Source: Stenotrophomonas sp. VV52
GTDB lineage: Bacteria > Pseudomonadota > Gammaproteobacteria > Xanthomonadales > Xanthomonadaceae
Assembly: GCF_002893095.1 (NCBI RefSeq)
Contig: NZ_PKQQ01000001.1
Coordinates: 744,001-808,000 of the forward strand
Length of the DNA stretch: 64,000 nucleotides
Direction of reading: 5' to 3'
The notes below the pieces were generated by a model, which had not been told where the DNA came from, did not search any database, and saw only the letters and a program-made list of their open reading frames with translations. The stretch's first letter is position 1. Each line of letters begins with the position of its first letter. The translations under genes and the position numbers were made by a program. Below, piece after piece: positions 1 to 64,000 of the stretch.

Positions 1-2035
1 TTGCACCGACAAAGAACGTACGCGAGCCGGTGTCGTAGCTGTTGCCGTCGTCGATGGTGGAAACATCGCCTGCATTCAGCACGCCTGCACGCAACGTCAG
101 GTGCTCGTTGACATCAAACCCGGTCACCAGGTCCCAGGTGGTGTACGCCTTGGCGAAGGTCGGGCTGGTGCTGGAGACCAGCTGCTCGCCCACGTGCTGC
201 GCGCTCAGGTTCAACGACCACGCGTCGGTGACCTGCCAATCCAGCGAGGTATTGGCAGTCAGCTTCGGCACCACCAGCAGGTTTGCGCCGGTGGTGCGGT
301 TCTTCGATTCCAGCATGCGGGTGGCATTGGTGGTCCAGCTCAAACGCTCATGCAGCGGAATCGTGACGCTGGCTTCCACGCCACGCGTGCGCGCCTTCTG
401 GATGTTCTGCGCCACCGTCCACCAGAAGCCGTTGACGAAGCTGGAGTCGAACCCGGCGATGTCACGCAGCGGCACCTGTTCGATCTTGTCGTCGAAGTCG
501 GTCAGGAAGTAGGTGGCCGAGGCCGACCAGCCGCTACGGTCGAAACCAACGCCCAGCTCGTAGTTGGTGCTGGTTTCCGGTTCCAGGTTCGGGTTGCCGG
601 CCATGTAGCAGCCGGTGGTGCCGTCGGCGCTGACGGAACGGTTGGTCCAGCCTTCCACGGTCAGGCTGCGGCAGCCGTTGCCGCCGGACTGGGTGGCCGC
701 ACCGGCGCTGCCCTGCTTGAGGTTGGGGGCGCGGAAGCCCTGCGACACGCCACCCCGCACCGTCCAGGCGTCGGACGGGTGCCACACCCCGTAGATGCGC
801 GGACTCAGGTTGTCGTCGTAGTTCTCGGTGTTGTCCCAGCGCAGGCCCAGGGTCAGGGTGAAGCGCTCATGGAGGGTGATGTGGTCTTCGGCGAACAACG
901 CCCAGGAGTCGGCCTCATTGGTCGGGCTGATCCGACCGGTGCCGCTCCAGGTCACCGGTACGGTGCCGATGGTGTCAGTGTTCTGCAGCTCTTCGCGCTT
1001 CCACTGGCCGCCCACGTTCAAGCTGTGCTCGAAGCCCCAGTGGAAACCGGTGGCGAAGGCCGTGTCGAACACGGTTTCCTTGGAGTGGTTGCCCACCGCG
1101 CTGCCCTTGTCCTCGTAATCGTTCTGGGTCAGCGTGGTCTTGGAGGTGCTGGTGTCGCCGTAACGGCCGTCGTGGGTCACCACGTAACCGGTGTGCACCA
1201 GCTTGGACAGGCCCCATGCGTTTACATTGCCGGCGCCACTGTTGCGCTGCACGCCGTGCGAGGCTTCAAAGCCGAGGGTGTGGTCGCCGTTGATCGCCCA
1301 GTTGAGCAGGGCGTTGGCGTTCTCCGCCTTGTTGCCCGGGGTCTGGCTGCGGCCACGGTCGGATTCGCGGTCGGTGACGTTGGCGCCCACGCGCAGCCCC
1401 AGGTTTTCAGTCAGCGGGCCACTGAACAATCCGCCCATCTGGGTGGTGTTGCCGCGCGTCTTCGCATCGGGCTTGCTGTAGTTGTAGGTAACCGAGCCAC
1501 CCCATTCGGTGCCGATCTTGCGGGTGATGATGTTGATCACCCCGCCCATGGCGTCGGAGCCGTACAGCGACGACATCGGGCCGCGCACCACTTCGATGCG
1601 CTCGATCATGTCCGGCGACAGCCAGTTGAGGTCCTGCGGGCCCAGGTCGTCGCGGTAGTTCACGCCGGCCGAATTGCCCTGGCGGCGACCATCAATGAGG
1701 ATCAGGGTGTACTGCTCGGGCAGGCCGCGCAGGCGGATCTTCGATTGCGCGCCGGAGAGCGCATAGCCACCGGTCACGCCGGGTACGGTGCTGAGCAGCT
1801 GGCCGATGCTGCTGACCGGCTTGCGCTCGATTTCCTGGCGGGTGATGACGCTGATGCTGGCGGGCGCGTCGCGGATCCACTGCTGGGCGCCGGTGGCGGT
1901 GACCACGACGGTGTCGAGGTCCCTGGTGTCGGCAGCGGCTTCGCCGTTGGCGTGGGCCTGCGAGGACAGGGCAAGGGCGATGGCGGCAGTGAGTGCGGCC
2001 AGGGAATGGGCAAGCGTGGGGGATGAAACGTGCAT
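1..2035 (-). CDS. TonB-dependent outer-membrane receptor (3' end cut by window edge)
   Basis: Translating the minus strand from the ATG at 2033-2035 gives an open frame of 678 codons to the window edge. AGGAG lies about 10 nt upstream of the ATG. A signal peptide ending near SSQAHA is followed by a TonB-box-like stretch (DTVVVTA). The plug domain has the typical LPEQYTLILIDGRRQG and ERIEVVRGPMSSLYGSDAMG segments, then long beta-barrel sequence. The last visible residues (SRTFFVGA) look like the start of the usual C-terminal beta-strand, so only a few residues are probably missing. The plug resembles FepA/CirA-type siderophore receptors, but the substrate is inference. The receptor would import a ligand across the outer membrane using TonB energy. 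Confidence 0.9.
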   Translation of the reverse strand, partial: MHVSSPTLAHSLAALTAAIALALSSQAHANGEAAADTRDLDTVVVTATGAQQWIRDAPASISVITRQEIERKPVSSIGQLLSTVPGVTGGYALSGAQSKIRLRGLPEQYTLILIDGRRQGNSAGVNYRDDLGPQDLNWLSPDMIERIEVVRGPMSSLYGSDAMGGVINIITRKIGTEWGGSVTYNYSKPDAKTRGNTTQMGGLFSGPLTENLGLRVGANVTDRESDRGRSQTPGNKAENANALLNWAINGDHTLGFEASHGVQRNSGAGNVNAWGLSKLVHTGYVVTHDGRYGDTSTSKTTLTQNDYEDKGSAVGNHSKETVFDTAFATGFHWGFEHSLNVGGQWKREELQNTDTIGTVPVTWSGTGRISPTNEADSWALFAEDHITLHERFTLTLGLRWDNTENYDDNLSPRIYGVWHPSDAWTVRGGVSQGFRAPNLKQGSAGAATQSGGNGCRSLTVEGWTNRSVSADGTTGCYMAGNPNLEPETSTNYELGVGFDRSGWSASATYFLTDFDDKIEQVPLRDIAGFDSSFVNGFWWTVAQNIQKARTRGVEASVTIPLHERLSWTTNATRMLESKNRTTGANLLVVPKLTANTSLDWQVTDAWSLNLSAQHVGEQLVSSTSPTFAKAYTTWDLVTGFDVNEHLTLRAGVLNAGDVSTIDDGNSYDTGSRTFFVGA

Positions 2036-2100
2036 CGAGAGCAAACTCCTGGGTTAAAGGGTCCGCTGGCGATGGCTGGGACGTCCGTGTACGGTGTTTA

Positions 2101-2114
2101 TGAAAACGTTAACA
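2101..2114. promoter_or_regulatory. Candidate palindromic operator upstream of the TonB receptor
   Basis: The 14-bp sequence TGAAAACGTTAACA has a perfect AACGTT core, with TG and CA at symmetric outer positions. It lies about 65 bp upstream of the receptor start, in the 167-bp gap after the SDR gene. A CG-centred palindrome of this shape is typical of LacI-family sites, which often control TonB receptors in xanthomonads. No recognisable Fur box was seen. The assignment is inference. Confidence 0.35.
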
Positions 2115-2202
2115 ATCGTATCACGAACCATTCGCATTTGACACATTGCGACAGGTTGCCACGGGCCGTGTGGCCGGGCATGGCCCGACCACACGCGCGG
2201 CA

Positions 2203-3804
2203 TTACCAGTCGGTAGGCACGTAATCCTTCAGGAACTGTCCCCACGCGTGCTCGCCGGTATTGAAGCCATGGATGATCGGATCGACGATGCGCGCCGCGC
2301 CGTCCACGATATCCAGCGGCGGGTGGAAGCGCTCTTCCTCCACCTTGCGCTTGGCGATTTCCGCCACGTCTTCGTCGGTCACCCAGCCGGTGTCCACGCT
2401 ATTCATGTGGATGCCGTCGCCGTGGTAATCGGCGGCGGAGGTGCGCGTCATCATGTTCAGCGCGGCCTTGGCCATGTTGGTGTGCGGGTGCCGGGTGGTC
2501 TTGAAGTTGCGGTAGAACTGCCCCTCCATCGCCGACACGTTGACGATGTGCTTGTCGTGCTCGGGCGAGCGCAGCATCAGTGGCTTCAGGCGCGCATTGA
2601 TGATGAAGGGTGCAACGGCGTTGACCAGCTGGGTTTCCAGCAGCTCCACCGACGACACTTCGTCCAGCTGCAGGCGCCACGAATTGCGACCGCGCAGGTC
2701 GACCTGCTGCAGGTCCTTGTCCAGCTGCCCTTCCGGGAACAGATGCTGCTGGCCCAGCAGTTCGTCGGCCAGCAACGGTACCTGCGAAAGCTCGGCGGCG
2801 CGGGTCAGGCCATCGGCGCCCAGCAGGGCGGCGTCCTTTACTGCGAGTGCGGACGCTTCCGCGCCCAGCGCCAGCATTTCCGAGCTGCGCAGGCCTTCGT
2901 ACTGGCCGACCAGCTTGCGGATGGTTTCCGGCAGGTCCTGGGTCGCTACGGTTTCACCGGCCATCATGTGCGCGTAGAACTGCGGCGGGCGGCGCACGGT
3001 CTGGCAGGCGTTGTTGATGATGAAGTCCAGGCGCGTGCGGGTGGCCAGCAGCTCCGTGCAGAACGCTTCCACGCTGGGCGTGTGGCGCAGGTCGAGGCCG
3101 TATACCTGCAGGCGGTGGCCCCATTCGGCGAAGTCCGGCTCTTCCGCATAGCGGGCGGCCGAATCGCGCGGGAAACGGGTGGTGACGATCAGCTCGGCAC
3201 CGGCACGCAGCAGCTTCAGGCCGGCCTGGTAGCCGATCTTGACCCGGCCGCCGGTCAGCAGCGCAACACGGCCGCGCAGGTCGGCGGTTTCGGTGCGCTT
3301 GATGAAGTTCACGTCGCCACAGCTGACGCACATCTGGTCGTAGAAGTGGTGCAGCTGGGTGTACTTCTGCTTGCACACATAGCAGTGGCGCGCTTCGGAC
3401 GCGTGAACTTCTTCCGGTGCATCCGCCGCGTTCTCACCGTTGTGCGGGTCGTGCAGGCCGGCGGCGTGCGGCGGGAAGTAGTTCGGGGTGGTGAACACCG
3501 GCTTGCGGCGCAGGGTGCGGATGCCGGTGTTGTCCAGCTTGGCTTCCTCCTTGCGGATGCTCTCTTCGCGCAGGCGCACCTTGGCCTGCTGCTTGAGCTT
3601 GGCGCGGCGTTCCTTCGGTTCCGGGTGGTACACCTGGGCCACCACCTGGTGGAAGCGCTGGCGCTCGTCTACCGGCAACACATCCAGCAGGGTGCGGTCG
3701 ACGTCGATGGCGGCGAGAAGCTCCATCGCAGCACGGATGCGGTCATCAAGGGGCGACTCGTCCTGGGGCAGGGCGTCGGCGGGGGAAGAAGCGATAGCGT
3801 TCAC
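2203..3804 (-). CDS. SDR-family oxidoreductase with Cys-rich N-terminal domain and no catalytic Tyr
   Basis: The N-terminal third has charged helices and two CxxC pairs (CYVC and CVSC), suggesting a zinc-binding module. A Rossmann domain follows, with a nucleotide-binding motif VALLTGGRVKIG, then the NNA motif in DFIINNAC. The usual YxxxK active site reads TNMAK: Lys is kept but Thr sits where Tyr is expected. Ser in VSAMEG fits the catalytic Ser. The frame is open up to 3870, but I prefer the GTG at 3802-3804, because the first 22 residues of the longer form look like translated non-coding DNA; neither start has a strong ribosome site. The reaction is unknown. It lies between the receptor and the cytochrome gene, all on the minus strand. 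Confidence 0.85.
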   Translation of the reverse strand: MNAIASSPADALPQDESPLDDRIRAAMELLAAIDVDRTLLDVLPVDERQRFHQVVAQVYHPEPKERRAKLKQQAKVRLREESIRKEEAKLDNTGIRTLRRKPVFTTPNYFPPHAAGLHDPHNGENAADAPEEVHASEARHCYVCKQKYTQLHHFYDQMCVSCGDVNFIKRTETADLRGRVALLTGGRVKIGYQAGLKLLRAGAELIVTTRFPRDSAARYAEEPDFAEWGHRLQVYGLDLRHTPSVEAFCTELLATRTRLDFIINNACQTVRRPPQFYAHMMAGETVATQDLPETIRKLVGQYEGLRSSEMLALGAEASALAVKDAALLGADGLTRAAELSQVPLLADELLGQQHLFPEGQLDKDLQQVDLRGRNSWRLQLDEVSSVELLETQLVNAVAPFIINARLKPLMLRSPEHDKHIVNVSAMEGQFYRNFKTTRHPHTNMAKAALNMMTRTSAADYHGDGIHMNSVDTGWVTDEDVAEIAKRKVEEERFHPPLDIVDGAARIVDPIIHGFNTGEHAWGQFLKDYVPTDW

Positions 3805-3898
3805 GTTGGATCCGGGAGAGAGCGGCAGGCGGGCGTACAGCGGGCCGCTATTCTCCCTGATCCGGGGCATTCATGCAGGCGGGGCCTGAACCACCCCG

Positions 3899-5284
3899 TC
3901 AGCCGGCGTCTTCGCCGTCCCGGGCCGTGGTCGGGTCGTGCGCATCCTTGGCCGCCCGGGCCTCGTCCTGCAGGTGCCTGCGCACCTTGGCCGCCTGGTC
4001 CGGGGTGACCGCCCCTGCCTGGTTGCCGAAGTCCTGGCGGATGAAGGTCGCCAGCTGGGCGATCTCCTTGTCCGACAAGCGTTCGGCGAAGCCGGGCATG
4101 CCCAGGTTGGACGGGCGCTGGATGGTGGAGGGCAACGAGCTGCCGGCCAGAAGGAGGCGGATCACCGAGGTCGGGTCGTCGGCCAGCACGGTCGGGTTGC
4201 CGGCGATGGACGGGAACACATTCGTGTAGCCCTTGGCATCGGTACGGTGGCAGGCCGCGCAGTTGTCCACGAACAGTTCCGCGCCGCGGCTGTCGTTGAC
4301 GCCGGCCTGCAGCTTGCGCGCGGTGGCGTCGCTCGCGGTGTATCGGGACGGGTCATGGCCGCTGGCGGGCAGCTGCTTCAGGTACACGGCAATCGCCTGC
4401 AGGTCTTCGTCGGTGAGCTTCTGGGTGCTGTGGGTGACCACGTCGGCCATCGGCGTTCCCACCACGGCGCTGTGCGCGTTGCGGGCGGTGCGCAGGGTGT
4501 CGACGATGTCCTGGGTGGACCAGCGCCCCAGCCCGTCGGCGTCGTTGCCGCGCAGGTTCACCGCGTTCCAGCCGTCGATCACCTGGCCGCCGGAGAGATA
4601 GGCGGCGCCGCTTTCATCCAGTGCCTTCTCCTGCAGCGTGAAGCCGCGTGGCGTGTGGCAACTGCCGCAGTGGCCCAGGCCCTGGACCAGATAGGCGCCA
4701 CGCGCGAGCTGGGGGTCGCTGTAGCGGTTGGGATCGAACGCCACCGCATCGGCGTCGGGTGCGAAGGTCTTGCGCCATATCGCCAGCGGCCAGCGCATCG
4801 ACAGCGGCCAGGTGATGTCTGTTGCACGGTTGGCTTCATGCACCGGCGCGATATCCCCGTGCAGGAAGTAAGCGTGCAGGGCGCGCACGTCGTCGTCGCT
4901 GACCCGGGCATAGGAGGGATAGGGCATGGCCGGATACAGCGTGCGACCATCAGCCGCGATACCGTGGCGGAGCGCGCGGTCGAAGTCGTCCAGCGAGTAC
5001 GCGCCGATGCCGGTTTCCTTGTCCGGGGTGATGTTGGTGCTGTAGATGTTGCCCAGCGGCGAGGCCACCGGCAGGCCGCCGGCGAACGGCTTGCCGCCCG
5101 GCCGGGTGTGGCAGGCGGTGCAGTCGCCGGCATCGGCCAGATACCGCCCGCGCTCGATCAGGGCCGCATCGGCAGCCGGCCCTTCGGCCAGGACGCGGGT
5201 CTTGGTTGGAATGAAGGCATAGGCCAACGCGGCGAGCGGTACCACCAGGCCGATCACCACGATCCAGAGCAGGAGCTTCTTCAT
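3899..5284 (-). CDS. Membrane-anchored tri-haem cytochrome c subunit of a GMC-type dehydrogenase
   Basis: 461 residues from the ATG at 5282-5284, which has a strong AGGAGG site 7 nt upstream. An N-terminal hydrophobic segment (residues 4-24) acts as signal or anchor. Three c-type haem motifs are visible: CTACH (55-59), CGSCH (206-210) and CAACH (342-346). Met residues that could be sixth ligands occur after each one (for example GTPMADVV and LGMPGF). This is the layout of the cytochrome subunit of gluconate, sorbitol and FAD-glucose dehydrogenases, which passes electrons from the periplasmic flavoprotein to quinone. It is the last gene of a three-gene unit and begins 10 bp after the flavoprotein stop. 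Confidence 0.92.
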   Translation of the reverse strand: MKKLLLWIVVIGLVVPLAALAYAFIPTKTRVLAEGPAADAALIERGRYLADAGDCTACHTRPGGKPFAGGLPVASPLGNIYSTNITPDKETGIGAYSLDDFDRALRHGIAADGRTLYPAMPYPSYARVSDDDVRALHAYFLHGDIAPVHEANRATDITWPLSMRWPLAIWRKTFAPDADAVAFDPNRYSDPQLARGAYLVQGLGHCGSCHTPRGFTLQEKALDESGAAYLSGGQVIDGWNAVNLRGNDADGLGRWSTQDIVDTLRTARNAHSAVVGTPMADVVTHSTQKLTDEDLQAIAVYLKQLPASGHDPSRYTASDATARKLQAGVNDSRGAELFVDNCAACHRTDAKGYTNVFPSIAGNPTVLADDPTSVIRLLLAGSSLPSTIQRPSNLGMPGFAERLSDKEIAQLATFIRQDFGNQAGAVTPDQAAKVRRHLQDEARAAKDAHDPTTARDGEDAG

Positions 5285-5294
5285 GTGCGCCTCC

Positions 5295-7070
5295 TCAGGC
5301 TTGGACCATCGGGCCCGGGTCGGGCAGGTACTTTTCGCGGATGGCGGTGGCCGCCCAGTACGCCAGCCCGCCAACCAGCCCGGTGGGGTTGTAGCCGTTG
5401 TTCTGCGGGAAGGCGTTGGCGCCGATCACGAATACATTCGGAACATCCCAGCTCTGCAGGTAGCGGTTGAGCGCGGACGTCTTCGGGTCCGCCCCCATGA
5501 TCGCGCCACCACAGGTATGCGTGCTCTGGTACTTGGTGATGTTGTAGTGCTCGCCGTTCTTCTTCGCATCGCCGCTCATCGACAGCGGGTTGAGCGTACG
5601 GCTCATCTGCATGGCTTGGTCGACGAAGAACTGCGAGGCCTTGATCTCGTTCGGGTGCCAGTCGAAGGTCATGCGCAGCAGCGGCCGCCCGAAGGAATCC
5701 TTGTAGTTCGGATCCAGGCTCAGGTAGTGCTGGCGGTAGGACATGCAGGCGCCCTGGACTTCGTAATAGAAGTTGTGGCGGAAGTTGTCCGCCGCCGCCT
5801 TCTTCCAGGCGGCGCCCCAGTTCGGTGTGCCGGAGGGCACATTGATGCCCCGCACCGGGCCAGCGCCAGGCTGGCGCGCCCAGACCAGACCACCGCCGAC
5901 GAAGCCAGCCTTGGCGTTGTCCAGCTGGTTGCCGTTGAGGTCGTCCATGGTGGTGCCGGCGCCGCCGATGCCGATGAAGCCGTTGGCCTGCACGTCCTTG
6001 TCGAAGAACAGCACTACGCGGTTGAGGTTCTAGTACGAATAATTGCGGCCGATGGTGCCGGTGTTGGTGACCGGGTCGTAGGCCTCGCCGATGCCGGAGA
6101 CCAGCATCAGGTGCACGTTGTAGAGCTGGAACGCGCACAGGAGGACCATGTCGGCCGGCTGTTCCACCTCGCGGCCCTGCGCGTCCAGGTAGGTCACGCC
6201 GGTAGCCTTGGTCTTGCTGCTGTCCAGGTTGACCCGCAGCACCTGCGAATGCGTGCGCAGTTCGAACTTCGGGCGCTGGCGCAGGACCGGCAGGATGCAG
6301 GCATTCGGGCTGGCCTTGGAGTAGTTCAGGCAGCCGTAGTCGCTGCAGAAGCCGCAGGCGTTGCACGGGCCGAGCTGGCAGCCGTAGGGATTCACATAGG
6401 GACCGGACGCATTCGAGGCCGGAATAGGGTAGGGGTGCCAGCCCATTTCCTTGGCGGCCTTGTAGAACAGCTCGCCGCCCAGGTAGTTCGGGTTGGGCCC
6501 CAACGGATACTCGCGCGAGCGCGACCCTTCAAACGGATTGCCGCCCGGCTGCACGGCGCCCTGGATGACACCGGCTTTGCCGGAGGTGCCGCAGACACGC
6601 TCGAACATGTCCAGGTGCGGTTCAAGTTCGGCATAGGTGACCGGGAAATCCTGGATGGTCATGTCGTCGGGGATGAAGGCCTTGCCATAACGCTGTTCCA
6701 CGTTGGAACGCAGCACCAGGTCTTCCGGCAGCGGACGGAAATGCGCGCCGCTCCAGTGGCTTCCCGCGCCGCCCACGCCAGTGCCGGGCTTGAACGAGCC
6801 CATCTGCCGGTACGGCACGGCGGTGTCAGCGATGGAATGCCTTACCGTCACGGTTTCCTGGTTGAGGCTCTGCAGGTAACGGCGGTGCACCGAGCCTTCG
6901 AGCTCGTCGACCACCTTCGGGTAGGCGAAATCGGGCTGGGTATCGCGGTCGCCGCCGCGCTCCAGCGCCACCACGTGCAGGCCGGCGTCAGTGAGTTCCT
7001 TGGCCAGGATCGCCCCGGTCCAGCCCATGCCGACGATGACAGCATCTACTTTCGGTTTCGTGATCGCCAT
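5295..7070 (-). pseudogene. GMC-family FAD dehydrogenase catalytic subunit, interrupted by in-frame TAG
   Basis: The frame starts at the ATG at 7070 with the FAD-binding motif VIVGMGWTGA. It has a cysteine cluster (CQLGPCNACGFC), a possible iron-sulphur site as known for the catalytic subunit of Burkholderia FAD-glucose dehydrogenase. A TAG at 6030-6032 stops it after GRNYSY. Reading continues in the same frame directly after the stop as NLNRVVLFFDKDV and runs to 5295, including THTCGGAIMG and a C-terminal NGYNPTGLVGG that match GMC active-site regions. The full frame would be about 591 residues, normal for the family, with Gln (CAG) the likely original codon. As written the product loses its substrate domain. 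It sits between the small subunit and the cytochrome. Read-through or an assembly error are alternatives. Confidence 0.85.
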
Positions 7071-7073
7071 CGT

Positions 7074-7802
7074 TCAGCCCCTCCGCCCAGCCAGGTCGAC
7101 CGGCGGCAGGGGATAGGCCTTTTCACGCACGCCGATCCAGTCGATGTAGTCCGCGCGCATGCCGGGATAGCCGATCATCTTCCACGCGGCCATGCCCTTG
7201 TTGGCACCGTACTTGGGGTCGGCGAAGTAGCCGTTCTTGACTTCACCCAACAGGTTGGAGAAGAACAGCTTGCTGGAAATGGCGTCCAGCTCGAGCTTGC
7301 CGCCCTCGGCCGCCTTGAGCAGGGTTTCCTGCTGCGCATGGTCCAGCTGGGCGAAGGTCTTGCCGTCGAATGCGCTGCGACAGTGGGCATCGAAGGCATC
7401 GATGCCGACCTTGATGATGTCGCGCAGGGCCAGCTTGCCCTGGTAGCCGAACTCGCTGGGGGCTTCCAGGAAGGGGCCCTGCATATACCAGATGGCGCCG
7501 GCGGCGTAGGGCGTCTGCATGTGGCGGTCGAGGAACTCCGGCACACCGGACTCCACCGCACCTGGGCCGGTCTCGTCCGACGGGATCAAGCGGTCGCAGG
7601 CCGCCGTGATGAACGCCCATTCGGCCGCGTTGAAGAATTCCGGGGTGTAGTCCTTGGCTGGCGCGGCGTCAGCCGGGCCGGTCTCTGTCGGGGTGCCGGG
7701 AGCGCAACCGGGGAGGGCGGCGGCAACAGGTAGCAGGGTAAGACCCTGGAAAAAGCGGCGACGGGTCAACGTCGGCCGACTCTGGTCTGCCTCGTCTTTC
7801 AT
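7074..7802 (-). CDS. Gluconate 2-dehydrogenase subunit 3-like protein (Tat-exported small subunit)
   Basis: 242 residues. The N-terminus carries a twin-arginine signal (TRRRFFQGLTLLPVAAALPG) followed by a Cys in PGCAPG that could be a lipobox. The mature part matches the gluconate 2-dehydrogenase subunit 3 family, with AFITAACDRLIPSDETGPGA and DYIDWIGV segments. In this family the small subunit is needed to fold and Tat-export the flavoprotein, which has no signal of its own. The gene is first in the unit; its stop is 3 bp before the flavoprotein start, so translational coupling is likely. Confidence 0.9.
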   Translation of the reverse strand: MKDEADQSRPTLTRRRFFQGLTLLPVAAALPGCAPGTPTETGPADAAPAKDYTPEFFNAAEWAFITAACDRLIPSDETGPGAVESGVPEFLDRHMQTPYAAGAIWYMQGPFLEAPSEFGYQGKLALRDIIKVGIDAFDAHCRSAFDGKTFAQLDHAQQETLLKAAEGGKLELDAISSKLFFSNLLGEVKNGYFADPKYGANKGMAAWKMIGYPGMRADYIDWIGVREKAYPLPPVDLAGRRG

Positions 7803-7894
7803 GGGGTGGCTACCTGTGGGGGTGGCTGGATGAAAGAAACGAGTCTAACGGCCGCTACGCGATGAAAATGTGCATCACTTGGCCTTGCACCGAC

Positions 7895-9031
7895 CTACAC
7901 GCGAGCCAGGCTTGCGATGGCGAGGATCGCCGTCGCGGCCGTCACCAGGGTGAAATACAACCACCCCAGCGCCATGAACTTGATCGATGTCACCAGCCAG
8001 GACTGGCCATACACACGACGCTGCATGATCAGCAGATAGAGCGGCATCCAGACCAGGAGCAAGGTCACCGCAATGCCGATCAGGCTGCCAACGACTGGAA
8101 CGTCGGGCACCTGGCCGGCGAGCAGGGTCAACAGCAGGATGCCCAGCAGGGCCACGCACAGGAAGGCGTGGCTGTACAGCGCCACCACCAGATGCTCCAG
8201 GTACAGACGGCCGCTCCGGAAGTAGAAGATCTTCAGCAACAGTGCGAACAGTGGCACCAGCACGAACAACGCCGACGGTACCGATGCGAAGAAGGCATTC
8301 ACCAGCAGCTGCGGCCGCTCATTGATGCGCGGCAGGTTGAGGCGGATGATCTCGGCCTGGCCGGTGAGCCAGCGGTTGGCGAACCCCGGAAGAAAGTCGA
8401 TATCAACGGGGGTGTACGCCTTGGGCGCAGCCGGGGCAGTGCCCGGTGACGCGGCGGGCGTCGCGGGAGGCGTCGTGGCAGCCGTAGAGCCGGGCAACCC
8501 GGCCAGTTCCTTGTTGCGCTGGGCGGCCTGCTTGTCGATCTTGGCAATGGCCCGGTCCATGGTGAAGCGCATCGGCTCGGGCAGGGTCCTGCGTGCGGTT
8601 TCGAGCGGTTTGATGTGCGCCAGGCGCGCCTTTTCCACCTCTTCGATGGTGCGTGCGTCCTTGAACGCAGTGGCCACCTCCGGTGGGGCAGGCGTCTGGT
8701 CGATGAAGGTGCCGGCGTCGACGTGGACCACCAGCCGTGCCACGAAGAAGGTCAGCACCGCCACGACCACGAACAGCCGGATCGGCGGGATGTAGCGGGT
8801 GCGGTGGCCGGCCAGGTAGTCCATTGCAAGACGCCCGGGCCGCAACAGCTGCTGGAGGGTACGGAAAATTCGTCCATCCAGGTGCCAGAATGATTCGAAA
8901 ACCTCTTCGATCGCGTGCCCGAAACTGCGCACCGGGCTGTGCGCCGATTGACCGCAGTGGTGGCAGAAATCCCCTTGCAGGGCGGTGGCGCAGTTCTCGC
9001 AGGCATCAAGGTGGGACGCAGTCGAATGCAT
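7895..9031 (-). CDS. DUF3667 integral membrane protein
   Basis: The N-terminus has a zinc-ribbon-like arrangement (CENCATAL then FCHHCG), followed by a helix-rich segment and the LLRPGRLAMDYLAGHRTRYI region typical of DUF3667. A transmembrane helix follows, then a soluble charged loop rich in Ala/Pro, then four predicted transmembrane segments (around residues 235-375). Function is unknown for the family. The ATG at 9029-9031 is chosen; the frame is open to 9067, and neither start has a clear ribosome site. It follows the dehydrogenase cluster on the same strand, with a 92-bp gap before the cluster's first gene. Confidence 0.85.
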   Translation of the reverse strand: MHSTASHLDACENCATALQGDFCHHCGQSAHSPVRSFGHAIEEVFESFWHLDGRIFRTLQQLLRPGRLAMDYLAGHRTRYIPPIRLFVVVAVLTFFVARLVVHVDAGTFIDQTPAPPEVATAFKDARTIEEVEKARLAHIKPLETARRTLPEPMRFTMDRAIAKIDKQAAQRNKELAGLPGSTAATTPPATPAASPGTAPAAPKAYTPVDIDFLPGFANRWLTGQAEIIRLNLPRINERPQLLVNAFFASVPSALFVLVPLFALLLKIFYFRSGRLYLEHLVVALYSHAFLCVALLGILLLTLLAGQVPDVPVVGSLIGIAVTLLLVWMPLYLLIMQRRVYGQSWLVTSIKFMALGWLYFTLVTAATAILAIASLARV

Positions 9032-9117
9032 CGGTGCCGGGGCCCGGGCAGGGAAGGCGCTTAACATAGCCGGGCGTCCATTGCGGTGCCAGTGCCTGCC
9101 CGGGCCCGTCGGCGAGA

Positions 9118-9447
9118 TCAGCTCTGGTCGTCGATCGGCGCCCCGGGACCGTTGGTCATCACCGACTGGATGCCGATCTCGCGGGCGCCTGGGGAGGTGT
9201 AGGTCTCGCTGGTGCCGATGGGTTCGCCATTGGCGGCGACCAGGTTGAACATCGGCTGCCCGTTCGCGGCCGCCTTGCGCTGGTAGCGGTCGTCATAGGG
9301 GGCATTCGCACGCACCGCGGCGATGCCGGAAAGTGCATTCTGCCGGGTGGTGTACCGTTCGCTCTGCAGGATGACTTCGTTGTTGCCTGCCTTCAGTACG
9401 AAATGGAATTGCGAGCCGGCGTGGGTGAGGACATAGCGGGCGGCCAC
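9118..9447 (-). CDS. YegP/DUF1508 family small protein
   Basis: 109 residues from a GTG start, with AAGGAG 5 nt upstream. Two tandem copies of the short DUF1508 fold are visible: the first around FHFVLKAGNNEVILQSERYT, the second around PMFNLVAANGEPIGTSETYT. This is the usual two-repeat form of YegP-type proteins. They are small, cytosolic and of unknown function. The gene is transcribed away from the large plus-strand operon, and the 214-bp gap between them should hold both promoters; I saw no convincing -35/-10 pair there. Confidence 0.85.
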   Translation of the reverse strand: MAARYVLTHAGSQFHFVLKAGNNEVILQSERYTTRQNALSGIAAVRANAPYDDRYQRKAAANGQPMFNLVAANGEPIGTSETYTSPGAREIGIQSVMTNGPGAPIDDQS

Positions 9448-9661
9448 GGAATCTCCTTGCGTCGTGCCGTAGATGGCGTGTGGAATGTCCGGCTGGCAGG
9501 CGGGGTCTGTCTATCCTGTAACCGACCAGGTGAGGGACGTTGACTGCTGAACGGGCAGTGCATTCTTCACTGGTCTTGAACAAGTAGAAGTACTGACGCG
9601 CGCGGATGTGCGTATCCGCGATGCTGGCGACGAACCTTCATTTCACCAGGGGTCGTGCCCG

Positions 9662-10315
9662 ATGTCCCTTGTCATGGCTGCTGCCGCGGTTGCCGCGCCC
9701 CCGCCCACGTACGTCCTTGCATTGGCGGACATCTTCCTGCTGTTCTTCATCATGATCGGTCCGATCAAGGCCCTGGGCGCCTACGCCACGGCCGCCCACG
9801 GGATGGAACCCAGGCAATGGACCGCCACGGCCTGGAAAGTGTTCGGCGTTGCCCTGGTCACCACGCTGGTGGCCGGCGGCGTGGGGGGGATCATGCTGAA
9901 CAAGTGGCACATTGCCCCCGCCGTCCTGCAGCTGGCCGGCGGGCTGGTGTTCCTGCTGGTAGCGCTGCAGATGGTGTTGGCCCAGTACGCCACGCCGGCT
10001 CCGCCCGGCGGCACCGCAGCACCGCCACCCCCCGCGGGCAGACTCGCGTTCCCGGTCACGATTCCTGCCTACGGCATTGCGGCGCTCATCGTACTGGTCG
10101 CACTGAGTGGGTCTGCCGATCGCTATCTCTGGATCATGGGGCTGGCGATCCTGGTGCTGGTCCTGGACCTGGTCACGATGCTCTTCATCCGCTCGATCAT
10201 GAAAACGGTGGGGCAGCTGCCGCTGCAGATCCTTTCCGCAGTGCTGGGAATGTTGCAGGTGGCGCTGGCGCTGCAGCTCATTACCGGCGCCATCCGCACC
10301 ATCATCCATACCTAG
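9662..10315 (+). CDS. MarC-like integral membrane protein, first gene of the giant-repeat operon
   Basis: 217 residues starting at ATG 9662; an AGGGG lies about 10 nt upstream. The frame is open upstream to 9608, but those residues do not look like protein. It has about six hydrophobic segments. The first reads DIFLLFFIMIGPIKALGAY and later AGGLVFLLVALQMVL, matching the 'vvidPig' and 'aGGillfliAl' signatures of the MarC family. MarC proteins are inner-membrane proteins of unknown function. The next gene starts 10 bp after its stop, so it heads a run of seven co-oriented genes. Its role in that operon is unknown. Confidence 0.82.
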   Translation: MSLVMAAAAVAAPPPTYVLALADIFLLFFIMIGPIKALGAYATAAHGMEPRQWTATAWKVFGVALVTTLVAGGVGGIMLNKWHIAPAVLQLAGGLVFLLVALQMVLAQYATPAPPGGTAAPPPPAGRLAFPVTIPAYGIAALIVLVALSGSADRYLWIMGLAILVLVLDLVTMLFIRSIMKTVGQLPLQILSAVLGMLQVALALQLITGAIRTIIHT

Positions 10316-10325
10316 GTCGGCGCAC

Positions 10326-11150
10326 ATGGCACTACAGGGCAGTTTTCCCTACCTTCCGCTTTGGCTGATCACGCTCCTTCTTTTCGTGTCGCTGTTGCTT
10401 GCGCGCGAGCTGGGTGCCTGGTTGCGCACGCGTCGGCGGCGCACCGCCGGGAACGTCGATGGGAGCTCCGGCGACGGCGATGGGGTCGCGTTCTCGACGA
10501 CCACCGTGCTCGGCCTGCTTGCGCTGCTGATTGGCTTCACCTTTTCCCTCGCGCTGGGCCGCTACGACGAACGTCGCACCCTGGTGCTCAAGGAGGCCAA
10601 TGCACTGGGTACGACCTGGCTGCGAGCGGACCTGCTGGATCCGCGGGATGCCAACCGCGTTCGCGACATCCTGCGTCGGTACATCGACGCGCGGGTGGAC
10701 TTCGCCAACGCAAAGAGCGCCCGCACCGAGGTGGACCAGTTTGCGCGCACCGTGTCGATCCAGAACGAGTTGTGGGCAGCCGTGGTGGCTGCGGTGCAGC
10801 CGTTCCGGGACACGCCGCGCGCTTCCCTGCTGATCTCCACGACCAACGAGTCCATCGACCTGTCCGCCGAGCGCTTCGCAGCGCGCCAGGACCACATTCC
10901 GCACCGCATCCTGCGCATGCTGTTCGTGTTTTCCCTGCTGTCGGCGGGGCTGCTGGGCTTTGAGCGCGCGCAGAAGCGCAGCACCACGACCTTGCTGCTG
11001 CTGCTTTTTTCGCTGGCGGTAGGGCTTGTGCTGGACCTGGACCTGCCCAGTACCGGCGCGGTGAACGTGCCGCAGGACCCGATGCTGGACCTGCAGCGCT
11101 CGGTCAATCTGCCGGTGGTTCCGGCCGGGCCAGGGGAGAGTGGGTCATGA
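10326..11150 (+). CDS. DUF4239/bestrophin-like membrane protein
   Basis: 274 residues. Two N-terminal transmembrane helices (about 10-28 and 58-78) and two near residues 200-245 flank a soluble helical region. That region carries RTLVLKEANALGTTWLRADL and a SIQNELWAAVV segment, typical of the DUF4239 (bestrophin-like domain) family. The function of this family is not established; the four-helix layout recalls small ion channels. Its stop overlaps the next start as ATGA at 11147-11150, indicating co-translation. Confidence 0.78.
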   Translation: MALQGSFPYLPLWLITLLLFVSLLLARELGAWLRTRRRRTAGNVDGSSGDGDGVAFSTTTVLGLLALLIGFTFSLALGRYDERRTLVLKEANALGTTWLRADLLDPRDANRVRDILRRYIDARVDFANAKSARTEVDQFARTVSIQNELWAAVVAAVQPFRDTPRASLLISTTNESIDLSAERFAARQDHIPHRILRMLFVFSLLSAGLLGFERAQKRSTTTLLLLLFSLAVGLVLDLDLPSTGAVNVPQDPMLDLQRSVNLPVVPAGPGESGS

Positions 11151-11956
11151 ACACGCGCGTGTGTGCAGGCGTCCTTCGCTGCGCGCTCCCTGCGCTGGTC
11201 ATTGCCGCCGCCCAGGCAGGCCAAGCCCGCGCGGCCGATGCCGACGAACTGGCGAAAAAGCTCTCCAACCCGGTAGCCGCACTGATCAGCGTGCCCCTCC
11301 AGTTCAACCATGACGACGGCTATGCCAACGGTGGCCGCCGCACCACCCTGAACATCCAGCCGGTGGCACCGTTCTCGCTGTCCACCGACTGGAATGTGAT
11401 ATCGCGGACCATCCTGCCGGTGGCCTATCAGAAGGACGTGATCCTGGGTACCGACCAGGCCGGGATCGGCGACATCACCCAGAGTTTCTTCTTCTCGCCC
11501 AAAGAGACCGGTTCGTCGGGGGTGGTCTGGGGCATCGGTCCGGCGATCCTGGTCCCCACCGGCACCGACGACCTCGGCGCGGACACCTGGGGCGCCGGCC
11601 CGACTGTTGTGTTGCTGAAGCAGGACGCGGGCTGGACCTATGGCGCGCTGATGAACCACATCGCCGATGTGGCCGGCACCGGCTCGCGCCGCCAGGACAT
11701 CAGCTCCACCTTCCTGCAGCCGTTCCTGTCGCGGGCGTACAGCGGCGGGCGCACCCTCGCGTTCAACATCGAATCCACCTACGACTGGAAAGCGAGCCAA
11801 TGGACGGTGCCGCTCAATATCAGCTATTCGAAGGTTACCCGGCTGGGGAGCCAGATGATCAGCTACCAGGCCGGCGTGCGTGCGTATCTCGACGCTCCCG
11901 ATGGCGGACCGGATTGGGGTGTCCGCTTCGTGGTCACGCTGCTCTATCCGAAGTAA
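11147..11956 (+). CDS. Exported beta-barrel-like outer-membrane protein
   Basis: 269 residues. The Sec signal peptide ends near AQAGQARA. The mature protein is rich in alternating aromatic and polar beta-strands, with segments such as PVAALISVPLQFNHDDGY, WGIGPAILVPTGTDDLG and a C-terminus VRFVVTLLYPK. These resemble the MetA-pathway/transporter-like family of small outer-membrane barrels. It overlaps the previous gene by 4 bp and is 16 bp from the next. Substrate and function are not evident. An outer-membrane channel inside an operon that also encodes a giant exported protein is of note. Confidence 0.75.
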   Translation: MNTRVCAGVLRCALPALVIAAAQAGQARAADADELAKKLSNPVAALISVPLQFNHDDGYANGGRRTTLNIQPVAPFSLSTDWNVISRTILPVAYQKDVILGTDQAGIGDITQSFFFSPKETGSSGVVWGIGPAILVPTGTDDLGADTWGAGPTVVLLKQDAGWTYGALMNHIADVAGTGSRRQDISSTFLQPFLSRAYSGGRTLAFNIESTYDWKASQWTVPLNISYSKVTRLGSQMISYQAGVRAYLDAPDGGPDWGVRFVVTLLYPK

Positions 11957-11972
11957 TACAAGGAGCATCGTC

Positions 11973-12395
11973 GTGAGCTTTGCAGGCACCGCTGCGTCCC
12001 ACCTTGACACCCCGCCGCTGGAAGCGTGGCTGGTCGCGCTTACCGAGCCAGTGGTTACCGTGATCGCGCTGCTTGCGCTGATCCTCATCACGCTCGCCAC
12101 CATCATCGCATTCGTCAAAATGATCCTGATGATGGCGCGTGGCGGCAACAACACGCTGCGACGCGCGATCTGGCTGGAATACGGGCGCTGGCTGGTGGCC
12201 GGCCTGACCCTGCAGCTGGCTGGAGACATCATCGAATCCGCGATCTACACCACGTGGGATTCGATCGGTCAGCTGGCCGCCATCGCCGTGGTTCGCACCT
12301 TCCTCAACTATTTCCTTGAACGCGACATCCAGGAGATCCGCGAGCGCCAGCACCATGAGACGCCGGATCATGAGCCGGACGCAAGGCACGAGTGA
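11973..12395 (+). CDS. DUF1622 membrane protein
   Basis: 140 residues from the GTG at 11973; AAGGAG lies 7-8 nt upstream, which decides the start over the longer open frame. Two or three transmembrane helices are visible (VTVIALLALILITLATIIAF and GRWLVAGLTLQLAGDII), followed by a charged tail (LERDIQEIRERQHHE). The pattern matches DUF1622, a small inner-membrane family of unknown function. Its TGA overlaps the GTG of the giant gene (GTGA at 12392-12395), so both are probably translated together. Confidence 0.85.
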   Translation: MSFAGTAASHLDTPPLEAWLVALTEPVVTVIALLALILITLATIIAFVKMILMMARGGNNTLRRAIWLEYGRWLVAGLTLQLAGDIIESAIYTTWDSIGQLAAIAVVRTFLNYFLERDIQEIRERQHHETPDHEPDARHE

Positions 12396-15300
12396 ACCGC
12401 GTCTTCGCCCTCGCTCTGGTTGGACTGCTCGCCGTCGGCGGGCAGGCAGCTGCACAGGTCACGGTGCAGAACACTGCGCAGATCCAACCGCCGGCTGGCA
12501 CGGTGGACGGCAATACCGGCAACAACCAGGCCAGCGTGCAGGTGGCGGTGTATGCGGTCACGATCAGCAAGACCGGTAGCCCGGCCAGCGGCACGCCGGT
12601 AGCTGCCGGCGACACCATTGGCTTCGACCTGAACGTGGTGGTGACCGGTGCGACCACCACCGCAGCGACCGTGTTCACCGATACGCTGAGCGCCGGTTTG
12701 ACCCTGGTGCCGGGCTCGTTGCCTGCGGCCTGCAGCGGCAACGGCCAGGTCATCACCTGCACCCTCCCGGCCAACACACCGGTCGGCACGGCGACGGCGT
12801 GGTCCTACCAGGCCCTGGTAGCGCCCAACGCCACCGGCACGGTGAGCAATTCGGTCACCGGCGGGCAGGGTTGCACCAGTGGCGGCAGCTGCGTCGTCAC
12901 CCATGCGGTCTCGCCGGCCATCACCCTGGGTAAGTCCTGGGTCAACGGCCCCGCCGGCGATGCGGTGAGCCTGGCGATCAGCGGCGATGCGGGCGTGATC
13001 GTGCTGGGCGGCGGCAGTTCCACCAATGGCGGCACCACCACGCCGGCCACGGCGGGCGGCGCGGCCGGTGCGGCGGTGACGCTGACCGAAACCTTCAGTA
13101 CCGGCGCGGCGGCGAACTACCTGATCACGGCGGCCTGCACGCGCAATGACACCAGCTTGGCGGTCCCGGTAACCGGCAGCGGCCCCTCGGTGGACCTGAC
13201 CATGCCGGACGGCACAGGGATCGCATGCGCGTTCACCAATACCCGTCGGCAGGCGACCCTGACCCTGGTCAAACAGTGGGTCGATGCCCGGCCGGGCGAG
13301 ACCGCCACGGTCTCCAGCGCCGGCTTCACCAACAATGCAAGCTCCGGCGCCAGCACCTCCACCGGGAACAACACCACCACCGGCGCGCCCGCGACGGTGT
13401 ATGCAGGCGAAGTGGGCACGCTGTCGGAAACGCTCAGCGACTCGGCCAACTACATCAGCACCCTGGCCTGCACCGGCAACACCCAGCCACTGAGCGGCGG
13501 CACGCTGACCATCGACCCGGCCGACACCGCCATCGTCTGCACCTACACCAACACCCGGCGCAGTGCCACGCTGACCCTGGCCAAGGCCTGGGTCGACGGC
13601 CTGCCCGGTGACACCGCCACCGTTTCCAGCACCGGCTTCCAGAACGCGGCCACCAGTGGCCTGTCCACCTCGTCCGGCAACAACGTCACCACCGGCACTG
13701 AGGTCACCGTGTATGCGGGCGAAACCGGCAACATCGTCGAAACGCTGAGCAACCCGGGCAATTACGATGCCACCCTGGCCTGCACCGGCAACACGCAGGC
13801 CCTCAATGGCACCGGCCTCACCATCGACCCGGCCGACACCGCCATTGTCTGTACCCAGACCAACACGCGCCGCGCGGTCAGCCTGACCCTGCGCAAGAGC
13901 TGGGTGGACGCGGCCGTGGGCGAGGCCGTCACCGTCGAAGCCGCCGGGAGCACCACCAGCCCGATCACGCTGGCCTCTGCCGCCGACAGCGCCAACGAAA
14001 CCGACACCGGCGCGGCGGCACAGGTCTTTGCCGGCGAAGCAATCACCCTCAGTGAAACCTTCGCCATTCCGGGCAATGCCGCCAACTACACCAGCGCGCT
14101 GGCCTGTACGGGCAGCTCGGGGCTGAGCGGCAACGTGCTGACCGTGGGGCAGGGCGATACCGCCATCGTCTGCACCTATACCAACACCCGCCCACAGACC
14201 ACGCTGCAGTTGGTGAAGCAGTGGGCGCCGGACAGCCGAAACGGCGACGTGGCGCAGCTGGCCGCCAGCAGCGGCCTGCAGAACAACACCAGTGCCTTCA
14301 GCGCCACCGCATCGATCCCGGGCAACAGCACGACGGTGGTGGTGTACGTCGGCGAGCAGGCGATCCTGCCAGCCGAGACGATGAGCGGTGGCGCGTTGCC
14401 CAACTACGCGGTGGGCCTGGCCTGTACCGGCGGCAGCCTGAGTGGTGCGGACGGCAAGGCCAGCAACACACTGTCGGTACTGCCGGCGGATGCCGGCAAC
14501 CCGCTGGTATGCACCTACACCAACACCCGAAACACCACCACCCTGATCCTGCAGAAGACCTGGTTGAACGGGCTGGCCAACGATACCGTGACGGTAGGCG
14601 GCACTGGCCTGGTGCCGCTGCCTTCCACCGCGTCGGGCGCGGCCAGCCAGACCGACACCGGCGCGCCGCAGACGGTGCACGCCGGCGATGTGATCGAGCT
14701 GACCGAATCGTTCGGCTCGGTCACCTCCAACCTGTACACCTCCACCCTGTCCTGCACCAACACGGCCGGCCTGGTGGTGACCTCGCCAACCACCGGCACG
14801 CTCACGGTGGGCGCCACCGACGACCAGCCGATCACCTGCACCTTCGTCAATGACCGGCGCAGCGCCGAACTGATCGTGCGCAAGGTGTGGCAGGGCGGCC
14901 CGCCCGCGACCGTGTCGATCCCCGCCAGCACCGGTTTCGCCAACAACACGCCCGCGTTCACCTCGACCTCGCCGGGTCCGGACCAGGTCGGCCCGGTCAC
15001 CGTGTATGCGCTGGAGAACGGCAACCTGGGGCCGGAGTCGTTCACCAGCGGCAACGCGGGCGACTACAGCAGCAGCCTGACCTGCGATGGCACCGACACC
15101 AACCCGTCCAATGGCCTGCTCATTCCGATTGCCGACGCGGACAAGACCATTACCTGCACCTACTCCAATATTTTCGTGCCGCGCTCGTCGATCACCGTGG
15201 ACAAGACCACCCCGGTCAACAGCGTCACCACCGCCGGCCAGGTGGTGCCGTACCAGATCACGGTCACCAACGACGGCAACGTGCCGCTGACCAATGTCAC

Positions 15301-18300
15301 CGTGGTCGACCCGCTGATTGCCGGCAACATCACCTGCACGCCGGGCATTCCGGTGGCCAGCCTGGCGCCGGGCGCGGGCATCAGCTGCACCGGCAGCCAT
15401 ACCGTGACCCAGGCCGACATCGACCGCCAGGGAAGCAGCGACGGCATCGATGATGGGTTGATCACCAATTCGGTCAGCGTTGCGGGCAATGACCCCGACG
15501 GCACCCCCGTGGTCGACAACGACACCGCCGAAACCACGTTGCCCACGCCCAGTTACATCGCCGGGTTCACCAAGAGCGGTACCCTGGCCGATACCAACGG
15601 CAGCGGTGCGGCCAGCGCTGGCGAAGTGATCACCTACAATTTCAGCGTTACCAACGGCGGCAACACCACCATCCAGTCGGTCACCATCTCCGACCCGATG
15701 CTGCCCGGCCTGAACTGCCCGGTAATCGGGCCGCTGGCCCCGGGTGAGACGGTGACTTTCGGCAGCTCGCCGCCTTCACAGGTCGCGTGCACCGGCAATA
15801 CCTACACGGTGACCCAGGCCGACATTGACGATCGCGGCGGCGGCGACGGTGACATCGACAACACCGCTACAGGGACCGCCGTGGCGCCCGGTGGCGGAAG
15901 CGCGACCGGCGATGCCACCGCGAACGTGCCGGTGGATCCCGCAGCGCCGCGGCTGGTGATCGACAAGACCGCAAGCCCGGGCCAGGTCAGCACTGCAGGG
16001 GAGGTGATCACCTACACGTTCGTGGTCAACAACCCGGGCAACGTGACCATCAACGACATCAGCGTGACCGACCCGAAGCCCGGCCTGAGCGCGATCACCT
16101 GCGTGCCGCCGGCCCCGTTCACGCTGGCACCTGGCGCGAGTGCGACCTGCAGCGCGACCTACACCGTCACCCAGGACGATATCGACAACCTCAACGCCAT
16201 CACGAACACCGCTACCGCCACCGGCACCGACAACGGCATCAACGTGGTCGACGACGATGACGCCACGGTCATCATCAATCGCGGTACGGTGGCGGCCCAG
16301 CTGATCAAGATCGCCGACCGCAGTTCGGTCAATGCGGTGGGCGACCTGATCACGTATACGTTCCGGGTCAACAACCCCTCCACGGTGACGCTGGACAACC
16401 TGCAGATCACCAACGACAGCCTGCTCGGCAGCGCCCTGCAGTGCACGCCGATCCCGACGCTGGCGCCCAGTGCCACGGTCGACTTCAGCTGCACCGGCAA
16501 CGTGTATACGGTGCTGCAGTCCGACATCGACAATCAGGGCAACCCGGCGTTCGACAGCGGACGCATCCGCAATGAAGTCACCGGCACCGCGCAGTACCAG
16601 ATCGGCACCGATCCGGTGGTGACCGTCACCGACACCGCCATCGCCGAGGTTGCGCTGCCGCAGCGCACGCCGGCGGTGTTCCTGGACAAGGGCTCGGACG
16701 TGGGCTCGGTCAGTGGGCCGGGGCAGGCGATCTCCTACACCTTCAGCATCACCAACACCGGCAACGTCACCCTGACCGACCTGGCCATCACTGATCCGCT
16801 GCTTCCCGCGCTGGCGTGCCCGCCGATTCCCAGCCTGGCGCCGGGTGCCACCATCGTGGTGCAGGGCTGCCCGGGCATCAGCTACGTGGTGACCCAGGCC
16901 GACATCGACAGCGGCAGCAATGACGCCTCGCCCGGCAATGGCCAGATCAACAACGTGGCCGTGGTGACCGCCAACACCCCGGTGCAGAACCAGGTGGTGC
17001 GCGACGACGGCGAGCAGGAAGTGAACCTGCCGGTGCGCGGGCCGCAGATGACCATAGTGAAGAGCGCAGACGTCACCAGCGTGTCGGCGCCGGGAACCAT
17101 CAACTATCGCTTTACGGTCGCCAACACCGGCAACGTGACCTTGACCGGGGTCACCGTGAGCGACCCGGCGCTGGGGCTGAGCTGCCCGTCGGTAGACCTG
17201 ATTCCCAATGCGAGCGTCGTGTTCGGTGGGGCCAGCCCCGACGTGGTCTGCACCGGGACCACGCGCACCGTGACCCAGGCCGATATCGATGCAGGCGGTT
17301 CGCTGGACAATGTGGCGGTGGCCAGCGGCACCTCTGAAGTGAGCGGCGTGCTCAACCGTACCGGCGTGCTCAACATTCCGGTGGTCCGCTCGCCCGGGCT
17401 GGGACTGACCAAGAGCGCCAACGTGGCGAGTGTTACCACCCCCGGCGATGTCATCGTCTACACCCTCACCGCGACCAATTCGGGCAACACCACGCTGGAA
17501 AACGTGGTGATCAGCGATCCCATGCTGCCCGCATTGAGCTGCACGCCCGCCAGCCCCGTGGCGACGCTCGCACCGGCGGCAACCGTGACCTGCACGGGCA
17601 GCTACACCTCAACCCAGATCGATTTCGACAGCAACGGCGGTGGCGACCAGGCCATCGACAACACTGCCACCGCCACCTGGACCGGCGGCAGCACCAGCGC
17701 CAGCGCGGCGGTGGCCCTGCCGCTGCCCAACCAGTCGCTGACCCTGCTCAAGACGGCCGGCACGCCCACCATCGCCGCCGGTCGCGATCCTGCCGTGACC
17801 GACGCCGGCGACACCATCCCGTATACCTTCGTGGTGACCAATACCGGCAACCAGACGCTGTCGGCGGTGGCCGTCACCGATTCCAACATCGACGCCGCCG
17901 CCACCTGCGACCGGACCGTGATCACCGCCAGCGGCCCGACCTCCGTGGCGACCTGCACCGGCGTGCACACCATCACCCAGTCGGAGATGGACAACGGCAC
18001 GGTGAGCAACACGGCCACCGCCGCAGGCACGCCGCCGTCCAGTTCACGGGTCACCTCGGCCCCGTCGCAGGTCGACGTACCGCTGGCGGCGCAGCCGGTG
18101 ATCGTGCTCGACAAGACCGCCGGCACGCCCACTGTCTCGGCCGGCGCATCGTCCACGATCACCGATGCGGGCGACACCATCAGCTATGCCTTCGTGGTGA
18201 CCAACAATGGCAACGTCACCCTCAACAACATCACGGTGGCCGACCCGCTTCCCGGCACCTCGCCGATCGTGTGCCCACCGGGCCCGGTGGCGCCTGGCGG

Positions 18301-21300
18301 CAGCATTACCTGTTCCAGCACCGTGTACACGATCACCCAGGCCAACATGGATGCCGGCCAGGTAGTCAATACGGCCACCGCGCAGGGCGTTCCGCCCACC
18401 GGACCGGCGGTGACCGGCGAGGACAGCACCACGACGCCGCTGGCGCCCGGGCCCGCCTTTACGCTGGTCAAGACCGCCACTCCGCAGACCTATGCCACGG
18501 TGGGGCAGAACATCGGCTATGCCTATCTGGTAACCAACACCGGCAACGTCACGGTCAGTGCGTTGGCGCTGACCGATGACCGCATCGCCAGCGTGAGCTG
18601 CCCGGCCACCACACTGGCGCCGCAGGCCAGCACCACCTGCACGGGCAACTACCTGATCACCCAGGCCGACCTCGACGCCGGCAGCGTGACCAATACCGCC
18701 ACGGCCACGGCCACGCCGGCGCAGGGCACGCTGGCGCCGGTGACCACGCAGGAAACCATCACCGCCGTGCAGACCCGTTCGCTGGCGCTGGTCAAGAGCA
18801 CCAGCACGCCGAGCTACAACGCGGTAGGGGCCACGCTGAGCTACAGCTACCTGGTCACCAACAATGGCAACATCACCCTGACCGATCCGGTGACGGTGAG
18901 CGACAACCGCATCAGTAGCGTGGGCTGCCCGGCATTGCCCGCCGGTGGCCTGGCCCCCAACGCCAGCATCACCTGCACCGCGACCTACACCACCACCCAG
19001 GCCGACCTGGATGCGGGCAGCGTGGTCAATGTGGCCACCGCCACTTCGGGTGCCACGGTATCGCCGAGCTCAACGGTGACCGTCAACGCCGTGCAGACCC
19101 CGGCGCTGGCGCTGGACAAGAGCACCACCACGACCACCTACGACAGCGTCGGCGATGTGCTGGCCTACAGCTACCTGGTGACCAACACCGGCAACGTCAC
19201 GCTCACCGCACCGGTGATCATCAGCGATGACCGCATCGTCGCCCCGGCCACGGTGAATTGCCCGGCACTGCCGCCGGGTGGGTTGGTGCCCGGCGGAACG
19301 CTGACCTGCACGGCCAGCTACAGCGTGACCCAGGCCGACCTGGACGCGGGCAGCGTGACCAATGTGGCTACCGCCAGCTCTGGCAGCACCACCTCCGCGC
19401 AGGATTCGGTGACCGTCAACGGCACCCAGAACCCGGCGTTGAGCATGGCCAAGGTGGTGTCCAACGCACCCACCCCGGTGGTGCTGGGCAGCGTGTTGGA
19501 ATACACCGTCACCGGCACCAACAGCGGCAACACCACGCTGACCAACGTGGTGATCAGCGACGACAAGATCACCCCGGCCAGCACCACCTGCGCCTCGGTG
19601 GCACCGGGTGGCACCTGCGTGCTGGTCGGCACCTACACCGTCGTCCAGGCCGATGTGGATGCCGGGCAGGTGCTCAACATCGGCAGCGGCATCAGCGACA
19701 CCACGCCGCGCACACCGTCGCCGCCCACCATCACCCCGGTGCAGCAGCTGCGCGGGCTGGGCCTGGACAAGACCAGCACCGCCACCACCTATGACAGCGT
19801 GGGCGACGTGTTGCCCTACAGCTACCTGGTGACCAACACCGGCACGGTGACCGTGACCGCGCCGATCACGGTGAACGATGACCGCATCGTTGCGCCGGCC
19901 ACGGTCAGCTGCCCGGCACTGCCGCCGGGCGGCCTTGCGCCGAATGCCTCGATCACCTGCACCGCCAGCTACACGGTCACCCAGGCCGACCTCAATAGCG
20001 GCAGCGTCATCAATACCGCCACTGCCACCGACGGCACCACTACCTCTGCGCCGGATTCGGTGACGATCGACGCCACCCAGTTGCCCGCCATCACGCTGGA
20101 CAAGACGGCCAGCGTGGCCGACAGCAACAGCGACGGCATCACCGGCGACGCCGGCGACCAGATCACCTATGCGTTCGCGGTACAGAACACCGGCAACGTG
20201 AGGCTGGCCCCGGTTCGCGTGAGCGATCCACTGTTGCCCACCTTGGTCTGCGACGTACTGGTGCTGGAGCCGGGCGCCACCACCACCTGCCAGGCCACCG
20301 GTAATGCGTACGCCATTACCTTCGCCGACGAGACCGCCACGTCGGTGGTCAACACCGCCACCGCAACCGGCAAGCCGCCCGGCACGCTGCCGGATGCCAC
20401 CGCTACCGACACGGTGACCACGCCGACCCAGCTGACCCCGGCCGCCACCACGGTCACCAAAACGTCGCAGCCGGCCAGCGGTACCCAGGTCGCCCCGAAC
20501 GAAGTCATTGAGTACAGCGTGGCGGTCACCGTGGCCAATGCGGCGCTGCACGAAGTGGTGACCGTGACCGATCTGCTGGGCCCAGGCCTGACCTTCGTGG
20601 CTGTCACCCAGGCCGGTGACTTCACCTGCAACGCGGCCAACCCGCTGGTCTGCAGCCTGCCGGTGGGAACCGCGCCGGGAGTGCATACCCTGGTCTACAC
20701 CGCACGCGTGGATGCCGACGCCACCGGTACCGTGCGCAATGCGGTAGTGCCGAGCAAACCGGCCGGCGTGGATCCGGCGCCGGTGTGCAGCAGCTGCACC
20801 ACCGAACACCCGATCGTGCCCTCGCAGGCCACCGTGACCAAGAGCGCCGACCCGGTCAGCGGCAGCTTCGTCGACCGCGGGCAGGGCATCGTGTTCACCG
20901 TGACTACGGTGATTGCCGGCTCGGCCACCACCCAGCCGCTGCTGCTGCAGGATGCGCTGGGTGCGGGTTTGAACTTCGACACGGTGGTAAGCGCTGGCGC
21001 CTACACCTGCACCGGTGCATTGCAGTGCACGCTGCCGGCCGGGACCTTGCCGGGCAGCTACCCGCTGGTCTACCGCGCCACCGTGGACGCCGGCGCCAGT
21101 GGCGTGGTCACCAACACCGTGGCGGCCAGCAACCCGCCGGGTGGCGATCCCGATCCGATCTGCACCTCCTGCAGCACCGACCACACCGTGGTCCAGCCGG
21201 CGCTGGAAACCGCCAAGACGCTGGCGTCCAACAGCGATCCCGATGGCAATGGTCAGGTCAGCACCGGCGACCTGCTCACCTATACCGTGCGCGCCACCAA

Positions 21301-23689
21301 CACCGGCAACGTGCCGTTGTCGAACGTGACCATCGACGATGCGTTGATCACGCCAAACCGGCAGGTCTGCGCCAGCGTGGCCCCGGGCGCCAGCTGCGAA
21401 CTTACCGGCACCTATACGGTGACCCAGGCCGACACCGATTCGGGTACCGTGGACAACACCGCCCACATCACCGCCGAGCCGGCACCGGGTGGCAGCCCGC
21501 TGCCGCCTGCGGTGTGCCCGGCTGGCTCGACCGATGCACGCTGCACGCCGGTACTGAACCTGCCGATCGACCGTCGTCCCGCGCTGGCCACCACCAAGAC
21601 CGCGACGCTGAGCGTGGATGCCGGCACGCCCGGAAAGGGCAACATCGACGATGTGATCACCTACGCGGTGACGGCCACCAACGTGGGCAATGTCACGCTC
21701 AACAACCTGACCATCAACGACACCCTGCAAGGCAGCTCGCCGGTGCTGCTGGACTGCACGCCGACCCTGCTGGCGCCGGGTCAGATGGCCACCTGCGCCT
21801 CCTACACCCACACCATCACCGAGGCCGAAGCCGGCGTGGACGGTGGTCAGCTCACCAACACCGTACTGGCACAAGGGCAGCCCAACGGTGCCGGGCTGTC
21901 CACCGCCACGGCGACGGCAGCCGCAGTGATCGCGGTGGAGAACAAGCCGGCCACGCTGCGCCTGACCAAGGTGGCCGGGACGCGCGAAGTGAAGCGCGGC
22001 GATCTGGTGCGTTACAGCTTGACCGTACAGAACGTGGGCGACATCGACCTGGTCGACGGCTACCTGCTCGACACGCCGCCAGCCGGCTTTACCTACGTGG
22101 AAGGCTCGCTGCAGGGCGATGATGACGATCATTTCGTGACCGCCACCGGGCAGTCGCCGCTGCGCATCAACGATCTGGACATCGCGGCCGGGAACACCGC
22201 GCGGCTGTCCTACCTGATGCGGGTCGGCGCGGGGGTGCGCCCGGGCACCCAGGTCAACCACGCGCAGGCCTTCGCGCCGACCAACGAGATGGCGTCGAAT
22301 GTGGCCACGGCCGAAGTGGTGCTGGGCAACGACCCGCTGATCGACGACAGCCTGGTGATGGGCAGCGTGTTCGACGACCGTGACGGCGATGGCTGGCAGG
22401 ACAGCGCTGCGCTGGACAAGGTGCACGTGCAGGGCGGCTTCGCGCCGGGCGCGTACATCGCGGGCTCCACCACGGTCGACCGTGGCCAGGGCCCGCAGCT
22501 GCAGGCCGACGCCAGTGCGCCACTGCTGCATGGCCTGGCGCTGGGCAGCATCAGCGCCCGGCAGTCGCCGGCCGACCCGGCCGCCAATCACCAGGTGATC
22601 GTGAGCCAGCGCCTGCGGGCGCCCGAATTCACCGACGACTTCGTGCTCACCAGTGCGCAGGGCGTGCGCGTGCGGCTGGACGCGCAGGGTCATGCCCGCG
22701 TCGAACGCAGCGGTGACGCAGCGAAGGGCCTTTCCGCCGCCGAACCGACCGTGGAACGCCGCGTCACGGAAGCCCAGGGTGGCTACGTGGTCGATTACGT
22801 GATTGCCAACCAGGGCATCGACGAAGCCGGCATTCCCGGCGTCCGCATCGGCTCGGTCGAAGGCCTGATGGTGGAAACCGACCAGTACGGGCGCTACCAC
22901 CTGGCCGGCATCGAAGGCGGCGGGCGCGCGCGCGGGCGCAACTTCGTACTCAAAGTCGATGCCGCCACGCTGCCGGAAGGCGCAACCTTCACCACCGCCA
23001 ACCCGCTGCTGCGCCGGATCACCCCGGGGCTGCCGGTGCGCTTCGACTTCGGCATCACCCTCCCTGTGGCCGTGCTCGAAGCGCGTGAGCCGGTGGAGCT
23101 GGCGCTGGGCGAGGTGTTCTTCGCGCCAGACAGCAGCGCCATTCCCGAGCGCTATGCCCCGGTGATCGCCACCATGGCCAACCAGGTCCGGCAGCACGGT
23201 GCGGGCGAGGTGCTGGTGGCCGCCAATGGCGCCACCGCGACGCTGGCCTATGAACGCGCCGAAGCGGTACGACAGGCGCTGCTGGCCTCGCTGGGTGACG
23301 CGGCCACGCAGGTCAGCGTGCTCACGCGCGGCGACGTGGACGATCCTGCGTCGCTGCTGGTGGGCGTGGACCCGGGCGGCGCGCTGCTGGGCACCGCGCT
23401 GTTCGACACCGACAAGGCCGACCTGCGCCCGGACACGCTGGCCCTGCTGGACCGCGTCGCACGCACCCTTGAACAACGCGGTGGCGGCCGGGTGGTGATC
23501 GCAGGCCATGCTGACGTACGTGGCCCGGCCGGTTACAACATGCAGCTCGGCCTGCGCCGCGCCGAAGCGGTCACCGCAGCGCTGCGCGACCGGCTCCCGG
23601 ATGCACTGCGCGACAAGGTGACGGTGGACCTCAGTGGCGATCCGTCCACGCCGCTGGATGCGCCGGCGGGCACGAAGGAGGGCCGATGA
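12392..23689 (+). CDS. Giant exported DUF11-repeat protein with C-terminal OmpA-like anchor
   Basis: 3765 residues. A signal peptide (1-22, ending GGQAAAQ) is followed by a DUF11 domain. Seven repeats of about 105 residues (approx. 178-929) then start TLxLxKxWVD and end VCTYTNTR. Fifteen DUF7507/DUF11-type repeats (930-2685) follow, with VxLxKxA...VTNTGNVTL...CTGxYTVTQADID...NTATA. Two longer DUF11 domains (2684-2937), two more short repeats and a final DUF11 domain come next. Nearly all repeats keep a Cys pair. The tail has an SdrD-like segment (SVFDDRDGDGW; YGRYHLAGIEGG) and two OmpA-like halves (near 3569 and 3669). The second keeps the peptidoglycan-binding signature (GHADVRG...N...LRRAEAV). 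It is likely held to peptidoglycan while the repeats form a long rod. It overlaps both neighbours by 4 bp. Confidence 0.93.
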   Translation: MNRVFALALVGLLAVGGQAAAQVTVQNTAQIQPPAGTVDGNTGNNQASVQVAVYAVTISKTGSPASGTPVAAGDTIGFDLNVVVTGATTTAATVFTDTLSAGLTLVPGSLPAACSGNGQVITCTLPANTPVGTATAWSYQALVAPNATGTVSNSVTGGQGCTSGGSCVVTHAVSPAITLGKSWVNGPAGDAVSLAISGDAGVIVLGGGSSTNGGTTTPATAGGAAGAAVTLTETFSTGAAANYLITAACTRNDTSLAVPVTGSGPSVDLTMPDGTGIACAFTNTRRQATLTLVKQWVDARPGETATVSSAGFTNNASSGASTSTGNNTTTGAPATVYAGEVGTLSETLSDSANYISTLACTGNTQPLSGGTLTIDPADTAIVCTYTNTRRSATLTLAKAWVDGLPGDTATVSSTGFQNAATSGLSTSSGNNVTTGTEVTVYAGETGNIVETLSNPGNYDATLACTGNTQALNGTGLTIDPADTAIVCTQTNTRRAVSLTLRKSWVDAAVGEAVTVEAAGSTTSPITLASAADSANETDTGAAAQVFAGEAITLSETFAIPGNAANYTSALACTGSSGLSGNVLTVGQGDTAIVCTYTNTRPQTTLQLVKQWAPDSRNGDVAQLAASSGLQNNTSAFSATASIPGNSTTVVVYVGEQAILPAETMSGGALPNYAVGLACTGGSLSGADGKASNTLSVLPADAGNPLVCTYTNTRNTTTLILQKTWLNGLANDTVTVGGTGLVPLPSTASGAASQTDTGAPQTVHAGDVIELTESFGSVTSNLYTSTLSCTNTAGLVVTSPTTGTLTVGATDDQPITCTFVNDRRSAELIVRKVWQGGPPATVSIPASTGFANNTPAFTSTSPGPDQVGPVTVYALENGNLGPESFTSGNAGDYSSSLTCDGTDTNPSNGLLIPIADADKTITCTYSNIFVPRSSITVDKTTPVNSVTTAGQVVPYQITVTNDGNVPLTNVTVVDPLIAGNITCTPGIPVASLAPGAGISCTGSHTVTQADIDRQGSSDGIDDGLITNSVSVAGNDPDGTPVVDNDTAETTLPTPSYIAGFTKSGTLADTNGSGAASAGEVITYNFSVTNGGNTTIQSVTISDPMLPGLNCPVIGPLAPGETVTFGSSPPSQVACTGNTYTVTQADIDDRGGGDGDIDNTATGTAVAPGGGSATGDATANVPVDPAAPRLVIDKTASPGQVSTAGEVITYTFVVNNPGNVTINDISVTDPKPGLSAITCVPPAPFTLAPGASATCSATYTVTQDDIDNLNAITNTATATGTDNGINVVDDDDATVIINRGTVAAQLIKIADRSSVNAVGDLITYTFRVNNPSTVTLDNLQITNDSLLGSALQCTPIPTLAPSATVDFSCTGNVYTVLQSDIDNQGNPAFDSGRIRNEVTGTAQYQIGTDPVVTVTDTAIAEVALPQRTPAVFLDKGSDVGSVSGPGQAISYTFSITNTGNVTLTDLAITDPLLPALACPPIPSLAPGATIVVQGCPGISYVVTQADIDSGSNDASPGNGQINNVAVVTANTPVQNQVVRDDGEQEVNLPVRGPQMTIVKSADVTSVSAPGTINYRFTVANTGNVTLTGVTVSDPALGLSCPSVDLIPNASVVFGGASPDVVCTGTTRTVTQADIDAGGSLDNVAVASGTSEVSGVLNRTGVLNIPVVRSPGLGLTKSANVASVTTPGDVIVYTLTATNSGNTTLENVVISDPMLPALSCTPASPVATLAPAATVTCTGSYTSTQIDFDSNGGGDQAIDNTATATWTGGSTSASAAVALPLPNQSLTLLKTAGTPTIAAGRDPAVTDAGDTIPYTFVVTNTGNQTLSAVAVTDSNIDAAATCDRTVITASGPTSVATCTGVHTITQSEMDNGTVSNTATAAGTPPSSSRVTSAPSQVDVPLAAQPVIVLDKTAGTPTVSAGASSTITDAGDTISYAFVVTNNGNVTLNNITVADPLPGTSPIVCPPGPVAPGGSITCSSTVYTITQANMDAGQVVNTATAQGVPPTGPAVTGEDSTTTPLAPGPAFTLVKTATPQTYATVGQNIGYAYLVTNTGNVTVSALALTDDRIASVSCPATTLAPQASTTCTGNYLITQADLDAGSVTNTATATATPAQGTLAPVTTQETITAVQTRSLALVKSTSTPSYNAVGATLSYSYLVTNNGNITLTDPVTVSDNRISSVGCPALPAGGLAPNASITCTATYTTTQADLDAGSVVNVATATSGATVSPSSTVTVNAVQTPALALDKSTTTTTYDSVGDVLAYSYLVTNTGNVTLTAPVIISDDRIVAPATVNCPALPPGGLVPGGTLTCTASYSVTQADLDAGSVTNVATASSGSTTSAQDSVTVNGTQNPALSMAKVVSNAPTPVVLGSVLEYTVTGTNSGNTTLTNVVISDDKITPASTTCASVAPGGTCVLVGTYTVVQADVDAGQVLNIGSGISDTTPRTPSPPTITPVQQLRGLGLDKTSTATTYDSVGDVLPYSYLVTNTGTVTVTAPITVNDDRIVAPATVSCPALPPGGLAPNASITCTASYTVTQADLNSGSVINTATATDGTTTSAPDSVTIDATQLPAITLDKTASVADSNSDGITGDAGDQITYAFAVQNTGNVRLAPVRVSDPLLPTLVCDVLVLEPGATTTCQATGNAYAITFADETATSVVNTATATGKPPGTLPDATATDTVTTPTQLTPAATTVTKTSQPASGTQVAPNEVIEYSVAVTVANAALHEVVTVTDLLGPGLTFVAVTQAGDFTCNAANPLVCSLPVGTAPGVHTLVYTARVDADATGTVRNAVVPSKPAGVDPAPVCSSCTTEHPIVPSQATVTKSADPVSGSFVDRGQGIVFTVTTVIAGSATTQPLLLQDALGAGLNFDTVVSAGAYTCTGALQCTLPAGTLPGSYPLVYRATVDAGASGVVTNTVAASNPPGGDPDPICTSCSTDHTVVQPALETAKTLASNSDPDGNGQVSTGDLLTYTVRATNTGNVPLSNVTIDDALITPNRQVCASVAPGASCELTGTYTVTQADTDSGTVDNTAHITAEPAPGGSPLPPAVCPAGSTDARCTPVLNLPIDRRPALATTKTATLSVDAGTPGKGNIDDVITYAVTATNVGNVTLNNLTINDTLQGSSPVLLDCTPTLLAPGQMATCASYTHTITEAEAGVDGGQLTNTVLAQGQPNGAGLSTATATAAAVIAVENKPATLRLTKVAGTREVKRGDLVRYSLTVQNVGDIDLVDGYLLDTPPAGFTYVEGSLQGDDDDHFVTATGQSPLRINDLDIAAGNTARLSYLMRVGAGVRPGTQVNHAQAFAPTNEMASNVATAEVVLGNDPLIDDSLVMGSVFDDRDGDGWQDSAALDKVHVQGGFAPGAYIAGSTTVDRGQGPQLQADASAPLLHGLALGSISARQSPADPAANHQVIVSQRLRAPEFTDDFVLTSAQGVRVRLDAQGHARVERSGDAAKGLSAAEPTVERRVTEAQGGYVVDYVIANQGIDEAGIPGVRIGSVEGLMVETDQYGRYHLAGIEGGGRARGRNFVLKVDAATLPEGATFTTANPLLRRITPGLPVRFDFGITLPVAVLEAREPVELALGEVFFAPDSSAIPERYAPVIATMANQVRQHGAGEVLVAANGATATLAYERAEAVRQALLASLGDAATQVSVLTRGDVDDPASLLVGVDPGGALLGTALFDTDKADLRPDTLALLDRVARTLEQRGGGRVVIAGHADVRGPAGYNMQLGLRRAEAVTAALRDRLPDALRDKVTVDLSGDPSTPLDAPAGTKEGR
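12924..15180 (+). repeat. Seven tandem 'A' repeats inside the giant gene
   Basis: Seven consecutive units of roughly 310-345 bp. Each encodes a domain that begins with a TLTLxKxWVD-like strand and ends with CTYTNTR or a close variant. Two Cys per unit are conserved: one in the ACTGN region and one in VCTYTN. The fold is probably an Ig/prealbumin-like sandwich. Units 2 and 3 are the most alike. Confidence 0.85.
15181..20441 (+). repeat. Fifteen tandem 'B' (DUF7507/DUF11-type) repeats inside the giant gene
   Basis: Fifteen units of roughly 320-390 bp with the motif order K-T/S, D/G-x-I-x-Y, VTNTGNVTL, VSDPLL, LAPG, CTG, YTVTQADID, NTATA. Two Cys sit about 10-25 residues apart in most units. 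The units near 19110 and 19770 share long nearly identical DNA (for example AGCTACCTGGTGACCAACAC in both), pointing to recent copying between units. Confidence 0.85.
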
Positions 23690-26600
23690 AACGCCATCTG
23701 CTCTATTGCGCCCTGGTCAGCCTTCTGGCCAGCGCGGCACCGCAGGCCTGGGGCGAAACGCCGCCGGAAGTGAAGTGCGGCACCGAAGCCTGCGACGAAG
23801 ACGGCAAGGTGCTGCTGCGCGTGCGCACGCGCGGCGCCACCCAACCGGTGACCGAGGGGCTGGATGCCACCTCCGGAGAGAAGGCCCTGCAGCCGGACCG
23901 CCGCGTCACCGTCTCTGCACCGCCGCCGGGCAAGGCGGTGGCGACCGGCCGCTTCAGCATCCTGCTGCCGGGTGGCGGGGCGATCTGGGCCACCGAGGAC
24001 CCGAACCTCGGGCGGCCGGAACTGTCGGTGTCGGCACCGTCGCTGGTGGCGTTCCAGGACGGCCACATCACCAAACCGGTGCCGTTCTACGTGCGCGGCA
24101 ACTACAGCGACTTCATCGAACGGATGGAGCTGCTGGTGTACCGCTCCACCGACGTCGATCTGATCAGCCCGATCGCCACGGTGGAGCTGCCGGTGTCGGC
24201 CGTGAGCCAGGCCGACTGGGCCGGCGAGCTGCCAGCGCAGGATCAGTTCCGGGTCGGGGACACGCTGGTGTACATCGTGCGCGCGCATGGCGCCAACGGG
24301 ATCTACGACGAAACCCTGCCGCATACCCTGCAGCTGGTGCACCCGGTGGAAGCGGACAACCAGCTGACACGCCTGCGCAACGCCTCGGAAACCCGCCTGG
24401 GCCAGGCGCTCAGTGCCGAGGAAGGCCTGCGCCAGAGCCTGATCGACAGCGCGTTCGCCGAAAATGGACTGCGCCTGCAGAACATTCCCATCTACGGGTC
24501 GCGCATCCGCATCCGCGGCAGCAACATCGCCGAGCAGGCCAGCCTGACCATCAACGGCGATTCCTACCCGGTCGACCAGCAACGCCGCTTCGTGGCCGAA
24601 TACCTGGTGCCGGTGGGCCCGCACCGTTTCGACATCGAGGTGAGCGGCGCAGGGCAGGGTGCAGCACCCCAGCGCCACGTTCTCGACGTGGACGTGAGCG
24701 GCAAGTACTTCTATGGCATCGGCCTGGCGGATGTGACCATCGCCCAGAATGATGTGAGCGCTGCCACCGCGCCGCTGGCCGTGGACGAGCGCTACGCCGA
24801 CGACGTGATCAGCGACGGCCGGCTGGCGTTCTACGCCAAGGGCAAGGTCAAGGGCAAATACCTGGTCACCGCCCAGGCCGACACCACCGAGCAGGACATC
24901 AAGCACCTGTTCGACGGGTTCACCGAGGCTTGGCCGCAGGATATCTTCCGCCGCCTCGACCCGGACCTGTACTACCCGACCTACGGCGACGACTCGGCGA
25001 CCTGGCGCGACGTGGACAGCATGGGTCGCTTCTACCTGCGCGTGGACTGGGACAAGAACCAGGCGCTGTGGGGCAACTACGCTACCGGCCTGACCGGCAC
25101 CGAGTACGCGCAGTACGTGCGCTCGCTGTACGGCGGCGCGCTCAGCTGGCGCTCGCCGGCGATCACGCCGTGGGGTGGTCCACGCAGTGAAGTGCGCGCC
25201 TTCGGCGCGCAGGAGCAGACCGCGCCCGGCCACAACGAATTCATCGGCACCGGCGGCAGCCTGTACTACCTGCGCAACACCGACATCCTGCCGGGCTCGG
25301 ACCAGGCGGTGCTGGAAGTGCGCGACCCCACCACCGGCCGGGTGGAGGTGCGCACGCCACTGGTGCGCGGCACCGACTACGAGATCGACGAACTGCAGGG
25401 CCGCCTGCTGCTGACCCGGCCGCTGGCGCAGATCACCCGCGAGAACGTGCGCACGCTGACCCGCGACGCACCGCTGGACGGCTACGAACAACGCCTGCTT
25501 GTCGACTACGAATGGCTGCCCAGCGGCTTCGACGACGGTCAGCTCACCGCCGGCTTCCGCGGCCGCCAATGGCTGGGCGACCACGTGGGCGTGGGCGCCA
25601 CGTATGTGGACGAGAACCGCGACGGCGAGGACTACACCCTGGCAGCCGGCGATCTAACCCTGCAGGCCGGCAAGGGCACCTACCTGAAAGCCGAGTACTC
25701 GCACACCGAATCGTTCGCGGTGCCGTCGTTCTTCTCCGACAACGGCGGCTTCAGCTTCAGTCAGCGCAACCCCACCGACATTCGCCGCGAAGGCGACGCG
25801 GTAGCCGTAGAGGCGCGCGCCAACCTGAAGGAGCTGGGCTGGACCACGCTGGACTGGAGCGCCGGCAGCTGGTGGCGGCAGACCGACGCCGGTTTCTCCA
25901 TTGCCCGTCACGACACCGGCCTGCCGGTCACCGAATACGGTGCTGAAGTGCTGGGCCGGATCAACCGCGAGCTGCAGCTGTATGCGCGCTACAGCAAGGC
26001 GCGCAGCGGCGAAGAACAGCTGACCCAGGCGCAGGCCACGGTGGAATGGCGGCCGGACGACTGGAACACGCTGGAGGCGGAGCTGCGCCGGGTAGAGGAG
26101 GGCAGCCGCACCGATCCGGCGGCCGGGCTGCTGGGGGCAGTGAGGTACACCCACCGCTTCGGCACCGCGCTGGATGTGTACGGGCAGGCGCAGGTCACCC
26201 TGGATGACGACGGCGGCCGCTACGAAGACAACAACGCCGTGGGCGTAGGCGCCAACTACCTGATCGCCGACCGCGCCAGCATCGGTGCCGAGGCCAGCAC
26301 CGGCGACCGCGGCGACGCCGCCACCGTCGACGCCGAGTACCGCGTGGGCACGGACTACTCGCTGTATGGCGCCTACACCTGGTCCACCGACACCACCGCC
26401 TACGACTCGCCGTTCGACAACGATCGTCTCAATGGCTGGACCCTGGGCCAGCGCTGGCGCATCTCCAACCAGGCGAACCTGTTCAACGAAAGCCAGTTCC
26501 TGAAGGAAGACACCCAGTCCGGCCTGGCGCACACGGTGGGCATGGACTTCTACCCGGCCACCGGCTGGAACCTGGGCTTCACCCTGCAGAGCGGCGAGCT

Positions 26601-27345
26601 GGAGACCGTGGATGGCGGCGTGGTCGACCGCCGTGCGATCAGCGTCAGTGGTGGCCGTACCTCGTCGGACACCGACTGGCGGAGCAAGGTCGAATGGCGC
26701 CGCGACACCGGTGCCGAGCAGCGCGAACAATGGGTCACCACCAACCGGCTCACCCACAAGATCAACGAGAGCTGGCGCATCGCCGGGCGCTTCAACTATT
26801 CCAAGACCACCGACCAGCTCAATGCGCTGGCCGGCGCGCGGTTCTGGGAGGGCAACATCGGCTTTGCCTACCGCCCGTGGAACAGCCAGCGCTGGGCGCT
26901 GTTCGGGCGCTACACCCAGCTCTACGACCTGGCCAGCCCGGGCCAGGTGGACAATACCGACCAGGACCAGAAGACCCAGATCCTGTCCTTCGAAGGCGTG
27001 TACAAGCAGGACACCCACTGGGAATACGGGGTCAAGCTGGCGCGGCGCGAAGGCGAGGTGCGGCTGGGCCGGGGCAGCGGGCCGTGGTTCGACTCGGCCA
27101 CCACCTTCGGCGCGCTGCAGGTGCGTTACGAATTGCTGCAGAAATGGCACGCGCTGGGCGAATACCGCTGGCTGGACGTCAAGGACGGTGGCACCCAGTC
27201 GGGCTACCTTATCGGACTGGACCGCGACATCGGCACCAACTTCCGGCTCGGCGTGGGCTACAACTTCACCGAGTTCAGCGACGACCTGACCAACTTCGAC
27301 TACGACCACAAGGGCTGGTTCCTCAACATGGTGGGAACCTACTGA
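23686..27345 (+). CDS. Large outer-membrane beta-barrel protein partnered with the giant repeat protein
   Basis: 1219 residues; the ATG overlaps the giant gene's stop (ATGA). The signal peptide ends near QAWG. Residues about 40-345 form soluble beta domains (SAPSLVAFQDGHITKPVPF; IPIYGSRIRIRGSNI). After about residue 345 the sequence becomes a long series of alternating aromatic strands with polar turns, such as GRFYLRVDWDKNQALWGNYA, ending KGWFLNMVGTY, a terminal aromatic typical of outer-membrane barrels. No TonB box, plug or POTRA domain was recognised. Obligate coupling to the giant gene suggests it exports, threads or caps that protein. I do not recognise a named family. Confidence 0.85.
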   Translation: MKRHLLYCALVSLLASAAPQAWGETPPEVKCGTEACDEDGKVLLRVRTRGATQPVTEGLDATSGEKALQPDRRVTVSAPPPGKAVATGRFSILLPGGGAIWATEDPNLGRPELSVSAPSLVAFQDGHITKPVPFYVRGNYSDFIERMELLVYRSTDVDLISPIATVELPVSAVSQADWAGELPAQDQFRVGDTLVYIVRAHGANGIYDETLPHTLQLVHPVEADNQLTRLRNASETRLGQALSAEEGLRQSLIDSAFAENGLRLQNIPIYGSRIRIRGSNIAEQASLTINGDSYPVDQQRRFVAEYLVPVGPHRFDIEVSGAGQGAAPQRHVLDVDVSGKYFYGIGLADVTIAQNDVSAATAPLAVDERYADDVISDGRLAFYAKGKVKGKYLVTAQADTTEQDIKHLFDGFTEAWPQDIFRRLDPDLYYPTYGDDSATWRDVDSMGRFYLRVDWDKNQALWGNYATGLTGTEYAQYVRSLYGGALSWRSPAITPWGGPRSEVRAFGAQEQTAPGHNEFIGTGGSLYYLRNTDILPGSDQAVLEVRDPTTGRVEVRTPLVRGTDYEIDELQGRLLLTRPLAQITRENVRTLTRDAPLDGYEQRLLVDYEWLPSGFDDGQLTAGFRGRQWLGDHVGVGATYVDENRDGEDYTLAAGDLTLQAGKGTYLKAEYSHTESFAVPSFFSDNGGFSFSQRNPTDIRREGDAVAVEARANLKELGWTTLDWSAGSWWRQTDAGFSIARHDTGLPVTEYGAEVLGRINRELQLYARYSKARSGEEQLTQAQATVEWRPDDWNTLEAELRRVEEGSRTDPAAGLLGAVRYTHRFGTALDVYGQAQVTLDDDGGRYEDNNAVGVGANYLIADRASIGAEASTGDRGDAATVDAEYRVGTDYSLYGAYTWSTDTTAYDSPFDNDRLNGWTLGQRWRISNQANLFNESQFLKEDTQSGLAHTVGMDFYPATGWNLGFTLQSGELETVDGGVVDRRAISVSGGRTSSDTDWRSKVEWRRDTGAEQREQWVTTNRLTHKINESWRIAGRFNYSKTTDQLNALAGARFWEGNIGFAYRPWNSQRWALFGRYTQLYDLASPGQVDNTDQDQKTQILSFEGVYKQDTHWEYGVKLARREGEVRLGRGSGPWFDSATTFGALQVRYELLQKWHALGEYRWLDVKDGGTQSGYLIGLDRDIGTNFRLGVGYNFTEFSDDLTNFDYDHKGWFLNMVGTY

Positions 27346-27374
27346 TGGACACCCTGCACCAGGAGACCACGACC

Positions 27375-28097
27375 GTGACCCGCCTTCGCGCCCCCCGCGC
27401 CGTCCGTTCTGGGTTGCTGCTGTTCCTGCTCGGCCTTGCCGGGCATGCCGCTGCGCAGTCCACGGTGCAGATCGCAGCGCAGAGCACTCCCGGCACCAGC
27501 ACGTTCACCTATTCCATGACCAATCTGGTCCCCGACAACGACAGCATCACAACCTCTGCGGCGGGTGCGGTGACGGTCTCCCCGACAACCGGCACGGTGA
27601 CAGACGAAACATCCGCGGTCGTGATCACCCAGGGAGCCAACCCCCAGTACACGCTGACCTCGGCTTCGTGCGAGAACAGCGCCGGCACCACTGGCATCGG
27701 CACGCGGATAGGCAACTCGCTCACCATCGCCGCAACAAATTTCACGCCCGCCACCGCGCTGGTATGCACGTTCATCAATGCGCAGGTCGACGCCGACCTG
27801 ACCATCACAAAGAGCGCCAGCCCCACTACCGTACCCAGCGGCGGCACCGTGACCTACACGCTGGTTGCCAGCAATGTGGGTGCCGCAGATGTGACCAATG
27901 CGGTGCTGAGTGATACCCCGGGTACAGGATTGAGCTGCACTGCCGACGCGTCCTGCTCGGCGGTCGGTGGCGCCAGCTGCCCGGGGGACCTGTCAGCGGC
28001 AGCGCTGTTCGGGCCCGGTACCACCATATCCAGCCTGCCGGCGGGCAGTAGTGTCACCCTTACCGCCGCCTGCACCGTAACGGCTACCGGGCAGTGA
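27375..28097 (+). CDS. Small exported DUF11-domain protein, last gene of the operon
   Basis: 240 residues from the GTG at 27375, chosen because AGGAG lies at 27361-27365. An ATG at 27345, overlapping the upstream stop as TGATG, is the alternative and adds 10 residues. The signal peptide ends near GHAAAQ. The N-terminal half ends with LVCTFINAQ, like the end of an 'A' repeat of the giant protein; the C-terminal half (DLTITKSASPTTVPSGGTVT) is one DUF11 repeat. It has no OmpA domain or sorting signal. It could be a minor or tip subunit that pairs with the giant rod; this is inference from shared domains and operon position. Confidence 0.82.
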   Translation: MTRLRAPRAVRSGLLLFLLGLAGHAAAQSTVQIAAQSTPGTSTFTYSMTNLVPDNDSITTSAAGAVTVSPTTGTVTDETSAVVITQGANPQYTLTSASCENSAGTTGIGTRIGNSLTIAATNFTPATALVCTFINAQVDADLTITKSASPTTVPSGGTVTYTLVASNVGAADVTNAVLSDTPGTGLSCTADASCSAVGGASCPGDLSAAALFGPGTTISSLPAGSSVTLTAACTVTATGQ

Positions 28098-28109
28098 AGC
28101 CCGCGCCCC

Positions 28110-28556
28110 TCACTCCCGACGCAGTTTGATATCCACGTCGCGCGCCGTATTGCCCAGCAACTCGAGCCCGAAGTCACCCGTGCCGTGCCGGGCTTTGACC
28201 AGCACGTCTTCGCCGTCGTCGGTCTCCACGTGGAAGCCTTTGCCCAGCCGCACCTTCAGCGCATCACGGGTGGACGCGGCAATATGGTTCTCCGACTGGC
28301 CGTCCACCACCGGCACGTCGACCTGCACGGGCGCACCGTCGCGCGGCCAGATCCGGAAGCTGATGGTGCCGTCGGACTTGGCCCGTTCGTCAAACTCGAT
28401 CCGCCATTTGTTGGACGCGCGTGGGCGCTCGGTTGCGGCTATGGGCGCAGCTACCCCACCTGGCGGAGGCGTCTTGGCCCGCACCAGCGGTGCAGCGACC
28501 AGGATGGCGGTGGCCAACAGCAGCGACAGTGCAACCCGATAGGGGTGTAGTTTCAC
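28110..28556 (-). CDS. Exported protein of unknown function
   Basis: 148 residues from the GTG at 28554-28556, chosen because GAGGAG lies about 8 nt upstream; a TTG at 28571 would overlap the DUF202 stop. An N-terminal hydrophobic segment (VALSLLLATAILVAAPLVRA) is a signal peptide or anchor. The rest is a beta-rich soluble domain (WRIEFDERAKSDGTISFRIW; KVRLGKGFHVETDDGEDVLV). No family is recognised. It follows the DUF202 gene closely and is convergent with the giant-repeat operon, the two stops being 12 bp apart. Confidence 0.75.
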   Translation of the reverse strand: MKLHPYRVALSLLLATAILVAAPLVRAKTPPPGGVAAPIAATERPRASNKWRIEFDERAKSDGTISFRIWPRDGAPVQVDVPVVDGQSENHIAASTRDALKVRLGKGFHVETDDGEDVLVKARHGTGDFGLELLGNTARDVDIKLRRE

Positions 28557-28567
28557 GGTCAGACTCC

Positions 28568-28951
28568 TCAACTGGTGAACAGCCAGAGTGCGGTGAGCCC
28601 GCCGAGCAGCAGCAGGCCGATGGTGAATCCGGTGGTGGCACGATGTCGCGAGTCGATCTTTCCGCGCTCGATGTCACGGGTGACCAGGCGGTAGCGGATC
28701 AGTGACCAGATCAGCAGCGCCAGCCCCAGCACCACCATGCCGAAACCCGCGTTGCTGGCATCGTGCAGCAGCAGGCGCCCACCTTCGGGCGCCTCGTCGT
28801 TCTGGATCAGGTAGGTGCTGAACCGGTTGATGGTGATGCCGAACCCGATCAGCGAAACCGTCGTGCGCAGGTAAGCCAGGTGGGTACGCTCATTGGCAAG
28901 ATGGGTGCGACCCCGGGCCAGGTCGTTGGACAGGTTGGGCGAATCGCTCAT
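28568..28951 (-). CDS. DUF202/YidH family membrane protein
   Basis: 127 residues. The N-terminus has NERTHLAYLRTTVSLIGFGI, the DUF202 signature (ERT.LAW.RT), followed by three transmembrane helices (about 30-45, 68-88 and 105-125). These are small inner-membrane proteins of unknown function. GGAG is present about 7 nt upstream of the ATG. It lies 65 bp downstream of the arylsulfatase gene on the same strand, so co-transcription is possible. Confidence 0.88.
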   Translation of the reverse strand: MSDSPNLSNDLARGRTHLANERTHLAYLRTTVSLIGFGITINRFSTYLIQNDEAPEGGRLLLHDASNAGFGMVVLGLALLIWSLIRYRLVTRDIERGKIDSRHRATTGFTIGLLLLGGLTALWLFTS

Positions 28952-29016
28952 GCGTGCTCCGTCGTGGGGGCGGCGCGCAGCAGCACTGCGCGCCGCCAGG
29001 TGAACGGCGGGTCGGC

Positions 29017-31344
29017 TCAGTCGACCGCAAACGCCGCCGCCGCCAGCTTTTCCAGGTCCAGGTACTGCTTCTTCTCGACCGTGACGCCCACGCCAAGGAT
29101 CTCGCCGCCCTTGAACGTGCCAGGCGTGGTGTATTCCTCGCTGACCGCGTCACCGCTGTCGCGCCCGATGCACAGCCCGTCACCGGACAGGGTGAACTTG
29201 CCGAGCTGGGTCTTCAGGTCGCTCTCGGCTTCCACTGCATCGTTGACGTACAGCCTGGCCTTGCCCAGCGACTCGCCATGCTCGCCGGCGCCGGTGCGCT
29301 CGAACTCCATGCCCAGCGTGTACTTGCCGGGCTTGAGCTCGGACGTGGACACCAGCTTCTGTTCGGGCTTGATGCCGAGGAAGTTGTAGACGTAGTACAG
29401 CTTGCGGTTCTTGATGAACAGGCTGTGCCCACCAAAGCGCGAGCCATGCGCGAAAATTACACCCGCACAGCTGGCATCCTGTATTTCGACGTCCGCCAGT
29501 ATCTTGTAGGAGCGTCCGCGCACGTTGACCGCCACCCCTTCGGGGACAGGCGAAGTGCCAGGGTAATAGATGTAGCGTTCCCTCGGCGCCTCGGTGCTGG
29601 GCCGTTCGAGGCCCAGCAACTCAGCCGCCGTGCGGTCATCCAGCGGCAGTACATTGTTGGCCTCGGCTTCCTCGAACCACGCATCGACCAGTGCCTTCAA
29701 CTTGTCGGGGTGCTGCTTGGCCAGATCCTTCGATTCAGAACGATCCTCATCGACGTTGTAGAGCTCCCAGGCGTCCTTGTCGAAATGCCCTTTGCTGGTA
29801 AGCGGTGCGTGGGTGGCCGCGGCCTTCCAGCCATTCTCCCAGATGCCCCGGGTGCCCAGCATTGCGTAGTACTGGCGCTTCTTTTCTGTGGGTCCATCCT
29901 TGGAGAACGAGTACTTCATGGACACGCCGGAAAGCGGGTGCTGCTTGACGCCACGATAGCTGTCGGGCATCTGGATGCCGATTGACTCCAGGATCGTCGG
30001 TACGAGATCAACCGCATGGTGGTATTGATTGCGCACCTCACCCTTGGCCTTGATGCCCTTGGGCCAGTGGATGACCATCGGGCAGCACGTGCCGCCGGCA
30101 TACTCGGAGTAGCGTTTGAACATCTTGTAAGGCGCAGAGAATGCTGCTGCCCAGCCAGTCGGGTAGTGATTGTAGGTTTCCGGGCCGCCCAGCACGTCCA
30201 GGTACTTGAGGTTCTCCTCAAGCGAATCGGGGTAGTTGTTGAAGAACTTGTTCTCGTTCACCGACCCGGTCGGGCTGCCTTCACCCGAGGCGCCGTTGTC
30301 CGAGCAGTAGAACACGATCGTGTTGTCGAGCTGGCCGCTCTTTTCCAGGTAGTCAATGATCCTGCCTACCTGCACGTCGGTGTATTCGGAGAATCCGGCA
30401 TACACTTCGGCCATGCGCGCGAACAGGCGCTTTTCATCGGCGCTGAGCGTGTCCCAAGGCTTCACGTAGTCGCCGGGGTTGGCCTGATCGTCGGGCATCG
30501 GGTTGAAGTCCGGAACGGCCGTGCCCTCCGGCAAAAGTCCCTTCTTTATCATGCGCGGCACGACCCATTTACGATAGGCGTCGTAGCCCTCGTCGAACTT
30601 GCCCTTGTACTTGTCGATGTACTCCCTCGGTGCGTGATGGGGTGCATGGTTGGCCCCGGGACAGAACCACATGAACCAGGGCTTGGAGGGATTTGAAGCC
30701 TTCTGATCCCGGATCATCTGCAAGGCTTGGTCAGCCAGGTCCTTGGACAGGTGGTAGCCTTCTTCGGGTCCATAAGGCTGGTCTATGAAGGCGTTGTCCT
30801 GGGTAAGATCCGGGTACCACTGATTGGTTTCACCGCCAATGAAACCATAGAAGCGGTCGAAGCCTTTCTGCAGAGGCCATTCGGACTTGGGGCCACCGGA
30901 GCTGATGTCCTGCTCCGGCACGTTGTGTTCCTTGCCCAGCCAGTAGGTGCTGTAGCCATTGTCCTGCAGCATCTGACCGATCGTCATGCAATCCTCCGGA
31001 ACACGGCCCGACCACCCCGGGAACCCATTTGCCCCTTCGGTAATGCATGACATTCCATTCAGGTGATGATTGCGCCCGGTCAGGAAGCACGACCGCGTCG
31101 GTGAACACAGTGCGGTGGTGTGCCACTGCGTATAGGTCAAACCGTTCTCGGCCAGCTTCTGCAGGGTGGGCATGTTGATCGCGCCGCCGTACGGCTCCCA
31201 TGCTGCCTGGCCGGTATCGTCGTACAGGATGATCAGCACATTGGGGGCACCGTCCGGCGCCTTGGGTGGCAGGAACGGCTCCCAATCGGCCTTCGAATCC
31301 CGGATGTCGAGTTTGATCACGCCTTTGAACGTCTTGCGGGTCAT
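29017..31344 (-). CDS. Arylsulfatase (Cys-type, formylglycine-dependent)
   Basis: 775 residues. The sulfatase metal site YDDTG is at 41-45, and the modification motif CSPTRSCFLTGR starts at Cys80 (C-x-P-x-R), which a formylglycine-generating enzyme would convert. Further metal-site residues occur in FYCSDNGASGEGSPTGS. The C-terminal beta domain carries LFIKNRKLYYVYNFLG and ELKPGKYTLGMEFERT, as in long bacterial arylsulfatases. No signal peptide is visible, so it is probably cytosolic or exported another way. GAGGA lies upstream of the ATG. It hydrolyses sulfate esters, giving sulfate for nutrition; the natural substrate is unknown. No activating enzyme is encoded nearby. Confidence 0.93.
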   Translation of the reverse strand: MTRKTFKGVIKLDIRDSKADWEPFLPPKAPDGAPNVLIILYDDTGQAAWEPYGGAINMPTLQKLAENGLTYTQWHTTALCSPTRSCFLTGRNHHLNGMSCITEGANGFPGWSGRVPEDCMTIGQMLQDNGYSTYWLGKEHNVPEQDISSGGPKSEWPLQKGFDRFYGFIGGETNQWYPDLTQDNAFIDQPYGPEEGYHLSKDLADQALQMIRDQKASNPSKPWFMWFCPGANHAPHHAPREYIDKYKGKFDEGYDAYRKWVVPRMIKKGLLPEGTAVPDFNPMPDDQANPGDYVKPWDTLSADEKRLFARMAEVYAGFSEYTDVQVGRIIDYLEKSGQLDNTIVFYCSDNGASGEGSPTGSVNENKFFNNYPDSLEENLKYLDVLGGPETYNHYPTGWAAAFSAPYKMFKRYSEYAGGTCCPMVIHWPKGIKAKGEVRNQYHHAVDLVPTILESIGIQMPDSYRGVKQHPLSGVSMKYSFSKDGPTEKKRQYYAMLGTRGIWENGWKAAATHAPLTSKGHFDKDAWELYNVDEDRSESKDLAKQHPDKLKALVDAWFEEAEANNVLPLDDRTAAELLGLERPSTEAPRERYIYYPGTSPVPEGVAVNVRGRSYKILADVEIQDASCAGVIFAHGSRFGGHSLFIKNRKLYYVYNFLGIKPEQKLVSTSELKPGKYTLGMEFERTGAGEHGESLGKARLYVNDAVEAESDLKTQLGKFTLSGDGLCIGRDSGDAVSEEYTTPGTFKGGEILGVGVTVEKKQYLDLEKLAAAAFAVD

Positions 31345-31557
31345 GGCAGTGTGTCCTCAGCAGAGTGGGGCAGCGACGGATCGTCAACTGACCCGCCCAG
31401 TGCACCACACCGCTCCCGTCGCAGCCTCCGTAGTGGTACTGGGCTGCGCTGCGTAGTTCTGCTTAGTGTCTGTGTCGAAGGCGTGTTCAGGCGGACTGCA
31501 CATCCAGTCCACACCGCGCTGCCTACAGTGGCTGCACCCTAGGCAACGGCGTCCCGC

Positions 31558-31941
31558 GTGAATCTGCAGCCCTCGCTCCATCACCCCCTTCCGCGGCGTC
31601 CGTTGCCCGACACCTGCCAGTTCGAACTGCTCGACGTGCACGCCCTGCAGGATCCGTGCAGCGGGCGCATCGTCCATCTCTACTCGATGGTGGCGCGCTG
31701 CCAGTCCTGCGAAACCGTGTTCAAGGCCGAGGAAGGCCAGGGGTTCGTCAGCACCTCGGTCGCCCGCGTGCTGCGCTGCCCTGCTGGTTGTGGCGAACAG
31801 TCGCTCAGGGGCGCGGCGCTTCGGCAGTGGACACCGCCGGCGTTGCCCGCACCGCAGCACTCTGCATCTTCACTGCCGCACCTGGTGCGGCGTGAACTGG
31901 CAATGGCCGCTCCCCACCGGGGGCAGCTGGGCCAGCTGTGA
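31558..31941 (+). CDS. Hypothetical protein with zinc-ribbon-like cysteines
   Basis: 127 residues from a GTG start. The middle part reads MVARCQSCETVFKAEEG and later VLRCPAGCGEQ, two Cys pairs about 30 residues apart that could bind one zinc ion. The C-terminal 40 residues are Pro/His-rich and overlap the 3' end of the convergent esterase gene by 72 bp, so the true product may differ. No family is recognised. An antisense frame over the same bases looks less protein-like. Moderate confidence only. Confidence 0.45.
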   Translation: MNLQPSLHHPLPRRPLPDTCQFELLDVHALQDPCSGRIVHLYSMVARCQSCETVFKAEEGQGFVSTSVARVLRCPAGCGEQSLRGAALRQWTPPALPAPQHSASSLPHLVRRELAMAAPHRGQLGQL

Positions 31942-32937
31942 CGCCGCACCCGCCTTGCGCGCCAGCGCCGGGTAAACGGGCTCGAAGCGGGGCGTCACCG
32001 ACGGGTCATCCAGGTTGTACTGCAGCACCAGCGGCCTGCGCAGCGCACCGGTCATTGCGAGTTCGCGCGCCAACGTCGTCTCTGCCGCCGGATCTGCCGA
32101 TATCCGGCGCACGCCGGCATTGAACGCCTTGTCGTCGCCGAAACCGGAATACACGGTCCGCTGGTTTGAAACCGGAGCCCCTCCACTGCGTTTCACCAGC
32201 TGTTGATACACCAGGGTGTGGAGGCTGATCGTGCCGGCCAGTTCGTCCGGTTTCAGCTCCAGTCTTCGGGACAGTGTTGCGGCGGCCACCGGATTCGTTT
32301 CGATGGCTGCGGTGATGGCGTCATAGGTCTCGCCCTGGGGCATCGCCGCCGCAGCAGGTGAGATCAGGCCTCCCTCTGGCAGGCCTTTCGCATCCGGGAA
32401 GAAATACTCGAACGCGACCAGCGAGGTCAGCATCTCGGCGGCCAGCACCTCGCCCGGCAGGTTGGCGCCACACATCGACACGCCGCCGCTGTAGTGCTGC
32501 GGCAGTCGTTCCAGCGTGCCGATGGCTACGGCGCCACCCATCGAGAAGCCGATGATCCAGCTGTGCCGGGTGTTGGGATGCTGGGCGACGAAGTGCGCGC
32601 GCAGGCGCTCCAGGTCCGCGATCGCATCGGTGACCGCCCAGCCCTGGCTGCTGTAACCGCTCTGGGCCACCGCGTAGCCGGCCTGGGCGAGCGCTTCGGT
32701 CCAGGCGTTCCCTGGCCAAGGGTCTGGTCGCGGGGTGCCAATGGGCTCAAAGCCGTGCGCATATACGACCAGTTCGCCATTCCAGTGGGCCGGCATGTCG
32801 ACGCGCCAGGGCGCGCCCTGCAGGGTGCCGGTTTCGGTGCGGATGGGCGACTCGGCGGGCGGCCTGCTCCACGCCGGGGGAAGCAGCAGGACCGTGCACA
32901 GCCCCAGGTACAGCGACAGCCAGCGTGCGTTGCGCAT
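31870..32937 (-). CDS. Secreted alpha/beta-hydrolase (esterase-like)
   Basis: 355 residues. The signal peptide ends near PPAWS. The fold shows LVVYAHGFEP (oxyanion region), GYAVAQSGYSSQGWAV and the nucleophile elbow IIGFSMGGAVA with Ser132. A late His in GSGHCQFTP fits the catalytic triad. Its short distance (11 bp) from the upstream flavoprotein gene suggests co-transcription. The substrate is unknown. GGA precedes the ATG. Confidence 0.82.
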   Translation of the reverse strand: MRNARWLSLYLGLCTVLLLPPAWSRPPAESPIRTETGTLQGAPWRVDMPAHWNGELVVYAHGFEPIGTPRPDPWPGNAWTEALAQAGYAVAQSGYSSQGWAVTDAIADLERLRAHFVAQHPNTRHSWIIGFSMGGAVAIGTLERLPQHYSGGVSMCGANLPGEVLAAEMLTSLVAFEYFFPDAKGLPEGGLISPAAAAMPQGETYDAITAAIETNPVAAATLSRRLELKPDELAGTISLHTLVYQQLVKRSGGAPVSNQRTVYSGFGDDKAFNAGVRRISADPAAETTLARELAMTGALRRPLVLQYNLDDPSVTPRFEPVYPALARKAGAASQLAQLPPVGSGHCQFTPHQVRQ

Positions 32938-32948
32938 CCAGTTCGTCC

Positions 32949-34343
32949 TCAGTCAGCCGCTGGCGCAAGATCGACCAGCAGGGTGGGAATCAGCTCGGAA
33001 ACCGTCGGGTGGATCGGCACAGCCCAGCGCAGTTCATCCAGCGGACGGTCGGCGCTCATCATGTCGAGAATGCCGTGGATCGCCTCGTCTCCGCCAGTGC
33101 CCAGGATCGCCGCACCGAGGATGCGCCGGGTCTCGGCGTCGGCAACCACCTTCATGAAGCCCTTGGTTTCACCTTTCTCCACCGCGCGCCCTACGGCGGT
33201 CATGGCGCGCTTGGCGAACAGCAGCGGTCGGCCGGTCTTTGCCGCTTCGGCGTCTGACATACCCGCGCGGCCCAGCGGCGGATCGATGTACAGCGCATAG
33301 CCCGGGACGCGCTGGCTGACCCGGCGGTCCTCGCCGTCGAGCAGGTTGGCGGCCACGATCTCGAAGTCGTTGTATGCCGTATGCGTGAATGCGCCACGGC
33401 CATTGCAGTCGCCGAGTGCCCAGATGCCCGGCACGGAGGTCTGCAGGTGGTCATCCACAGTGATGTAGCCGCGCTGGTCTTTCGTGATGCCGGCCGACTC
33501 CAAACCCAGATCATCAGTGTTTGGACGCCGCCCTATGGCGATCAGCACATGGCTGCCAGTCACGCTGATTGAACCGGCAGCGATTTCCACACCGTCCGTG
33601 TGCGGTTTGAAGGTGATTTCGTTCGCGCCGGTGTGCACGTCGATGCTTTCGTCCTCCAGGATCTTCCGCACCGCTGCCGACACGTCGGGATCCTCGCGTG
33701 AGATCAGACGGTCGGACCGTTCGATGACGGTCACCTGTGCGCCGAATCGCCGATACATCTGCGCGAACTCCAGCCCGATGTAGCTGCCGCCCACCACGAC
33801 CAGATGCCGGGGCAGGGTAGCGAGCTCGACCATGCTGCTGTTGGTGAGGTAAGGCACTTCCGCAAGACCTGGCATGTCCGGCACCGAAGCACGTCCGCCC
33901 ACGTTGATGAAGATGCGCGGCGCGGTCAACCGTTCGCCGTTGACCACCACGGTATCGGCGCCCTCGAAACGCGCATGGCCGCGGATCAAGGTAACGTTCG
34001 GCATGCTGCCCAGCCAGTCCTCATTGCTGCTGCGCGAATCCAGGATCACCTTGCGTGCGCGGGCCGCCACCACGCCCATGTCCACGCTGACCGGGCCAGT
34101 TGTGAAGCCATAGTCCGCGCCGCGCCGGGCGGTGTGCGCGGCGTAGGCGCTGGCGACCAGCGTCTTGGTCGGCTTGCAGCCAGTGTTGACGCAGGTGCCG
34201 CCGACGAAGTGGCGCTCGATTATCGCCACCCGCATGCCGGCCGCATGCAGCCGGCCCGCCAGCGCGGGACCTGCCTGCCCGGTGCCGATGATGATCGCGT
34301 CGAACGCGCGGGGAGAGGCGATGGATGCAGCAGTGTCGGTCAT
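32949..34343 (-). CDS. FAD-dependent disulfide oxidoreductase, mercuric-reductase-like
   Basis: 464 residues. The FAD motif AIIIGTGQAGPALAGRL is near the N-terminus. The redox-active disulfide motif GGTCVNTGCKPTKT has Cys51 and Cys56. The NAD(P)H site is VVVGGSYIGLEFAQ. The second FAD contact is GIWALGDC, and the C-terminal HPTVSE gives the His-Glu pair of class I pyridine-nucleotide disulfide reductases. The N-terminal metal-binding domain and the C-terminal vicinal cysteines of true MerA are absent, so the enzyme is probably a generic reductase of this group. AAGGA precedes the ATG. It is transcribed divergently from the lipoprotein esterase. Confidence 0.9.
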   Translation of the reverse strand: MTDTAASIASPRAFDAIIIGTGQAGPALAGRLHAAGMRVAIIERHFVGGTCVNTGCKPTKTLVASAYAAHTARRGADYGFTTGPVSVDMGVVAARARKVILDSRSSNEDWLGSMPNVTLIRGHARFEGADTVVVNGERLTAPRIFINVGGRASVPDMPGLAEVPYLTNSSMVELATLPRHLVVVGGSYIGLEFAQMYRRFGAQVTVIERSDRLISREDPDVSAAVRKILEDESIDVHTGANEITFKPHTDGVEIAAGSISVTGSHVLIAIGRRPNTDDLGLESAGITKDQRGYITVDDHLQTSVPGIWALGDCNGRGAFTHTAYNDFEIVAANLLDGEDRRVSQRVPGYALYIDPPLGRAGMSDAEAAKTGRPLLFAKRAMTAVGRAVEKGETKGFMKVVADAETRRILGAAILGTGGDEAIHGILDMMSADRPLDELRWAVPIHPTVSELIPTLLVDLAPAAD

Positions 34344-34425
34344 GGCGGAGATCCTTTCACGTGTCTTGTATGATCCCGGAGGCGGCCACTGGAGGCTGCG
34401 TTGGAATCACCATGGAGATGATGCG

Positions 34426-35373
34426 TTGAACTATCTGGTAGCAGGTGTTGTGGTTCTGTCTATGCTCGCCGGGTGTGCCAAGCCACCCGTGCCCGCGGCA
34501 CCGACTGCCGGCGACTCGGCGCCGCCAGGCACATCAGCGCCTGAAAGGGCCTCTGCGTTGGGCGGACAGCGCGGCCAAGGCCTGCCCTATGAAGTTGTAG
34601 GCAGCGAAGTCCACGACGTGAAGGATCCGGTCTCCGGCCGCACCTACCAGGTGTTCATTGCGCTGCCACCTTCGTACGCCGACGCGCCCGACCGCAAGTA
34701 CCCGGTCCTGTACGTCACCGACGCGGACTACGCGTTCCCGCTGGCACGCCAGATCGGTCGGCGCTTGAATGTTGAAGGGCCGAAACTGGATGAGTTCATC
34801 CTGGTGGGTTTGTCCTACGCAGTGGGCGATGAAGGCATGCCGAGCCGCCGCCGCGATTACACGCCCACCCCGAAGGGCCCCAGCAGCGCTCCGCCCGACG
34901 CCGTGCATGGCGGCGCCGAGCCATACATCGCCTACCTGCGCAACCAGGTGCTGCCGTATGTGGCTGGCCACTACCGCACCGACGAAACCCGCCGTCTGCT
35001 GCTAGGCCATTCCTACGGCGCGCTGCTCGGCACCCAGATCCTGTTCACCGACCCGGGCCTGTTCGCCGGCTACATCGTCGGCAGCCCCTCGTACTGGTAC
35101 GACCACAACGTGATCGACCGTTTCGAAAAGGACTACGCCGCCGGCCACGACGACCTGCCGGCGTCGGTCTACATGTACGTGGGCGAGTACGAAACCCCGG
35201 CCTTCGGCAACGACGCCGACATGGTCGCCGACGCGCGGCGGATGGAGGCAGCGCTGCGTGCCCATCGCTACCCGTCGCTGCGCCTGAAGCTGGACGTGCT
35301 CAACGACGAAGACCACCTGAGCGTGGCCCCGCGCGGCCTGACGCACGGCCTGAAATACCTGCTGCAGCGGTAG
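34426..35373 (+). CDS. Lipoprotein alpha/beta-hydrolase (IroE/COG2819-type esterase)
   Basis: 315 residues from a TTG start; GGAG lies about 9 nt upstream. That start gives a complete lipoprotein signal (YLVAGVVVLSMLAGC), whereas the frame upstream of it looks non-coding and overlaps the divergent reductase gene. A Pro/Ala-rich linker precedes the hydrolase domain, with KYPVLYVTDADYAFP, the nucleophile elbow LLGHSYGALLGTQ and a late His in DEDHLS. The family includes siderophore-ester hydrolases, but the substrate here is not evident. The stop codon TAG is itself part of a repetitive palindrome. Confidence 0.8.
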   Translation: MNYLVAGVVVLSMLAGCAKPPVPAAPTAGDSAPPGTSAPERASALGGQRGQGLPYEVVGSEVHDVKDPVSGRTYQVFIALPPSYADAPDRKYPVLYVTDADYAFPLARQIGRRLNVEGPKLDEFILVGLSYAVGDEGMPSRRRDYTPTPKGPSSAPPDAVHGGAEPYIAYLRNQVLPYVAGHYRTDETRRLLLGHSYGALLGTQILFTDPGLFAGYIVGSPSYWYDHNVIDRFEKDYAAGHDDLPASVYMYVGEYETPAFGNDADMVADARRMEAALRAHRYPSLRLKLDVLNDEDHLSVAPRGLTHGLKYLLQR

Positions 35374-35449
35374 CGACACGCCATGCGTGTCCACGTATAC
35401 CCTCATCGCGCGATCAGACATCGCGAGGACACGCGCGGCGTGTCGCTAC
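35370..35449. repeat. Inverted pair of GTAG-headed REP palindromes (REPIN-like)
   Basis: The left unit starts GTAGCGACACGCCATGCGTG at 35370; the right unit ends with the reverse complement (CGGCGTGTCGCTAC) at 35449. Each can fold as a hairpin. Both carry the GTAG head at the outer end, as in Stenotrophomonas SMAG/REP elements. The left GTAG supplies the TAG stop of the esterase gene. Confidence 0.8.
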
Positions 35450-35494
35450 GCGTCCAGGTCCGCGATCGCAGGGGTCGATGCGGCAAGGGAATGA

Positions 35495-36886
35495 ATGATT
35501 CATGTTCCGCAGTACTCACGCGGCAATCACGCGGTGATAATCTTCCTACAACCGTTTACACCCGATGGATTGATGGATCGATACCGCCAGATCGTGGAGT
35601 TGTCTGAGGACTGCGTCAAAGAGTTGGACCTTGCCGGAACCGTTGTCGCCATCAATGACAACGGACTGAAGCTGTTCCGGGCCCAACAGCCGTCGGACAT
35701 GCTCGGCAGGAAATGGAAGGCGCTCTGGCCGCTGGCCACCCAATCGCTGGTCGAACACGCTCTCTCCGCTGCGCTGCGCGGAGAGAAGGCAGGCTTCGAG
35801 GCTTCCGCGCTGGACGGGCAGGGCATGCTGCGCGACTGGCGGGTGCGCGTTGGCCCGCTGCGTGACGATGGCCGGATCATCGGCGTGCTCGCGGTCAGTT
35901 CCGATGTCACCGCGCGCAATGCAGCACTCGCCGCTGCCGATGTACTTGGCGCTGCGTTCGATGCAAAAGCCGATGAAGCCGGGGCGCTGCTCGCCAACGC
36001 GGCAACGCGCGAGGCCACCCTCATCAATACCCTGCGCGAAAGCCAGTCGCGGCTGTTGGCGACCAACCTGGCCTATCAGGAACTGGAGGTGCGTCACTTC
36101 CAGGTGAGCCAGGGCCGGGACTTCGCCGTGGCCGCCCAGCGTGCGGCGGAACTCATTGCCGAACATGCCCAGAAGGGCGAAGCAGTGGGGCAGCTGCTGG
36201 CCGGCGTGGTACATGACCTCAACAACTTCCTGCACTCGGCCACGACCGCGATCGATCTGGTCATGGCCAGTGGCGAGCTGGGGCCGAAGAACACCGGGCT
36301 GCTGACCGTTGCCGAAGCCGCGCTGGAGCAGGGCGCCGAAATGTCGCAACGGCTTATTGGTTTCGCGCGCCAGCATCCGTACCGTCCCGAGGCCGTCGAG
36401 CTGGCGGCGATGGTGACGAAAATGGAGCCACTCCTGCATCAGGCGGTTGGGCAGGGCATCGAGCTTGTCGTGGATCCGGGCGACTCCACCTGTTGTGCGA
36501 TGGTCGACCGCAACACCCTGGAGCGGGCGCTGCTGAACCTGGTGGTCAACGCGCGCGACGCCTGCACGTCGGGCGACACCATCCGGGTGACCACGGGCCA
36601 TAGGGTCGTCCCGGGCGACGACAGCTGTACCGCACGGGTCCCCGGTTCCTACCTCACCCTATGCGTGTCGGATACGGGCTGCGGCATGAGCGAGGAGGTG
36701 ATGGCGCGCGTGTTCGAGGTGTATTTCACCACCAAGCCGCCCGGTGAGGGGTCAGGTCTCGGATTGCCGCAGGTCCACAGCGCAGTGCGGCAGGCGGGGG
36801 GCTTCGTCACCATTACGTCCGCGCCGGGCGAAGGCGCCAAGTTCGAACTTGCGTTGCCGCGCGTGATGGGCGAAAGCGCGAAGTAA
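35495..36886 (+). CDS. PAS-domain sensor histidine kinase
   Basis: 463 residues if the ATG at 35495 (AGGGA upstream) is used; an ATG at 35573 gives a form starting directly at the PAS domain (MDRYRQIVELSEDC). The PAS domain spans about 27-140, then a helical coiled segment. The HisKA motif LLAGVVHDLNNFLHSA has His240 as phosphoacceptor. HATPase boxes are NLVVNARDA (N), DTGCGM (G1) and GEGSGLGLP (G2). No transmembrane segment is present, so it is a soluble sensor. No response regulator lies next to it, so it is an orphan here. The HDLNN form resembles kinases related to NtrB or hybrid PAS kinases. Confidence 0.9.
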   Translation: MIHVPQYSRGNHAVIIFLQPFTPDGLMDRYRQIVELSEDCVKELDLAGTVVAINDNGLKLFRAQQPSDMLGRKWKALWPLATQSLVEHALSAALRGEKAGFEASALDGQGMLRDWRVRVGPLRDDGRIIGVLAVSSDVTARNAALAAADVLGAAFDAKADEAGALLANAATREATLINTLRESQSRLLATNLAYQELEVRHFQVSQGRDFAVAAQRAAELIAEHAQKGEAVGQLLAGVVHDLNNFLHSATTAIDLVMASGELGPKNTGLLTVAEAALEQGAEMSQRLIGFARQHPYRPEAVELAAMVTKMEPLLHQAVGQGIELVVDPGDSTCCAMVDRNTLERALLNLVVNARDACTSGDTIRVTTGHRVVPGDDSCTARVPGSYLTLCVSDTGCGMSEEVMARVFEVYFTTKPPGEGSGLGLPQVHSAVRQAGGFVTITSAPGEGAKFELALPRVMGESAK

Positions 36887-36988
36887 TCACATCGCGCAGA
36901 TTCCCGGGTCTCGCCGCGTTCACGACGCATCGCGCAGCCTCCGGTTTACAGCTGCAGTCGCAGTTCAAGACCGGAGAAGCACGACCCG

Positions 36989-38062
36989 ATGAACACCCGA
37001 ATGGAATACCCCGAACGTGGCGCGGTGGCGCCCGATGTCGCGATCATCAATGAAACCGTGGTACCCAGCGCGCCTGAAAGCGCGGTGTCGTGGGGTGCCA
37101 TTTTCGCGGGCGCTGCCGCGGCGGCGGCTCTCTCGCTGATTCTTCTTATTCTCGGTGTTGGCCTGGGCCTGTCCTCGGTGTCGCCGTGGTCGTTCGAGGG
37201 CGTCACCAAGGAAACCTTTGGCTGGGGCAGCATCGCGTGGCTGACCTTCACCGCGCTGGCCGCGTCCGGCCTGGGCGGCTACCTGGCCGGTCGCCTGCGC
37301 ACCAAGTGGACCCGCCTGCATGGCGATGAAACCTACTTCCGCGACACCGCGCATGGCTTCGTTTCCTGGGCCGTCGCCACGCTGCTGACCGCCGGCCTGC
37401 TGACCTCGGCCATCGGCGGCGTGCTCGGCGCCGGTGCGAAGGTCGCCGGTGCCACTGCTGGTGCTGCCGCGTCCACCGCCGGCGTAGCAGCGGCGGGCGC
37501 AGGTTCCGCAGCCGCGATGGATTCGCGGGAAGGCGACCTGGGCTACTGGGTGGACTCGCTGTTCCGCCGTGCCCCGGGTCCGGACGCCGGCCCTGGCGCT
37601 GCGCCGATGGGTCCGGTCGATCCGGCCGCGCCGCCCGTGCCGCCGGCCGCTGTGGCCGGTCCGACCGTCGCCGGTGCCCCCGCGCCGCGCATGGCGCCGC
37701 CGCCGCGTCCGTTGCCGGGCGCTGGTCCGGGCGACCGCCGTGAAGTGCGTGCCGAAGTGAACCGCATCATCGTCACCAGCCTGCAGTCGCAGGGCCTGAG
37801 TCCGGCCGACCAGCAATACCTCGGCCAGCTGATCGCCCGTGAAACCGGCATGAGCCAGGCCGAAGCCGAAGCACGCGTGGCCGACATCCAGACCCGAATG
37901 CGCGCCGCGCTGGAAGAGGCGAAGAACACCGCCAAGCAGGCGGCCGACGAGGCTCGCAAGGCTACCGCCTATGCCGCGCTGTGGCTGTTCATCACCCTGC
38001 TGATCGGCGCCTTCGTCGCCAGCCTCACTGCCACCTGGGGCGGCCGTCGCCGCGACCTGTAA
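36989..38062 (+). CDS. Membrane protein with Ala/Gly- and Pro-rich central region
   Basis: 357 residues. It has about four hydrophobic segments: WGAIFAGAAAAAALSLILLI, WLTFTALAASGLGGYLAG, SWAVATLLTAGLLTSAIGG and a C-terminal AALWLFITLLIGAFVASLT. Between them lie an Ala-rich stretch and a Pro-rich linker (PPVPPAAVAGPTVAG). A charged helical region (EVRAEVNRIIVTSLQSQGL; AALEEAKNTAKQAADEARK) follows. The last part resembles small-membrane-protein families with amphipathic helices, but no named family is recognised. The 23-residue gene just downstream is probably co-transcribed. Confidence 0.78.
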   Translation: MNTRMEYPERGAVAPDVAIINETVVPSAPESAVSWGAIFAGAAAAAALSLILLILGVGLGLSSVSPWSFEGVTKETFGWGSIAWLTFTALAASGLGGYLAGRLRTKWTRLHGDETYFRDTAHGFVSWAVATLLTAGLLTSAIGGVLGAGAKVAGATAGAAASTAGVAAAGAGSAAAMDSREGDLGYWVDSLFRRAPGPDAGPGAAPMGPVDPAAPPVPPAAVAGPTVAGAPAPRMAPPPRPLPGAGPGDRREVRAEVNRIIVTSLQSQGLSPADQQYLGQLIARETGMSQAEAEARVADIQTRMRAALEEAKNTAKQAADEARKATAYAALWLFITLLIGAFVASLTATWGGRRRDL

Positions 38063-38087
38063 CGAGAACGAGTAGAGGAGAACCAAA

Positions 38088-38159
38088 ATGAAGATGTTGC
38101 TGCTGTGGGCACTGGGCGTGCCGATTCCGCTGCTGATCCTGTGGGCGATCTTTACCTGA
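38088..38159 (+). CDS. 23-residue single-span membrane peptide
   Basis: ATG at 38088 with AGAGGAG 8 nt upstream, ending in TGA at 38157-38159. The product is MKMLLLWALGVPIPLLILW plus AIFT, almost wholly hydrophobic, with a Pro-containing core. It begins 25 bp after the stop of the larger membrane protein, and a factor-independent terminator follows within 20 bp, so the two form a unit. Strong ribosome site, coding-like composition and terminator support a real small gene. Function unknown. Confidence 0.65.
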   Translation: MKMLLLWALGVPIPLLILWAIFT

Positions 38160-38176
38160 TTGGCCCGCCATTGAAT

Positions 38177-38213
38177 GCGACAGGCCATCCTTTGGGTGGC
38201 CTGTTGCGTTTCT
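38177..38213 (+). terminator. Rho-independent terminator after the membrane-peptide unit
   Basis: The stem GCGACAGGCCATCC pairs with GGGTGGCCTGTTGCG around a TTT loop and is followed by TTTCT. It ends the 36989-38159 transcription unit. Confidence 0.8.
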
Positions 38214-38230
38214 GGCGCCGGAGGGATCTC

Positions 38231-38322
38231 GTGGGACACGCATGGCGTGTCGCTACGCAGCACACTCGCAACGCGTGTCCCCATGAACCCCTCCGCGTAG
38301 AGACACGCCATGCGTGTCCCAC
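38231..38322. repeat. Divergent pair of GTAG-headed REP palindromes
   Basis: The left unit (38231-38256) is in reverse orientation and ends GGCGTGTCGCTAC. The right unit (38297-38322) starts GTAGAGACACGCCATGCGTG. Both belong to the same palindrome family as the pair at 35370. Here the GTAG heads face each other across about 40 bp, the opposite arrangement to the pair at 35370. Confidence 0.8.
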
Positions 38323-38407
38323 GTACACCATGCTGCAAGGCAGCGGGCCCTGCGCCCCCATCACCGGTATCGTCACGTTCCATATCACCCACCGGAATGG
38401 AAGCAGC

Positions 38408-39091
38408 ATGCAGTTGATCGGCAGCACGGCCCTCGCACTCCTCGGCACCCTGGCCCTCAACGCGTATGCAACCGACGCCCCGGGGCCCAAGCGACCCAGC
38501 GTTGAACAGCTTCAAAAGCTCATCGTCGACAAATCCCCGCAGACGCACGTCGAAAAGCCTGACAACGACCGCATCACCGCGCGCCGCATCGACATCGTCG
38601 ACGAGAAGGGCACCATCCGGATGACCCTGTCCGGGCAGACCCCGGCGCCGATCATCGACGGCATCCAGTACAAGCGCGCCTTCAACGTCGCCGGCATGGT
38701 CCTCTATGACGACAAGGGCAGCGAGCGCGGCGGCTTCGGCACCGCCGACGTCAACGGCGGCATGGCCGTGCTGGCACTGGACCACCCGGCAATGGACGCG
38801 ATCGGCTGGCGTGTATCGCCCGACGGCGAAGTCCGGTTCTCGATCAACCAGGCACCGCCCCTGATCCGCGAACCCAGGCTCGACAACCGCCTCATTCCCG
38901 GGGTGGCTACGCCCACCCGCATTGAAATGCTGGTAGGCGCCGACGGCACCCCGGCCATCGCCTTGAATGACAAGTCCGACCGTCCACGCTTGCGCCTGAC
39001 CGTCACCCAGGAAGGTTACGGCACCATCGAATTCCTCGACGCCCAAGGCAAGGTCATCCACACCCTGGCCCCCGAAGCCGACCTGCGTTGA
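38408..39091 (+). CDS. Exported protein of unknown function
   Basis: 227 residues from the ATG at 38408; GGAA lies about 10 nt upstream, and the open frame before it is the REP region. The signal peptide ends near ALNAYA. The mature part is beta-rich and repetitive, with three related hairpins (RIDIVDEKGTIRMTLSGQ; GMVLYDDKGSERGGFGTAD; TIEFLDAQGKVIHTLAPE). This suggests a small beta-propeller or beta-helix-like fold. No family is recognised. Probably periplasmic. Confidence 0.75.
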   Translation: MQLIGSTALALLGTLALNAYATDAPGPKRPSVEQLQKLIVDKSPQTHVEKPDNDRITARRIDIVDEKGTIRMTLSGQTPAPIIDGIQYKRAFNVAGMVLYDDKGSERGGFGTADVNGGMAVLALDHPAMDAIGWRVSPDGEVRFSINQAPPLIREPRLDNRLIPGVATPTRIEMLVGADGTPAIALNDKSDRPRLRLTVTQEGYGTIEFLDAQGKVIHTLAPEADLR

Positions 39092-39099
39092 CCCTTGGC

Positions 39100-39124
39100 G
39101 TAGTGCCGGCCGCCGGCCGGCTCC
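39100..39124 (+). repeat. GTAG-headed REP palindrome (GCCGGCC family)
   Basis: GTAG at 39100 is followed by TGCCGGCCGCCGGCCGGCTC, a near-perfect hairpin. Similar units occur at 48557, 51022 and 62588. Confidence 0.75.
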
Positions 39125-39192
39125 ACCCACGCTTGACCGAAACGCGCCGGCACCGAAAGATAGCGCCACAACGCCCATCTCAAGGATCGACC

Positions 39193-39483
39193 ATGGCCGG
39201 CATCATCGGAGACCTTCTCGAAGGCATCGTCGACTTCGTAACCGACGTGTGGCTGCTGCGCCGCCAGCGCAGCACACGAGGCCGTCCGGAAAACGCCTGG
39301 CGGGATGACGCCGCGGACATGCTCGTGCTCGATGCATGGGCAATAGGCCTCGGCATCGCCGCATTCGCGGTTGCCGCGCTCATGTTCTTCCTGCTCAAGC
39401 TGCCGCTATGGCTCTGCATGGCACCCATCGTCGCCGTAGGCATCTACGTTGGGTATCGCTGGTTTGCCTTGGCGCGCGCCTGA
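39193..39483 (+). CDS. Small membrane protein of unknown function
   Basis: 96 residues from the ATG at 39193; AAGGA lies 7 nt upstream, and upstream sequence in the same frame is a REP element. The N-terminal helix (GIIGDLLEGIVDFVTDVWLL) is followed by an Arg-rich loop and two transmembrane helices (IGLGIAAFAVAALMFFLL and LCMAPIVAVGIYVGYRW). No family is recognised. Confidence 0.7.
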   Translation: MAGIIGDLLEGIVDFVTDVWLLRRQRSTRGRPENAWRDDAADMLVLDAWAIGLGIAAFAVAALMFFLLKLPLWLCMAPIVAVGIYVGYRWFALARA

Positions 39484-39876
39484 AACGCCAGACGGCACGG
39501 TCTGCATGGAATGCACGTAGGAAGATATGCATTCAATGCGGGTGCAAGGTGATGTAATCAGGCGCGTATCGCACGCAGCTGTGAAAGCTATCGTGATTTC
39601 ATTTCACTGATTGCGTTTAGAAACCGAAACGTCGGTAATCGGATAAAGGGTGACGCACTACTCGCTTTTCATGGCGACGTCCAACGTGCCGTTCACCGCT
39701 TCGCACCCAGGATAAATCGCACGAGACACGCACATCCGCAGCAGCGGACGCATGCGGCGAGCGCAACGGACGACGTTTCCAACACTGCTCATACCTCGCG
39801 ACGGCGGCACGGCCCGCTGATTCCCTATTGAAGTCCCCCAGGCACGACTGTGCCTGTCGTTCATTGGAGAAATGCG
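39484..39876. other. Intergenic region upstream of the giant autotransporter
   Basis: 393 bp with no supported gene. It should hold the autotransporter promoter; no convincing -35/-10 pair was picked out. A short palindrome (AGGCACGACTGTGCCT, around 39840) and the ribosome site GGAG (39866-39869) precede the ATG at 39877. Confidence 0.5.
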
Positions 39877-42429
39877 ATGCAACAGGTACGAGTGAAGCGC
39901 GGCGTCCAGGTGGTTCCTTCCCGTTCTCCGCGGCTTCGGCGCCATCCACTGGGCGTCAGCGTACTGACTGTGCTGCTCGCAATGTCAGCGGTCACCGCAA
40001 TACCAACCGCCAAGGCCGCGTGTACGACAAACGGGTCGATCGTCACCTGCACGGGTGCCGCCAATCCGCTGGCTCCGTCCTATGCATCCTCGGCGAGCAA
40101 TCTCACCGTCAACGTGCAAAGCGGTGCCAGCATCGGCGTTCTGCTCGGCATCGGCGGCACCGCGCTGCAGCTCACCGGCGACAACGTAACGCTCAACAAT
40201 GCCGGCAACATCGATCCTTCGTTGCTGGGCCTGATCTCGCTGCTGAGCAGCGGCACCGTGGTGGGCAACAGCACCGCCACCTAGGTGACCGTGAACAACC
40301 TGGCCGCCGGCCGCATGTACGGCACTGGCGCGCTCGCCAATGTAAGCCTGCTTGATTTCACCGGCCTGGCGCTGCGCGCCACGACCGCCAGCAACGGTAC
40401 GGTCAACATCAACAACGCCGGCATCATGGGCGGCCAGCCGCTGATCGGGGTCAACCTGCTGGGGTCGGACATTCCGGTGGTGGCGGTCAGCGGCGGCGGC
40501 CGCGTGAACATGGTCAACAGCGGCAACATCGACGGGCGGATCGCTTTCCAGTCCTCGGCAGCAGGCAACACCTTCGTCAACAGCGGCAACATCAACGGCA
40601 GCGTGTCGCTGGGTGCCAACAGCACCAACACCTTTACCGCCGTCACCGGCTCCACCTTCACCGGCAGCGGTGGCGCGCTGGAGCTGCTGGGGCCGGGCGG
40701 GCTGCTGTATTTCGCGCCCACCGGCGTGGTCGACGGCGGCCGCGGCGGCAACAACACACTGGCCCTGCAGAATCCCGGCAACGCGGGTGCCAGCGGCACA
40801 GGCGTGCTGGAAAGTGACCGCTACATCAACTTCAACACCCTGCGGGTGGGCAGCGGCAGCTGGACCCTGACCGGCACCCGGACATTCGCTGTCGGGCAGC
40901 TCAATGGCGGCGCGCTGCTCACCGGCAACGCGGGTCTGTTCGTCGGGCAGATCGTCGGCAACGGCGGTGCGCTTGAAGCCACCACGTCCGGCCTGAGCTT
41001 CGCGCCCAGCGACGGGATCCGGCTCGACGCGGGCGGACTTGCCGTGCAGGGCGCAAACAGCCTGACCTTCGCGGGCCCTGTGGGCGGCACCGGCGCGTTG
41101 ACCAAGAACGGCACCGGAGTGCTCACCCTGGCCGGCGCCAATACCTACGCCGGTGGCACCACGCTCAACGCCGGCACGATTGCACTGGGCAACAGCACCG
41201 CGCTCAGCACCGGTGCGGTAACGGTCAACGGCGGCAGCCTGTCCAATGCGGGCGCCCTGACCTTTGCCAATGCGTTCACCCTCAATGCTGGTTTGACCCT
41301 GCCGGGCACGGGTGCACTCACATTGACCGGACCGCTCAGCGGCGCCGGTGGGCTGGTCAAGACCGGCGCAGCGGATCTCACCCTGACCGGCGCCAACGCC
41401 TACACCGGCGGCACTACGATCAGTGCAGGACGGCTGGTACTGGGGAACAACGCGGCAATGGGCAGCGGTGCGTTGAACGCAAGCGGAGGCCAGCTCGACA
41501 GCACCGCTGCGCTGAGCCTCGGCAACGCGATCAACCTTACCGGTCCGCTCGGCGTCGGTGCCAGCGGCAATTCGCTGGCCCTGGCAGGCACCATCGCCGG
41601 GACCGGCAGCCTCACCAAGCTCGGCACCGGCACGCTGGCCCTCACCGGCAACAACACCTACAGCGGCGGCACCACGGTCAACGGGGGCGCCGTGCAGGTG
41701 GGGGGCAATACGGCATTGGGCAGCGGCGCACTGACCGTGGCCGGCGCCTCGGTGCTGGACGCTACGCAGGCGGTCTCGCTGGGCAATGCAGTACAGCTCA
41801 ATGCCGCGCTGAATCTTCCGGGCAGCCAGAACCTCGTGCTGGGTGGCCCGATCAACGGCACTGGCGCGCTGGTCAAGACCGGTGCGGCCGCCCTCACGTT
41901 GGGCGGCAACAATGGATACAGCGGCGGCACCACGCTGGGTGCAGGCAGCCTGCTGCTCGGCAGCAACAGTGCACTGGGAAGTGGCGCACTGCTGGTCAGC
42001 GGTGCGGCGGCGCTGGACGCCACCCAGGCCGTTGCCGTCGGCAACGCCGTGCAACTCAATGCCTCGCTCAACGTACTCGGCAACCAGGATCTTGCGCTGG
42101 GCGGCGTGATCGATGGTGCCGGCGGGCTGGTCAAGGACGGCGCGGCCACGCTCGCGCTCAACGCCGCCAACACCTATGCAGGCGGCACTGCGCTCAACGC
42201 GGGCACCCTGCAGCTTGGCAACAACGGCGCGCTCGGTACCGGCGCTCTGAACGTACAGGGCGCCTCGCGGCTGGCGACTGGGACCGCACTGAGCGTCGGC
42301 AACGCGATCGCGTTGGGCGCTGCGCTGACCATCGACAACGCCGACAGCCTGGCGCTGGGCGGGGTGATCAGCGGAGCGGGCGACCTGGTCAAGACCGGCG
42401 CAGGCGAACTGCAGTTGCAGGCCGACAAC

Positions 42430-45400
42430 ACCTTCAACGGCAATCTCGACATCCAGGTGGGCCAGGTTGTGGCTACCACGCCCGGTGGGCTGGGACAGCC
42501 GCAGAGCGTCATCATCGCGGGCGGGGCAGGGCTTACCCTCGCCGGTGGTGGCAGCCTGGCCGCCGTGAGCGGCGGCGGTACGCTCGGCATCGGGGCCGGC
42601 GCCAACCTGCAGGTCGGCGGCAACGACGCCAGCAGCGTGTTTGGCGGCCAGCTCACCGGCGCAGGCAACCTGGAGAAGATCGGCAGCGGCGTGTTCCAGT
42701 TGGCCGGCACCGGCAGTCTGGGCGGCAGCACCACGGTGACCGCTGGGGTGTTCGACGTCGCCGGGAGCCTGGCAACCACGGCGCTCAACGTGGCCAATGG
42801 GGCCACGCTGCGCGGTGCCGGCAGCATCACCGCGCCGGTCACGATCGCCGACGGCGGTCGCCTCGGCCTGACCAGCGGCAGTACGCTCAGCACAGGCGAT
42901 CTATCGCTTTCCGGCGGCTCGATCATCGACGCCGGACTCGGCGTGCCCGGTGACGGCCTGCTTACAGTGAACGGCAATCTCACCCTCGACGGCACGCTCA
43001 ATATCAGCGACGTCGGCGGCTTCGGCAGTGGCGTGTACCGGCTCATCGACTACACCGGCGCCCTGACCAACAACGGGCTGCTCTACGGCACCCTGCCGGC
43101 GGGCGTCACGCTGCCGCAGCTCGCACTGCAGACCGCAATTGGGCAGCAGATCAATCTGGTGGTCTCTGCGCCCGGTGAGGTCGTGCAGTTCTGGGACGGT
43201 ACGCAGACAGTGGCCAATGGCCTGGTCGAAGGCGGCACCGGCACCTGGGGCAGCGACACCAACTGGACCGGCGCTGATGGGCTGGTCAATGCCGGCTGGG
43301 CCAACGACTTTGCCGTATTCGGCGGTGTTTCGGCGGGCGTGGTCACGGTGGAAGGCACGCAGGCTACCCGCGGCCTCCAGTTCGCCATCGACGGCTACCA
43401 AGTGGTAGCGGGCGCGAACGGCCAGCTGCAGCTCGACGGTGCACCCACCCCCGTGCGCGTAGGCGCGGCTGCGACCGCAGTGCTCGACGTGCCGCTGGTC
43501 GGCAGCGGTGCGCTGCAGAAGCTGGAATCCGGCACGCTGGTACTCAACGGCGCCAACACATATGCCGGTGGCACCCAACTCAATGGCGGCACCCTGATCC
43601 TGGGCAATGGCCAGGCCATCGGCGCCGGCCAGCTGTCAGCCGTCGACGGCACCACGCTCGATGCCAGCACCGCGCTGGCGCTGGGCAACACCGTGGATCT
43701 GGCCGGCGCGCTGTCGATTGCCGGCAGCAATGACCTCATTCTTTCCGGCGCCGTCGGCGGCGCTGGCAGCCTGGTCAAGAACGGCGCGGCCACGCTGACC
43801 CTGGGTTCGCCGAACAGCTATGCCGGCGGCACCCAGCTCAACGACGGCACCGTGCGCGTTGACGCCTCCGATGCGCTGGGTTCCGGCGCGCTGATCGTGG
43901 CCAACGGCACGCTCGACAGCGGGAACGCCGTGGCGCTGGGCAACGCCGTGACCTTGAACGGCGGGCTGACCGTCGCCGGAAGCAACGACCTCACCTTGTC
44001 CGGCCCGATCGACGGCGGCGGTGGGCTGGTCAAGAACGGCGCCGCCACGCTGGCGCTCACCGGCGCCAACAGCTACGGAGGCGGCACCACCCTCAACGCC
44101 GGTACCTTGGCGGTCGGCAGCGACACTGCTTTGGGAGGTGGCACGCTCAGCGTTTCAGGTGCTTCCACGCTGGCCGACGTGGGCGCCGTCAATCTCACCA
44201 ACGCGATCGACCTTGGCGCTGCCCTCGCGGTAAGCACCGCAGACGACCTTCTGCTCAGCGGCATCCTCAGTGGCGACGCGGGCCTGGGCAAGCTGGGCAG
44301 CGGCACGCTGACCCTGTCCGGCGCGAACACCCTCGGCGGCGCCTTCGACGTGCAGGCCGGCCGCCTGCAGTTGGCCGACGCCGCCGCGCTGGGCAATGTG
44401 GCGCAGGCCAACGTGGCCAGCGATGCCACGCTGGGACTCAACGGTGGCGCGCTGGATGTCATCAGCGGCAGCGGTGCGGTGGACCTTGGTGCAGGCAGCA
44501 CCCTGCAGCTCGGTCGCAACGATTCCGGTGGCAGCTTCGATGGCGCGCTGGGCGGCGCCGGCAGTCTCGAAAAGATCGGTACTGGCACGCTGGCGCTCGG
44601 CGGCAACAGCGCCATCGGCGGCGCCACCCAGGTCAGTGGCGGCACGCTGCAGGTGGATGGCACGCTGGCGTCGGCGGGCGTCACGGTCGGCAGCGGGGCC
44701 ACGTTGTCCGGCGCCGGCAGCGTCGCTGCACCGGTCACCGTCGGCGCGGGCGGTCGCCTGGGCCTGCGCAGCGGCCAGACCCTCACCACCGGCAGCCTCG
44801 CGGTAGACGCGGGCTCGAACCTCGACGCGGCGCTCGGCGTACCCAGCGATACCCGCGTGCTCGCCGTGAACGGCGACCTCGCACTCGACGGAACGCTCAA
44901 CGTCACGGATCTGGGTGGCTTCGGCGATGGCGTGTACCGCCTGATCGACTACACCGGCGCGCTGACCAACAACGGCCTGTCGCTGGGCTCGCTCCCGGTC
45001 GCCGTGCTGCCGGGCCAGTTGCTGGTGCAGACCGCCGTGGGCCAGCAGGTCAACCTGGTGGTGTCGGCGAGCGGCAGCACTGTGCAGTTCTGGGATGGCA
45101 CCGAAGTGGATGGCGACGGTGTCATCCAGGGCGGCGCCGGTACTTGGGACGACGGCACGCATTGGACCGACCAGGCCGGCGCGGACAATGCGGCCTGGAA
45201 CCAGGGCTTCGCGGTGTTCGGTGGCGAAGCCGGTGGCGTTGTTGACGTGGTCGGCACCCAGGCCATCACCGGCCTGCAGTTCACCCGTGACGACTACAAC
45301 CTGGTCGCAGGGGCAGACGGCCAACTCCAGCTCAATGCGCTCCCCACGGCCGTGCGCGTCGATCCCGGCGTGACCGCCACGCTGAGCCTGCCGCTGGTGG

Positions 45401-45990
45401 GCAGTGGCAGCCTCGACAAGCGTGACTCGGGCACCCTCATCCTCGACGGCATCAACAGCTACAGCGGCGGCACCGTGCTGTCCGGTGGCACGCTGGTGCT
45501 CGGCAACGATCAGGCGATTGGCAGCGGCGTCCTGTCTGCAGCCGATGGCACCACGCTCGACACGGGCGAGGCCATGACGCTGGCCAACGCTGTTGCCCTG
45601 AACGGCGCACTCACCGTGGCCGGGAGCAACGACCTCACCCTGTCCGGTGTGGTCAGCGGCAACGGTGGGCTGGTCAAGCAGGGCGACACCACGCTCAGCC
45701 TGGACGGCGCCAACACCTACAGCGGCGGCACCGCACTGCAGGCCGGCACGCTGCTGCTGGGCAACGCGCAGGCGCTGGGCACCGGTACGCTCAGTGCCGC
45801 CGACGGCACCGCGCTGGATACCACTGCTGCCGCGCAGCTCGCCAACAACATCGCGCTCGACGGCACGCTCAACCTGGTCGGCAGCAATGACCTGACCCTG
45901 GCCGGCAACATCGCAGGCAGCGGTGGGCTGGTCAAGGACGGCGATACCACGCTGACCTTGACCGGAACGAACAGCTACGGCGGCGGCACC
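42430..45990 (+). repeat. Two in-register copies of a 1.9-kb block in the giant autotransporter
   Basis: Matching landmarks repeat with a spacing of 1899 bp (633 codons). The YRLIDYTGALTNNGL segment is at 43033 and 44932, and the LEK segment at about 42659 and 44558. Flanking PATR motifs, VQFWDGT and the QAIG segments also line up. The copies have diverged at many codons, so the duplication is old. Confidence 0.85.
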
Positions 45991-46929
45991 ACGGTCAACG
46001 CCGGCACCCTGGTAGGCACCAGCGCCAGCCTGCAAGGTGGCATCGCAAATGAGAGCGCGGTGGTCTTCGACCAGGCCGGCGACGGCACCTTCAACGGCAG
46101 CATCAGTGGCAGCGGCACCCTGACCAAACAGGGCGGTGGCGCATTGCGGCTGGCGGGCGCCAACAGCTACAGCGGCGGCACCACCGTAGAGGCTGGCACG
46201 CTGATCGGCGACACCGACAGCCTGCAGGGCGACATCACCGACAACGCCACACTGGTGTTCGACCAGGGCAGCGACGGGACCTATGCCGGCGTCATCAGTG
46301 GCAATGGCTCGCTGGTCAAGCAGGGCGGCGGCACGCTGGCCCTCACCGGCGCCAACAGCTACAGCGGTGGCACCACCATCAACGCCGGTACGCTGCTCGG
46401 CGATACCACCAGCCTGCAGGGCGACATCGTCGACAACGCCAACCTGGTGTTCGAGCAGGGCGACGGTGACACCTTCGCCGGCAGCATCAGCGGCAGCGGC
46501 ACGCTGACCAAGCAGGGCTTCGGCGTGCTGCGCCTGGCCGGCATCAACAGCTACAGCGGTGGCACCACCATCAGCGCCGGTACGCTGGTCGGCGACACCA
46601 CCAGCCTGCAGGGCAACATCGTCGACAACGCCAGCCTGGTCTTCGACCAGGGCGACGACGGCACCTTCAGCGGCGCGATCTCCGGCACCGGTGCGCTCAC
46701 GAAGGAGGGCGAAGGCGCGCTCACCCTGGCCGGCAGCAACAGCTACAGCGGCGGCACCACGGTGGACGCCGGCACGCTGATCGGCAACACCAGCAGTCTG
46801 CAGGGCGACATCGCCAACAACGCAGCGCTCGTGTTCGACCAGGCCGCCAACGGCACCTATGCCGGTACGCTCTCGGGCGACGGCAGCCTGGACAAGACCG
46901 GCGCCGGCACGCTGCTGCTCAGCGGCAAC
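45970..46929 (+). repeat. Five tandem 192-bp repeats in the autotransporter passenger
   Basis: The NSYxGGTT motif (DNA AACAGCTAC...) starts at 45970, 46162, 46354, 46546 and 46738, exactly 192 bp (64 codons) apart. Each unit also carries a TxSLQGxI segment, LVFDQG and a SGxGxLTK segment. The neighbouring unit at 46927 is degenerate. Such exact-period, in-frame repeats can gain or lose units without a frameshift. Confidence 0.9.
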
Positions 46930-48503
46930 AGTGCCGGCTTCACCGGCACCACTACGGTCAGCGCGGGCGCGCTGGGCGTGGGCACCCCCGCCACGCCCGG
47001 CGCGACGTTGGGCGGTCCGGTGGTGGTGGACAATGGCGGCACGCTGTTCGGCAACGGCAGCATCGGCTCGCTTGACCTGTCCGGCACGCTGCTCAGTGGC
47101 GGCGACGAAGGCTCGCTTACCGTGGTCGGCGATGCCGCAGTGCACGGCGGCTCCACCTGGCAGATCACGCCCACCAGCGGTGGCACCGTGGTTCCGGTCA
47201 GCATCGGCGGCACGCTGCAGATCGACCCGGGCGCTACGCTGCAGCTGGACCACAGCGACCGGTTGCCGGTCGGCTCGCCGATCAGCATTGCCAATGCGGG
47301 CGGCGGCGTTACCGGCAACTTCAGCCAGGTCACCGACGACTTCGCGTTCCTCGACCCCTCGGTCAGCGCCGGCGGCGGTGGTTTGTCGCTGACCCTGGAG
47401 CGCGACGGCACCACCATCCCGTCGCAGGGCGAAACCCCAAACCAGGTCTCGGTAGGTGGCGCCATCGAAACCCTGCCGGTGACCAGCCCGGTCTTCAATG
47501 CGGTGATCCTGCTGCCGGATTCGCCGGCGGCGGTGACCCAGGCGCTGAGTGCGCTGTCGGGTGAGAGCCATGCCAACACGGCGGTGTCGCTGCTGGACAA
47601 CCGCTTCCTCTCCGACGGCGTCGGCCAGCGCCTGCGTGGGCAGGCCTTCACCAGCGAAGTGGGCGCCAACACCGCATGGTTCAGTGCCCGTGCGCTGCCG
47701 CGCCGGATCGACGCGAGCGGCGGCATGCCGGGCCTGCGCACCCGCGATGAAGGCGTCATGGCCGGTATCGACCGCCGCTTCGGCGAGAACGTGGTTGCGG
47801 GTATCTCGGTGGGTCGCCAGGACATGGAAAGCTGGTCGCGCGAGTATGACGACACGGCTGACATCGACGCCAATCACGTCGGGCTGTATGCACAGGCCGA
47901 TTGGGGCCGCTTCAGCCTGACCGGTGGTGTGGATTACGCGGACTTCGACATCGAGAGCCGCCGCCAGGTCACCATCGGCAGCACGATCGATGAGCGACTC
48001 AACGCCGACTACGACGCCCAGGCCATCAGCGGGTACGTGGAAGCGGCCTGGACCTTCGAAGCCGGTTCGGCCCGCTACACCCCGTACCTCAACGTCACCC
48101 ACACCCGTCTCAAGACCGACGGCTTCACCGAACAGGGCGGCGTTGCTGCGCTTTCCGCGGACAGTCAGCGCGACGACTACACCAGCGCCACGCTGGGCGT
48201 GCGTGCGGCCTGGGACCTGGGCCACCGTGCCCGGCTTGAGGCTGGCCTGGGCTGGCAGCACGCCTTCGGCGACACGGACCTCAGCCGCACCATGCGCATG
48301 GCGGCCGGAAGCGGCTTCGAGGTGCGCAGCGTCGCACTGGCCGAGAATGCCGCAGTGGGCGAGTTCGGCATAAGCCTGCAGACCTCGCAGGCCAGCCGCC
48401 TCTCGATGATGCTGCAGGGCGCCAGTGGTGACGGCGAAACCGCGTACGGCGCGCAGTTGACCTGGGGGTGGAGTTTCTAAGCCAGCGCGTCCCGGTGGAA
48501 AAC

Positions 48504-48528
48504 AAAGGCCCCGCAATGCGGGGCCTTT
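48504..48528 (+). terminator. Rho-independent terminator after the giant autotransporter
   Basis: AAAGGCCCCGC pairs with GCGGGGCCTTT around an AAT loop, followed by GCGTTTGCTTTTGCC. It lies 24 bp after the autotransporter stop. Confidence 0.85.
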
Positions 48529-48556
48529 GCGTTTGCTTTTGCCTTTGACTTTGCCG

Positions 48557-48580
48557 GTAGTGCCGGCCGTTGGCCGGCTC
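48557..48580 (+). repeat. GTAG-headed REP palindrome (GCCGGCC family)
   Basis: GTAG followed by TGCCGGCCGTTGGCCGGCTC. Single unit between the autotransporter terminator and the convergent membrane-protein gene. Confidence 0.75.
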
Positions 48581-48617
48581 CTGGCGATGCCGGCGACCCG
48601 TCACTTTTTCTGCCCCT

Positions 48618-49148
48618 TCAACGCCCCGCCGGCCGCCGCCCCGCAAACAGACAAGCCCCCAAAGACATGAAAAACACCGCCCCCAACATCACAACCGCCA
48701 CGCCTTCCTCCGCCTTCATCCCATCCTTGACCACGAGGTGCATATCCCAGGCCATGAACGCGCCCGCCGCAACAGCCAGCAACGCAAGCACACGCGGAAA
48801 CCAGATCGAGACCCGCCCGATCGGGTTAAACCAGATCCTGCTGGAAAGCAGGAACAGCGCGATGCACAGCAGTGGAAACGCAACCAGTGCGTAGGTCGAG
48901 AACACAAGGCATATCAAGGACATCAGCATCAACGCCGGCACCAGCAGGGCCAAGGGCGCGAAACGCCGCAGTCCCGAGGCGCTGGCGCTCGCCCGGCGGG
49001 CCAGGATGAAGGCGGCAAAGAACATGACACCGGCCAGGAACGGCGCGGCGAGGAACAGCGAGAAAAAGCCCCTGAAGTCGGAGGCGGCAGCCGGTGCGGC
49101 GAAGGTGGCCAGCGCCAGGCCAAGTACCAACCTGTTGATTCGATCCAT
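48618..49148 (-). CDS. Multi-span membrane protein of unknown function
   Basis: 176 residues with five hydrophobic segments (LVLGLALATFAAPAAAS as signal or first helix; FLAAPFLAGVMFFAAFIL; LALLVPALMLMSLICLVFST; VLALLAVAAGAFMAWDM; VAVVMLGAVFFMSLGACLF). No charged catalytic motif is visible and no family is recognised. It is convergent with the autotransporter and divergent from the monooxygenase-like gene. Confidence 0.72.
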   Translation of the reverse strand: MDRINRLVLGLALATFAAPAAASDFRGFFSLFLAAPFLAGVMFFAAFILARRASASASGLRRFAPLALLVPALMLMSLICLVFSTYALVAFPLLCIALFLLSSRIWFNPIGRVSIWFPRVLALLAVAAGAFMAWDMHLVVKDGMKAEEGVAVVMLGAVFFMSLGACLFAGRRPAGR

Positions 49149-49263
49149 GAAGGTGACGCATCCAGTTCAGGAAGACGAAGTGTGAAGATACCAGAGCAGG
49201 ACGTGCGCACCCATCCGGACTTCGAGCACAATGGACCCCAATCCAACTGCGCAGGCGGCTCCC

Positions 49264-49554
49264 ATGTACGGACTGATTGGCAAAATGCTCACGGAACCCG
49301 GCCAGCGCGATGTGGTAATCGACATCCTGCTGCGGGGAACAGAGGCGATGCCGGGTTGCCGCAGCTACATAGTCGCGCGCGATCCGTCGAACGAGAATGC
49401 GATCTGGATCACAGAGGCATGGGACAGCGCAGAGCAGCACCGCGCTTCCCTGGCGCTGCCTTCGGTACAGCGGGCGATCGCCGAGGCGCGGCCGCACATC
49501 ACGGGATTTGGCGAGCGTTTCGAGACCGAGCCGGTCGGGGGTCATGGGATATAG
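49264..49554 (+). CDS. Antibiotic-biosynthesis-monooxygenase-family protein (putative quinol monooxygenase)
   Basis: 96 residues from the ATG at 49264, chosen because family members start MYGLIGKM; an in-frame ATG at 49231 would add 11 residues. The compact ferredoxin-like fold shows MYGLIGKMLTEPGQRDVVID, GCRSYIVARDPSNENAIWIT and EAWDSAEQHRASL, typical of the ABM family (YgiN type). These small dimeric enzymes act on quinols or aromatic substrates without cofactors. No neighbour points to a specific pathway. Confidence 0.88.
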   Translation: MYGLIGKMLTEPGQRDVVIDILLRGTEAMPGCRSYIVARDPSNENAIWITEAWDSAEQHRASLALPSVQRAIAEARPHITGFGERFETEPVGGHGI

Positions 49555-49668
49555 GGTGGTGCGGTAAGTTTTCTGATCACCGCCCAGTAGTTGTACGGGG
49601 GCGCCGGGGTAGGGCAGCTGATGCAATGACGGTTCATCGGCCATCCGGCCGTCGTCCTGGAGTCCTCC

Positions 49669-50280
49669 ATGCGCGTCGCTATGTTGTCTTCATCCGTCAT
49701 CCTCATTACTGCTGCCTTGGCCGCTGGCGCAGCCCACGCAGCGCCTCCGGCGGCGGCCCCGACCGCCCGTACCATGCCCGCCCCGGTCAATGCCGCATCT
49801 GCCGGGGTCACCCTGCAGGGCCAGATCACGGCGCTGAACACCCAGACCCGTGCTGTGACGGTGACCGGCACCGACGGCGGCGCCTTGGAGTTCGTGGCTG
49901 GGCCCGAGGTACGCAACTTCAACCAGCTCAAGGTGGGCGACAAGGTCACCCTGGACTACAACGCCGCGATCGCGCTGGCGCTTGAGCCTGCTGGCAGCGC
50001 GCCGGTTGGCGTGACCAAGTCCCAGGCCAAGACCGTGCCGGTCCGGGGCCAAAAGCCGGGCGGCGCGCGCTCCAACACCATCGAAATCGTGACAGAGGTG
50101 ACAGCGGTGAATCCAACCAGGAATACCATCGCGCTCAGGGGCCCGAGCGGCAACACGCAGCTCATCGCGGTGGAACGGCCCGACCTGCGCGCCAAGCTGC
50201 CCAGCGTGAAGCGCGGCGATCTGGTTAAAATCTCCTACACCGAGGCGGTGGCGCTGGCCATTCGGCGTGATAGCCCCTGA
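49669..50280 (+). CDS. Exported protein with two related beta domains
   Basis: 203 residues. The signal peptide ends near GAAHA. Two similar beta-barrel halves follow, each of the form VTLQGQITALNTQTRAVTVT...KVGDKVTLDYNAAIALAL, then EVTAVNPTRNTIALRGPSG...KRGDLVKISYTEAVALAI. This resembles an OB-like repeat (DUF5666 type). Likely periplasmic. Function unknown. Confidence 0.78.
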   Translation: MRVAMLSSSVILITAALAAGAAHAAPPAAAPTARTMPAPVNAASAGVTLQGQITALNTQTRAVTVTGTDGGALEFVAGPEVRNFNQLKVGDKVTLDYNAAIALALEPAGSAPVGVTKSQAKTVPVRGQKPGGARSNTIEIVTEVTAVNPTRNTIALRGPSGNTQLIAVERPDLRAKLPSVKRGDLVKISYTEAVALAIRRDSP

Positions 50281-50683
50281 CGCAACCGCGCAATCAGCGC
50301 TAATCGCGTCATGCAGTTCCACGGGCCCGGCCACTACTTGAGGTCGGGCCCGCTCCATTTCTGTGACCGCTTTCCATCGGAAATGCGCCTCACCGCACGC
50401 AATTCTAAAGATATGACGCGAATGGCCACGCGCATTGATGGTGTCAATTGGAGTTTGAAGTTCAGTAGAGAGAATCTTCTTTCGTTATGCTGATGCCCGC
50501 GACATGGTGGCACCTCGGAGCGTAAGAACTCCTGACGTGATGCAACACGATGAACTCCTATGTTGGGAGGGTGGCGAAATACAACACCCTCGGGGAAATA
50601 CGTCGCGCCGGTCACGTCACGGTTCTTAACCTCCCGACTCCCTCGCCATTCCGGCGAGGGATGCTTCCCAATGGAGGTTCACC
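50281..50683. other. Long leader/intergenic region upstream of the SymE-like gene
   Basis: 403 bp without a supported gene. A hairpin (CCCTCGCC paired with GGCGAGGG, 50640-50660) sits just before the ribosome site GGAGG (50673-50677). SymE-type toxins are normally controlled by an antisense RNA overlapping the 5' end, so such an RNA could lie here; I could not identify its promoter. Confidence 0.4.
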
Positions 50684-50998
50684 ATGTCCAATCATTCGCC
50701 CAGCACGTCAACCACCGTTACCGCCCAGCAGAAGCTCTGGTGGCGCAAGCCCAAGAGCGTGATGACCAACGCGCTGCATCACGACAGCCTTGAAACGTTC
50801 CCCGGTTGCCCGCCGATTCCCTGCGTGAAACTTCGCGGCCTTTGGATTGACGCCTTGGGCATCAAGCCGGGCACCCGCCTTTATGTGGAAACGAAGCCCG
50901 GGGTTATTGTGCTTGCGACCCAGGCGACGGATGTCGAGTTGCCCACGATGGTGGTTCGAAAGGGTGCTCGTGGCCAGATGGTGCTCGTCGGCCAGTAA
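50684..50998 (+). CDS. SymE-like type I toxin (AbrB-fold)
   Basis: 104 residues from an ATG with GGAGG 6 nt upstream. The core CVKLRGLWIDALGIKPGTRL followed by YVETKPGVIVLAT matches the SymE family, a swapped-hairpin AbrB-like fold (compare LSGxWLxxAGFxxGxxV in SymE). In E. coli SymE is SOS-induced, acts as a toxin and is repressed by the antisense RNA SymR. N- and C-terminal extensions are lineage-specific. No LexA box was recognised. It stands next to the DUF6088-Fic pair. A nonfunctional SymE relative is possible. Confidence 0.72.
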   Translation: MSNHSPSTSTTVTAQQKLWWRKPKSVMTNALHHDSLETFPGCPPIPCVKLRGLWIDALGIKPGTRLYVETKPGVIVLATQATDVELPTMVVRKGARGQMVLVGQ

Positions 50999-51021
50999 TG
51001 CACAGCATGACCACTGGAGGG

Positions 51022-51077
51022 GTAGCGCCGGCCTCTGGCCGGCGATCTACCCCCGCAGCGGTATCGCTGCGGGGGGG
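51022..51077 (+). repeat. GTAG-headed REP palindrome plus adjacent GC-rich hairpin
   Basis: GTAG at 51022 heads the palindrome GCCGGCCTCTGGCCGGC. Immediately after it a second hairpin (CCCCGCAGCG, GTAT loop, CGCTGCGGGG) spans 51051-51074. The second hairpin may end the symE transcript, although no clear T-run follows. Confidence 0.65.
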
Positions 51078-51150
51078 TAATCGAGGCAATCGGCAGCTTG
51101 TGCACACCTAACGCTTTGATTTGTAGGATTTTATAAGGTTTCCAAGGTGC

Positions 51151-51156
51151 TATAAT
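51151..51156 (+). promoter_or_regulatory. Promoter -10 and possible operator of the DUF6088-Fic pair
   Basis: TATAAT at 51151-51156 lies 27 bp before the ATG in an AT-rich island. TTATA at 51131 and TATAA at 51151 form an interrupted inverted repeat over the promoter, a plausible self-repression site for the antitoxin. No clear -35 hexamer. Confidence 0.45.
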
Positions 51157-51183
51157 AGGGTCTCGCCACAGCCACGCCGGGCC

Positions 51184-51879
51184 ATGAAGCTCAAGCAGCG
51201 TATTCGCTTATCAATCCAACGCCGCGCCGGAAGCGTGGTGCTGCGCTCCGAGTTGGCGCCGCTTGGCAGTCCTTCGCAGGTCTCAGTCGCGCTGAAGGAA
51301 CTCCAGAGCGAGGGCGAACTGATCCGCATGGGCCTTGGCGTCTATGCAAAGGCGGTCCGTGATGCTGAGAGTGGCGAAGTTCGGCCAAGCGCTGACATGG
51401 AGACACTCGTTCGCGAAACGGCACAAAAGCTCAGGCTGGCTGAAGGTGAGTCGGTTATCGCACCGTTGACGCAAGGAGAAAGCGCCGGCTCCATGGTGCT
51501 GGACACCGGGCATCGACGCGTATCGCGCAAGCTCTCACTGGGTGATCAGTCATTGACGTATGTCAATGACCGGACGCGGGCAGATAACGGGTCCAGCTCG
51601 GCGAAGGAGGGTGGCATGAGGATTCCCACTACTGGCGTGGCTGATTACATACGTCGTTTGGCGAAGCGATACGGCGTCAGCTACACCGAAACCCCGGGGG
51701 ACCGGTGGGCTGAGACAGTAACCCGCTTGGCTGGCGATGAAGTTCAATCAGGCCCTATCCAGGATCTTCTGGTGGCACTCAAGCGCGCAGGGCGACTTTC
51801 CAGCTTCGACATGGCGGCGTTGCTGGTGAACTACCTTCGGGAGCAGAAGCAACGTGTTCGATCCGTTCAAGGACTTTGA
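51184..51879 (+). CDS. DUF6088/AbiEi-like winged-helix antitoxin
   Basis: 231 residues. The N-terminal segment (RIRLSIQRRAGSVVLRSEL; VSVALKELQSEGELIRMGLG; VYAKA) is the winged-helix pattern of DUF6088/AbiEi-type regulators. The C-terminal half is helical and of unknown fold. Residues 138-143 (SSAKEG) fit the [S/T]xxxE[G/N] consensus of Fic-inhibiting antitoxins, though the Gly-rich context makes this uncertain. The stop overlaps the Fic gene by 26 bp, so the two are co-translated. Likely the antitoxin and autorepressor of the pair. Confidence 0.75.
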   Translation: MKLKQRIRLSIQRRAGSVVLRSELAPLGSPSQVSVALKELQSEGELIRMGLGVYAKAVRDAESGEVRPSADMETLVRETAQKLRLAEGESVIAPLTQGESAGSMVLDTGHRRVSRKLSLGDQSLTYVNDRTRADNGSSSAKEGGMRIPTTGVADYIRRLAKRYGVSYTETPGDRWAETVTRLAGDEVQSGPIQDLLVALKRAGRLSSFDMAALLVNYLREQKQRVRSVQGL

Positions 51880-52582
51880 GCAAAGAGGCTACCTTCGAAA
51901 CCACTTCGCCGAGAAGGATCCGGACGTCGTGCGAAAGCTCGAACACGAACTCTTTCGATCGAACCTCGAGGATGCGATCAACTATCTGATTGGACGGAGG
52001 GTGTTGGGCTATGCGGACTTTCTGCAGGTTCATCGTGCCCTCTTCGCTGGACTCTATCCTTGGGCAGGCCAGGATCGCGCAGTTCTGGCGCCTGACATCG
52101 CGGTAAGCAAAGCCGGGACGTGGTTCAGCCACCCGCTCGATGCGCAGCGTGCAGTTGAAGCCGCCTTTGACATTGCCAAAGATCCGACACTGTTGCGAGC
52201 GCGCCACGGGGAGGTCATGGGTCTATTCGCCTTCGGGCATCCGTTCCTCGACGGCAATGGCCGCACGATGCTGATCGTGCATAGCGAGCTATGCCATCGT
52301 GCAGGCTTCAGCATCGAATGGAGCCGTACGCGGAAAACTGACTACCTGACAGTGCTGACTGCGGAGATCGCATCTCCAGGCCGGGGATTACTGGACAGCT
52401 ACCTCAATGCGTTCGTCGGCGCCCAGCAGCCACGCCACTCCTGGGGCGGCTCAATACACTCTCTTTCCGGACTTGATGGAAGGGGCGCGCAAGATGCAGT
52501 AGAAGGCATCTATAGCGAAGCGAATGTATCCGAGAAGTACCGTGAGCTGCAGCGGCAGCGCTGCTATCAAGCGACGCAGTAA
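51854..52582 (+). CDS. Fic-domain protein (putative AMP-transferring toxin)
   Basis: 242 residues from a GTG overlapping the upstream gene. The complete Fic motif HPFLDGNGR is at 129-137 with catalytic His129. Upstream AGLYPWAGQDR and downstream TVLTAEIASPG fit the Fic fold. No [S/T]xxxE[G/N] inhibitory helix was found in the protein itself, so inhibition would have to come from a partner (class I arrangement). Fic proteins transfer AMP, or less often other groups, to targets such as gyrase. With DUF6088 this forms a toxin-antitoxin-like unit. Target unknown. Confidence 0.88.
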   Translation: MFDPFKDFEQRGYLRNHFAEKDPDVVRKLEHELFRSNLEDAINYLIGRRVLGYADFLQVHRALFAGLYPWAGQDRAVLAPDIAVSKAGTWFSHPLDAQRAVEAAFDIAKDPTLLRARHGEVMGLFAFGHPFLDGNGRTMLIVHSELCHRAGFSIEWSRTRKTDYLTVLTAEIASPGRGLLDSYLNAFVGAQQPRHSWGGSIHSLSGLDGRGAQDAVEGIYSEANVSEKYRELQRQRCYQATQ

Positions 52583-52803
52583 CTCACCCCTCGATTCGAT
52601 AAGCCCCGCTTTAGTTTGCTTTCCTGTTTTGCCGGAGGTGGCGCAGAGGTGTGTAACGTGAGCGTCCAGTCGGTGTTCGCGAGTCGTGACGACTTCGAGA
52701 AGCTTGCCTTCACCTCTATCGCCGCAAACGTAGAACGGTACGCAAAACGTCCACAGTAGAAGTACGCAAGGCCGCCTGCGTCGCTTTCCGGATACTCGGG
52801 CGC

Positions 52804-55781
52804 ATGCAGACGTCAACGACGAATACGCGTCACACGCCACGCGTCGATGGATTGCATCGCTGCGTGCGGCTCGCCTGCGGAAGCGCACTGCTTTCGATTG
52901 TTGTGCCCGCCTGGGCTGCCTGTGACATCACGGCACCTGCTTCGCTGCAGACGGTGACATGCACAGGCGCTGCACCCAATCCGTTCACCACCGCAGTCAC
53001 AAGCACAGCTGGAGCTAGAGGTGTCACGGTGCATGTAAGCGCCGGCGCCCAGCTTGCGGTATCCGCAGGCAATGCGATCTTCCTTCAAGGCGGAAGCGGC
53101 CACACGATAGTCAACGATGGCAGCATCAGCTCCGCCGCAGGCACGGCGCTTTTCCTCAACGGCGCAACGCGCGTCGAAAATCGCGGAACCATCAGTGGTG
53201 CGGCCGGAGGCATCGTGTCCGGCGCTGGCAACGACCAGCTGGAGATGCTGGGCGGATCCATTGCCGGCGGGGTCGTGCAGGGCGCAGGCGATGATGCGAT
53301 CGTCATCAATGGTGGAAGCATCAGCAGCATCGATCAGGGGGCAGGCCAGGACAGCCTGGAGATCAGCGGCGGCACTGTGAGCGGGATCGTGCAGCAGGGC
53401 GGCGGTGTCGACACGTTCCTGATGACCGGCGGCAGCATCGGAGCGTTGCTGCAGGGCGATGCACTGGATCGCTTCCGCATGACCGACGGCCGCATCGTCG
53501 GCGCATTCGAAGATGGTGACTACGCGGAGATGACCGGTGGGCGCATCGGCCGGGTCAACATGAAGCTGGACGACAACACCTTCCTGATGTCCGGCGGGAC
53601 CATCGATGGCAACCTTGTCACCGGCTTCGGCGCCGATACCATCGTGGTCTCCGGTGGCTACATCGGCGGCAACATCAGCGTGAGCGGCGGCAACGACGCC
53701 ATCACCATCACCGGGGGCGCCGTACGCGGCGAGATCCGGCTCAGCTTTGGCAATGACAGCCTCGACTGGAACACGGGCGGCGTGGTGTACGAGGCGGTGG
53801 ACCTTGGCGAAGGCGACGACCGCGCCAGCCTGGCCAACCTCAACCTGGCCCATCTGGGTGCTCTGCCGGTGTTCGACGGCGGGTTGGGCACCGACACGCT
53901 CACCATGGACAACGTCAAAACCAATGGGTCGCCCGGTTCGCCGGTTGGGAGGCCGTGGCGCTTCGGGATGACAGCCAGCTGACCTTCGATGGCGATCTGC
54001 GCCTGGGCGATGCTGGCAGTGGAACGGGAAATTTGACCGTAGACGCCACCAGCACTCTGTTCGCAGGAGGTTTCAACGCGGACATTGTGGCCTTCAATGC
54101 AGCGCTGCCGGTAGGCGTGACCAATGCAGGCCGGATCGATCTCAGCAACGCGGGCGGTGGCGCCGGCGATGTCTTCACCATCGCCGGCAACTACACCGGC
54201 AATGGCGGCGCGCTGTATCTGGACACGGTGCTGGGCGCTGATGATTCTGCGTCGGATCGGCTGGTGATCTCCAACGGCGTGGCCAGCGGCACTACCGGCA
54301 TCGGCATTCTCAACGCGGGAGGCACCGGCGCTGAAACCGTTGCAGACGGCATCCTGGTGGTACAGGCGATCAACGGCGCCAGCACCAGCCCCACCGCCTT
54401 CGCGCTTTACAACCCGGTCGCAGCGGGCGCGTTCGAGTACTTCCTGTTCAAGGGCGGCGCAAGCGCGGGCAGTGGCGAGAACTGGTACCTGCGCTCGACC
54501 GCGCTCAACGGTGCCCCGCCAGCGCCGACTCTACCGCCTCCGGGGATCGGGTCGGTCACCCCGGAGCCGCCACCGCCGGAACCGCTGGGCGTCCCGCCTG
54601 CAGCGCTGCCGCCACCGCCATCGCCCGATCTTCCCGAGGTCATGAATCCGGTCGTGGCCGAGCCCGAGCCGCCTCCTGTTCCGGCCGATCCGGCACCCGT
54701 GCCACCGCCGCAGGATGACGTGCCGCCGCCGGTTCCCACTGCGGTGGAAGCCGTGCCAGGCCCAATGGCTGAACCTCCGACACCCGATGCGCGCCCGTCG
54801 GACGAACCCATCGTGCCGCTGTACCGGCTGGAAACCGGGTTGTACTCGGTACTGCCACCGCTGCTGCGCGAGACCAGCCTCGCCAGCCTGGGCACCTTCC
54901 ATGAGCGCCAGGGCGAGCAGCGCCTGCTGGACGGGCAGGGGGGATTCCGTGCGGCGTGGGCACGCCTGTTGGGCCAGAGCCACCGGCAGGCCTGGGAGGG
55001 CGATGCCCAGCCCGGTTTCGACGGCGATATCCAAGGGGTGCAGGCAGGGCTGGACCTGTATGCAAACGCGGGGGGCAGCTATCGCGACCAGTTCGGCGTG
55101 TTCGTGGGGCGCACCCGCGCACAGGGCAACGTGCAGGGGTTTGCCATCGGGTGGGAGAACGTCGCGGTTGGGCGTACGCGCCTGGACGACAAGCACGCGG
55201 GCCTGTACTGGACCCGCGCTGGCAGCGCGGGCGGCTACCTGGACGCGGTGGTGATGCAGAGCCGGTACAACGGTGACGCCACTTCCGCGCGTGGGATCGG
55301 CATCGACGTGGATGGCGACGGCACCACCGCGTCGGTGGAAGTGGGCAAGCCCCTCGTGCGGCTGGGCCAGTCGGCCTGGTGGCTGGAACCGCAGCTGCAG
55401 GTGATCTGGCAGCGCACTGCCCTGGACGACACCGCCGACCGCATCGCGCAGCTGCGCTTTGCCAGCGAGCGTGCCTGGACCGGCCGCATCGGCCTGCGCC
55501 TGGCCGGCGATTACGGGATTGCCGGCAACGGTTGGGAGCCGTACTTCAAGGTCAATTACTGGCAGACGCTGGATGGGCAGGACCGGGTCGACTTCGATAC
55601 GAACCGCATCACCAGCGAGCAGGGCGGCCGTGCTCTGGAGGCTGGGTTTGGCATGGTGGCGCGCTTCAACGCCACGGTGAGTGCGATCGCGGTGGTGGGC
55701 TACACGTGGGATCTTGAGAGCAGCCGGCAGAAGGAACGTCGGGTGTTTGAGGGGAATGTGGGGTTGCGGCTGGATTTTTAG
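52804..55781 (+). pseudogene. Second autotransporter, broken by a one-base frameshift
   Basis: From ATG 52804 the frame encodes a signal (ending VPAWA) and a beta-helical passenger with repeated SGGTV, GAGDD and TGGSI turns. It then drifts into non-coding-like sequence after DNVKTNG and stops at 53982. The other frame continues naturally as VARFAGWEAV at 53928 and runs to 55781. It carries more passenger, a Pro-rich linker near 54530-54800 and an autotransporter barrel ending VGLRLDF. Restoring one base in the GGG at 53926-53928 (GGGG) joins the two as KTNGVARFAGWEAV, giving about 992 residues. As written no barrel is made. The 3' end is repeated at 57075. Confidence 0.85.
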
Positions 55782-55850
55782 TAGGCACGACACCTGCACT
55801 CTACATCCCATGCAGGATAGGGTGGACTGCTGCTGGCCAATGGGGTACCG

Positions 55851-55870
55851 TGTCTGAAATATTTGACACT
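55851..55870 (+). promoter_or_regulatory. Candidate operator of the XRE-AbiEii module
   Basis: TGTCTGAAATATTTGACACT lies 16 bp upstream of the XRE ATG. It contains a perfect 8-bp palindrome (AAATATTT) with TGTC and GACA arms on either side. Position and symmetry suit autoregulation by the XRE protein. Confidence 0.35.
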
Positions 55871-55886
55871 TGAGAAGGGCATTCCC

Positions 55887-56384
55887 ATGATCAGTCATCT
55901 TGCTCAAATGGGCGACTCGATCAAGTCCAGGCGATCCGAGCTGGGCCTTTCCCAAGCGCTTCTAGCCAAAATGTCTGGACTGACACGGCAAACAATCAGC
56001 GGGCTGGAGAGCGGAAAGCTCAAGGACCTCGGCTTCAACCGGGTCTGCCAAGTGCTGAACATCATTGGACTAAGTCCCGGGGAGCCATCGACTGACTCGC
56101 GGAAGTCCAAGAAGGGACTCTGGATGGCGGCGAGTACGGCGAACGTGAGCTATAAGAATGCGGTGAGCCCTTCTGAACTGTCGCACGTATTCGCCACTGG
56201 GAACGTGCCTCACCAGTTCATTGCACACGTCGCCACCCTTTTGGAGGAAGCGCCATTGCCATTGCTGGTCATGGCCGTCGAAGAAGCCGCCGCCGCGGAG
56301 CAGGTTTCTCCGCAGGTGATCTGGAAGAACCTGGCATCAATCTATGAGCGGCTCGACCTTGTTCGGCGTGGATTGTTCGAGTGA
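55887..56384 (+). CDS. XRE-family helix-turn-helix antitoxin
   Basis: 165 residues from the ATG at 55887; AGAAGGG lies upstream, and an in-frame TTG at 55863 is unlikely. The HTH spans about 11-65 (MGDSIKSRRSELGLSQALLA; MSGLTRQTISGLESGK). The C-terminal helical region (FIAHVATLLEEAPLPLLVMA) probably binds the toxin or dimerises. The stop overlaps the next start by 4 bp (GTGA). This is the usual regulator of AbiEii-type nucleotidyltransferase toxins. Confidence 0.85.
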   Translation: MISHLAQMGDSIKSRRSELGLSQALLAKMSGLTRQTISGLESGKLKDLGFNRVCQVLNIIGLSPGEPSTDSRKSKKGLWMAASTANVSYKNAVSPSELSHVFATGNVPHQFIAHVATLLEEAPLPLLVMAVEEAAAAEQVSPQVIWKNLASIYERLDLVRRGLFE

Positions 56385-57055
56385 AGGCGCCCAAGGGAGT
56401 TCGATCCGTCGATCTGCCGAATGGACCGTGGCAGCCGTTGTTCACCCGGGCAATGTCACTGATGGAGAATCTGGAGGCCCGAGTCGGTGAGCCAAAGCCG
56501 TTTTGGACCTTTGGCGGCGGCACTGTATTGATGTTTCGATACGATCATCGATCCAGTAAGGATATCGACATATTTGTGCCTGATCCACAGTACCTTGGTT
56601 ACTTCACGCCGCGCCTTTCCGATGAGGTCGCGGACCTGACGACGAACTACGTCGAGGATGCGAGCTCGTACGTAAAGCTGATGTTTGCGGAAGGCGATGT
56701 TGACTTCGTTGCATCTCCAAACTTGCTAAAGGATGCATGGGAGTGGTGGAACATTGACGGTCATGCCGTCCGCGTCGAGAAAGCAGAAGAGATAATTGCG
56801 AAGAAGATGTACCACCGTGGCCAACAGGCTACCGCCCGTGACTTGTTCGATCTGTGCCTGGTAATTGAGCAGAATAGCGAGGCGCTCTCCCTGGCCGCCC
56901 CCTTCCTGTTGCGATACAGGACAGAATTCCTGGCGCGCATCAATGCTCGCCCGATCTCGCTCGAGTCAGCATTCGAGGCTATAGATAGACGCGGCTACAC
57001 ACCTACGCTGGATCATTGCACGCAGGTAGCGGGCGATTTCCTGCTCTCGCTTTAG
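56381..57055 (+). CDS. AbiEii/AbiGii-family nucleotidyltransferase toxin
   Basis: 224 residues from a GTG overlapping the XRE stop. The minimal nucleotidyltransferase signature is visible: FGGGTVL at 44-50, then SSKDIDIF with Asp61 and Asp63 as likely metal ligands. A third acidic strand (DVDFVAS) and KAEEIIAKKMYHRGQQATARD are typical of the AbiEii/AbiGii family. Such toxins add nucleotides to tRNA or block growth, and give phage abortive infection with their partner. Base composition is more AT-rich than the flanks, suggesting transfer. Confidence 0.88.
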   Translation: MKAPKGVRSVDLPNGPWQPLFTRAMSLMENLEARVGEPKPFWTFGGGTVLMFRYDHRSSKDIDIFVPDPQYLGYFTPRLSDEVADLTTNYVEDASSYVKLMFAEGDVDFVASPNLLKDAWEWWNIDGHAVRVEKAEEIIAKKMYHRGQQATARDLFDLCLVIEQNSEALSLAAPFLLRYRTEFLARINARPISLESAFEAIDRRGYTPTLDHCTQVAGDFLLSL

Positions 57056-57074
57056 GCACGCGGGGGAGCTTGGG

Positions 57075-57266
57075 CTTCTCGATACGAACCGCATCGCCAG
57101 CGAGCAGGGCGGCCGCGCCCTGAAGGCCGGGCTTGGCATGGCGGCCCGGTTCAACGCCACGATGAGCGCGTTCGCGGTGGTGGACTACACGTGGGATATG
57201 GAGAGCGGTCGGCAGAAGGTGCGCTGGGCGTTTGAAGGGAATGTGGGGCTGCGGCTCGACTTCTAG
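57075..57266 (+). pseudogene. Remnant copy of the autotransporter 3' end
   Basis: From 57081 to the TAG at 57264-57266 the DNA encodes 61 residues (DTNRIASEQGGRALKAGLGM onward, ending VGLRLDF). These align without gaps to the last 61 residues of the autotransporter at 55596-55781. By hand 49 of 61 residues match. There is no start, signal or upstream barrel. It is either what is left of a neighbouring paralogue or the original 3' end displaced by the toxin-antitoxin insert. Confidence 0.88.
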
Positions 57267-57505
57267 CTCAGTGAGGCCGCAAGCGGCGATCACAGCAGGT
57301 GGGAGCTCGCTCGACCGATCTACCCACAGCTCAAATGCGACAGCGCCGCAGTGAGTTTCGCGTTGCCGATCTTTGGGTGTCATCCCGTGCGGCGCAAGGC
57401 TTCACGCCGATTTATTCCAGCGCGATCTTCCGTTCGCCGTAGTGCCTTGTGGGAATGGGAGGTATTCGCATTTAGGATGGCGCCCCGATCCGAGTGGCAC
57501 CCCCA

Positions 57506-58435
57506 ATGAAACGCACCAGAAAAATACCCCTCGTCATTACCGCAACCCTCATGGTGGCCGGCGGCGCGTGGCTGGCTGCGCGCTACTTTTCCGCAGCGCA
57601 GACGCCCTCCATTCACCGGGGCAGCACGTATGATTCTGACCTGTCGATGTCATCACACGCGGGAGCAGAGCGCAACGGCGGGCTGCCTATTACAGTCTCG
57701 AAGCCTACGATGGACGAGATCAGGTCTCGACTCGACCCGGCGGTATTCAATCGAATCGGCGAACGCACGTACTACGTCTCGCGCATGGAGATCCGCCCTC
57801 CAGGCGACGCTCTGGCCCATGTCGTTCCACTTCGCACTCTTTCGCAAAAGGGCGATGCCATTGCGACGCATCAGATCCACCTGGCTGTCACGGATTGCAA
57901 AGACAACTTTGCGGCTGGGGCCAACCCGAAAACGACGCCCGGCGCGAGTGCATCGCAGCGACTGTCCCAGTTTGCATCGATCGAAAGGAAGCTTACGGAG
58001 TGCGCAACGCTCCTGAAAGACAACGAATTGATGACTACGAACTGGCTTTCGTTGGCGGCAGAGCAGGGTTCCATTGAAGCAAGACTCTTCTACAGCATCG
58101 ATACGGAATCAGTGCTGGGTGATCCCAGGGCCCGGCTTGCAGATCCGCAGGCGGCCGTTGTCTGGCGAGAGAACGCGCTTTCGTACCTGAAAGAAGTTGC
58201 AGGGACCGGGAGCCTTGATGCCTTGGCTGCGCTATCCAATGCCTACGGCCAAGGCGTCATTGTGCCTCAGGACCCGCAACTCTCCTACGCCTATGCACTG
58301 GTATCGAACCGGATAAAACACGATGCCTATCGCGCAGATTTGGTGCGATCGATGGAAAAGGGACTTTCGATCAAGCAACGGGAATCGGCTGAAGCCCTTT
58401 CGCACCAGATTCATCAATCCTGTTGCCAACCTTGA
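57506..58435 (+). CDS. Exported protein with possible Sel1-like C-terminal region
   Basis: 309 residues from ATG 57506 (a GTG at 57494 is an alternative). An N-terminal anchor (RKIPLVITATLMVAGGAWLA) is followed by a soluble domain. The C-terminal part (NWLSLAAEQGSIEARLFYSI; LDALAALSNAYGQGVIVPQD; LSYAYALVSNRI) has the spacing of Sel1-like tetratricopeptide repeats, a protein-interaction fold. No catalytic motif is seen. The next gene starts 13 bp downstream, probably one operon. Composition is less GC-rich than the window average by eye. Confidence 0.7.
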   Translation: MKRTRKIPLVITATLMVAGGAWLAARYFSAAQTPSIHRGSTYDSDLSMSSHAGAERNGGLPITVSKPTMDEIRSRLDPAVFNRIGERTYYVSRMEIRPPGDALAHVVPLRTLSQKGDAIATHQIHLAVTDCKDNFAAGANPKTTPGASASQRLSQFASIERKLTECATLLKDNELMTTNWLSLAAEQGSIEARLFYSIDTESVLGDPRARLADPQAAVVWRENALSYLKEVAGTGSLDALAALSNAYGQGVIVPQDPQLSYAYALVSNRIKHDAYRADLVRSMEKGLSIKQRESAEALSHQIHQSCCQP

Positions 58436-58448
58436 ATCACGAGTACAC

Positions 58449-58928
58449 ATGACCAAGAGCAAAAAGATCGTGGCGGTAATCGCGCTTGTCACGATTGGAG
58501 TGGGTGTGGCTGCGGCCAATGAATTCACCAAGCCGCGACAGTTCGGTCCGTTCTATTGCGGTTCGTGCATGCTGGAGCCAATCATGCCAGGCCCCTCTAC
58601 CGAGGCGTTCCTTAACGATTATCGCGACAAGATGCGAACAATCGACCGGTTGTTCGTAGGGGACAGCGTGACCGTGTGCAGCCGAGGGTTCTGCTCGACC
58701 TACACTCTGACCGAGTCCGAGCGTTTCAAAGGAAGTGGAACCAACGTCAACCACTCCCCGATCAGCACGGGCCCTGCGCCGGGGTCGGGCGGGTTCCCAG
58801 GCAATCCCTGGTTCGGGGGAGGACAGACGGGAACCGTGACGACAGGCACCGTGACGCCCATTCCCATGGTTCCCTGCAAGCTCGGGGGTGCGATACGGAT
58901 GGTTCCGGCTGGGGGCTGCGACTTCTAG
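58449..58928 (+). CDS. Small exported Cys/Gly-rich protein
   Basis: 159 residues from ATG 58449; the longer open frame overlaps the upstream gene. A hydrophobic N-terminus (KIVAVIALVTIGVGVAAA) is a signal peptide. The mature part has three Cys clusters (FYCGSCM, CSRGFCS and a late CKLGG...GGCDF) and a Gly/Pro/Thr-rich stretch (GFPGNPWFGGGQTGTVTTGT). It is probably periplasmic or surface-exposed and disulfide-stabilised. No family is recognised. Confidence 0.65.
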   Translation: MTKSKKIVAVIALVTIGVGVAAANEFTKPRQFGPFYCGSCMLEPIMPGPSTEAFLNDYRDKMRTIDRLFVGDSVTVCSRGFCSTYTLTESERFKGSGTNVNHSPISTGPAPGSGGFPGNPWFGGGQTGTVTTGTVTPIPMVPCKLGGAIRMVPAGGCDF

Positions 58929-59378
58929 CCGAGCCGCTGCGCGTTAGTAACAACTCCGGTTGCAGAGAACGTCACACCCCAGCCATGGGGTGTGACGCTG
59001 CCGCTGCGATACACATGAAGGTATCACCGGCGATGAGGTGACATCCGGACCCGTCCAGGAAACCCCCGTCGCGCTCGAACGGGCGGGCCTGATATCCGTT
59101 TACGAAATGGCAGCGCGGCTTGTTAATTTTTTGCGAGAAGAGCAACGCGCTCACGGACGCCGCGGGTAGTCTGGCCTGTTCTGATGAAGGGGCATGGCCT
59201 GTCCGTAATGTCTGGTAGTGGCGAGCGCGGAAGGCGACTTTGCCGAGTCAGGCGAAAACCGACGCCTTCACAGTTCATCTACGTAACCCAACGCAAGCTA
59301 CATGCGGGGTCTTGGCTCCGGCAAAAAACCGCTCAAGTCTGCAATATTTCCGACGTCCCAGACGAAAGGAGAAGTGGA
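58929..59378. other. 450-bp intergenic region before the Lpp-like gene
   Basis: No gene is supported. A perfect 10-bp hairpin (GTCACACCCC, loop AGCCAT, GGGGTGTGAC) lies at 58971-58996, possibly ending the upstream operon although no T-run follows. A 60-codon minus-strand frame (58972-59154) with protein-like stretches such as FVNGYQARPF may be a gene remnant. The lipoprotein promoter should lie in the right half. Confidence 0.4.
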
Positions 59379-59657
59379 ATGAACATCAACAAGAACCACC
59401 TGGCAACTGCTCGCACAGTCGTCGTCGCACTCGTTGCAGGCCTGAGCCTTGCCGGTTGCGCCAGCTACAAAGAAGAGTTCGCAACGATCAACTCCCGCCT
59501 CGACTCGCTGGACACCAAGGTGAACAGCGCGGCCCAGAGTGCAGACCAGGCCAACCAGTCCGCACAGCAGGCCAACCAGCGTCTGGACCAGATTGAAGGT
59601 CGCCTGCAGCGCCTCGAGTCCCAGCCGACCACCACCAAGCGTCAGCCGCGCGGCTGA
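59379..59657 (+). CDS. Lpp-like alanine-zipper lipoprotein
   Basis: 92 residues from ATG 59379, which has AAAGGAG upstream; the frame before it is non-coding. The lipobox LSLAGC places the lipidated Cys at 27. The mature 66 residues form a heptad helix (FATINSRLDSLDTKVNSAAQ; SADQANQSAQQANQRLDQIE) like the Braun-lipoprotein coiled coil. The tail ends TTTKRQPRG, so the lysine that crosslinks to peptidoglycan in E. coli Lpp is not the last residue. The next gene is an L,D-transpeptidase. Probably an abundant envelope tether or spacer. Confidence 0.85.
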   Translation: MNINKNHLATARTVVVALVAGLSLAGCASYKEEFATINSRLDSLDTKVNSAAQSADQANQSAQQANQRLDQIEGRLQRLESQPTTTKRQPRG

Positions 59658-59699
59658 TTCCTGTTGGGTAACACGTAATACAATTTTAGAAACCGGGAC

Positions 59700-59730
59700 C
59701 CGGTGGCCGATTCTGGCCACCGGCTTCTCT
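59700..59730 (+). terminator. Terminator after the Lpp-like gene
   Basis: CCGGTGGCC pairs with GGCCACCGG around a GATTCT loop, followed by CTTCTCT. A strong stem directly after a presumably highly expressed gene. Confidence 0.7.
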
Positions 59731-59769
59731 GCTTGACCCCGTAGTTGCTTCAAGGAATCCCCCATTACC

Positions 59770-60531
59770 ATGTCACTGCATCCTTCCCTCCGCGCCCCCT
59801 GTGGCGCTTTGGCGCTGGCACTCTCTTTGGCCTGTTCCGGTGCGGCGTTCGCCCAGGAAGAGCCCTCGATCGAGGCTGATCACTCCGCCGACGCGGTGGA
59901 CATGCTGCCCTCCGGGCAGGAAGTTTCCCAAACGGTGATCGACCTGGCGGGTTGGGTCAAGGCGAGCAAGGACACGGCGGGCTATCCATTTGCCGTCATC
60001 GACAAGGTCAACGCACAGATCCTCGTGTTTGGCGGCGACGGGAAGCTGAAGGGCGCGGCGCCTGCGCTGTTCGGTTCGGATAAGGGTGACCGCTCAGACC
60101 CCGGCGTCGTCAAATATGCATTGAAGGATATTCCAAAGGGCCAGCGCACCACCCCGGCGGGCAGTTTCGTCGGCGGCTACGGCCCTTCGATGGACACCGG
60201 GCGGGTCCTGTGGATGGACTTCGATACGGCGGTGTCCATCCATCCCACGGCAACCGGGGTCAAGTCGGAACGTCGCCCCGCGCGACTGGCATCGCCTGAG
60301 CCGGACGACAACCGCATTACCAACGGCTGCATCAATGTCGATCCCGAGTTTTATGCCAAGGTGATCAAGCCGACGTTCGAGAAGGGCGGGCTGTTCTACG
60401 TGCTGCCGGAGGAGACCGAGATTTCCAAGGTCTTCCCGGAATTTGCGAAGAGCCAGGCCACCGCGCAGCACACTGAAGGCAAGCGCCCCCGGCGTGAACG
60501 TGCCGACGCACAGGACGGCGTTTCGCCGTAA
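59770..60531 (+). CDS. L,D-transpeptidase (YkuD-domain), exported
   Basis: 253 residues. The signal peptide ends near GAAFA. The YkuD catalytic core shows FAVIDKVNAQILVFGGDG, TTPAGSFVGGY, SIHPTATG with His158, and RITNGCINVD with Cys187 as nucleophile. The C-terminal tail is charged and disordered. L,D-transpeptidases make 3-3 crosslinks or attach lipoproteins to peptidoglycan. Sitting right after an Lpp-like gene suggests it attaches that lipoprotein; a terminator between them shows they are separate transcripts. Confidence 0.88.
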   Translation: MSLHPSLRAPCGALALALSLACSGAAFAQEEPSIEADHSADAVDMLPSGQEVSQTVIDLAGWVKASKDTAGYPFAVIDKVNAQILVFGGDGKLKGAAPALFGSDKGDRSDPGVVKYALKDIPKGQRTTPAGSFVGGYGPSMDTGRVLWMDFDTAVSIHPTATGVKSERRPARLASPEPDDNRITNGCINVDPEFYAKVIKPTFEKGGLFYVLPEETEISKVFPEFAKSQATAQHTEGKRPRRERADAQDGVSP

Positions 60532-60543
60532 CCCTTCATGCGC

Positions 60544-60562
60544 AGCCGAACCGGTTTCGGCT
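60544..60562. terminator. Hairpin between convergent ldt and LysR genes
   Basis: AGCCGAA pairs with TTCGGCT around CCGGT. It lies in the 29-bp gap between two convergent stops and overlaps the LysR stop. No T-run, so it may be weak or bidirectional. Confidence 0.4.
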
Positions 60563-61433
60563 AGCGCACCATCTCAAGAAATGCCTCCATCGCAGGCGCC
60601 TGCCAGGCGCCCTCGCGGCGGATGATGCTGAGCGGTCGTTGTAAGGCCAATGCTTTCACCGGCAGCCGCACCAAGGTGCCTTCTTCCAGGTCACGCGTCA
60701 CGCTGATGGTGGGCAGCCAGGCGATGCCGCCGCCGTGGATAGCCGCCTGTTTCAGCGCCTCGGTATTGCCGAATTCCACGATGCTGCCGGTCTGTACACC
60801 GAGCGCCTGCAGCAGGTCTGCGATCAGCTCGCGGGTACCGGAGCCGTGTTCGCGCATCAGCAACGGAAGCCCGTTGATGTCTGTCGGAGCCGCGCGCTTG
60901 CGCGTCGCGAGCGGGTGCTCCGCGCCTACTACGGGAATCAGCTCATCGCGGCTGAAGGCCTTTGTGGTTACTCCCTCGACCCGGATCGGGCCTTCGATGA
61001 ATCCCACGGTGAAGCGTAGATCTGCGACGCCCTGCGCAACCTGCTCGGTGTTGCCGACAAACAGGGAGATGCCCACCTGCGGAAAGGCCTTGCGGAACTC
61101 GGCGATGTAGCGGGGCAGCACATAGGTGCCGATGGTATTGCTGGCGCCGATGGAGAGCTGACCGGCGCGAGCGTCCGCGAAATCGCGCATGGCCGCCTGC
61201 GCACTGTCGGCCACGGCGAAAAGGCGCGTGGAATAGGTGTGCAGCACCTTGCCCGGTTCGGTCATGCGCATGCCACGGGACTGTCGCTCGAACAGGACCA
61301 CGCCCAAACGCGCCTCGAACACCTTGAGCTCCCGCGACAGCGCAGGCTGGGAGACATGCACGCGCAGGGCCGCGGCGGAAATGCTGCCGGTCTCGGCAAT
61401 GGCGTGAAAGATGGCCAGGTGATGGAGGTTCAT
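60561..61433 (-). CDS. LysR-family transcriptional regulator
   Basis: 290 residues from the ATG at 61431-61433; the frame is open 14 codons further but the LysR N-terminus starts MNLHHLAIFHAIAETGS. The winged HTH reads ISAAALRVHVSQPALSRELK. The effector domain has RAGQLSIGASNTIGTYVLPR and a conserved EHGSGTREL region. It starts 13 bp after the stop of the YeiH-like gene, so the regulator is co-transcribed with it. In E. coli the LysR protein YeiE is linked to YeiH, which fits this pair. The inducer is unknown. Confidence 0.9.
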   Translation of the reverse strand: MNLHHLAIFHAIAETGSISAAALRVHVSQPALSRELKVFEARLGVVLFERQSRGMRMTEPGKVLHTYSTRLFAVADSAQAAMRDFADARAGQLSIGASNTIGTYVLPRYIAEFRKAFPQVGISLFVGNTEQVAQGVADLRFTVGFIEGPIRVEGVTTKAFSRDELIPVVGAEHPLATRKRAAPTDINGLPLLMREHGSGTRELIADLLQALGVQTGSIVEFGNTEALKQAAIHGGGIAWLPTISVTRDLEEGTLVRLPVKALALQRPLSIIRREGAWQAPAMEAFLEMVR

Positions 61434-61446
61434 GCGCGCGAAGTGG

Positions 61447-62502
61447 TCAGAGCTGCCCGATAAAGTACTGCACAATCAGGCTGCTGACCGCCACTGCGAC
61501 CCAGACGCCCAGCCCGAGCAGGATGGGGCGCACGCCGGTAGCGGCCATGCGGCGCAGGTTCGCGGACAGGCCAATGGCCGAAAGCGCGAAGACGATCAGC
61601 ACTTCCGCCAGCAGGTGCAGCGCGGGCAGTGCGGCCGCAGGCACCCAGCCGGCGGTGCGAACGCCTGAGGCCACCAGGAACCACAGGATGAACCACGGAA
61701 AGATGGCGGCCAGGTTGAACGTGCCGGCGTCGGTGCCACCCGCGCTGCGCCGCTTGGCCAGCGTGGCCATGACCACGGTGAGGACCAGGCAGATCGGGAT
61801 GATGAGGGTGGAGCGGGTCAGCTTGACGATGGTGGCGTAGCCGCCGGCCAGGTCGCTGTAGGCGTAGCCGGCGGCCACCACGGAGGAGGTGTCGTTGATC
61901 GCCGTGCCGGCCCACAGGCCGAACCCCTGGTCGCTCATCTGCATCAGGTGGCCCAGCAGCGGGAACAACAGCACCGCCACCAGGTTGAACAGGAAGATCG
62001 TGGAGATGGCAAAGGCGGTATCGTGATCGTCCGGCTTGATGATCGGCGTGACCGCCGCAATGGCCGAGCCGCCGCAGATGGCCGTACCGACCCCGATCAG
62101 CACCGTGAGCTTGCCTTCCACGCGCAACCACCGGCCCAGCGCCCAGGCGCTCAGGAAGGCTATGGTGACGGTCACCAGCGTCACCGCCAAAGATTCCATG
62201 CCGGTCTTGAGCACTTCGCCCAGGCTCAGGCCGAAGCCCAGGGCAATGATCGACCACTGCAGGACCTGCTTGCCGCCGAAACGGATGCCGGCGTCGAATC
62301 GGCTGCCGGGCGAGACCGTGTTCTTGACCACGATGCCCAGCAGGATGCCGAACACCGGGCCGCCAACCAGGGGCACCCAATGGCCCAGCACCAAGGCAAC
62401 CGCCGCGACAGCGGCGGTCAGCAGCAGACCGGCGGCATGGCTGCCGATCCAACGGGAGGGATGTGTGAGAGAGCGTGGGACATGCATTTCGTGAGCAGCC
62501 AT
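61447..62502 (-). CDS. YeiH-family putative sulfate exporter
   Basis: 351 residues with about nine transmembrane helices. Family signatures are GPVFGILLGIVVKN, GIRFGGKQVLQWSIIALGFG, TAICGGSAIAAVTPII, LFPLLGHLMQMSDQGFGLWA and GTAINDTSSVVAAGYAY, all as in the UPF0324/YeiH family. The exact start is uncertain (ATG at 62502 or 62487; no strong ribosome site). An arylsulfatase elsewhere in the window gives a loose sulfur theme. Co-transcribed with LysR. Confidence 0.9.
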   Translation of the reverse strand: MAAHEMHVPRSLTHPSRWIGSHAAGLLLTAAVAAVALVLGHWVPLVGGPVFGILLGIVVKNTVSPGSRFDAGIRFGGKQVLQWSIIALGFGLSLGEVLKTGMESLAVTLVTVTIAFLSAWALGRWLRVEGKLTVLIGVGTAICGGSAIAAVTPIIKPDDHDTAFAISTIFLFNLVAVLLFPLLGHLMQMSDQGFGLWAGTAINDTSSVVAAGYAYSDLAGGYATIVKLTRSTLIIPICLVLTVVMATLAKRRSAGGTDAGTFNLAAIFPWFILWFLVASGVRTAGWVPAAALPALHLLAEVLIVFALSAIGLSANLRRMAATGVRPILLGLGVWVAVAVSSLIVQYFIGQL

Positions 62503-62587
62503 GCTGAGACGGGATCAGTCTGCGCTCCGCTTCGATATGCATCCAATACAATTAACGTAGATGATCCATGCCAAAAAGGCATGGCAT

Positions 62588-62657
62588 GTAATGCCGGCCG
62601 CCGGCCGGCTCAAGGCGACTCCAACCGAAAGGAGAGCCGGCCAGCGGCCGGCACTAC
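62588..62657. repeat. Inverted pair of GCCGGCC-family REP palindromes
   Basis: The left unit starts GTAATGCCGGCCGCCGGCCG at 62588, with a GTAA rather than GTAG head; the right unit ends GGCCGGCACTAC at 62657. They are separated by about 20 bp. The right end overlaps the stop codon of the MscS gene, and the pair separates two co-oriented genes. Confidence 0.75.
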
Positions 62658-63661
62658 GTGGGCGCTCCGCCTTTGGACTCGCGCTGCGCCTCCTCCTTTG
62701 CATCGTTGACGGACAATGCCTGGCGTTCTTCCGGCGTCAGTGCTTCAGGTTCCCTGGCTGGGTCCGCGTCAACGTGGCGAAGGTTGTCGGACGCAGGAGA
62801 GCTCAGGGTAGAGATCACAACCTGGCGCCGGGGCAGGGTATTCAGTACGCCGTGTCGCTTCAGCGCGCTGTCGAGCTCCCACAGATAAGCGGCGCGCACC
62901 GCGGAGTTCCTGCGTGACGCCGCTTCGGTCAGCCACACCGCCAGCACGTAGTTCGTTACGCTCCCTTCGGCGCCCGCCAACCAGAGCTGCGGCCGCTTGG
63001 GTCCCGACGTGGCCAGCGTAAAGGGAACCTGCGCGGCGGCATCCAGCGCTGCCTTCTTCACCCGCTCCTTGTCCACGTCGATGTCTACGTCAAATGCAAT
63101 CCGGACCCGCCGGTTGACCGAGCCATGTGTCCAGTTCACCAACCGCTTGGTCACGAATTCCGAGTTGGGAACCAGGATGTCGATGTTGTCGTTGGTCGTG
63201 ATCAACGTGGAGCGGATATCGATCGACTTGACGACCCCACGCGTGTCCTTGTCCAGCTCGATGAAGTCGCCGACCTTCAGCGACCGGTCGAACAGCAGGA
63301 TCAGCCCCGACACGAAGTTGCTGAAGATGGCCTGCATGCCGAAGCCAAGCCCCACCCCGATGGCCCCGGTAAACACCGCGAACTGGCTCAGCGGCAACCC
63401 GGCCACCTGCAGGGCGATCAGCACGCCGGCCACCAGGATGGCGTAGTGAAGCAATCGCGAGAAGGTGTACAGGGCCGCTTGGTTGGCGTCCGGGTGGCGG
63501 CGGCCGTAGCGATTGATCGCACGCCGACACACGCCTGCGATCAGCAAGGTGACCAGCACCGCTGTTACGCCGGCGAGCGCGTCGCCCACGCTGAGATGCC
63601 AGCCGAACATCGCGAGCGGCTCGAACGCCAGCGCATCCTGGAGCTTATGCAGATATCTCAT
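62654..63661 (-). CDS. MscS-type mechanosensitive channel
   Basis: 335 residues. Three transmembrane helices occur in the first 115 residues. The pore-lining TM3 region is FTGAIGVGLGFGMQAIFSNF, then VSGLILLFDRSLKVGDFIEL, the typical MscS beta-domain entry. ITTNDNIDILVPNSEF and the C-terminal alpha/beta domain follow, with a charged tail. MscS channels open on osmotic downshock and release solutes. AGGA precedes the ATG. The stop codon lies in a REP element. Confidence 0.9.
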   Translation of the reverse strand: MRYLHKLQDALAFEPLAMFGWHLSVGDALAGVTAVLVTLLIAGVCRRAINRYGRRHPDANQAALYTFSRLLHYAILVAGVLIALQVAGLPLSQFAVFTGAIGVGLGFGMQAIFSNFVSGLILLFDRSLKVGDFIELDKDTRGVVKSIDIRSTLITTNDNIDILVPNSEFVTKRLVNWTHGSVNRRVRIAFDVDIDVDKERVKKAALDAAAQVPFTLATSGPKRPQLWLAGAEGSVTNYVLAVWLTEAASRRNSAVRAAYLWELDSALKRHGVLNTLPRRQVVISTLSSPASDNLRHVDADPAREPEALTPEERQALSVNDAKEEAQRESKGGAPT

Positions 63662-63742
63662 GATCCTGGGCCGCCTCGCGTTGGTGAAGCGGAGTAGGGC
63701 AACGACGCCTGTGCTGGCTACTATCGACGGGCTCCCAACGCA

Positions 63743-63768
63743 CGTCGACCGTAAAAGTACGGTCGACG
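63743..63768. terminator. Perfect 11-bp hairpin between LacI and MscS genes
   Basis: CGTCGACCGTA pairs with TACGGTCGACG around AAAG. No T-run on either strand; could be a weak terminator for the LacI transcript or a repetitive palindrome of another family. Confidence 0.4.
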
Positions 63769-63779
63769 CCAGTGGGTTT

Positions 63780-64000
63780 CTACGGTCGGCCCGGCGGTTG
63801 CACTGACGCGCGCAGGATCAACTGGTGGGGCAGTACATGGTTCACGATGTTCTGCCGCGCGCCGGGCGTGCGCCTGATCTCGCCCAGCAGGATGTCGATC
63901 GCGGCGTCGGCCATCTCCGCTACCGGCTGGTGAATGGTGGTGACTTCCGGCCAGACCATGGTCGAGGCCGAGGTGTCATCGAAACCAACCACGGACAGGT
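63780..64000 (-). CDS. LacI-family transcriptional regulator (C-terminal part only)
   Basis: The minus strand is open from the window edge to the stop at 63780 and encodes SVVGFDDTSASTMVWPEVTT then IHQPVAEMADAAIDILLGEI. This is the conserved sugar-binding C-terminal end of LacI/GalR regulators (VxGFDD...LTTxxQP...G..A). The DNA-binding N-terminus lies outside the window, so target and ligand cannot be inferred. Confidence 0.88.
   Translation of the reverse strand, partial: LSVVGFDDTSASTMVWPEVTTIHQPVAEMADAAIDILLGEIRRTPGARQNIVNHVLPHQLILRASVQPPGRP

Follow-up and report, generated by a model that had tools for sequence, protein, structure and literature searches.

A giant rod, its dedicated outer-membrane barrel and a separately encoded tip that may divide one CLIPPER domain between two genes in Stenotrophomonas sp. 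VV52

How does a giant surface rod that carries no adhesive domain at the N-terminus of its own chain come by a head, and which of the genes around it belong to the same system? These questions are raised by seven open reading frames, A to G, on the forward strand of the window analysed here, a 64,000-nucleotide stretch of Stenotrophomonas sp. VV52. An earlier note had read them as seven same-strand genes joined by overlaps or short gaps, and the frames and junctions were confirmed, with ATGA overlaps at 11147 (B/C) and 23686 (E/F), a GTGA overlap at 12392 (D/E) and a TGATG overlap at 27345 (F/G). All seven genes are present in identical order in a same-species genome that consists of a single contig, and the arrangement is therefore not an assembly error.

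The first four genes encode a MarC family membrane protein (A, 9662..10315; Pfam MarC, PF01914), a Bestrophin-like membrane protein (B, 10326..11150; PF14023), a 269-residue exported protein resembling outer-membrane proteins, with a sub-cut-off family match only (C, 11147..11956), and a DUF1622 membrane protein whose gene overlaps the rod start (D, 11973..12395; PF07784). The Pfam search agreed with the earlier naming of the MarC-like and DUF1622 proteins, and the second gene, then called DUF4239-like, belongs to the family now named Bestrophin-like. None of the four was matched in a set of 20 related loci or, apart from one weak match of gene C, in a set of 80, an absence that counts only where 1 kb or more of sequence upstream of the rod is visible (16 of the 20 loci, and 41 of the 77 rod-bearing loci in the larger set). 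B and C are found in other members of the genus, where the fetched stretches hold no rod, barrel or tip, and C adjoins B in three fetched relatives. The claim that the seven genes form one conserved system fails, since the full order was seen only here and in the one same-species genome. Genes A to D are neighbours of the system and are not conserved with it.

The conserved core of the system is the rod and the barrel. Rod E (12392..23689, 3765 residues) lies directly upstream of barrel F (23686..27345, 1219 residues), and the same holds in 20/20 and 77/80 loci, which bears out the proposal that the rod has a barrel of its own. The distance from rod stop to barrel start is −4 to +10 bp in all 20 loci and −4 to +16 bp in the 77, where the barrel start is taken as the start codon closest to the rod stop and the two sets have at least six loci in common; the three exceptions are two contig edges and one locus without a rod (L062). 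The 80 loci were drawn from 228 confirmed stretches of the barrel family in one scan. For barrel F, neither Pfam nor NCBIfam gave a family match above cut-off, and PDB chains gave no credible sequence match. Its predicted beta strands form a long run that starts near residue 329 and reaches the C-terminus; confidence in the structure model is only moderate (pLDDT 71.4, pTM 0.60). When this model was submitted to Foldseek, the top four rows were SprA, at TM-scores of 0.12-0.15 by query length and rmsd of 36-45 Å, and fold comparisons listed numerous unrelated barrels, including TonB-dependent receptors. The barrel may export the filament or hold it.

From its N-terminus, rod E comprises a signal peptide, an orphan CLIPPER tail, SpaA-like stretches (recognised by eye), tandem CLIPPER and CLIPPER_2 repeats (17 DUF7507 and 12 DUF11 stretches in Pfam), a linker and an OmpA domain (residues 3670-3732, 23399..23587; PF00691). 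The last of these belongs to a peptidoglycan-binding family, as the predicted peptidoglycan-binding tail of the rod would have it. A pattern search found the OmpA motif in 79 of 98 rods, so it is not universal, and in one distant relative it sits on the barrel protein instead; its occurrence on either partner places the ends of rod and barrel in one periplasmic complex. PMC12617251 already describes CLIPPER stalks of this kind, so the stalk itself is not new. The earlier interpretation as a whole is partly supported. With the cleavage site placed by eye and by a simple rule rather than by a trained predictor, the mature rod begins with the CLIPPER tail, without an adhesive domain. Some rods that lack this N-terminal fragment carry a fused adhesive head, for example CshA_NR2+GEVED, and GEVED occurs in a separate tip too.

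The last gene encodes the 250-residue tip protein G (27345..28097), in which a signal peptide, assigned by eye, and a SpaA_4 domain are followed by a C-terminally truncated CLIPPER (DUF11) domain (the 'catcher', residues 151-250, 27795..28094). The earlier note recognised a small DUF11 protein; it missed the truncation and also that the start of the rod is the missing piece. The DUF11 match covers profile positions 1-88 of 114 (1-89 in a second search), and in a confident structure model (pLDDT 89.6) the chain ends with the domain incomplete. The truncation recurs: 61 of 101 loci hold between them 78 tip reading frames (74 unique) that end in such a domain, a count made before L037 and L038 were added and including doubtful frames, short or partial (L104, L116, L071 and one of L108), a broken one (L023) and one read through (L118). 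Among 73 tip domain matches that end at most 15 residues from the stop, none reaches position 110 of a 124-position profile; most tips stop at positions 89-96, and the rods supply the remainder. In the available text of PMC12617251, the solved CLIPPER domain 9IFR has a Lys-Asn isopeptide bond beside an Asp, published as Asp748, one residue off the position counted on the chain. The isopeptide Asn of 9IFR falls within the tail part of the domain. Lys156 (27810-27812) and Asp190 (27912-27914) of tip G are invariant in 57 aligned tips, and across the unique tips the corresponding positions hold Lys in 73/74 and Asp in 74/74.

The matching part on the rod (the 'tag', residues ~22-54, 12455..12553) is the C-terminal portion of a CLIPPER domain, and its Asn27 (12470-12472) corresponds to the isopeptide Asn806 of 9IFR. 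Such a fragment starts 35 of 53 rods classified by reading their N-termini, and the Asn is present in all 35, although the Asn pattern as counted is not specific by itself, being shared by four of the 18 N-termini that lack the fragment. A tail profile built solely from 426 internal complete CLIPPER domains gave the fragments a median score of 9.9 bits, with 31 of 35 at 4 bits or more and the other four below that, the lowest at −1.5; among controls, 261 of 3500 shuffles and 3 of 65 barrel N-termini reached 4 bits. Two of the 18 fragment-free rods also scored above 4 bits, so that, given these and the four low fragments, the profile alone cannot sort every rod. Distances among tags and catchers correlate (rho 0.318), not clearly beyond what barrel kinship gives (partial 0.127; 434 of 5000 permutations as high).

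The 53 rods are what remained of 98 found, 65 of which have a frame whose 5' end lies within the locus and 61 of which pass a signal-peptide rule, once eight that are not real rod starts had been dropped (L028, L029, L060, L071, L087, L104, L115 and L116). A tip gene is present in the locus of 33/35 fragment rods as against 0/16 fragment-free rods, the latter number excluding L094 and L100 as duplicates of L030 and L032; the counts are taken over related loci and ignore phylogeny, and the associated p = 4.6e-11 refers to 31/33, before L037 and L038 were added. The two remaining fragment rods are L023, where the neighbouring tip is frame-broken (a 34th locus with a tip gene), and L049, with no tip in the examined stretch. 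A tip frame at L056 belongs to the neighbouring system L063 (the same frame, by contig coordinates), and at the fragment-free loci L027, L031, L033 and L034 no tip was found within about 12 kb added beyond the initial ~0.7 kb past the barrel. Fragment and tip occur together in several genera and in two gene orders, the tip gene either preceding the rod or following the barrel. From these sequences, tip and rod very probably complete one CLIPPER domain between them, and the tip adhesin would be joined to the rod, probably covalently.

Other readings of the locus differ in how much of it they join. That all seven genes act as one functional system, as first proposed, would suit the tight overlaps or short gaps throughout and the shared order in the same-species genome, but is extremely improbable given that A to D, apart from the weak match of gene C, went unmatched in both locus sets, where part of the upstream sequence was visible. 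The barrel might instead be an unrelated transporter or porin sharing an operon with an OmpA-anchored adhesin, which its lack of a family assignment and its fold matches to many unrelated barrels would allow; the near-constant spacing, the pairing in almost every locus and the presence of OmpA on either partner make this improbable.

The two half-domains could also be functionless relics of a gene split, the tip being an unrelated secreted protein, and one subfamily does have tip and rod genes side by side, as after such a split; yet both halves persist together in 33 of 35 fragment loci, in both gene orders and several genera, with the key residues intact, and relics are very improbable. A stronger competitor, though still an unlikely one, is strand complementation alone, in which the tip and rod complete the domain without a covalent bond, like pilus subunits. 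The truncation and the fragment match in position regardless of chemistry, as this would have it, whereas near-invariant Lys, Asp and Asn on separate chains are not needed by plain complementation. That argument is weakened by the frequency of the same residues in complete domains (Lys in 575, Asp in 567 and Asn in 495 of 581), since the two halves may in part simply have inherited them.

The reading preferred here, and judged likely as a whole, is a modular fibrillar adhesin in which rod and dedicated barrel form the invariant pair and the tip protein, with a gene of its own, serves as the head. Their signal peptides would take rod and tip to the periplasm, where the tail at the mature rod start would very probably complete the tail-less domain of the tip, and Lys and Asp of the tip with Asn of the rod would likely form an interchain isopeptide bond, as within a normal CLIPPER domain. 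The joined filament may then pass out through the very large barrel with the tip leading, while the rod would keep its C-terminal region and OmpA domain in the periplasm, where they hold it to peptidoglycan. Tip genes can multiply or diversify beside an unchanging rod and barrel; in one same-species pair the tips are 54.7% identical as against 98.3% for the barrels, and the tip head looks like the fast-changing part. The more specific proposal of a natural tag/catcher, with rod and exchangeable tip welded covalently by a CLIPPER domain split over two genes and the pre-joined filament exported by an unnamed, SprA-sized dedicated barrel, we hold to be somewhat better than evenly balanced.

As far as the available text of PMC12617251 goes, the closest known protein is B9T28_05395 of Acinetobacter silvestris, a fibrillar adhesin with a CLIPPER stalk and a C-terminal OmpA anchor. 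The window rod shares the long stalk and the OmpA domain, and the CshA-type head of B9T28_05395 recurs in some relatives of the rod; unlike in that protein, the head in the window is a separate protein, the rod opens with a partial domain, and the next gene encodes a dedicated barrel. Neither 'barrel' nor 'split' appears as a word in the main text of that paper. Engineered tag/catcher pairs, made in the laboratory from RrgA or CnaB domains, likewise split a self-crosslinking domain so that the reactive residues lie on two chains (PMC5333627, PMC5487036 and PMC8878318, in the parts available); here, by contrast, the split appears natural, the setting is a Gram-negative surface fibre, the domain is the CnaA-like CLIPPER and the bond is a proposed one. 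Spontaneous interchain isopeptide bonds in nature are described for phage capsid subunits and an alpha-helical hairpin fold (PMC12617251, available text), and the chemistry as such would therefore not be new, but in neither case is a beta-sandwich domain shared out between tip and stalk. Searches of open-licence papers turned up neither a naturally split CLIPPER domain nor barrel F. The proposed barrel is likened in size to SprA, the type 9 secretion translocon, which is also a very large single-chain barrel.

Chaperone-usher pili, assembled tip first by an usher and a chaperone through donor-strand exchange, likewise have an incomplete domain completed by the N-terminus of a neighbour. These pili are polymers, whereas the present fibre would consist of one giant rod, possibly with an isopeptide bond, and no usher or pilus chaperone family was matched by A to G in Pfam. 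In two-partner secretion (type Vb), the barrel protein carries POTRA domains and its partner a TPS/haemagglutination domain; POTRA families are absent among the Pfam matches of the window proteins to E 0.1, and the TPS/haemagglutination domain is absent among their Pfam matches. The CdrA/CdrB pair of that type, in the available text of PMC7616799, resembles the system proposed here in pairing an adhesin with its own outer-membrane barrel, the C-terminus being held and the N-terminal head facing outward; it differs in having a cysteine hook in place of the OmpA domain, no separate tip and an apparently much smaller barrel.

If this reading is true, the head of a giant adhesin could be changed without altering its stalk or exporter, protein ligation would gain a natural precedent and new parts, and an unnamed barrel family of the size found in the scan would be tied to a clear partner.

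The seven open reading frames of the locus and their overlaps are present as the earlier note described them, and its three inner-membrane families correspond in Pfam to MarC (gene A), Bestrophin-like (gene B) and DUF1622 (gene D); the outer-membrane-protein-like product of gene C has a sub-threshold Pfam match only. The giant rod (gene E), proposed to be a repeat protein with a peptidoglycan-binding tail, indeed carries DUF7507 and DUF11 repeats with OmpA at its end, and the small DUF11 protein (gene G, the tip) contains SpaA_4 and DUF11. The barrel (gene F), described as lacking a recognised plug or POTRA domain, gave no family above cut-off in Pfam and none in NCBIfam. Just downstream, on the minus strand, lies the gene of a sulfatase family protein (window positions 29017-31344), and positions 40285-48480 encode a second giant surface protein of 2731 aa with 18 PATR autotransporter-repeat stretches, its gene including 192-base tandem repeats at 45950-46858.

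The proposal of a conserved seven-gene system is not supported, and what is conserved is the rod-barrel pair. Barrel matches, with distant or partial ones counted, occur in 23 of 61 genomes comprising the source genome (a 4.43-Mb assembly in 36 contigs) and its relatives, and in 19 of 200 genomes of the same order. A first set of 20 barrel loci left out the window copy, with two others taken from the source genome and the remaining 18 from its genus; in all 20, a giant open reading frame stops between -4 and +10 bp from the barrel start, taken in both locus sets as the start codon closest to the rod stop. For a second set, contigs were scanned with a barrel alignment, 228 stretches were confirmed, and the best 80 of these were examined, which come mostly from Stenotrophomonas, Pseudoxanthomonas, Luteimonas and Lysobacter, and also from Microbulbifer, Saccharophagus, Lampropedia, Comamonas and Variovorax. 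A rod C-terminus lies directly upstream of the barrel in 77 of these best 80 (gap -4 to +16 bp); two of the others start at contig edges (L048, L086) and one is without a rod (L062). At least six loci are common to both sets (e.g., L025 and L045), so the 20 and the 77 together make fewer than 97 independent cases. The first four genes have no match in any locus of the first set and, one weak match of gene C excepted, none in the best 80 of the 228, their absence being tested where the visible sequence reaches at least 1 kb beyond the rod frame on its upstream side (16 of the 20 and 41 of the 77 loci); genes B and C recur elsewhere in the genus, where the stretches examined show no rod, barrel or tip. 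The system thus consists of rod and barrel, with the first four genes as neighbours in this species.

OmpA is found on the window rod, and a pattern search located the OmpA binding motif in 79 of 98 rods. In a distant relative (L156:6244-11376, barrel 33% identical), the barrel protein itself carries OmpA at its N-terminus, and a search of the last 682 residues of the accompanying rod found none. This placement, on the rod in most cases and on the barrel protein in the distant relative, suggests that the rod C-terminus meets the barrel N-terminus in the periplasm; the barrel would export or hold the rod.

Just after the signal peptide, many rod N-termini, read directly, bear a stretch resembling V-x-N-T-A ... 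D-x-x-x-x-N-N, which is the tail of a CLIPPER (DUF11) domain without its remainder. The C-terminal DUF11 domain of protein G and its relatives ends early, at profile position 88 of 114 in G and at 83-84 in the relatives' tips where that end is the best stretch shown. On a custom 124-position profile made from the rods' own domains, 73 of 947 matches (frames of at least 100 aa, 101 loci) end within 15 residues of the stop, and none of the 73 extends to position 110. Tip-type frames number 78 in 61 of the 101 loci (74 once identical ends are removed), with two in 12 loci, three in one and four in one. Locus L090 has four in a row downstream of the barrel with a single rod, one of them encoding GEVED and SpaA domains, and tips of L102, L068 and L070 have a DUF6923 domain, a candidate binding head, before the truncated CLIPPER domain.

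A tail-only profile was built from 426 complete internal domains, independently of the rod N-termini. On it, 35 fragment-type N-termini have a median of 9.9 bits (at least 4 in 31; lowest -1.5) and the 18 other rod N-termini a median of 0.6 (at least 4 in two; highest 5.2), these classes having been assigned by reading, with which the profile agrees for most rods but not all. Shuffled controls (n = 3500) have a median of 0.6, with 261 at 4 or above, and barrel N-termini (n = 65) a median of -0.8, with three. A tip gene is present in 33 of the 35 fragment-rod loci (L037 and L038 included); L049 has none in the stretch examined, and that of L023 is frame-broken. None of 16 fragment-free loci has its own tip gene; L056 adjoins a tip belonging to the neighbouring system L063, and in four loci the downstream flank, added later, holds no tip either. 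Before L037 and L038 were added, the comparison of 31/33 with 0/16 gave a Fisher p of 4.6e-11, uncorrected for kinship. The two halves, tip gene and rod fragment, go together. Fragment-free rods can have an adhesive head built into the rod chain (CshA_NR2 with GEVED in L097), and GEVED also occurs in one separate tip of L090. Such a distribution is to be expected of a single head-and-rod design that may be fused or split.

The solved CLIPPER domain 9IFR has a Lys715-Asn806 isopeptide bond with Asp748 as presumed catalyst (PMC12617251). Counting along the chain with the CTTC motif as a ruler, Asn806 is the Asn of V-V-N-K-V, matching that of the rod pattern, and the Asp falls one residue off the published number. 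Lys, Asp and Asn correspond to positions 5, 41 and 103 of the 124-position profile and are kept in 575, 567 and 495 of 581 complete internal domains, respectively; the split between tip and rod falls between positions 41 and 103. Of 74 tips, 73 retain Lys, the remaining one being a partial match, and all 74 retain Asp; both residues are invariant in an alignment of 57 tips. Fragment rods retain Asn in 35 of 35, although the short pattern behind this count also matches 4 of 18 fragment-free N-termini. Because the tips keep Lys and Asp and the rods Asn, the residues that form or presumably catalyse the bond of 9IFR, a covalent isopeptide bond between tip and rod is likely. Engineered tag/catcher pairs (PMC5487036, PMC5333627) have the same layout, with Lys and Asp opposite Asn on separate proteins; natural, spontaneous interchain isopeptide bonds are reported in PMC12617251 for phage capsids and for an alpha-helical fold.

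In the one same-species pair compared, the first 100 rod residues are 100% identical, the barrel 98.3% and the tip 54.7%. A test for coevolution of tag (the rod fragment) and catcher (the CLIPPER domain ending the tip) was not decisive beyond kinship, an outcome that would also fit a connector accepting many tips. The source genome has a second rod-barrel pair (L023, contig C5; barrel identity 56%), in which the rod shows no canonical OmpA ending and the tip gene, located upstream, has its frame broken near the end. In a third, distant pair (L024, contig C6; barrel identity about 25-31%) the junction overlaps, the rod opens with a DUF11-like domain, and the stretch examined shows no tip gene. 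A contig titled Bacillus subtilis (L096) bears this Gram-negative system; its assembly is probably contaminated or mislabelled.

The CLIPPER stalk, the OmpA anchor and isopeptide chemistry are already known. The open-licence literature searched yielded no description of a natural split CLIPPER domain or of the associated barrel family; as far as that literature shows, the natural division of a CLIPPER domain into a tip part and a rod part, together with a barrel family tied to this split, is new.
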